Source: Basidiobolus meristosporus CBS 931.73 (Eukaryota > Basidiobolomycota > Basidiobolomycetes > Basidiobolales > Basidiobolaceae). From it: DNA of 24,330 bases. This document shows positions 1 through 24,330 of the stretch, in pieces (the stretch's first letter is position 1; each line of letters starts with the position of its first letter). The position numbers and the translations under genes were made by a program. The notes beneath the pieces are model-generated. The model worked only from the letters and a program-made list of their open reading frames with translations. It was not told where the DNA came from and made no database searches. The DNA lies in the NCBI GenBank assembly GCA_002104905.1, contig MCFE01000950.1, positions 1-24,330 of the forward strand, read 5' to 3'.

Positions 1-65
1 CAAAAAAGCAAATATATATATATATAGATATAGGTATTCATCGTCCAGAATGAGAAAAAGAGAAG

Positions 66-137
66 TGAGGAGTGCGTGATTTGAACACGCAACCTTTCGC
101 TCTGGAGGCGAACGCGCTACCGTTGCGCCAACCCCCC
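66..137 (-). tRNA. tRNA-Trp(CCA)
   Basis: Full cloverleaf of 72 nt, the reverse complement of the copy at 1698-1769, where the structure is described. No intron and no encoded CCA. It belongs to the R-orientation left arm. Confidence 0.97.
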
Positions 138-422
138 ACTTTCCATAGCTTCCCAAGCTTAGTTTGATTCGTCTTCAACACCACCTTCATATTTGTACTG
201 ACCAAATAAATGGGATTAATTTAGGATATCTGCGATAGCTTGTAAATAGTAAAATAATTTTTTGGTAACTCTATATGCACATTCTCCCTCGTATTGGTAA
301 GCACCGCACAACATAAGAATTGGATGACACAAAATATGATTGTACTCTCGAAGTTTCCTCACATACAATCGCAAGTCACGTATAAAGCAAATTAATGTTA
401 AAAAGCGCTATAAATCAAGCAT

Positions 423-496
423 GTCTTCGTGGTGTAGTTGGTTATCACGTCTGTCTAACACACAGACGGTCCTCGGTTCGAATCCGAGCGAAGACA
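423..496 (+). tRNA. tRNA-Val(AAC)
   Basis: Decodes valine GUN codons, with A34 presumably edited to inosine. The acceptor stem GTCTTCG pairs with CGAAGAC, followed by discriminator A. The D arm has GTG/CAC, the anticodon stem is TCTGT/ACAGA around loop CTAACAC (anticodon AAC), and the T stem is CTCGG/CCGAG with loop TTCGAAT. There is no intron. A T4 run at 501-504 is the likely Pol III terminator. It is transcribed opposite to its Trp neighbour at 66-137, a strand pattern kept in every unit. Confidence 0.98.
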
Positions 497-829
497 TCTC
501 TTTTATCTCGCTAGCTATTTCATTTTGATGGTCTATAGTTTAATTGGAGTAAGTGCATAGATAAAAGACATGGTACGAACATAGTGTACAAATGAGTGTG
601 GTCTGACCAAGGAGCAGCCTCGGTAACTTACCAACTAATAGGACCGACATTTAGTGCGTGAATGCAGTATAGATAGTTACCAGAGTACACTCATCATGTG
701 TACAATACACGAGTTTACATTCATACTTGTTGCCTCATTCTCGATAGTAAATATAGACTCGTAGCATCTACAAGAGAGTTAAAATAAAGACGTTCATTCT
801 AAAATGGGTCACAAAATGAGATAGATGTG
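497..829. other. Spacer between tRNA-Val and the broken tRNA-Ala
   Basis: No gene is seen. It is the mirror of the Ala-Val spacer at 966-1338, but it lacks the last bases and the AT-rich hairpin that precede tRNA-Ala in intact copies. Confidence 0.8.
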
Positions 830-893
830 ACTCAGATGGTAGAGCATAGCATTGGGATCGATGTCTGCAGTCTCGCCTCCCGCGGGCACAAAA
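830..893. pseudogene. Scrambled tRNA-Ala fragment at an inverted junction
   Basis: Positions 831-845 match the D arm of tRNA-Ala (CTCAGATGGTAGAGC) on the plus strand. The 5' acceptor half is missing. Most of the anticodon arm is gone, and a T-arm-like piece follows at 853-862 (TGGGATCGAT). About 27 bases at 863-889 (GC-rich, with CCGCGGG) match no other part of the window. The inverted copy of the array then begins with the terminator and 3' end of a minus-strand tRNA-Ala. It looks like filler left by an end-joining or template-switch event. It is not expected to make a functional tRNA. Confidence 0.75.
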
Positions 894-965
894 TGGAGGA
901 CCTGGGTATCGATCCAGTGCCTCTCGCATGCTAAGCGAGCGCTCTACCATCTGAGCTAGACCCCC
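894..965 (-). tRNA. tRNA-Ala(AGC), damaged by a 1-nt T-stem deletion
   Basis: Compared with the 73-nt copies at 10597-10669 and 14611-14683, this copy lacks one base in the T arm: the 5' T strand reads CTGG instead of CTGGG. That breaks the 5-bp T stem and shifts the TTC-type loop. The acceptor stem, with its G3:U70 identity pair, and the AGC anticodon loop are intact. It lies directly against the scrambled junction. It may be a pseudogene, although B-box spacing is only slightly changed. Confidence 0.85.
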
Positions 966-1338
966 AAATATGTGAATATTTGGAGATACACATCTATCTC
1001 ATTTTGTGACCCATTTTAGAAATGAACGTCTTTATATTTACCTGCCCGCTTCTCTACTCTCTTGTAGATGCTACGAGTCTATATTTACTATCGAGAATGA
1101 GGCAACAAGTATGAATGTAAACTCGTGTATTGTACACATGATGAGTGTACTCTGGTAACTATCTATACTGCATTCACGCACTAAATGTCGGTCCTATTAG
1201 TTGGTAAGTTACCGAGGCTGCTCCTTGGTCAGACCACACTCATTTGTACACTATGTTCGTACCATGTCTTTTATCTATGCACTTACTCCAATTAAACTAT
1301 AGACCATCAAAATGAAATAGCTAGCGAGATAAAAGAGA
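966..1338. other. Ala-Val spacer (373 bp), no gene seen
   Basis: Repeated at 10670-11042, 14238-14610, 18565-18937 and 22894-23266. The end beside tRNA-Ala holds a short AT-rich inverted repeat. The rest shows no A/B boxes and no credible reading frame. Single-base variants distinguish copies: 18565-18937 and 22894-23266 share variants that 14238-14610 lacks. Confidence 0.85.
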
Positions 1339-1412
1339 TGTCTTCGCTCGGATTCGAACCGAGGACCGTCTGTGTGTTAGACAGACGTGATAACCAACTA
1401 CACCACGAAGAC
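1339..1412 (-). tRNA. tRNA-Val(AAC)
   Basis: 74-nt copy, the reverse complement of 423-496 and identical by eye. An A4 run at 1331-1334 gives a T4 terminator on the minus strand. Confidence 0.98.
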
Positions 1413-1697
1413 ATGCTTGATTTATAGCGCTTTTTAACATTAATTTGCTTTATACGTGACTTGCGATTGTATGTGAGGAAACTTCGAGAGTACAATCATA
1501 TTTTGTGTCATCCAATTCTTATGTTGTGCGGTGCTTACCAATACGAGGGAGAATGTGCATATAGAGTTACCAAAAAATTATTTTACTATTTACAAGCTAT
1601 CGCAGATATCCTAAATTAATCCCATTTATTTGGTCAGTACAAATATGAAGGTGGTGTTGAAGACGAATCAAACTAAGCTTGGGAAGCTATGGAAAGT

Positions 1698-1769
1698 GGG
1701 GGGTTGGCGCAACGGTAGCGCGTTCGCCTCCAGAGCGAAAGGTTGCGTGTTCAAATCACGCACTCCTCA
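1698..1769 (+). tRNA. tRNA-Trp(CCA)
   Basis: Decodes UGG. The acceptor GGGGGGT pairs with ACTCCTC through two G:U pairs, and the discriminator is A. The D stem is GCGC/GCGC, the anticodon stem TTCGC/GCGAA with loop CTCCAGA (anticodon CCA), and the T stem GCGTG/CACGC with loop TTCAAAT. There is no intron. The T5 run at 1776-1780 is the likely terminator. It sits head to head with tRNA-Val (minus) across a 285-bp spacer, so the two start sites diverge from it. Confidence 0.98.
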
Positions 1770-1799
1770 CTTCTCTTTTTCTCATTCTGGACGATGAAT

Positions 1800-1827
1800 A
1801 CCTATATCTATATATATATATATATTT
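1800..1827. repeat. AT microsatellite downstream of tRNA-Trp
   Basis: A TA dinucleotide run next to a TATATC motif, present in all six copies of this spacer. I count eight TA units in both F copies (here and about 11509-11529) and seven in the four R-orientation copies (start of window, 13751, 18079 and 22408 regions). The length difference separates the two array lineages. Confidence 0.75.
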
Positions 1828-1964
1828 GCTTTTTTGATTGCACCTGTGTTATGTGGAACGTCTCTATTTTGCACTATCCTACTGTGGCAATCAAGCTTTT
1901 GTTGCCCGAGTTATCTTTTTGATGGCATGAGTTATATTACATTCAAGATGGAAATCTCTCGAAA

Positions 1965-2038
1965 GCTCGCATAGCTCAGTTGGTTAGAGCGTGGTGCTAA
2001 TAACGCCAAGGTCGCAGGTTCGACCCCTGCTGTGAGCA
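1965..2038 (+). tRNA. tRNA-Ile(AAT)
   Basis: Decodes isoleucine AUU/AUC/AUA through inosine at position 34 (inferred). The acceptor GCTCGCA pairs with TGTGAGC, discriminator A. The D stem is GCTC/GAGC, the anticodon stem TGGTG/CGCCA with loop CTAATAA (AAT), and the T stem GCAGG/CCTGC with loop TTCGACC. T4 lies at 2044-2047. Same strand as Trp upstream and Asp downstream. Confidence 0.98.
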
Positions 2039-2361
2039 TTATCTTTTATCCTTTATTATTGATCTTTTTGTGTATCAGCTAAAGATTCCCTAGCATTGTG
2101 TGGACTATTGTTGCTTAAGTGGTCACAAGTTTAATATTCGGGTGGTCCCAATGTTGTGCTTATGATGTTATATGCGCACCCAGTCACTCCCTAACCCAAA
2201 TCCAGTATATAAAAATATAAGCACCTATACCCTGATTGCAAGGCATTTCACGAAATACGTATTTATGCTTGTAGTATTGTAAATGTACATGCCAACGCAT
2301 GAGGCTTTACTTTGCCAACAGAGTACTCTTGTTGTATAATCTTTGTATCTTCACAACCAAT
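2039..2361. other. Ile-Asp spacer (323 bp), no gene seen
   Basis: Copies lie at 11743-12065, 13217-13539, 17544-17866 and 21873-22195. An AT-rich TATATAAAAATATAA stretch at 2206-2220 is conserved, but it is about 140 bp from tRNA-Asp, too far to be that gene's TATA element. Confidence 0.85.
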
Positions 2362-2433
2362 TCTCAGATAGTATAGTGGTAAGTATCCCCGCCTGTCACG
2401 CGGGAGACCCGGGTTCAATTCCCGGTCTGAGAG
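2362..2433 (+). tRNA. tRNA-Asp(GTC)
   Basis: Decodes GAC/GAU. The acceptor TCTCAGA pairs with TCTGAGA and the discriminator is G, as expected for Asp. The anticodon stem is CCCGC/GCGGG around CTGTCAC (GTC), and the T stem is CCGGG/CCCGG with loop TTCAATT. Eight Ts at 2435-2442 form the strongest terminator in the unit. Confidence 0.98.
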
Positions 2434-2741
2434 CTTTTTTTTGGCATTAATTCTCGACACAGAAAATATGTGATCACCAGTTTGGACTATCGGGTGTCCC
2501 GTTGATATTTTTGATAGGCCCTTTTTGATTTGGTGACATAACCATTAAAAAGTTTCCTGTATTCTGCTTGGCATGTCATAGATGTAAGGATATTTATCCG
2601 TGTTTGAGCTCTAGTTTGTGCCTACATAGAATCAATGACACATTCACCATGTTCTGCGAAGCAAAATAATATTGATATTCTACTTGGCGTTATCATTATT
2701 GTGTGCTTTTTGTAAAGAAAGTGGTTTCTTCTTGCTGAAAT
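2434..2741. other. Asp-Arg spacer (308 bp), no gene seen
   Basis: Copies lie at 12138-12445, 12837-13144, 17164-17471 and 21493-21800. It carries fixed differences between F and R copies: CTCGACAC against CTCGATAC, and a T/C change in the TTTTTGATTTGG stretch. Confidence 0.85.
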
Positions 2742-2814
2742 GGGCGTATGGCCAAATGGATAAGGCGCCTGACTACGGATCAGGAGATTCCAGGTTCGAT
2801 CCCTGGTATGCTCG
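2742..2814 (+). tRNA. tRNA-Arg(ACG)
   Basis: Decodes arginine CGN codons. The acceptor GGGCGTA pairs with TATGCTC using two G:U pairs, discriminator G. The anticodon stem is CCTGA/TCAGG around CTACGGA (ACG), and the T stem is CCAGG/CCTGG with loop TTCGATC. T6 lies at 2818-2823. The base after the next spacer motif (GCCCAAGGG here) varies in number between copies. Confidence 0.98.
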
Positions 2815-3141
2815 TTCTTTTTTGCCAATCCTTGATCGATTGCCCAAGGGTTTCTGCTTCATTTTTGCGCTAACCATGATTGCCGTAAGAGTATTGAGGA
2901 AGCTGTAGAGTACAATCTCAATAGAACGCATATATTCATTGACATGGTATCATCATTGCACCGCGCTAACGGGAATAGTGTTTGCGTATGTTTATTAAAC
3001 ATATATCAGGGAAACGTGTAAGACAGCATAGCTTTTGAAAGTAGAACATTGTTAATAAACGCCTTGCTCATCTACAAAAGTTTATTTCCCTCGTTATTAG
3101 TTGATAAACATACTATCAAGCTCACCTTTAAGCTGTCTATA
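2815..3141. other. Arg-Gly spacer (327 bp), no gene seen
   Basis: Copies lie at 16765-17090 and 21093-21419. A shortened and altered form, 12519-12713, ends at the large inverted junction. Nothing gene-like is seen. Confidence 0.85.
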
Positions 3142-3212
3142 GCATACTTGGTTTAGTGGTATAATTACCGCCTGCCACGCGGTAGACCGGGGTTCGATTC
3201 CCCGAGTATGCA
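3142..3212 (+). tRNA. tRNA-Gly(GCC)
   Basis: Decodes GGC/GGU. The acceptor GCATACT pairs perfectly with AGTATGC, discriminator A. The anticodon stem is ACCGC/GCGGT around CTGCCAC (GCC), and the T stem is CGGGG/CCCCG with loop TTCGATT. At 71 nt it is the shortest tRNA here. T4 follows at once at 3213-3216. Confidence 0.98.
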
Positions 3213-3876
3213 TTTTGACAACCTTTTATGATTTCCACTCTACAATAAAGTGGCACACTCAGTACAATCCCTCAATTTGCCGCTACAATCAACTTCCAAA
3301 TTGGTCATGTGTGCTGTGGCATTTAATATCTTTATTCAAATTGGCTTTGTGGTTTCCTCTTTTACTAGCCACTATATTCCACCTCTTAACACTTTCCCAG
3401 TAAAATGGGTTTGCTGGCTAGCGTATTAGCACATTGTCTTCAGCTCCGCCCCAGTCTAGGGTTCCGGAAAACATATACTTTTAGGCTGGACACGGGTGGA
3501 AATTTTCGGCTACGATTTTCTAAAATTTATGCATAACCGGCTTCCACCTCTGGCGCTTAGGTATTACCTAAATCATATCCACACCACGGAGTCGAACCTG
3601 TTCTTTTTGCGCTGCATCTAATCAACAAGGCCAACATCACTGGAAACCCTAAGCTAGATTAATTTGCCCACCCTACATCAAGAATGAATTGAAGTGAACC
3701 GTAAGAAGGCCTGAAGCACTCCATGATTGTATAAAGATATACGTTGCCATACAAGATGCTTTGGTTGGTGATGGTGCTACTTGTCAAGTGCGCTGCGCTC
3801 TAAAATCTATCATACGGGGTTGAACTAGAGTTTCTTGAAATACAAATTAGGTTCATGTGCGTAAACCCATAATAAT
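3213..3876. other. Long Gly-Thr spacer (664 bp) with a tRNA-like B-box
   Basis: This is the longest gene-free part of the unit, repeated at 16031-16693 and 20358-21021. I see no tRNA with a full cloverleaf, no 5S rRNA and no credible coding frame. It does hold a B-box match on the minus strand at 3588-3598, a 13-bp palindrome TAGGTATTACCTA at 3558-3570, and an inverted pair GGTGGAA (3495-3501) / TTCCACC (3542-3548). Near 3794-3826 this F copy differs from the R copies at a few bases. Confidence 0.8.
3588..3598 (-). promoter_or_regulatory. B-box-like element or tRNA relic
   Basis: On the minus strand this reads GGTTCGACTCC, an exact fit to the Pol III B-box consensus GGTTCGANTCC. The flanks do not make a good T stem (only the two inner pairs form), and no convincing anticodon arm lies upstream. 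It is repeated unchanged at 16308-16318 and 20636-20646. It could be a decayed thirteenth tRNA gene or an isolated TFIIIC site. Either reading is inference. Confidence 0.4.
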
Positions 3877-3949
3877 GCCTCCTTGGCTCAGTTGGCAGAG
3901 CGTCTGCCTAGTAAGCAGAAGGTCGCTGGTTCGATTCCGGCAGAAGGCA
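3877..3949 (+). tRNA. tRNA-Thr(AGT)
   Basis: Decodes threonine ACN codons. The acceptor GCCTCCT faces AGAAGGC with a C5:A68 mismatch found in all three copies. The discriminator is A. The anticodon stem is TCTGC/GCAGA around CTAGTAA (AGT), and the T stem is GCTGG/CCGGC with one T:G pair and loop TTCGATT. T5 lies at 3950-3954. It is the last tRNA before the retrotransposon. Confidence 0.97.
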
Positions 3950-4204
3950 TTTTTACATCTTATATTACCTCAGAGAGATGTACCATTTTGCACTGGACCT
4001 ACTAAAGAAAGCTTTCAGAGCGTGGCCAGCTTTACTTCATCCAGCCTCGGTTTTAATGATTATTTGTTCGAACGCCTTTTGGAGATGGTTTTTTTTTTGC
4101 AAAAGTAGTAATATCGGAGATCAAATTTGACAAGTATTACAGGGTCCGCATGATGGTATGTTGGCAGATAGATATAAGTATAATGCATTAGTAAGATAAC
4201 AAAT

Positions 4205-4208
4205 TAAG
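4205..4208. repeat. Left target-site duplication TAAG
   Basis: TAAG precedes the 5' LTR and recurs just after the 3' LTR at 9587-9590. The uninterrupted site in the other units (for example 15684-15694 on the minus strand) has TAAG once. Ty3 itself makes 5-bp duplications; here only 4 bp match. Confidence 0.88.
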
Positions 4209-4518
4209 TGTTATGATTTAAATCCTAACTAGTCACTACCGATCACTTGAACACTACTGATCGAACACCTGGAATTCCACACAGACGATCAATCGCACTC
4301 AGTGATACACACGTTATTTAATACATCTTGAACCCTCCTTTTGGAAGCTTGCCCTACGTTATCGGAAGCTCTCCCTCCGAGGCTATCTCTATATAAACTC
4401 CTTTGAACACTATCAATAAAGCATCAACCTTTTACCGGTTCATCAACTATTCAGATAACCTCTCTGATTCGTATTGGACATCCTCCGGTCCTCCTCCGCT
4501 TGCCCTCGATTCATAACA
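4209..4518 (+). repeat. 5' LTR
   Basis: 310 bp, bounded by the 7-bp inverted termini TGTTATG and CATAACA. It contains a TATATAAA box at 4390-4397 and AATAAA at 4415-4420, so U3 is probably about 4209-4415. The R/U5 boundaries cannot be fixed from sequence alone. Confidence 0.95.
4390..4397 (+). promoter_or_regulatory. LTR TATA box (Pol II)
   Basis: TATATAAA lies in the promoter part of the 5' LTR and is repeated at 9458-9465 in the 3' LTR. No ATG occurs between it and the Gag-Pol start codon. Confidence 0.7.
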
Positions 4519-4519
4519 T

Positions 4520-4531
4520 TGGTAGCAGCGA
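4520..4531 (+). other. Primer-binding site (tRNA primer for minus-strand DNA)
   Basis: TGGTAGCAGCGA begins two bases after the 5' LTR. TGG pairs with the universal CCA tail, and TGGTAGC resembles sites primed by initiator tRNA-Met in other fungal LTR elements. The match to a specific tRNA cannot be tested here, because no tRNA-Met is in the window. None of the 12 array tRNAs has a matching 3' end. Confidence 0.65.
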
Positions 4532-4558
4532 ACCTCCGATCTCCAAAAAACAAAAACC

Positions 4559-4755
4559 TCCGTACCTCCCAGAAACTTTTCCAATCTCTCAGAAACTCTT
4601 CCGATCTCCCAGAAACTTTTCCAATCTCTCAGAAACTCTTCCGATCTCCCAGAAACTTTTCCAATCTCTCAGAAACTCTTCCGATCTCCCAGAAACTCTT
4701 CCGATCTCCCAGAAACTCTTCCGATCTCCCAGATATTCTTCCAATTGTCCAGAGA
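4559..4755 (+). repeat. 20-bp tandem repeats in the retrotransposon leader
   Basis: About nine to ten pyrimidine-rich copies of a 20-bp motif based on CCGATCTCCCAGAAACTCTT, alternating with variants CCAATCTCTC and ending in degraded copies. The first copy is 21 bp. It lies in the 5' leader between the primer-binding site and the Gag start. Because 20 is not a multiple of three and the motif lacks stops, forward frames stay open across it, giving frames without an ATG start (4474-4923 and 4500-4919). The role is unknown. Confidence 0.88.
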
Positions 4756-4915
4756 TACCCTCCGTACCTGCCCGAGACCCTCCCAACCTCCCAGAGAAAC
4801 CCTCCGTTTCACTCAAAAAAAGAAAAAAAACAGTACCCAGTCAATTCTGCCAGAGAACCAGCCCCCTTGGTAAACACACCCGCCTACCGCAAATCAAACA
4901 ATACCCAAAAACAAA

Positions 4916-7900
4916 ATGAGTGAAGAAAAGCCAAAATTTAGCTCTTCAGAAGAAATGTTGGCCTATATTGAGAGTCTTGAACAACAAGTTGCTGAGTTAG
5001 CCGGTCAAGGACAGTCCCACACAACTGAGCCTGCGGCCCTCCCTAGTCTGGACCCAAGAATGGGTAGGCAGACAGACTTGGACTCTTTACATTTTGTGAA
5101 CACCCAGAGATCATGGTTTACTGGTCAAGGTATACAGAGAGAGGGTGAAGCCTCATCTGTAAGACCTGCGGTGCCTCCCAATTCCTTGAATCTTGGAGAA
5201 GATGGGCAAGGCTCTCTGGACTTCACAAAACAATATAGAGCAACAAATCTGAAACTTCAGAAACCCAACATCTTTGAAGGCAAAAGACACACTGCCACTC
5301 TAGAGACTTGGATATTTGAAGTAGAGCAGTACCTATACTTCTCAGATGACTCTGAAGAAGTCAAAGTACATTATGCCTGTTCACTTTTCAGAAAGGAAGC
5401 AACCATGTGGTGGAAACTTCACATTCAAGGAATGAATAGGGGCATCTTTCCACCCATAGCCTCCTGGGCTGACTTTGTTAAAGCATTGAGAAAGAGGTTT
5501 ACACCTATCAATGCTGATAGAATGGCAAGAGAAAAACTGTCCAAACTCTTTCAAGCCAAGTCTGTTCAAGAGTACAATGAGCAGTTTAACTTGCTTAGTA
5601 TGGAAATTCAAAACATGCCTGATACTGAACTACTTGAGCAATACCTAAGAGGCCTGAAATCCAACACTAGATGGGAAATTGAATACAAAGACCCCAAAAC
5701 CCTAGTAGAGGCTATGGAACTGGCAGAAAGATATGATGCCATACACTTCAGAAGGGCTGTCAACCACAGAATTGGTCACTCAAGAACTACTACAGGCCTC
5801 AAAGCCAATAACCACATACCTATTGGTAGTCAACCAATCACTGAACAAGGTGCACACTACCCCCACACACTGGAGCCTATGGACCTAGATGTTATGCAGA
5901 GCACACCAAGACCTTCTAAAGAGGAATGCTTCAAGCTTGGACTATGCTTTTACTGCAAGGAACAGGGTCATAAAGTCAATGAATGCCCAAAGAGGCCATT
6001 ACAAAGAGTATTCCAACTCTCCACTAAGGAGGAGGAGCACACAATCAGCCTTGTTAAGGAGTATCAGAGGACTCAGAGCTTATATACTACCCCAAAGATG
6101 CTGAAACTCCCAGGGATTCTCAACAACAACCAATGTGTCTCTGTACTCATTGACAGTGGAGCAACTGATGTCTACATTTCAAAAGATGTAGCTGATCAGA
6201 TGAAGCTACAAACAATCCCTTGCCCCCCAATTCACATCCTCTGTGCCACCAAGGAATCAATTATAGTGAACAGCAGGACTGAACCCTTGACTTTACAAAT
6301 CAGGGACTTCCAAGACACCATTTCCCCAATTATCATACCCCAAGCCAACTTTGAAATCAATGTGGGACAAACTTGGCTAAGAAAGCACAATCCTGACATA
6401 AACTGGCAGACTCAGGAAGTTGTAATCAACAAGGATGATGCAAAATATCATCTGTCACCCAAACCAACCCTGGACAAAGGCAATGCACCAGAACACACCA
6501 TATCAAAGAAACAGTTTGCCCACTCTATCAGACAGAATCCCAAACTGTTGCACATGATAGCCTTTGCCAAAATCCAAGAGACCACAGAAGTGACAAATGA
6601 CAGGCTCAAGACCTTGTTAGCAGAGTTTCAAGAGGTTTTTCCCAAGGAAATCCCTGCACTACCCCCAAGCAGAGAGATTGACCATGCCATAGAAGTAACA
6701 GATGATAAACCAAGAAACAGAGCCCCATATAAGTTCTCCCCAAAGGAAATGGAGACTTTGAAGGAAACATTGAAGGACTACCTGGCTAAAGGCTGGATAA
6801 AACCCAGTAAATCACCATGGGGAGCTCCAGTACTCTTTGCTCCAAAGAAGGATGGGAAGCTACGGTTCTGTGTGGACTACAGGGCCCTAAATGCAATCAC
6901 TGTCAGAAATTCCTACCCATTACCAAGAATTGATGCCCTCTTTGACCAACTGGGGAAGGCAAAGATATTCTCTAAAATAGACCTGGCATCTGGATATCAC
7001 CAAATCAGAATTAAGCCTGAAGACACCTCTAAGACAGCATTCAACACAAGATATGGTCATTATGAGTTTGTTGTGATGAGCTTTGGCCTGACTAATGCCC
7101 CAGCAACATTTCAGACACTCATGAATAGCATCCTGGAACCATATTTAGAGAAATTTGTCCTGGTCTACTTAGATGACATTCTGATCTATAGTACCAGCAT
7201 GGATGACCACATGAAGCACTTGAAGACAGTACTGGCTATACTAAAAAAGCACAAGCTATATGCACAACTTCCTAAGTGTGAATTCCTCACCAGATCAGTT
7301 GAATACCTTGGTCACATAATCTCAGATAAAGGACTACACATGGATCCAGCCAAGATAGATGCTATCCAGAAATGGGAAGCCCCAAAGTCACTCACTGAAA
7401 TGAGATCCTTCCTGGGACTTGCATCATATTACAGAAGATTCATCAGGGACTTTGCAACTATTGCAGCCCCCCTTACAGACTTGACCAAAAAAGAGAAAGA
7501 CTATATATGGACCCCAAACTGTGAGACAGCTTTCCTAACTCTGAAAGAAAAGCTATGCCAAACCCCTGTGCTTCAGTTGCCTGATTTCTCAGAACCTTTC
7601 TGTGTATACACTGATGCTTCAGATCTAGCTGTTGGAGGGGTACTGACTCAAAAAGAACACCCGGTTGCTTATGAGTCCAAAAAGCTATCAGTAACTGAAC
7701 AAAACTACCCAGTCCATGAAAAAGAACTCTATGCCATACTACATTGTCTGAGAGTGTGGAGATGCTACTTGGAGGGCAAACACTTTGTGGTATATACAGA
7801 TCATGCATCCCTAAGATACATTCACACCCAGAAGCTATTATCCAGAAGAATAACTAGATGGATTGAAGAACTACAACAATTTGATTTTAAAATCCACTAC

Positions 7901-9265
7901 CTCCCTGGGCCAAAGAATACAGTTGCTGATGCACTCTCAAGGCAACATATATCAATGGTAGATCATGAGTTGGACTGGCCAGAATACATGCCAGAGTACT
8001 TGGCAAGTCAGACAATGCCAGAAGATTTATCACAGGAAGTAAGGGTCAAGATTAAGAAAGAAGCAGAGAATTTCTCATATGGTGAAGACGAGGTACTTTA
8101 CAGACACATGGAAGAAATAGGGCCTGTACCATATATTCCATTTGTATACAGAGGTGACATGATAATCAAGAATCATAAAGCCTTTGGACATCTGGGCATC
8201 CAAGGAACTTATGAAATAACTAAAAGGAGAGCCTGGTGGCCTAAACTCAAACAATTTATAGCTGAGACCCTCAAGACCTGCCCTGAGTGCCAGCTGGCTA
8301 GACCATACAACAAGGAACATGCCCCATTAGAACCACTGACTCCAGTTCCAGCATTCTACAGATGGGGAATTGACTTCATTGGAATATTGCCTGAAACTTC
8401 AAGAGGGAACAAGTGGATCATAACTGCAATTGACCATACCACTAAGTGGTGTATAGCAAAAGCCATGCCAGCAGCTACTGCAAAAAATGTTGCAAAATTC
8501 CTTTACCTGGAAATCTTTATGCAGTTTGGATGCCCAGGTGAAATTCTGTCTGACAGAGGAGCAAACTTTTTGGAACAAACCTTGAAAGAATACCTTCAGA
8601 TAATGGGGGTTAGACATTTGAAGACATCAGCATACCACCCTAGAACAAATGGGGTCACAGAGAGGTTCAATGGACTCTTTGGGAAGATGCTGACTACTTA
8701 TGTCAAAGGAGCCAAACATAAGTGGGATGAATTTGTACATCAAGCACTCTTTGCCTGTCGTATTAGAGTCCATTCAGCAACACAAAAGTCCCCCTTCTAC
8801 CTAGTGTATGGTACACATCCAAGAATCCCAGGTGATACCTTACCACCATACATCTGGGACTTAAAGAACCAAAAAGACTTGGCAGAATTCAGAACAAGGG
8901 AACTGGAAGAATTAGGACATGCAAGACATGATGCCATCAAGAATTTAAAACGACAAGCAGAGAAGATGAAAGAACAGTACAACAAAACAGTGGTAACAAA
9001 ACCCTTAACTTTGGGAAAACTTGTATTAGTCCGAAATGAAAGTAGGCTAAAACTAGAACCACATTGGGTTGGACCCTTTATTATCACAAGAGAAATGCCC
9101 TTCAATACATTTCAACTCGCAGACATGTCAGGTAAAGTAAAGGAGGACCTAGTGCATAGAGACCGACTAAAGGAAGCACAGCTAAAAAACCCAATGACAC
9201 CACCAACCAAATACTGGTATTACAAGTCCGATAGACAGGACTCTTCAGGAGAAGAACCTCTTTAA
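4916..9265 (+). CDS. Gag-Pol polyprotein of the Ty3-type retrotransposon
   Basis: A single 1449-residue frame with no frameshift between gag and pol. The start is the first ATG after the LTR; the roughly 400-nt leader has none. The N-terminus has a short coiled-coil-like segment (about 9-30), then a Gag capsid-type domain (about 118-280) and a CCHC zinc knuckle at 344-357 for RNA binding. The protease active site is DSGA at 413-416. Reverse transcriptase has catalytic D689 and YLDD at 751-754. RNase H acidic residues are D900, E937 and D962. Integrase has an HHCC zinc site (H1087, H1092, C1122, C1125) and a catalytic D1153, D1213, E1249 triad with the classic 35-residue spacing. A GPF motif at 1386-1388 follows. 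No chromodomain is recognisable in the last 60 residues. All key residues are present, so the protein is predicted functional. Confidence 0.96.
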
Positions 9266-9276
9266 GTGTGGGAGTA
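9266..9276 (+). other. Polypurine-like tract
   Basis: GTGTGGGAGTA lies between the Gag-Pol stop codon and the 3' LTR, where the plus-strand primer is normally made. It is short and not purely purine, so the exact primer is uncertain. Confidence 0.6.
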
Positions 9277-9586
9277 TGTTATGATTTAAATCCTAACTAG
9301 TCACTACCGATCACTTGAACACTACTGATCGAACACCTGGAATTCCACACAGACGATCAATCGCACTCAGTGATACACACGTTATTTAATACATCTTGAA
9401 CCCTCCTTTTGGAAGCTTGCCCTACGTTATCGGAAGCTCTCCCTCCGAGGCTATCTCTATATAAACTCCTTTGAACACTATCAATAAAGCATCAACCTTT
9501 TACCGGTTCATCAACTATTCAGATAACCTCTCTGATTCGTATTGGACATCCTCCGGTCCTCCTCCGCTTGCCCTCGATTCATAACA
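9277..9586 (+). repeat. 3' LTR
   Basis: 310 bp, identical by eye to the 5' LTR at 4209-4518. It carries the same TATATAAA (9458-9465) and AATAAA. It now supplies the whole upstream region of tRNA-Tyr at 9597. Confidence 0.95.
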
Positions 9587-9590
9587 TAAG
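9587..9590. repeat. Right target-site duplication TAAG
   Basis: Matches 4205-4208. Six bases separate it from the mature 5' end of tRNA-Tyr. Confidence 0.88.
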
Positions 9591-9596
9591 TATATT

Positions 9597-9679
9597 CCGA
9601 ACATAGCTCAGTTGGTAGAGCGGAAGACTGTAGTGTTATAGCAATCTTTAGGTCCCTGGTTCAAATCCGGGTGTTCGGA
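9597..9679 (+). tRNA. tRNA-Tyr(GTA) with a 10-nt intron
   Basis: Decodes UAC/UAU. The acceptor CCGAACA pairs with TGTTCGG, discriminator A. The D stem is GCTC/GAGC and the anticodon stem GAAGA/TCTTT. The loop is 17 nt; removing ten bases (TGTTATAGCA, 9634-9643) after G37 leaves CTGTAGA, anticodon GTA. The T stem is CCTGG/CCGGG. T5 lies at 9681-9685. This copy has a retrotransposon LTR in place of its normal upstream flank, but its internal A and B boxes are untouched. Confidence 0.98.
9634..9643 (+). other. tRNA-Tyr intron (10 nt)
   Basis: TGTTATAGCA lies at the canonical eukaryotic site between positions 37 and 38. It is removed by the tRNA splicing endonuclease. Every tRNA-Tyr copy fully covered by the window has the same intron. 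Confidence 0.9.
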
Positions 9680-9819
9680 CTTTTTAATTATTTTGGTAAG
9701 CATTACGATATTTTTATTTTCGAAGAGAATCTACTTGTGGAATGAAAATAAATGGGACATACATGTTAACTAGTTTGCTACGAGCCAATTCTAAAATGCG
9801 TATTCAAAAAGAAAAGGAA

Positions 9820-9893
9820 CGCTCCTGGGTGGGCTTGAACCACCAACCTCCTGATTAACAGTCAGACGCGCTAGCCAATTGCGCCACAAGAGC
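9820..9893 (-). tRNA. tRNA-Asn(GTT)
   Basis: Decodes AAC/AAU. The acceptor GCTCTTG pairs with CAGGAGC (one T:G), discriminator G. The anticodon stem is TCTGA/TCAGG around CTGTTAA (GTT), and the T stem is GGTGG/CCACC with loop TTCAAGC. On the minus strand T4 and T5 runs follow (complements at 9812-9815 and 9806-9810). It is transcribed toward tRNA-Tyr, so the two converge. Confidence 0.98.
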
Positions 9894-10199
9894 TTCACAC
9901 TTGGGCATTCTTCACCTAGATTCAAAGCTGTATATTCTTCCGTATAGTATCTGACAAGAAAATTCCTGTCAATGTTCCACCTCACAGCCATATGCCGGAT
10001 TTAAGTTACGCGGAGTACACTTTAATGGAAAATGAGTTGAAATGCCACCTTCAGCAAAGCAAGATTCTGTACTTTTCTGGGTATAAAGAGTATCTTTGGC
10101 TTTTCTCGCTTCACTCTAGCACATAATATAGTCAAGGATATTTCACTCCATGTTTCCGTAAGAAACATTACAGGTACCTACGCGTGAGTATTAATATAA
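9894..10199. other. Asn-Lys spacer (306 bp), no gene seen
   Basis: Copies lie at 15081-15386, 19408-19713 and 23737-24042. It is a divergent intergenic region between start sites of Asn (minus) and Lys (plus). Nothing else is recognised. Confidence 0.85.
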
Positions 10200-10272
10200 G
10201 CCCGGCTAGCTCAATCGGTAGAGCGTGAGACTCTTAATCTCAAGGTTGTGGGTTCGACCCCCACGTTGGGTG
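10200..10272 (+). tRNA. tRNA-Lys(CTT)
   Basis: Decodes AAG. The acceptor GCCCGGC faces GTTGGGT with G:U pairs at 1:72, 5:68 and 6:67, discriminator G. The anticodon stem is TGAGA/TCTCA around CTCTTAA (CTT), and the T stem is GTGGG/CCCAC with loop TTCGACC. T5 lies at 10281-10285. Confidence 0.97.
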
Positions 10273-10376
10273 CACTACTCTTTTTAGATATCCATCGTGG
10301 ATTGGTTACCTCAAAATATACTTGATAATAGAATCTGGAGTATATGGTATATCAATGGTTGGAGCAACCTAAGCTT

Positions 10377-10448
10377 GGACGTATAGCTCAGTGGTAGAGC
10401 AATTGACTGCAGATCAATAGGTCGGTGGTTCAAATCCGCCTGCGTCCT
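10377..10448 (+). tRNA. tRNA-Cys(GCA)
   Basis: Decodes UGC/UGU. The acceptor GGACGTA pairs with TGCGTCC and the discriminator is T (U73), the known Cys identity base. The D arm is GCTC/GAGC, the anticodon arm TTGA/TCAA around CTGCAGA (GCA). T4 lies at 10451-10454. It converges with the minus-strand tRNA-Ala downstream. Confidence 0.98.
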
Positions 10449-10596
10449 TCTTTTATTACTTTTATGGATTTTGGTCTTCATCGTTTTACAACTTGCATGC
10501 TACGCATAACAATACGACGACCTCTACTACTTGCGAGCACCAAATATCCTCGAGTTCGTAGCCAAAAGTTATCCCAAGCAGTGCTTTGGTTCAAAA

Positions 10597-10669
10597 TGGA
10601 GGACCTGGGTATCGATCCCAGTGCCTCTCGCATGCTAAGCGAGCGCTCTACCATCTGAGCTAGACCCCC
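10597..10669 (-). tRNA. tRNA-Ala(AGC)
   Basis: Decodes alanine GCN codons. The acceptor GGGGGTC faces GTCCTCC with the G3:U70 identity pair of tRNA-Ala and a U6:U67 mismatch shared by all copies. The discriminator is A. The anticodon stem is CTCGC/GCGAG around TTAGCAT (AGC), and the T stem is CTGGG/CCCAG with loop ATCGATA. A T4 run follows directly (complement at 10593-10596). Confidence 0.97.
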
Positions 10670-10687
10670 AAATATGTGAATATTTGG
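10668..10687. promoter_or_regulatory. AT-rich hairpin overlapping the tRNA-Ala 5' end
   Basis: CCAAATAT, a four-base loop, then ATATTTGG form an 8-bp perfect inverted repeat that includes the first two bases of tRNA-Ala. It is perfect at 963-982 and 14593-14612. The copies near 18920 and 23249 have an A-to-T change that unpairs one position. It may simply be the AT-rich upstream flank of a Pol III gene. Confidence 0.45.
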
Positions 10688-11042
10688 AGATACACATCTA
10701 TCTCATTTTGTGACCCATTTTAGAAATGAACGTCTTTATATTTACCTGCCCGCTTCTCTACTCTCTTGTAGATGCTACGAGTCTATATTTACTATCGAGA
10801 ATGAGGCAACAAGTATGAATGTAAACTCGTGTATTGTACACATGATGAGTGTACTCTGGTAACTATCTATACTGCATTCACGCACTAAATGTCGGTCCTA
10901 TTAGTTGGTAAGTTACCGAGGCTGCTCCTTGGTCAGACCACACTCATTTGTACACTATGTTCGTACCATGTCTTTTATCTATGCACTTACTCCAATTAAA
11001 CTATAGACCATCAAAATGAAATAGCTAGCGAGATAAAAGAGA

Positions 11043-11116
11043 TGTCTTCGCTCGGATTCGAACCGAGGACCGTCTGTGTGTTAGACAGACGTGATAACCA
11101 ACTACACCACGAAGAC
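11043..11116 (-). tRNA. tRNA-Val(AAC)
   Basis: Identical by eye to 1339-1412; second F-orientation copy, 9704 bp downstream. Confidence 0.98.
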
Positions 11117-11401
11117 ATGCTTGATTTATAGCGCTTTTTAACATTAATTTGCTTTATACGTGACTTGCGATTGTATGTGAGGAAACTTCGAGAGTACAAT
11201 CATATTTTGTGTCATCCAATTCTTATGTTGTGCGGTGCTTACCAATACGAGGGAGAATGTGCATATAGAGTTACCAAAAAATTATTTTACTATTTACAAG
11301 CTATCGCAGATATCCTAAATTAATCCCATTTATTTGGTCAGTACAAATATGAAGGTGGTGTTGAAGACGAATCAAACTAAGCTTGGGAAGCTATGGAAAG
11401 T

Positions 11402-11473
11402 GGGGGGTTGGCGCAACGGTAGCGCGTTCGCCTCCAGAGCGAAAGGTTGCGTGTTCAAATCACGCACTCCTCA
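11402..11473 (+). tRNA. tRNA-Trp(CCA)
   Basis: Identical by eye to 1698-1769, with the same T5 terminator and downstream AT microsatellite. Confidence 0.98.
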
Positions 11474-11668
11474 CTTCTCTTTTTCTCATTCTGGACGATG
11501 AATACCTATATCTATATATATATATATATTTGCTTTTTTGATTGCACCTGTGTTATGTGGAACGTCTCTATTTTGCACTATCCTACTGTGGCAATCAAGC
11601 TTTTGTTGCCCGAGTTATCTTTTTGATGGCATGAGTTATATTACATTCAAGATGGAAATCTCTCGAAA

Positions 11669-11742
11669 GCTCGCATAGCTCAGTTGGTTAGAGCGTGGTG
11701 CTAATAACGCCAAGGTCGCAGGTTCGACCCCTGCTGTGAGCA
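11669..11742 (+). tRNA. tRNA-Ile(AAT)
   Basis: Identical by eye to 1965-2038, including flanks. Confidence 0.98.
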
Positions 11743-12065
11743 TTATCTTTTATCCTTTATTATTGATCTTTTTGTGTATCAGCTAAAGATTCCCTAGCAT
11801 TGTGTGGACTATTGTTGCTTAAGTGGTCACAAGTTTAATATTCGGGTGGTCCCAATGTTGTGCTTATGATGTTATATGCGCACCCAGTCACTCCCTAACC
11901 CAAATCCAGTATATAAAAATATAAGCACCTATACCCTGATTGCAAGGCATTTCACGAAATACGTATTTATGCTTGTAGTATTGTAAATGTACATGCCAAC
12001 GCATGAGGCTTTACTTTGCCAACAGAGTACTCTTGTTGTATAATCTTTGTATCTTCACAACCAAT

Positions 12066-12137
12066 TCTCAGATAGTATAGTGGTAAGTATCCCCGCCTGT
12101 CACGCGGGAGACCCGGGTTCAATTCCCGGTCTGAGAG
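12066..12137 (+). tRNA. tRNA-Asp(GTC)
   Basis: Identical by eye to 2362-2433, with the same run of eight Ts after one C. Confidence 0.98.
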
Positions 12138-12445
12138 CTTTTTTTTGGCATTAATTCTCGACACAGAAAATATGTGATCACCAGTTTGGACTATCGGGTG
12201 TCCCGTTGATATTTTTGATAGGCCCTTTTTGATTTGGTGACATAACCATTAAAAAGTTTCCTGTATTCTGCTTGGCATGTCATAGATGTAAGGATATTTA
12301 TCCGTGTTTGAGCTCTAGTTTGTGCCTACATAGAATCAATGACACATTCACCATGTTCTGCGAAGCAAAATAATATTGATATTCTACTTGGCGTTATCAT
12401 TATTGTGTGCTTTTTGTAAAGAAAGTGGTTTCTTCTTGCTGAAAT

Positions 12446-12518
12446 GGGCGTATGGCCAAATGGATAAGGCGCCTGACTACGGATCAGGAGATTCCAGGTT
12501 CGATCCCTGGTATGCTCG
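12446..12518 (+). tRNA. tRNA-Arg(ACG)
   Basis: Identical by eye to 2742-2814. It is the last F-orientation gene. The mirror-image tRNA-Arg at 12764-12836 lies 245 bp away in the opposite direction, so the two converge. Confidence 0.98.
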
Positions 12519-12567
12519 TTCTTTTTTGCCAATCCTTGATCGATTGCCCAGGGTTTCTGCTTCATTT

Positions 12568-12713
12568 TTGCGCTAACCATGATTGCCGTAAGAGTATTGA
12601 GGAAGCTGTAGAGTACAATCTCAATAGAACGCATATATTCATTGACATGGTATCATCATTGCACCGCGCTAACGGGAATAGTGTTATGCGTATGTTTATT
12701 AACAGCATATATC
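12568..12713. other. Spacer at the centre of the large inverted repeat
   Basis: The bases TTCATTT at 12561-12567 mirror AAATGAA at 12714-12720, and the arms extend outward on both sides. The 146 bp between resemble the start of the Arg-Gly spacer (compare 2862-3010) but diverge near the right end: an extra A, and AACAGCATAT in place of AAACATAT. The sequence then jumps to R orientation before reaching tRNA-Gly. No gene is seen. Confidence 0.85.
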
Positions 12714-12763
12714 AAATGAAGCAGAAACCCTTGGGCAATCGATCAAGGATTGGCAAAAAAGAA

Positions 12764-12836
12764 CGAGCATACCAGGGATCGAACCTGGAATCTCCTGATC
12801 CGTAGTCAGGCGCCTTATCCATTTGGCCATACGCCC
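12764..12836 (-). tRNA. tRNA-Arg(ACG)
   Basis: Reverse complement of 2742-2814. First gene after the inverted junction. Its downstream motif keeps the CCCTTGGG form seen in the first F copy, not that of the adjacent F copy. Confidence 0.98.
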
Positions 12837-13144
12837 ATTTCAGCAAGAAGAAACCACTTTCTTTACAAAAAGCACACAATAATGATAACGCCAAGTAGAA
12901 TATCAATATTATTTTGCTTCGCAGAACATGGTGAATGTGTCATTGATTCTATGTAGGCACAAACTAGAGCTCAAACACGGATAAATATCCTTACATCTAT
13001 GACATGCCAAGCAGAATACAGGAAACTTTTTAATGGTTATGTCACCAAGTCAAAAAGGGCCTATCAAAAATATCAACGGGACACCCGATAGTCCAAACTG
13101 GTGATCACATATTTTCTGTATCGAGAATTAATGCCAAAAAAAAG

Positions 13145-13216
13145 CTCTCAGACCGGGAATTGAACCCGGGTCTCCCGCGTGACAGGCGGGGATACTTACC
13201 ACTATACTATCTGAGA
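13145..13216 (-). tRNA. tRNA-Asp(GTC)
   Basis: Reverse complement of 2362-2433, identical by eye. Eight As at 13136-13143 encode its terminator. Confidence 0.98.
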
Positions 13217-13539
13217 ATTGGTTGTGAAGATACAAAGATTATACAACAAGAGTACTCTGTTGGCAAAGTAAAGCCTCATGCGTTGGCATGTACATTTACA
13301 ATACTACAAGCATAAATACGTATTTCGTGAAATGCCTTGCAATCAGGGTATAGGTGCTTATATTTTTATATACTGGATTTGGGTTAGGGAGTGACTGGGT
13401 GCGCATATAACATCATAAGCACAACATTGGGACCACCCGAATATTAAACTTGTGACCACTTAAGCAACAATAGTCCACACAATGCTAGGGAATCTTTAGC
13501 TGATACACAAAAAGATCAATAATAAAGGATAAAAGATAA

Positions 13540-13613
13540 TGCTCACAGCAGGGGTCGAACCTGCGACCTTGGCGTTATTAGCACCACGCTCTAACCAACT
13601 GAGCTATGCGAGC
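13540..13613 (-). tRNA. tRNA-Ile(AAT)
   Basis: Reverse complement of 1965-2038, identical by eye. Confidence 0.98.
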
Positions 13614-13806
13614 TTTCGAGAGATTTCCATCTTGAATGTAATATAACTCATGCCATCAAAAAGATAACTCGGGCAACAAAAGCTTGATTGCCACAGTAGG
13701 ATAGTGCAAAATAGAGACGTTCCACATAACACAGGTGCAATCAAAAAAGCAAATATATATATATATAGATATAGGTATTCATCGTCCAGAATGAGAAAAA
13801 GAGAAG

Positions 13807-13878
13807 TGAGGAGTGCGTGATTTGAACACGCAACCTTTCGCTCTGGAGGCGAACGCGCTACCGTTGCGCCAACCCCCC
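13807..13878 (-). tRNA. tRNA-Trp(CCA)
   Basis: Direct repeat of 66-137, 13741 bp away, with the same flanks. Confidence 0.98.
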
Positions 13879-14163
13879 ACTTTCCATAGCTTCCCAAGCT
13901 TAGTTTGATTCGTCTTCAACACCACCTTCATATTTGTACTGACCAAATAAATGGGATTAATTTAGGATATCTGCGATAGCTTGTAAATAGTAAAATAATT
14001 TTTTGGTAACTCTATATGCACATTCTCCCTCGTATTGGTAAGCACCGCACAACATAAGAATTGGATGACACAAAATATGATTGTACTCTCGAAGTTTCCT
14101 CACATACAATCGCAAGTCACGTATAAAGCAAATTAATGTTAAAAAGCGCTATAAATCAAGCAT

Positions 14164-14237
14164 GTCTTCGTGGTGTAGTTGGTTATCACGTCTGTCTAAC
14201 ACACAGACGGTCCTCGGTTCGAATCCGAGCGAAGACA
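14164..14237 (+). tRNA. tRNA-Val(AAC)
   Basis: Identical by eye to 423-496. Just downstream the flank reads GCTGTTTC, where the left arm and F copies have GCTATTTC. Confidence 0.98.
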
Positions 14238-14610
14238 TCTCTTTTATCTCGCTAGCTGTTTCATTTTGATGGTCTATAGTTTAATTGGAGTAAGTGCATA
14301 GATAAAAGACATGGTACGAACATAGTGTACAAATGAGTGTGGTCTGACCAAGGAGCAGCCTCGGTAACTTACCAACTAATAGGACCGACATTTAGTGCGT
14401 GAATGCAGTATAGATAGTTACCAGAGTACACTCATCATGTGTACAATACACGAGTTTACATTCATACTTGTTGCCTCATTCTCGATAGTAAATATAGACT
14501 CGTAGCATCTACAAGAGAGTAGAGAAGCGGGCAGGTAAATATAAAGACGTTCATTTCTAAAATGGGTCACAAAATGAGATAGATGTGTATCTCCAAATAT
14601 TCACATATTT

Positions 14611-14683
14611 GGGGGTCTAGCTCAGATGGTAGAGCGCTCGCTTAGCATGCGAGAGGCACTGGGATCGATACCCAGGTCCTCCA
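14611..14683 (+). tRNA. tRNA-Ala(AGC)
   Basis: Intact 73-nt copy with the full CTGGG T stem, preceded by the perfect AT hairpin at 14593-14612. Confidence 0.97.
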
Positions 14684-14831
14684 TTTTGAACCAAAGCACT
14701 GCTTGGGATAACTTTTGGCTACGAACTCGAGGATATTTGGTGCTCGCAAGTAGTAGAGGTCGTCGTATTGTTATGCGTAGCATGCAAGTTGTAAAACGAT
14801 GAAGACCAAAATCCATAAAAGTAATAAAAGA

Positions 14832-14903
14832 AGGACGCAGGCGGATTTGAACCACCGACCTATTGATCTGCAGTCAATTGCTCTACCACTGAGCTATACG
14901 TCC
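14832..14903 (-). tRNA. tRNA-Cys(GCA)
   Basis: Reverse complement of 10377-10448, identical by eye. Converges with tRNA-Ala across 148 bp. Confidence 0.98.
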
Positions 14904-15007
14904 AAGCTTAGGTTGCTCCAACCATTGATATACCATATACTCCAGATTCTATTATCAAGTATATTTTGAGGTAACCAATCCACGATGGATATCTAAAAAG
15001 AGTAGTG

Positions 15008-15080
15008 CACCCAACGTGGGGGTCGAACCCACAACCTTGAGATTAAGAGTCTCACGCTCTACCGATTGAGCTAGCCGGGC
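15008..15080 (-). tRNA. tRNA-Lys(CTT)
   Basis: Reverse complement of 10200-10272, identical by eye. Confidence 0.97.
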
Positions 15081-15386
15081 TTATATTAATACTCACGCGT
15101 AGGTACCTGTAATGTTTCTTACGGAAACATGGAGTGAAATATCCTTGACTATATTATGTGCTAGAGTGAAGCGAGAAAAGCCAAAGATACTCTTTATACC
15201 CAGAAAAGTACAGAATCTTGCTTTGCTGAAGGTGGCATTTCAACTCATTTTCCATTAAAGTGTACTCCGCGTAACTTAAATCCGGCATATGGCTGTGAGG
15301 TGGAACATTGACAGGAATTTTCTTGTCAGATACTATACGGAAGAATATACAGCTTTGAATCTAGGTGAAGAATGCCCAAGTGTGAA

Positions 15387-15460
15387 GCTCTTGTGGCGCA
15401 ATTGGCTAGCGCGTCTGACTGTTAATCAGGAGGTTGGTGGTTCAAGCCCACCCAGGAGCG
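15387..15460 (+). tRNA. tRNA-Asn(GTT)
   Basis: Reverse complement of 9820-9893, identical by eye. Confidence 0.98.
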
Positions 15461-15600
15461 TTCCTTTTCTTTTTGAATACGCATTTTAGAATTGGCTCGT
15501 AGCAAACTAGTTAACATGTATGTCCCATTTATTTTCATTCCACAAGTAGATTCTCTTCGAAAATAAAAATATCGTAATGCTTACCAAAATAATTAAAAAG

Positions 15601-15683
15601 TCCGAACACCCGGATTTGAACCAGGGACCTAAAGATTGCTATAACACTACAGTCTTCCGCTCTACCAACTGAGCTATGTTCGG
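15601..15683 (-). tRNA. tRNA-Tyr(GTA) with a 10-nt intron
   Basis: Reverse complement of 9597-9679 with the same intron. Its upstream flank is the uninterrupted form of the retrotransposon target: 15684-15694 shows the single target sequence (CTTA at 15690-15693, complement of TAAG). Confidence 0.98.
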
Positions 15684-15957
15684 AATATACTTAATTTTGG
15701 GTTTTATCTTACTAAATGCATTATACTTACTATCTATCTGCCCAACATACCATCATGCGGACCCTGTAATACTTGTCAAATTTGATCTCCGATATTACTA
15801 CTTTTGCAAAAAAAAAACCATCTCCAAAAGGCGTTCGAACAAATAATCATTAAAACCGAGGCTGGATGAAGTAAAGCTGGCCACGCTCTGAAAGGCTTTC
15901 TTTAGTAGGTCCAGTGCAAAATGGTACATCTCTCTGAGGTAATATAAGATGTAAAAA

Positions 15958-16030
15958 TGCCTTCTGCCGGAATCGAACCAGCGACCTTCTGCTTACTAGG
16001 CAGACGCTCTGCCAACTGAGCCAAGGAGGC
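15958..16030 (-). tRNA. tRNA-Thr(AGT)
   Basis: Reverse complement of 3877-3949, with the same C5:A68 acceptor mismatch. Confidence 0.97.
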
Positions 16031-16693
16031 ATTATTATGGGTTTACGCACATGAACCTAATTTGTATTTCAAGAAACTCTAGTTCAACCCTGTCTGATAG
16101 ATTTTCGAGCGCAGCGCACTTGACAAGTAGCACCATCACCAACCAAAGCATCTTGTATGGCAACGTATATCTTTATACAATCATGGAGTGCTTCAGGCCT
16201 TCTTACGGTTCACTTCAATTCATTCTTGATGTAGGGTGGGCAAATTAATCTAGCTTAGGTTTCCAGTGATGTTGGCCTTGTTGATTAGATGCAGCGCAAA
16301 AAGAACAGGTTCGACTCCGTGGTGTGGATATGATTTAGGTAATACCTAAGCGCCAGAGGTGGAAGCCGGTTATGCATAAATTTTAGAAAATCGTAGCCGA
16401 AAATTTCCACCCGTGTCCAGCCTAAAAGTATATGTTTTCCGGAACCCTAGACTGGGGCGGAGCTGAAGACAATGTGCTAATACGCTAGCCAGCAAACCCA
16501 TTTTACTGGGAAAGTGTTAAGAGGTGGAATATAGTGGCTAGTAAAAGAGGAAACCACAAAGCCAATTTGAATAAAGATATTAAATGCCACAGCACACATG
16601 ACCAATTTGGAAGTTGATTGTAGCGGCAAATTGAGGGATTGTACTGAGTGTGCCACTTTATTGTAGAGTGGAAATCATAAAAGGTTGTCAAAA
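16031..16693. other. Long Thr-Gly spacer (663 bp), copy 2
   Basis: Inverted copy of 3213-3876 with the B-box match on the plus strand at 16308-16318. An open frame at 16051-16248 has an ATG, but it is intact only in the R copies and has no family features. Confidence 0.8.
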
Positions 16694-16764
16694 TGCATAC
16701 TCGGGGAATCGAACCCCGGTCTACCGCGTGGCAGGCGGTAATTATACCACTAAACCAAGTATGC
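16694..16764 (-). tRNA. tRNA-Gly(GCC)
   Basis: Reverse complement of 3142-3212, identical by eye. Confidence 0.98.
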
Positions 16765-17090
16765 TATAGACAGCTTAAAGGTGAGCTTGATAGTATGTTT
16801 ATCAATTAATAACGAGGGAAATAAACTTTTGTAGATGAGCAAGGCGTTTATTAACAATGTTCTACTTTCAAAAGCTATGCTGTCTTACACGTTTCCCTGA
16901 TATATGTTTAATAAACATACGCAAACACTATTCCCGTTAGCGCGGTGCAATGATGATACCATGTCAATGAATATATGCGTTCTATTGAGATTGTACTCTA
17001 CAGCTTCCTCAATACTCTTACGGCAATCATGGTTAGCGCAAAAATGAAGCAGAAACCCTGGGCAATCGATCAAGGATTGGCAAAAAAGAA

Positions 17091-17163
17091 CGAGCATACC
17101 AGGGATCGAACCTGGAATCTCCTGATCCGTAGTCAGGCGCCTTATCCATTTGGCCATACGCCC
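17091..17163 (-). tRNA. tRNA-Arg(ACG)
   Basis: Direct repeat of 12764-12836, 4327 bp on. Confidence 0.98.
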
Positions 17164-17471
17164 ATTTCAGCAAGAAGAAACCACTTTCTTTACAAAAAGC
17201 ACACAATAATGATAACGCCAAGTAGAATATCAATATTATTTTGCTTCGCAGAACATGGTGAATGTGTCATTGATTCTATGTAGGCACAAACTAGAGCTCA
17301 AACACGGATAAATATCCTTACATCTATGACATGCCAAGCAGAATACAGGAAACTTTTTAATGGTTATGTCACCAAGTCAAAAAGGGCCTATCAAAAATAT
17401 CAACGGGACACCCGATAGTCCAAACTGGTGATCACATATTTTCTGTATCGAGAATTAATGCCAAAAAAAAG

Positions 17472-17543
17472 CTCTCAGACCGGGAATTGAACCCGGGTCT
17501 CCCGCGTGACAGGCGGGGATACTTACCACTATACTATCTGAGA
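17472..17543 (-). tRNA. tRNA-Asp(GTC)
   Basis: Direct repeat of 13145-13216. Confidence 0.98.
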
Positions 17544-17866
17544 ATTGGTTGTGAAGATACAAAGATTATACAACAAGAGTACTCTGTTGGCAAAGTAAAG
17601 CCTCATGCGTTGGCATGTACATTTACAATACTACAAGCATAAATACGTATTTCGTGAAATGCCTTGCAATCAGGGTATAGGTGCTTATATTTTTATATAC
17701 TGGATTTGGGTTAGGGAGTGACTGGGTGCGCATATAACATCATAAGCACAACATTGGGACCACCCGAATATTAAACTTGTGACCACTTAAGCAACAATAG
17801 TCCACACAATGCTAGGGAATCTTTAGCTGATACACAAAAAGATCAATAATAAAGGATAAAAGATAA

Positions 17867-17940
17867 TGCTCACAGCAGGGGTCGAACCTGCGACCTTGGC
17901 GTTATTAGCACCACGCTCTAACCAACTGAGCTATGCGAGC
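17867..17940 (-). tRNA. tRNA-Ile(AAT)
   Basis: Direct repeat of 13540-13613. Confidence 0.98.
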
Positions 17941-18133
17941 TTTCGAGAGATTTCCATCTTGAATGTAATATAACTCATGCCATCAAAAAGATAACTCGGG
18001 CAACAAAAGCTTGATTGCCACAGTAGGATAGTGCAAAATAGAGACGTTCCACATAACACAGGTGCAATCAAAAAAGCAAATATATATATATATAGATATA
18101 GGTATTCATCGTCCAGAATGAGAAAAAGAGAAG

Positions 18134-18205
18134 TGAGGAGTGCGTGATTTGAACACGCAACCTTTCGCTCTGGAGGCGAACGCGCTACCGTTGCGCCAAC
18201 CCCCC
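18134..18205 (-). tRNA. tRNA-Trp(CCA)
   Basis: Direct repeat of 13807-13878. Confidence 0.98.
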
Positions 18206-18490
18206 ACTTTCCATAGCTTCCCAAGCTTAGTTTGATTCGTCTTCAACACCACCTTCATATTTGTACTGACCAAATAAATGGGATTAATTTAGGATATCTG
18301 CGATAGCTTGTAAATAGTAAAATAATTTTTTGGTAACTCTATATGCACATTCTCCCTCGTATTGGTAAGCACCGCACAACATAAGAATTGGATGACACAA
18401 AATATGATTGTACTCTCGAAGTTTCCTCACATACAATCGCAAGTCACGTATAAAGCAAATTAATGTTAAAAAGCGCTATAAATCAAGCAT

Positions 18491-18564
18491 GTCTTCGTGG
18501 TGTAGTTGGTTATCACGTCTGTCTAACACACAGACGGTCCTCGGTTCGAATCCGAGCGAAGACA
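18491..18564 (+). tRNA. tRNA-Val(AAC)
   Basis: Direct repeat of 14164-14237. The 3' flank reads GCTGTTTG, a variant shared only with the next unit. Confidence 0.98.
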
Positions 18565-18937
18565 TCTCTTTTATCTCGCTAGCTGTTTGATTTTGATGGT
18601 CTATAGTTTAATTGGAGTAAGTGCATAGATAAAAGACATGGTACGAACATAGTGTACAAATGAGTGTGGTCTGACCAAGGAGCAGCCTCGGTAACTTACC
18701 AACTAATAGGACCGACATTTAGTGCGTGAATGCAGTATAGATAGTTACCAGGGTACACTCATCATGTGTACAATACACGAGTTTACATTCATACTTGTTG
18801 CCTCATTCTCGATAGTAAATATAGACTCGTAGCATCTACAAGAGAGTAGAGAAGCGGGCAGGTAAATATAAAGACGTTCATTTCTAAAATGGGTCACAAA
18901 ATGAGATAGATGTGTATCTCCATATATTCACATATTT

Positions 18938-19010
18938 GGGGGTCTAGCTCAGATGGTAGAGCGCTCGCTTAGCATGCGAGAGGCACTGGGATCGATACCC
19001 AGGTCCTCCA
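18938..19010 (+). tRNA. tRNA-Ala(AGC)
   Basis: Direct repeat of 14611-14683. The upstream AT hairpin has one unpaired position here (CCATATAT). Confidence 0.97.
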
Positions 19011-19158
19011 TTTTGAACCAAAGCACTGCTTGGGATAACTTTTGGCTACGAACTCGAGGATATTTGGTGCTCGCAAGTAGTAGAGGTCGTCGTATTGTTA
19101 TGCGTAGCATGCAAGTTGTAAAACGATGAAGACCAAAATCCATAAAAGTAATAAAAGA

Positions 19159-19230
19159 AGGACGCAGGCGGATTTGAACCACCGACCTATTGATCTGCAG
19201 TCAATTGCTCTACCACTGAGCTATACGTCC
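19159..19230 (-). tRNA. tRNA-Cys(GCA)
   Basis: Direct repeat of 14832-14903. Confidence 0.98.
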
Positions 19231-19334
19231 AAGCTTAGGTTGCTCCAACCATTGATATACCATATACTCCAGATTCGATTATCAAGTATATTTTGAGGTA
19301 ACCAATCCACGATGGATATCTAAAAAGAGTAGTG

Positions 19335-19407
19335 CACCCAACGTGGGGGTCGAACCCACAACCTTGAGATTAAGAGTCTCACGCTCTACCGATTGAGCTA
19401 GCCGGGC
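19335..19407 (-). tRNA. tRNA-Lys(CTT)
   Basis: Direct repeat of 15008-15080. The 5' flank has TATTGAT in place of TATTAAT. Confidence 0.97.
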
Positions 19408-19713
19408 TTATATTGATACTCACGCGTAGGTACCTGTAATGTTTCTTACGGAAACATGGAGTGAAATATCCTTAACTATATTGTGTGCTAGAGTGAAGCG
19501 AGAAAAGCCAAAGATACTCTTTATACCCAGAAAAGTACAGAATCTTGCTTTGCTGAAGGTGGCATTTCAACTCATTTTCCATTAAAGTGTACTCCGCGTA
19601 ACTTAAATCCGGCATATGGCTGTGAGGTGGAACATTGACAGGAATTTTCTTGTCAGATACTATACGGAAGAATATACAGCTTTGAATCTAGGTGAAGAAT
19701 GCCCAAGTGTGAA

Positions 19714-19787
19714 GCTCTTGTGGCGCAATTGGCTAGCGCGTCTGACTGTTAATCAGGAGGTTGGTGGTTCAAGCCCACCCAGGAGCG
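19714..19787 (+). tRNA. tRNA-Asn(GTT)
   Basis: Direct repeat of 15387-15460. Confidence 0.98.
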
Positions 19788-19927
19788 TTCCTTTTCTTTT
19801 TGAATACGCATTTTAGAATTGGCTCGTAGCAAACTAGTTAACATGTATGTCCCATTTATTTTCATTCCACAAGTAGATTCTCTTCGAAAATAAAAATATC
19901 GTAATGCTTACCAAAATAATTAAAAAG

Positions 19928-20010
19928 TCCGAACACCCGGATTTGAACCAGGGACCTAAAGATTGCTATAACACTACAGTCTTCCGCTCTACCAACTGAG
20001 CTATGTTCGG
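19928..20010 (-). tRNA. tRNA-Tyr(GTA) with a 10-nt intron
   Basis: Direct repeat of 15601-15683. It also has the empty retrotransposon target just upstream (CTTA at 20017-20020). Confidence 0.98.
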
Positions 20011-20284
20011 AATATACTTAATTTTGGGTTTTATCTTACTAAATGCATTATACTTACTATCTATCTGCCCAACATACCATCATGCGGACCCTGTAATACT
20101 TGTCAAATTTGATCTCCGATATTACTACTTTTGCAAAAAAAAAACCATCTCCAAAAGGCGTTCGAACAAATAATCATTAAAACCGAGGCTGGATGAAGTA
20201 AAGCTGGCCACGCTCTGAAAGGCTTTCTTTAGTAGGTCCAGTGCAAAATGGTACATCTCTCTGAGGTAATATAAGATGTAAAAA

Positions 20285-20357
20285 TGCCTTCTGCCGGAAT
20301 CGAACCAGCGACCTTCTGCTTACTAGGCAGACGCTCTGCCAACTGAGCCAAGGAGGC
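20285..20357 (-). tRNA. tRNA-Thr(AGT)
   Basis: Direct repeat of 15958-16030. Confidence 0.97.
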
Positions 20358-21021
20358 ATTATTATGGGTTTACGCACATGAACCTAATTTGTATTTCAAG
20401 AAACTCTAGTTCAACCCTGTCTGATAGATTTTCGAGCGCAGCGCACTTGACAAGTAGCACCATCACCAACCAAAGCATCTTGTATGGCAACGTATATCTT
20501 TATACAATCATGGAGTGCTTCAGGCCTTCTTACGGTTCACTTCAATTCATTCTTGATGTAGGGTGGGCAAATTAATCTAGCTTAAGGTTTCCAGTGATGT
20601 TGGCCTTGTTGATTAGATGCAGCGCAAAAAGAACAGGTTCGACTCCGTGGTGTGGATATGATTTAGGTAATACCTAAGCGCCAGAGGTGGAAGCCGGTTA
20701 TGCATAAATTTTAGAAAATCGTAGCCGAAAATTTCCACCCGTGTCCAGCCTAAAAGTATATGTTTTCCGGAACCCTAGACTGGGGCGGAGCTGAAGACAA
20801 TGTGCTAATACGCTAGCCAGCAAACCCATTTTACTGGGAAAGTGTTAAGAGGTGGAATATAGTGGCTAGTAAAAGAGGAAACCACAAAGCCAATTTGAAT
20901 AAAGATATTAAATGCCACAGCACACATGACCAATTTGGAAGTTGATTGTAGCGGCAAATTGAGGGATTGTACTGAGTGTGCCACTTTATTGTAGAGTGGA
21001 AATCATAAAAGGTTGTCAAAA
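20358..21021. other. Long Thr-Gly spacer (664 bp), copy 3
   Basis: Direct repeat of 16031-16693 with one extra A; B-box match at 20636-20646. No gene seen. Confidence 0.8.
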
Positions 21022-21092
21022 TGCATACTCGGGGAATCGAACCCCGGTCTACCGCGTGGCAGGCGGTAATTATACCACTAAACCAAGTATGC
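21022..21092 (-). tRNA. tRNA-Gly(GCC)
   Basis: Direct repeat of 16694-16764, 4328 bp on. Confidence 0.98.
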
Positions 21093-21419
21093 TATAGACA
21101 GCTTAAAGGTGAGCTTGATAGTATGTTTATCAATTAATAACGAGGGAAATAAACTTTTGTAGATGAGCAAGGCGTTTATTAACAATGTTCTACTTTCAAA
21201 AGCTATGCTGTCTTACACGTTTCCCTGATATATGTTTAATAAACATACGCAAACACTATTCCCGTTAGCGCGGTGCAATGATGATACCATGTCAATGAAT
21301 ATATGCGTTCTATTGAGATTGTACTCTACAGCTTCCTCAATACTCTTACGGCAATCATGGTTAGCGCAAAAATGAAGCAGAAACCCCTGGGCAATCGATC
21401 AAGGATTGGCAAAAAAGAA

Positions 21420-21492
21420 CGAGCATACCAGGGATCGAACCTGGAATCTCCTGATCCGTAGTCAGGCGCCTTATCCATTTGGCCATACGCCC
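21420..21492 (-). tRNA. tRNA-Arg(ACG)
   Basis: Direct repeat of 17091-17163, 4329 bp on. Confidence 0.98.
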
Positions 21493-21800
21493 ATTTCAGC
21501 AAGAAGAAACCACTTTCTTTACAAAAAGCACACAATAATGATAACGCCAAGTAGAATATCAATATTATTTTGCTTCGCAGAACATGGTGAATGTGTCATT
21601 GATTCTATGTAGGCACAAACTAGAGCTCAAACACGGATAAATATCCTTACATCTATGACATGCCAAGCAGAATACAGGAAACTTTTTAATGGTTATGTCA
21701 CCAAGTCAAAAAGGGCCTATCAAAAATATCAACGGGACACCCGATAGTCCAAACTGGTGATCACATATTTTCTGTATCGAGAATTAATGCCAAAAAAAAG

Positions 21801-21872
21801 CTCTCAGACCGGGAATTGAACCCGGGTCTCCCGCGTGACAGGCGGGGATACTTACCACTATACTATCTGAGA
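21801..21872 (-). tRNA. tRNA-Asp(GTC)
   Basis: Direct repeat of 17472-17543. Confidence 0.98.
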
Positions 21873-22195
21873 ATTGGTTGTGAAGATACAAAGATTATAC
21901 AACAAGAGTACTCTGTTGGCAAAGTAAAGCCTCATGCGTTGGCATGTACATTTACAATACTACAAGCATAAATACGTATTTCGTGAAATGCCTTGCAATC
22001 AGGGTATAGGTGCTTATATTTTTATATACTGGATTTGGGTTAGGGAGTGACTGGGTGCGCATATAACATCATAAGCACAACATTGGGACCACCCGAATAT
22101 TAAACTTGTGACCACTTAAGCAACAATAGTCCACACAATGCTAGGGAATCTTTAGCTGATACACAAAAAGATCAATAATAAAGGATAAAAGATAA

Positions 22196-22269
22196 TGCTC
22201 ACAGCAGGGGTCGAACCTGCGACCTTGGCGTTATTAGCACCACGCTCTAACCAACTGAGCTATGCGAGC
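22196..22269 (-). tRNA. tRNA-Ile(AAT)
   Basis: Direct repeat of 17867-17940. Confidence 0.98.
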
Positions 22270-22462
22270 TTTCGAGAGATTTCCATCTTGAATGTAATAT
22301 AACTCATGCCATCAAAAAGATAACTCGGGCAACAAAAGCTTGATTGCCACAGTAGGATAGTGCAAAATAGAGACGTTCCACATAACACAGGTGCAATCAA
22401 AAAAGCAAATATATATATATATAGATATAGGTATTCATCGTCCAGAATGAGAAAAAGAGAAG

Positions 22463-22534
22463 TGAGGAGTGCGTGATTTGAACACGCAACCTTTCGCTCT
22501 GGAGGCGAACGCGCTACCGTTGCGCCAACCCCCC
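22463..22534 (-). tRNA. tRNA-Trp(CCA)
   Basis: Direct repeat of 18134-18205. Confidence 0.98.
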
Positions 22535-22819
22535 ACTTTCCATAGCTTCCCAAGCTTAGTTTGATTCGTCTTCAACACCACCTTCATATTTGTACTGACC
22601 AAATAAATGGGATTAATTTAGGATATCTGCGATAGCTTGTAAATAGTAAAATAATTTTTTGGTAACTCTATATGCACATTCTCCCTCGTATTGGTAAGCA
22701 CCGCACAACATAAGAATTGGATGACACAAAATATGATTGTACTCTCGAAGTTTCCTCACATACAATCGCAAGTCACGTATAAAGCAAATTAATGTTAAAA
22801 AGCGCTATAAATCAAGCAT

Positions 22820-22893
22820 GTCTTCGTGGTGTAGTTGGTTATCACGTCTGTCTAACACACAGACGGTCCTCGGTTCGAATCCGAGCGAAGACA
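22820..22893 (+). tRNA. tRNA-Val(AAC)
   Basis: Direct repeat of 18491-18564, with the same GCTGTTTG flank. Confidence 0.98.
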
Positions 22894-23266
22894 TCTCTTT
22901 TATCTCGCTAGCTGTTTGATTTTGATGGTCTATAGTTTAATTGGAGTAAGTGCATAGATAAAAGACATGGTACGAACATAGTGTACAAATGAGTGTGGTC
23001 TGACCAAGGAGCAGCCTCGGTAACTTACCAACTAATAGGACCGACATTTAGTGCGTGAATGCAGTATAGATAGTTACCAGGGTACACTCATCATGTGTAC
23101 AATACACGAGTTTACATTCATACTTGTTGCCTCATTCTCGATAGTAAATATAGACTCGTAGCATCTACAAGAGAGTAGAGAAGCGGGCAGGTAAATATAA
23201 AGACGTTCATTTCTAAAATGGGTCACAAAATGAGATAGATGTGTATCTCCATATATTCACATATTT

Positions 23267-23339
23267 GGGGGTCTAGCTCAGATGGTAGAGCGCTCGCTTA
23301 GCATGCGAGAGGCACTGGGATCGATACCCAGGTCCTCCA
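23267..23339 (+). tRNA. tRNA-Ala(AGC)
   Basis: Direct repeat of 18938-19010, intact T stem. Confidence 0.97.
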
Positions 23340-23487
23340 TTTTGAACCAAAGCACTGCTTGGGATAACTTTTGGCTACGAACTCGAGGATATTTGGTGCT
23401 CGCAAGTAGTAGAGGTCGTCGTATTGTTATGCGTAGCATGCAAGTTGTAAAACGATGAAGACCAAAATCCATAAAAGTAATAAAAGA

Positions 23488-23559
23488 AGGACGCAGGCGG
23501 ATTTGAACCACCGACCTATTGATCTGCAGTCAATTGCTCTACCACTGAGCTATACGTCC
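23488..23559 (-). tRNA. tRNA-Cys(GCA)
   Basis: Direct repeat of 19159-19230. Confidence 0.98.
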
Positions 23560-23663
23560 AAGCTTAGGTTGCTCCAACCATTGATATACCATATACTCCA
23601 GATTCGATTATCAAGTATATTTTGAGGTAACCAATCCACGATGGATATCTAAAAAGAGTAGTG

Positions 23664-23736
23664 CACCCAACGTGGGGGTCGAACCCACAACCTTGAGATT
23701 AAGAGTCTCACGCTCTACCGATTGAGCTAGCCGGGC
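23664..23736 (-). tRNA. tRNA-Lys(CTT)
   Basis: Direct repeat of 19335-19407. Confidence 0.97.
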
Positions 23737-24042
23737 TTATATTGATACTCACGCGTAGGTACCTGTAATGTTTCTTACGGAAACATGGAGTGAAATATCC
23801 TTAACTATATTGTGTGCTAGAGTGAAGCGAGAAAAGCCAAAGATACTCTTTATACCCAGAAAAGTACAGAATCTTGCTTTGCTGAAGGTGGCATTTCAAC
23901 TCATTTTCCATTAAAGTGTACTCCGCGTAACTTAAATCCGGCATATGGCTGTGAGGTGGAACATTGACAGGAATTTTCTTGTCAGATACTATACGGAAGA
24001 ATATACAGCTTTGAATCTAGGTGAAGAATGCCCAAGTGTGAA

Positions 24043-24116
24043 GCTCTTGTGGCGCAATTGGCTAGCGCGTCTGACTGTTAATCAGGAGGTTGGTGGTTCA
24101 AGCCCACCCAGGAGCG
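24043..24116 (+). tRNA. tRNA-Asn(GTT)
   Basis: Direct repeat of 19714-19787. Confidence 0.98.
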
Positions 24117-24256
24117 TTCCTTTTCTTTTTGAATACGCATTTTAGAATTGGCTCGTAGCAAACTAGTTAACATGTATGTCCCATTTATTTTCATTCCACA
24201 AGTAGATTCTCTTCGAAAATAAAAATATCGTAATGCTTACCAAAATAATTAAAAAG

Positions 24257-24330
24257 TCCGAACACCCGGATTTGAACCAGGGACCTAAAGATTGCTATAA
24301 CACTACAGTCTTCCGCTCTACCAACTGAGC
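24257..24330 (-). tRNA. tRNA-Tyr(GTA), truncated by the window edge
   Basis: Direct repeat of 19928-20010 as far as the window goes. The last nine bases (the 5' end of the gene) lie outside. Confidence 0.95.

Follow-up and report, generated by a model that had tools for sequence, protein, structure and literature searches.

The tRNA genes of well-studied fungi are mostly scattered, and a contig of Basidiobolus meristosporus CBS 931.73 on which they are crowded together raises the question of whether the crowding is a genuine tandem array and whether it is repeated elsewhere in the genome. The window analysed here is the whole of this contig (C1258, 24,330 bp) within the 89-Mb assembly, and its host is a fungus, as had been assumed in the original prediction. 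ARAGORN found 53 tRNA genes in the window, while 54 matches to Rfam RF00005 exceeded the gathering score, the additional match being truncated by the contig end. The predicted total of 54 is the Rfam count for the whole window, but only 52 matches lie within 894..24330, two of them preceding base 894.

A repeated unit of about 4.33 kb with 12 different tRNA genes had been proposed, and this was confirmed by the ARAGORN and Rfam genes together with self-alignment offsets of 4327-4328. In the right half of the window, the self-comparison suggested at that time gave direct repeats offset by 4328 and 8656, and a direct offset of 4327 was found in a second contig, C713. Long aligned stretches of about 2-7 kb were 99.4-99.9% identical. 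The unit (unit A) carries Tyr (with an intron), Asn, Lys, Cys, Ala, Val, Trp, Ile, Asp, Arg, Gly and Thr in that order, with Asn, Ala and Val on the opposite strand; the Tyr gene was left unnamed by ARAGORN. A run of at least four T residues starting no more than seven bases past the gene end followed 14 of the first 15 genes of the window, the sole exception being the Ala gene at the garbled contig end. A prokaryotic or organellar tRNA array was ruled out by the eukaryotic kind of A34 anticodons and the fungal host.

Table 1. Positions of features in the window.
Feature	Position	Strand	Remark
Inverted copy of 989-1,836 at contig end	1..829	-	garbled join 830-888
Plus-strand arm, ~1.5 units	889-12,714	+	split by LTR element at 4,209-9,586
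Plus-strand arm, first part	889..4208	+	
tRNA-Ala	893-966	-	first part
tRNA-Val	1337-1413	-	first part
tRNA-Trp	1698-1770	+	first part
tRNA-Ile	1965-2038	+	first part
tRNA-Asp	2362-2434	+	first part
tRNA-Arg	2741-2815	+	first part
tRNA-Gly	3142-3212	+	first part
tRNA-Thr	3876-3950	+	first part
Ty3/gypsy-type LTR retrotransposon	4209..9586	+	identical 310-bp LTRs
LTRs of the element	4209-4518 and 9277-9586	+	310 bp, identical
Primer binding site	4520..4531	+	tRNA-Met 3' end match
gag-pol, single 1,449-aa reading frame	4916..9265	+	domain matches
Plus-strand arm, second part	9587..12714	+	
tRNA-Tyr with intron	9597-9680	+	second part
tRNA-Asn	9820-9893	-	second part
tRNA-Lys	10200-10273	+	second part
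tRNA-Cys	10377-10448	+	second part
tRNA-Ala	10598-10669	-	second part
tRNA-Val	11041-11117	-	second part
tRNA-Trp	11402-11474	+	second part
tRNA-Ile	11669-11742	+	second part
tRNA-Asp	12066-12138	+	second part
tRNA-Arg	12445-12519	+	second part
Orientation switch	12714	.	unit sequence reverses direction
Minus-strand arm, ~2.7 copies of ~4,327-bp unit	12714..24330	-	self-alignment
One complete unit A, 4,327 bp, 12 tRNA genes	15694..20020	-	
Contig-end-truncated tRNA, at Tyr's place in unit	24257..24330	-	Rfam RF00005

The predicted tandem array was found within each arm of the window, but the contig is not one head-to-tail run and contains at least one internal orientation switch. Copies in the minus-strand arm start at 12,714, 17,042 and 21,370, and bases 17042-24330 were 99.86% identical to 12714-20001 in self-alignment; copies 1 and 2 differed by seven substitutions and two single-base indels, and copies 2 and 3 by one indel over the portion present in copy 3. 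At the switch the unit runs forward as far as the counterpart of base 3,008 and backward from that of base 2,864, with about 145 bp unpaired. This switch may be either genuine or an artefact. It may be a missed-adapter palindrome, as small indels crowd the join at 12686-12705 and polishing could blend reads of different copies, although the two arms carry differing variants (11022, 11513, 12162, 12233 and an indel at 12549). The second turn-round, at about 830-888, is probably a contig-end artefact from a chimeric read. The left end of C713 also has a foldback, in other sequence.

Foldback joins were present in C1258, C713, C964, C1, C16, C615, C970 and C1107, and since the window contig is made up entirely of repeat and element, the array order may partly be an artefact of assembly or sequencing. 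More generally, errors in assembling repeats, or chimeric palindromic PacBio reads, could have turned a tRNA cluster that exists once or a few times into many copies and inverted it. This would account for these foldbacks, inside or at the ends of contigs, for the indels crowding the 12,714 join and for the unit copies that are 100% identical in C964, C275 and C711, which a circular mis-join would likewise give. We consider this improbable, because the unit A copies carry distinct variants (the seven substitutions between copies 1 and 2), because unit A occurs again in C713 at the 4,327-bp offset with gene-bearing DNA after it, and because direct repeats were obtained for eight unit types across nine contigs. 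The inversions would be easier to account for as artefacts than the tandem units would. The C713 array is chromosomal, since DNA bearing a calcium-ATPase gene continues from it.

An array of one unit type had been predicted, and the 12-gene unit stood, but seven further types were read, giving eight in total of 3.3-5.5 kb. Direct unit repeats of 3,268-5,488 bp were found by self-alignment in nine contigs (C1258, C713, C964, C339, C275, C711, C426, C1268 and C615), mostly at 99.7-100% identity, with lower values at the contig end of C1258 (846 bp, 97.6-97.9%) and for the C615 copy adjoining a foldback (99.1%). The units contained 12, 14 (plus 5S), 17, 15, 14, 7, 6 and 8 tRNA genes, these being the genes seen, as three of the eight units contain unread bases; the largest count, 17, was within a 5,488-bp unit. 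A 5S rRNA gene was present in one unit type, the C339 type, and three of the eight 5S rRNA matches lay on C1106, C1301 and C752, beyond the contigs examined. The C339 and C275 units are each exactly 5,488 bp with different gene content, an equality which we take as a coincidence.

Six pairs of units were compared over 8-11 shared genes each, leaving out Met genes and any gene whose flanks were unread. Mean gene identity was 0.982-0.988, while the 60-bp flanks were 0.49-0.58 identical, against 0.48-0.52 for shuffled flanks. Genes which are about 98% alike between flanks that look random in these pairs indicate that selection keeps the genes, and the common gene order with differing flanks means that a record of array growth has been preserved.

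The LTR element had been regarded as a mere neighbour of the tRNA genes, and this view was not upheld. The element recurs in the genome, and 21 of its 28 insertions have one edge upstream of a Pol III gene, at a distance of 9-12 bp for tRNA genes and 6 bp for 5S (of the other seven, six were unresolved and one was ambiguous). Under a uniform-placement model, which was set up after the distances had been seen, their probability is about 1e-32. The right edge of the window element is 10 bp upstream of tRNA-Tyr, and the element has a 4-bp target duplication, TAAG. Its reading frame matched Ty3 capsid, protease, RT, RNase H and integrase, with the domain order PR-RT-RH-INT and a Ty3-type capsid. 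Nine bases of the primer binding site correspond to the 3' end of one type of tRNA-Met and its TGG to the CCA end, and on this match the primer would be the initiator tRNA. Of the 40 LTRs listed, 34 were at 100% identity. The Ty3 target duplication is 5 bp, unlike that of the Basidiobolus element, which was 4 bp in nine of 13 two-ended insertions, with C197 as a further 4-bp case; the remaining four had neither a 4- nor a 5-bp duplication, and no 5-bp duplication was found among the 13.

Every tRNA-Trp and tRNA-Cys match found belongs to an array or cluster, and the arrays also contain many further tRNA genes along with some 5S rRNA genes. All 21 tRNA-Trp matches (each 100% identical) and all 18 tRNA-Cys matches (16 at 100% and two at 92%) have other tRNA genes nearby, in arrays or clusters. 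The tRNA genes seen are a sample of those in the genome, picked out either through similarity to genes of the arrays or by their score, and the tRNA family search scored 63 out of 3,931 first-look candidates. No second tRNA was detected within about 260 bp on each side of the tRNA genes adjoining seven element copies (Arg-CCG, Arg-CCT, Pro-CGG, Leu-CAG and three Thr-CGT), so not all tRNA genes need be in arrays. When 13 short flank stretches were searched with Rfam for other Pol III genes there were two matches, a known Trp tRNA (L062) and a 26-bit tRNA fragment truncated by the end of the stretch (L078), neither of which alters the count.

The arrays could instead be mainly structural, as boundary, replication-fork or chromosome-organising DNA with tRNA supply secondary; the available parts of the respective papers propose a chromosome-end function for Entamoeba arrays (PMC2652664) and a boundary element for the human tRNA tandem repeat (PMC4041453). 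In Basidiobolus this seems unlikely, given the near-random flanks around conserved genes, the finding of Trp solely in arrays or clusters, and the TTAGGG telomere repeats at the ends of contigs such as C1, whose tRNA units are internal, about 187 kb from the telomere, so that the arrays are not simple telomere replacements. The same two observations on C1 ruled out a telomere substitute as a general role. It is less probable still that the arrays are satellite DNA of tRNA gene origin that is dead or silenced. The accessible text of PMC12308677 offers a precedent in Arabidopsis, where most tissues silence a cluster of tandem tRNA genes. Against this reading, 53 of the 54 window matches score 44-72 bits (the other scores 38 bits and is truncated by the contig end), the genes are conserved against diverged flanks, insertions at Pol III start sites suggest factor occupancy, and none of the 21 Trp matches was outside arrays or clusters.

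Very probably, then, B. meristosporus has several rDNA-like tandem arrays of Pol III genes which have been invaded by a Ty3-like element. Each array gene would be its own RNA polymerase III unit, with an internal promoter and a downstream T-run, and for this reason a single array copy would supply a set of different tRNAs. The sequence itself shows the repeat structure, the genes and their common order, the divergence of flanks in the unit pairs compared and where the insertions lie; transcription of the array genes, a dosage benefit, the way in which copies exchange and the true copy number are inferences. Unequal exchange or gene conversion would keep copies within an array nearly identical, and the unit types would derive from related ancestral blocks via circular shifts, gene gains and gene losses, and may now have little in common except genes. 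The element would land at Pol III start sites and may have spread through the arrays recently, with the genes left unhit. Both tRNA dosage balance by arrays and arrays as a safe haven for a Ty3-like element become testable.

Tandem tRNA arrays as such are already known from Entamoeba, oomycetes and vertebrates. The Xenopus tandem unit has 8 tRNA genes in 3.18 kb. Kilobase units with several tRNA genes, on both strands in the human case, are a likeness to vertebrate repeats; the human 1q23.3 unit, in the part of PMC4041453 available, spans 7.3 kb and contains 5 tRNA genes, and further human tRNA genes lie elsewhere, whereas every Basidiobolus Trp and Cys match found is in arrays or clusters. 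In another filamentous eukaryote, Phytophthora infestans, tRNA genes likewise form large tandem families, whose units have one, two or three genes, in contrast to the 6-17 seen here, and older Sanger assemblies of its relatives probably collapsed such arrays (PMC9584435, available sections). Entamoeba is a close described parallel, as had been predicted, with tandem multi-tRNA units, several unit types per genome, 5S in some and copies alike. In E. histolytica its units contain at most 5 tRNA genes, the largest unit named in the accessible portion of PMC2652664 being one of 6 tRNA genes plus 5S (2,364 bp, E. invadens), in contrast to up to 17 in 5,488 bp in Basidiobolus. That portion also reports that in E. 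histolytica and E. dispar the genes are separated by short tandem repeats, with no consistent ones in other Entamoeba; none were detected between genes in the window outside the LTR element, inside which all three tandem repeats reported fall. Basidiobolus, set against Entamoeba, also has the TTAGGG repeats. If every tRNA-Trp gene found in a fungus lies in homogenised multi-isotype arrays or clusters, an Entamoeba-like layout would have arisen there independently. Searches that left most subscription literature uncovered, and are not proof of absence, named no paper dealing with tRNA arrays of Basidiobolus or with this element, nor any description of fungal units that contain up to 17 tRNA genes.

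The element resembles Ty3 and Tj1 in its Ty3/gypsy gag-pol and its insertion at Pol III start sites, including those of 5S genes as for Tj1, and the hosts described for such elements in the available part of PMC5911963 are yeasts and Dictyostelium. Unlike Ty3 and Tj1, many of its copies are inside multi-gene tandem arrays. A more tentative and rather doubtful proposal is that the tRNA and 5S genes of Basidiobolus form rDNA-like loci between which the Pol III-homing retrotransposon shuffles units; if so, elements with mixed flanks would be traces of exchange creating new unit combinations. Two such elements were seen, both with no 4-bp target duplication: that in C16 lies between Ala of a C339-type unit and Val of a C275-type unit, and that in C1 between Thr and Leu-CAA.

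The window comprises contig C1258 in full, one of 1,311 contigs in an assembly of 89,006,234 bases for a genome described as sequenced by PacBio (PMC7466969). The predicted tandem unit of 12 tRNA genes, with 54 genes overall, was borne out by Rfam (54 tRNA genes) and ARAGORN (53) with a unit length of 4,327 bp. The gene order was Tyr, Asn, Lys, Cys, Ala, Val, Trp, Ile, Asp, Arg, Gly and Thr, three of which (Asn, Ala and Val) are oriented oppositely to the other nine. The intron-bearing tRNA was labelled unknown by ARAGORN, or Asp when introns were allowed; it is read here as Tyr-GTA because that is what ARAGORN calls at the corresponding position of other units. Along the minus arm of the window (12,714-24,330), copies 1 and 2 were separated by 7 substitutions and 2 single-base indels; over the portion present in copy 3, this copy departed from copy 2 by a single indel. 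The same array type was also found in contig C713 (197,580 bases), where it adjoins a calcium-ATPase frame that matches a Basidiobolus meristosporus CBS 931.73 protein at 100% identity from end to end.

The fixed order and strand held for the repeat unit but not for the array as a single head-to-tail run, which reverses orientation at 12,714. The arms flanking this turn differ at five places (mismatches at 11,022, 11,513, 12,162 and 12,233, and an indel at 12,549) and are therefore not exact duplicates of a single molecule. Small indels at three positions (12,686, 12,703 and 12,705) cluster near the turn, which may be a real inversion. The inverted copy at bases 1-829 is probably an artefact, since its join is garbled and a similar foldback, within element sequence, was observed at the left end of C713. 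Further foldbacks were present in C964, C1, C16, C615, C970 and C1107. Palindromic copies of the LTR element within array contigs (C964:16190-22189 and C1:157441-163747) may be real foldbacks or chimeric reads.

Seven unit types besides that of the window were identified, each named after a contig.

tRNA unit types found elsewhere in the assembly
Unit type	Period (bp)	tRNA genes	Other content	Bases unread
C339	5,488	14	5S	
C275	5,488	17		
C964	5,227	at least 15		637
C1268	4,315	14		
C711	3,268	7		
C426	4,007	at least 6		934
C615	3,488	at least 8		415

The C339 and C275 units have an identical period despite their different genes. 5S rRNA genes within the C339-type unit were located at C339:4795-4913, C16:3784, C615:21228 and C1291:9616. 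Gene-order blocks common to several units (Ile-Asp-Arg-Gly-Thr, and Leu-Tyr-Asn-Lys-Ala with additions) point to descent of the unit types from common blocks. When six unit pairs were compared, excluding Met and any gene whose flanks were unread, mean identity of shared genes was 0.982-0.988 (lowest single gene 0.919) and that of their 60-bp flanks was 0.49-0.58, compared with 0.48-0.52 when upstream flanks were shuffled, the top flank values (0.57-0.58) belonging to the C275-C1268 pair. Such near-random flanks from one unit type to another, together with high identity inside each array, would be expected under concerted evolution, which has been proposed for Entamoeba arrays (PMC2652664). The 17-gene unit carries more tRNA genes than the units reported in these sources for Entamoeba (up to six tRNA genes plus 5S; PMC2652664), P. 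infestans (up to three; PMC9584435) and human 1q23.3 (five; PMC4041453), the claim being limited to these three. A 2010 survey stated that tRNA tandem repeats had till then been reported in Entamoeba histolytica only (PMC2888827), and among the papers listed by literature searches on Basidiobolus and tRNA there was none on such arrays.

A genome search with tRNA-Trp gave 21 matches (21 of 21 candidates scored), all 100% identical and all near other tRNA genes, as judged from fetched stretches or, for C1306 and C439, from tRNA matches within a few kilobases on the same contig. All 18 tRNA-Cys matches (18 of 18 scored) likewise had tRNA neighbours; 16 were exact and two were at 92%, of which the one in C1 was partial and not called by ARAGORN. 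In the tRNA family search of the assembly 63 of 3,931 first-look candidates were scored. No second tRNA was found within the short fetched stretches holding the Arg-CCG, Arg-CCT, Pro-CGG, Thr-CGT and Leu-CAG tRNAs beside element copies.

The Ty3/gypsy-type element at 4,209-9,586 of the window has identical LTRs of 310 bp and a primer site in which 9 bases match one type of tRNA-Met at its 3' end, in addition to the CCA. An LTR search of the genome gave at least 41 matches (40 scored among 65 first-look candidates), 40 of them full-length; among those listed, 34 were at 100% identity and 6 at 98-99%. These 40 were grouped into 28 insertions, a count of assembled copies in which each inverted pair, in C964 and in C1, may represent a single folded-back insertion and the 5S insertions of C16 and C615 may be copies of one. 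In 21 of the 28, one element edge lay 9-12 bp from a tRNA 5' end or, at 5S genes, 6 bp away, the element being upstream of the 5S gene in C16 and C615. Eighteen distances were read directly. For C439, C197 and one of the C16 insertions the distance was that of the unoccupied site in a different copy of the unit, with 4 bp added; the other edge of C197 was in addition read directly. The C713 insertion was ambiguous owing to a 33-bp duplication between LTR and tRNA-Ile. Six had no assigned distance: C791, and five read at a single outer edge (C1306, C964 at 21,877, C216, C1 at 163,438 and C1220). The C791 copy (C791:4758-10135) had a clean 4-bp duplication across its two flanks; Rfam recognised no Pol III gene within about 260 bp either side, and this insertion may mark an unrecognised one.

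Where both ends could be compared, a 4-bp target duplication was present in 9 of 13 insertions and absent in C439, C16, C1 and C1291. The C16 and C1 insertions had left and right flanks from different targets (the Val flank of C16, matched by eye, has one C different from the unit), which fits recombination between copies or an assembler mis-join. With insertions placed uniformly over the fetched sequence, 1.6% of sites would count, giving P of about 1e-32 for 21 of 28; this model was devised after the distances were known and takes copies as independent, and the tRNA-rich fetched sequence sets a chance rate above that of the genome at large.

Start-site insertion by a Ty3-like element, as with Ty3 and Tj1 (PMC5911963), suggests by analogy that the Pol III initiation complex may occupy the array genes and 5S in living cells. 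Of the window's first 15 genes, 14 had a downstream T-run, and with such runs gene by gene the natural reading would be independent Pol III transcription of each. In three unit types tRNA-Ser(AGA) and tRNA-Ile(AAT) lie 4 bp apart (fetched stretches L041:1863-2024, L058:2846-3007 and L034:1002-1163), a pair resembling a dimeric precursor. The telomere word (TTAGGG)4 gave 7,428 overlapping matches in the forward direction and 81 in the reverse; among the first 100 matches listed, repeats were in C1, C2, C21 and C22, starting near base 19,770 in both C21 and C22.
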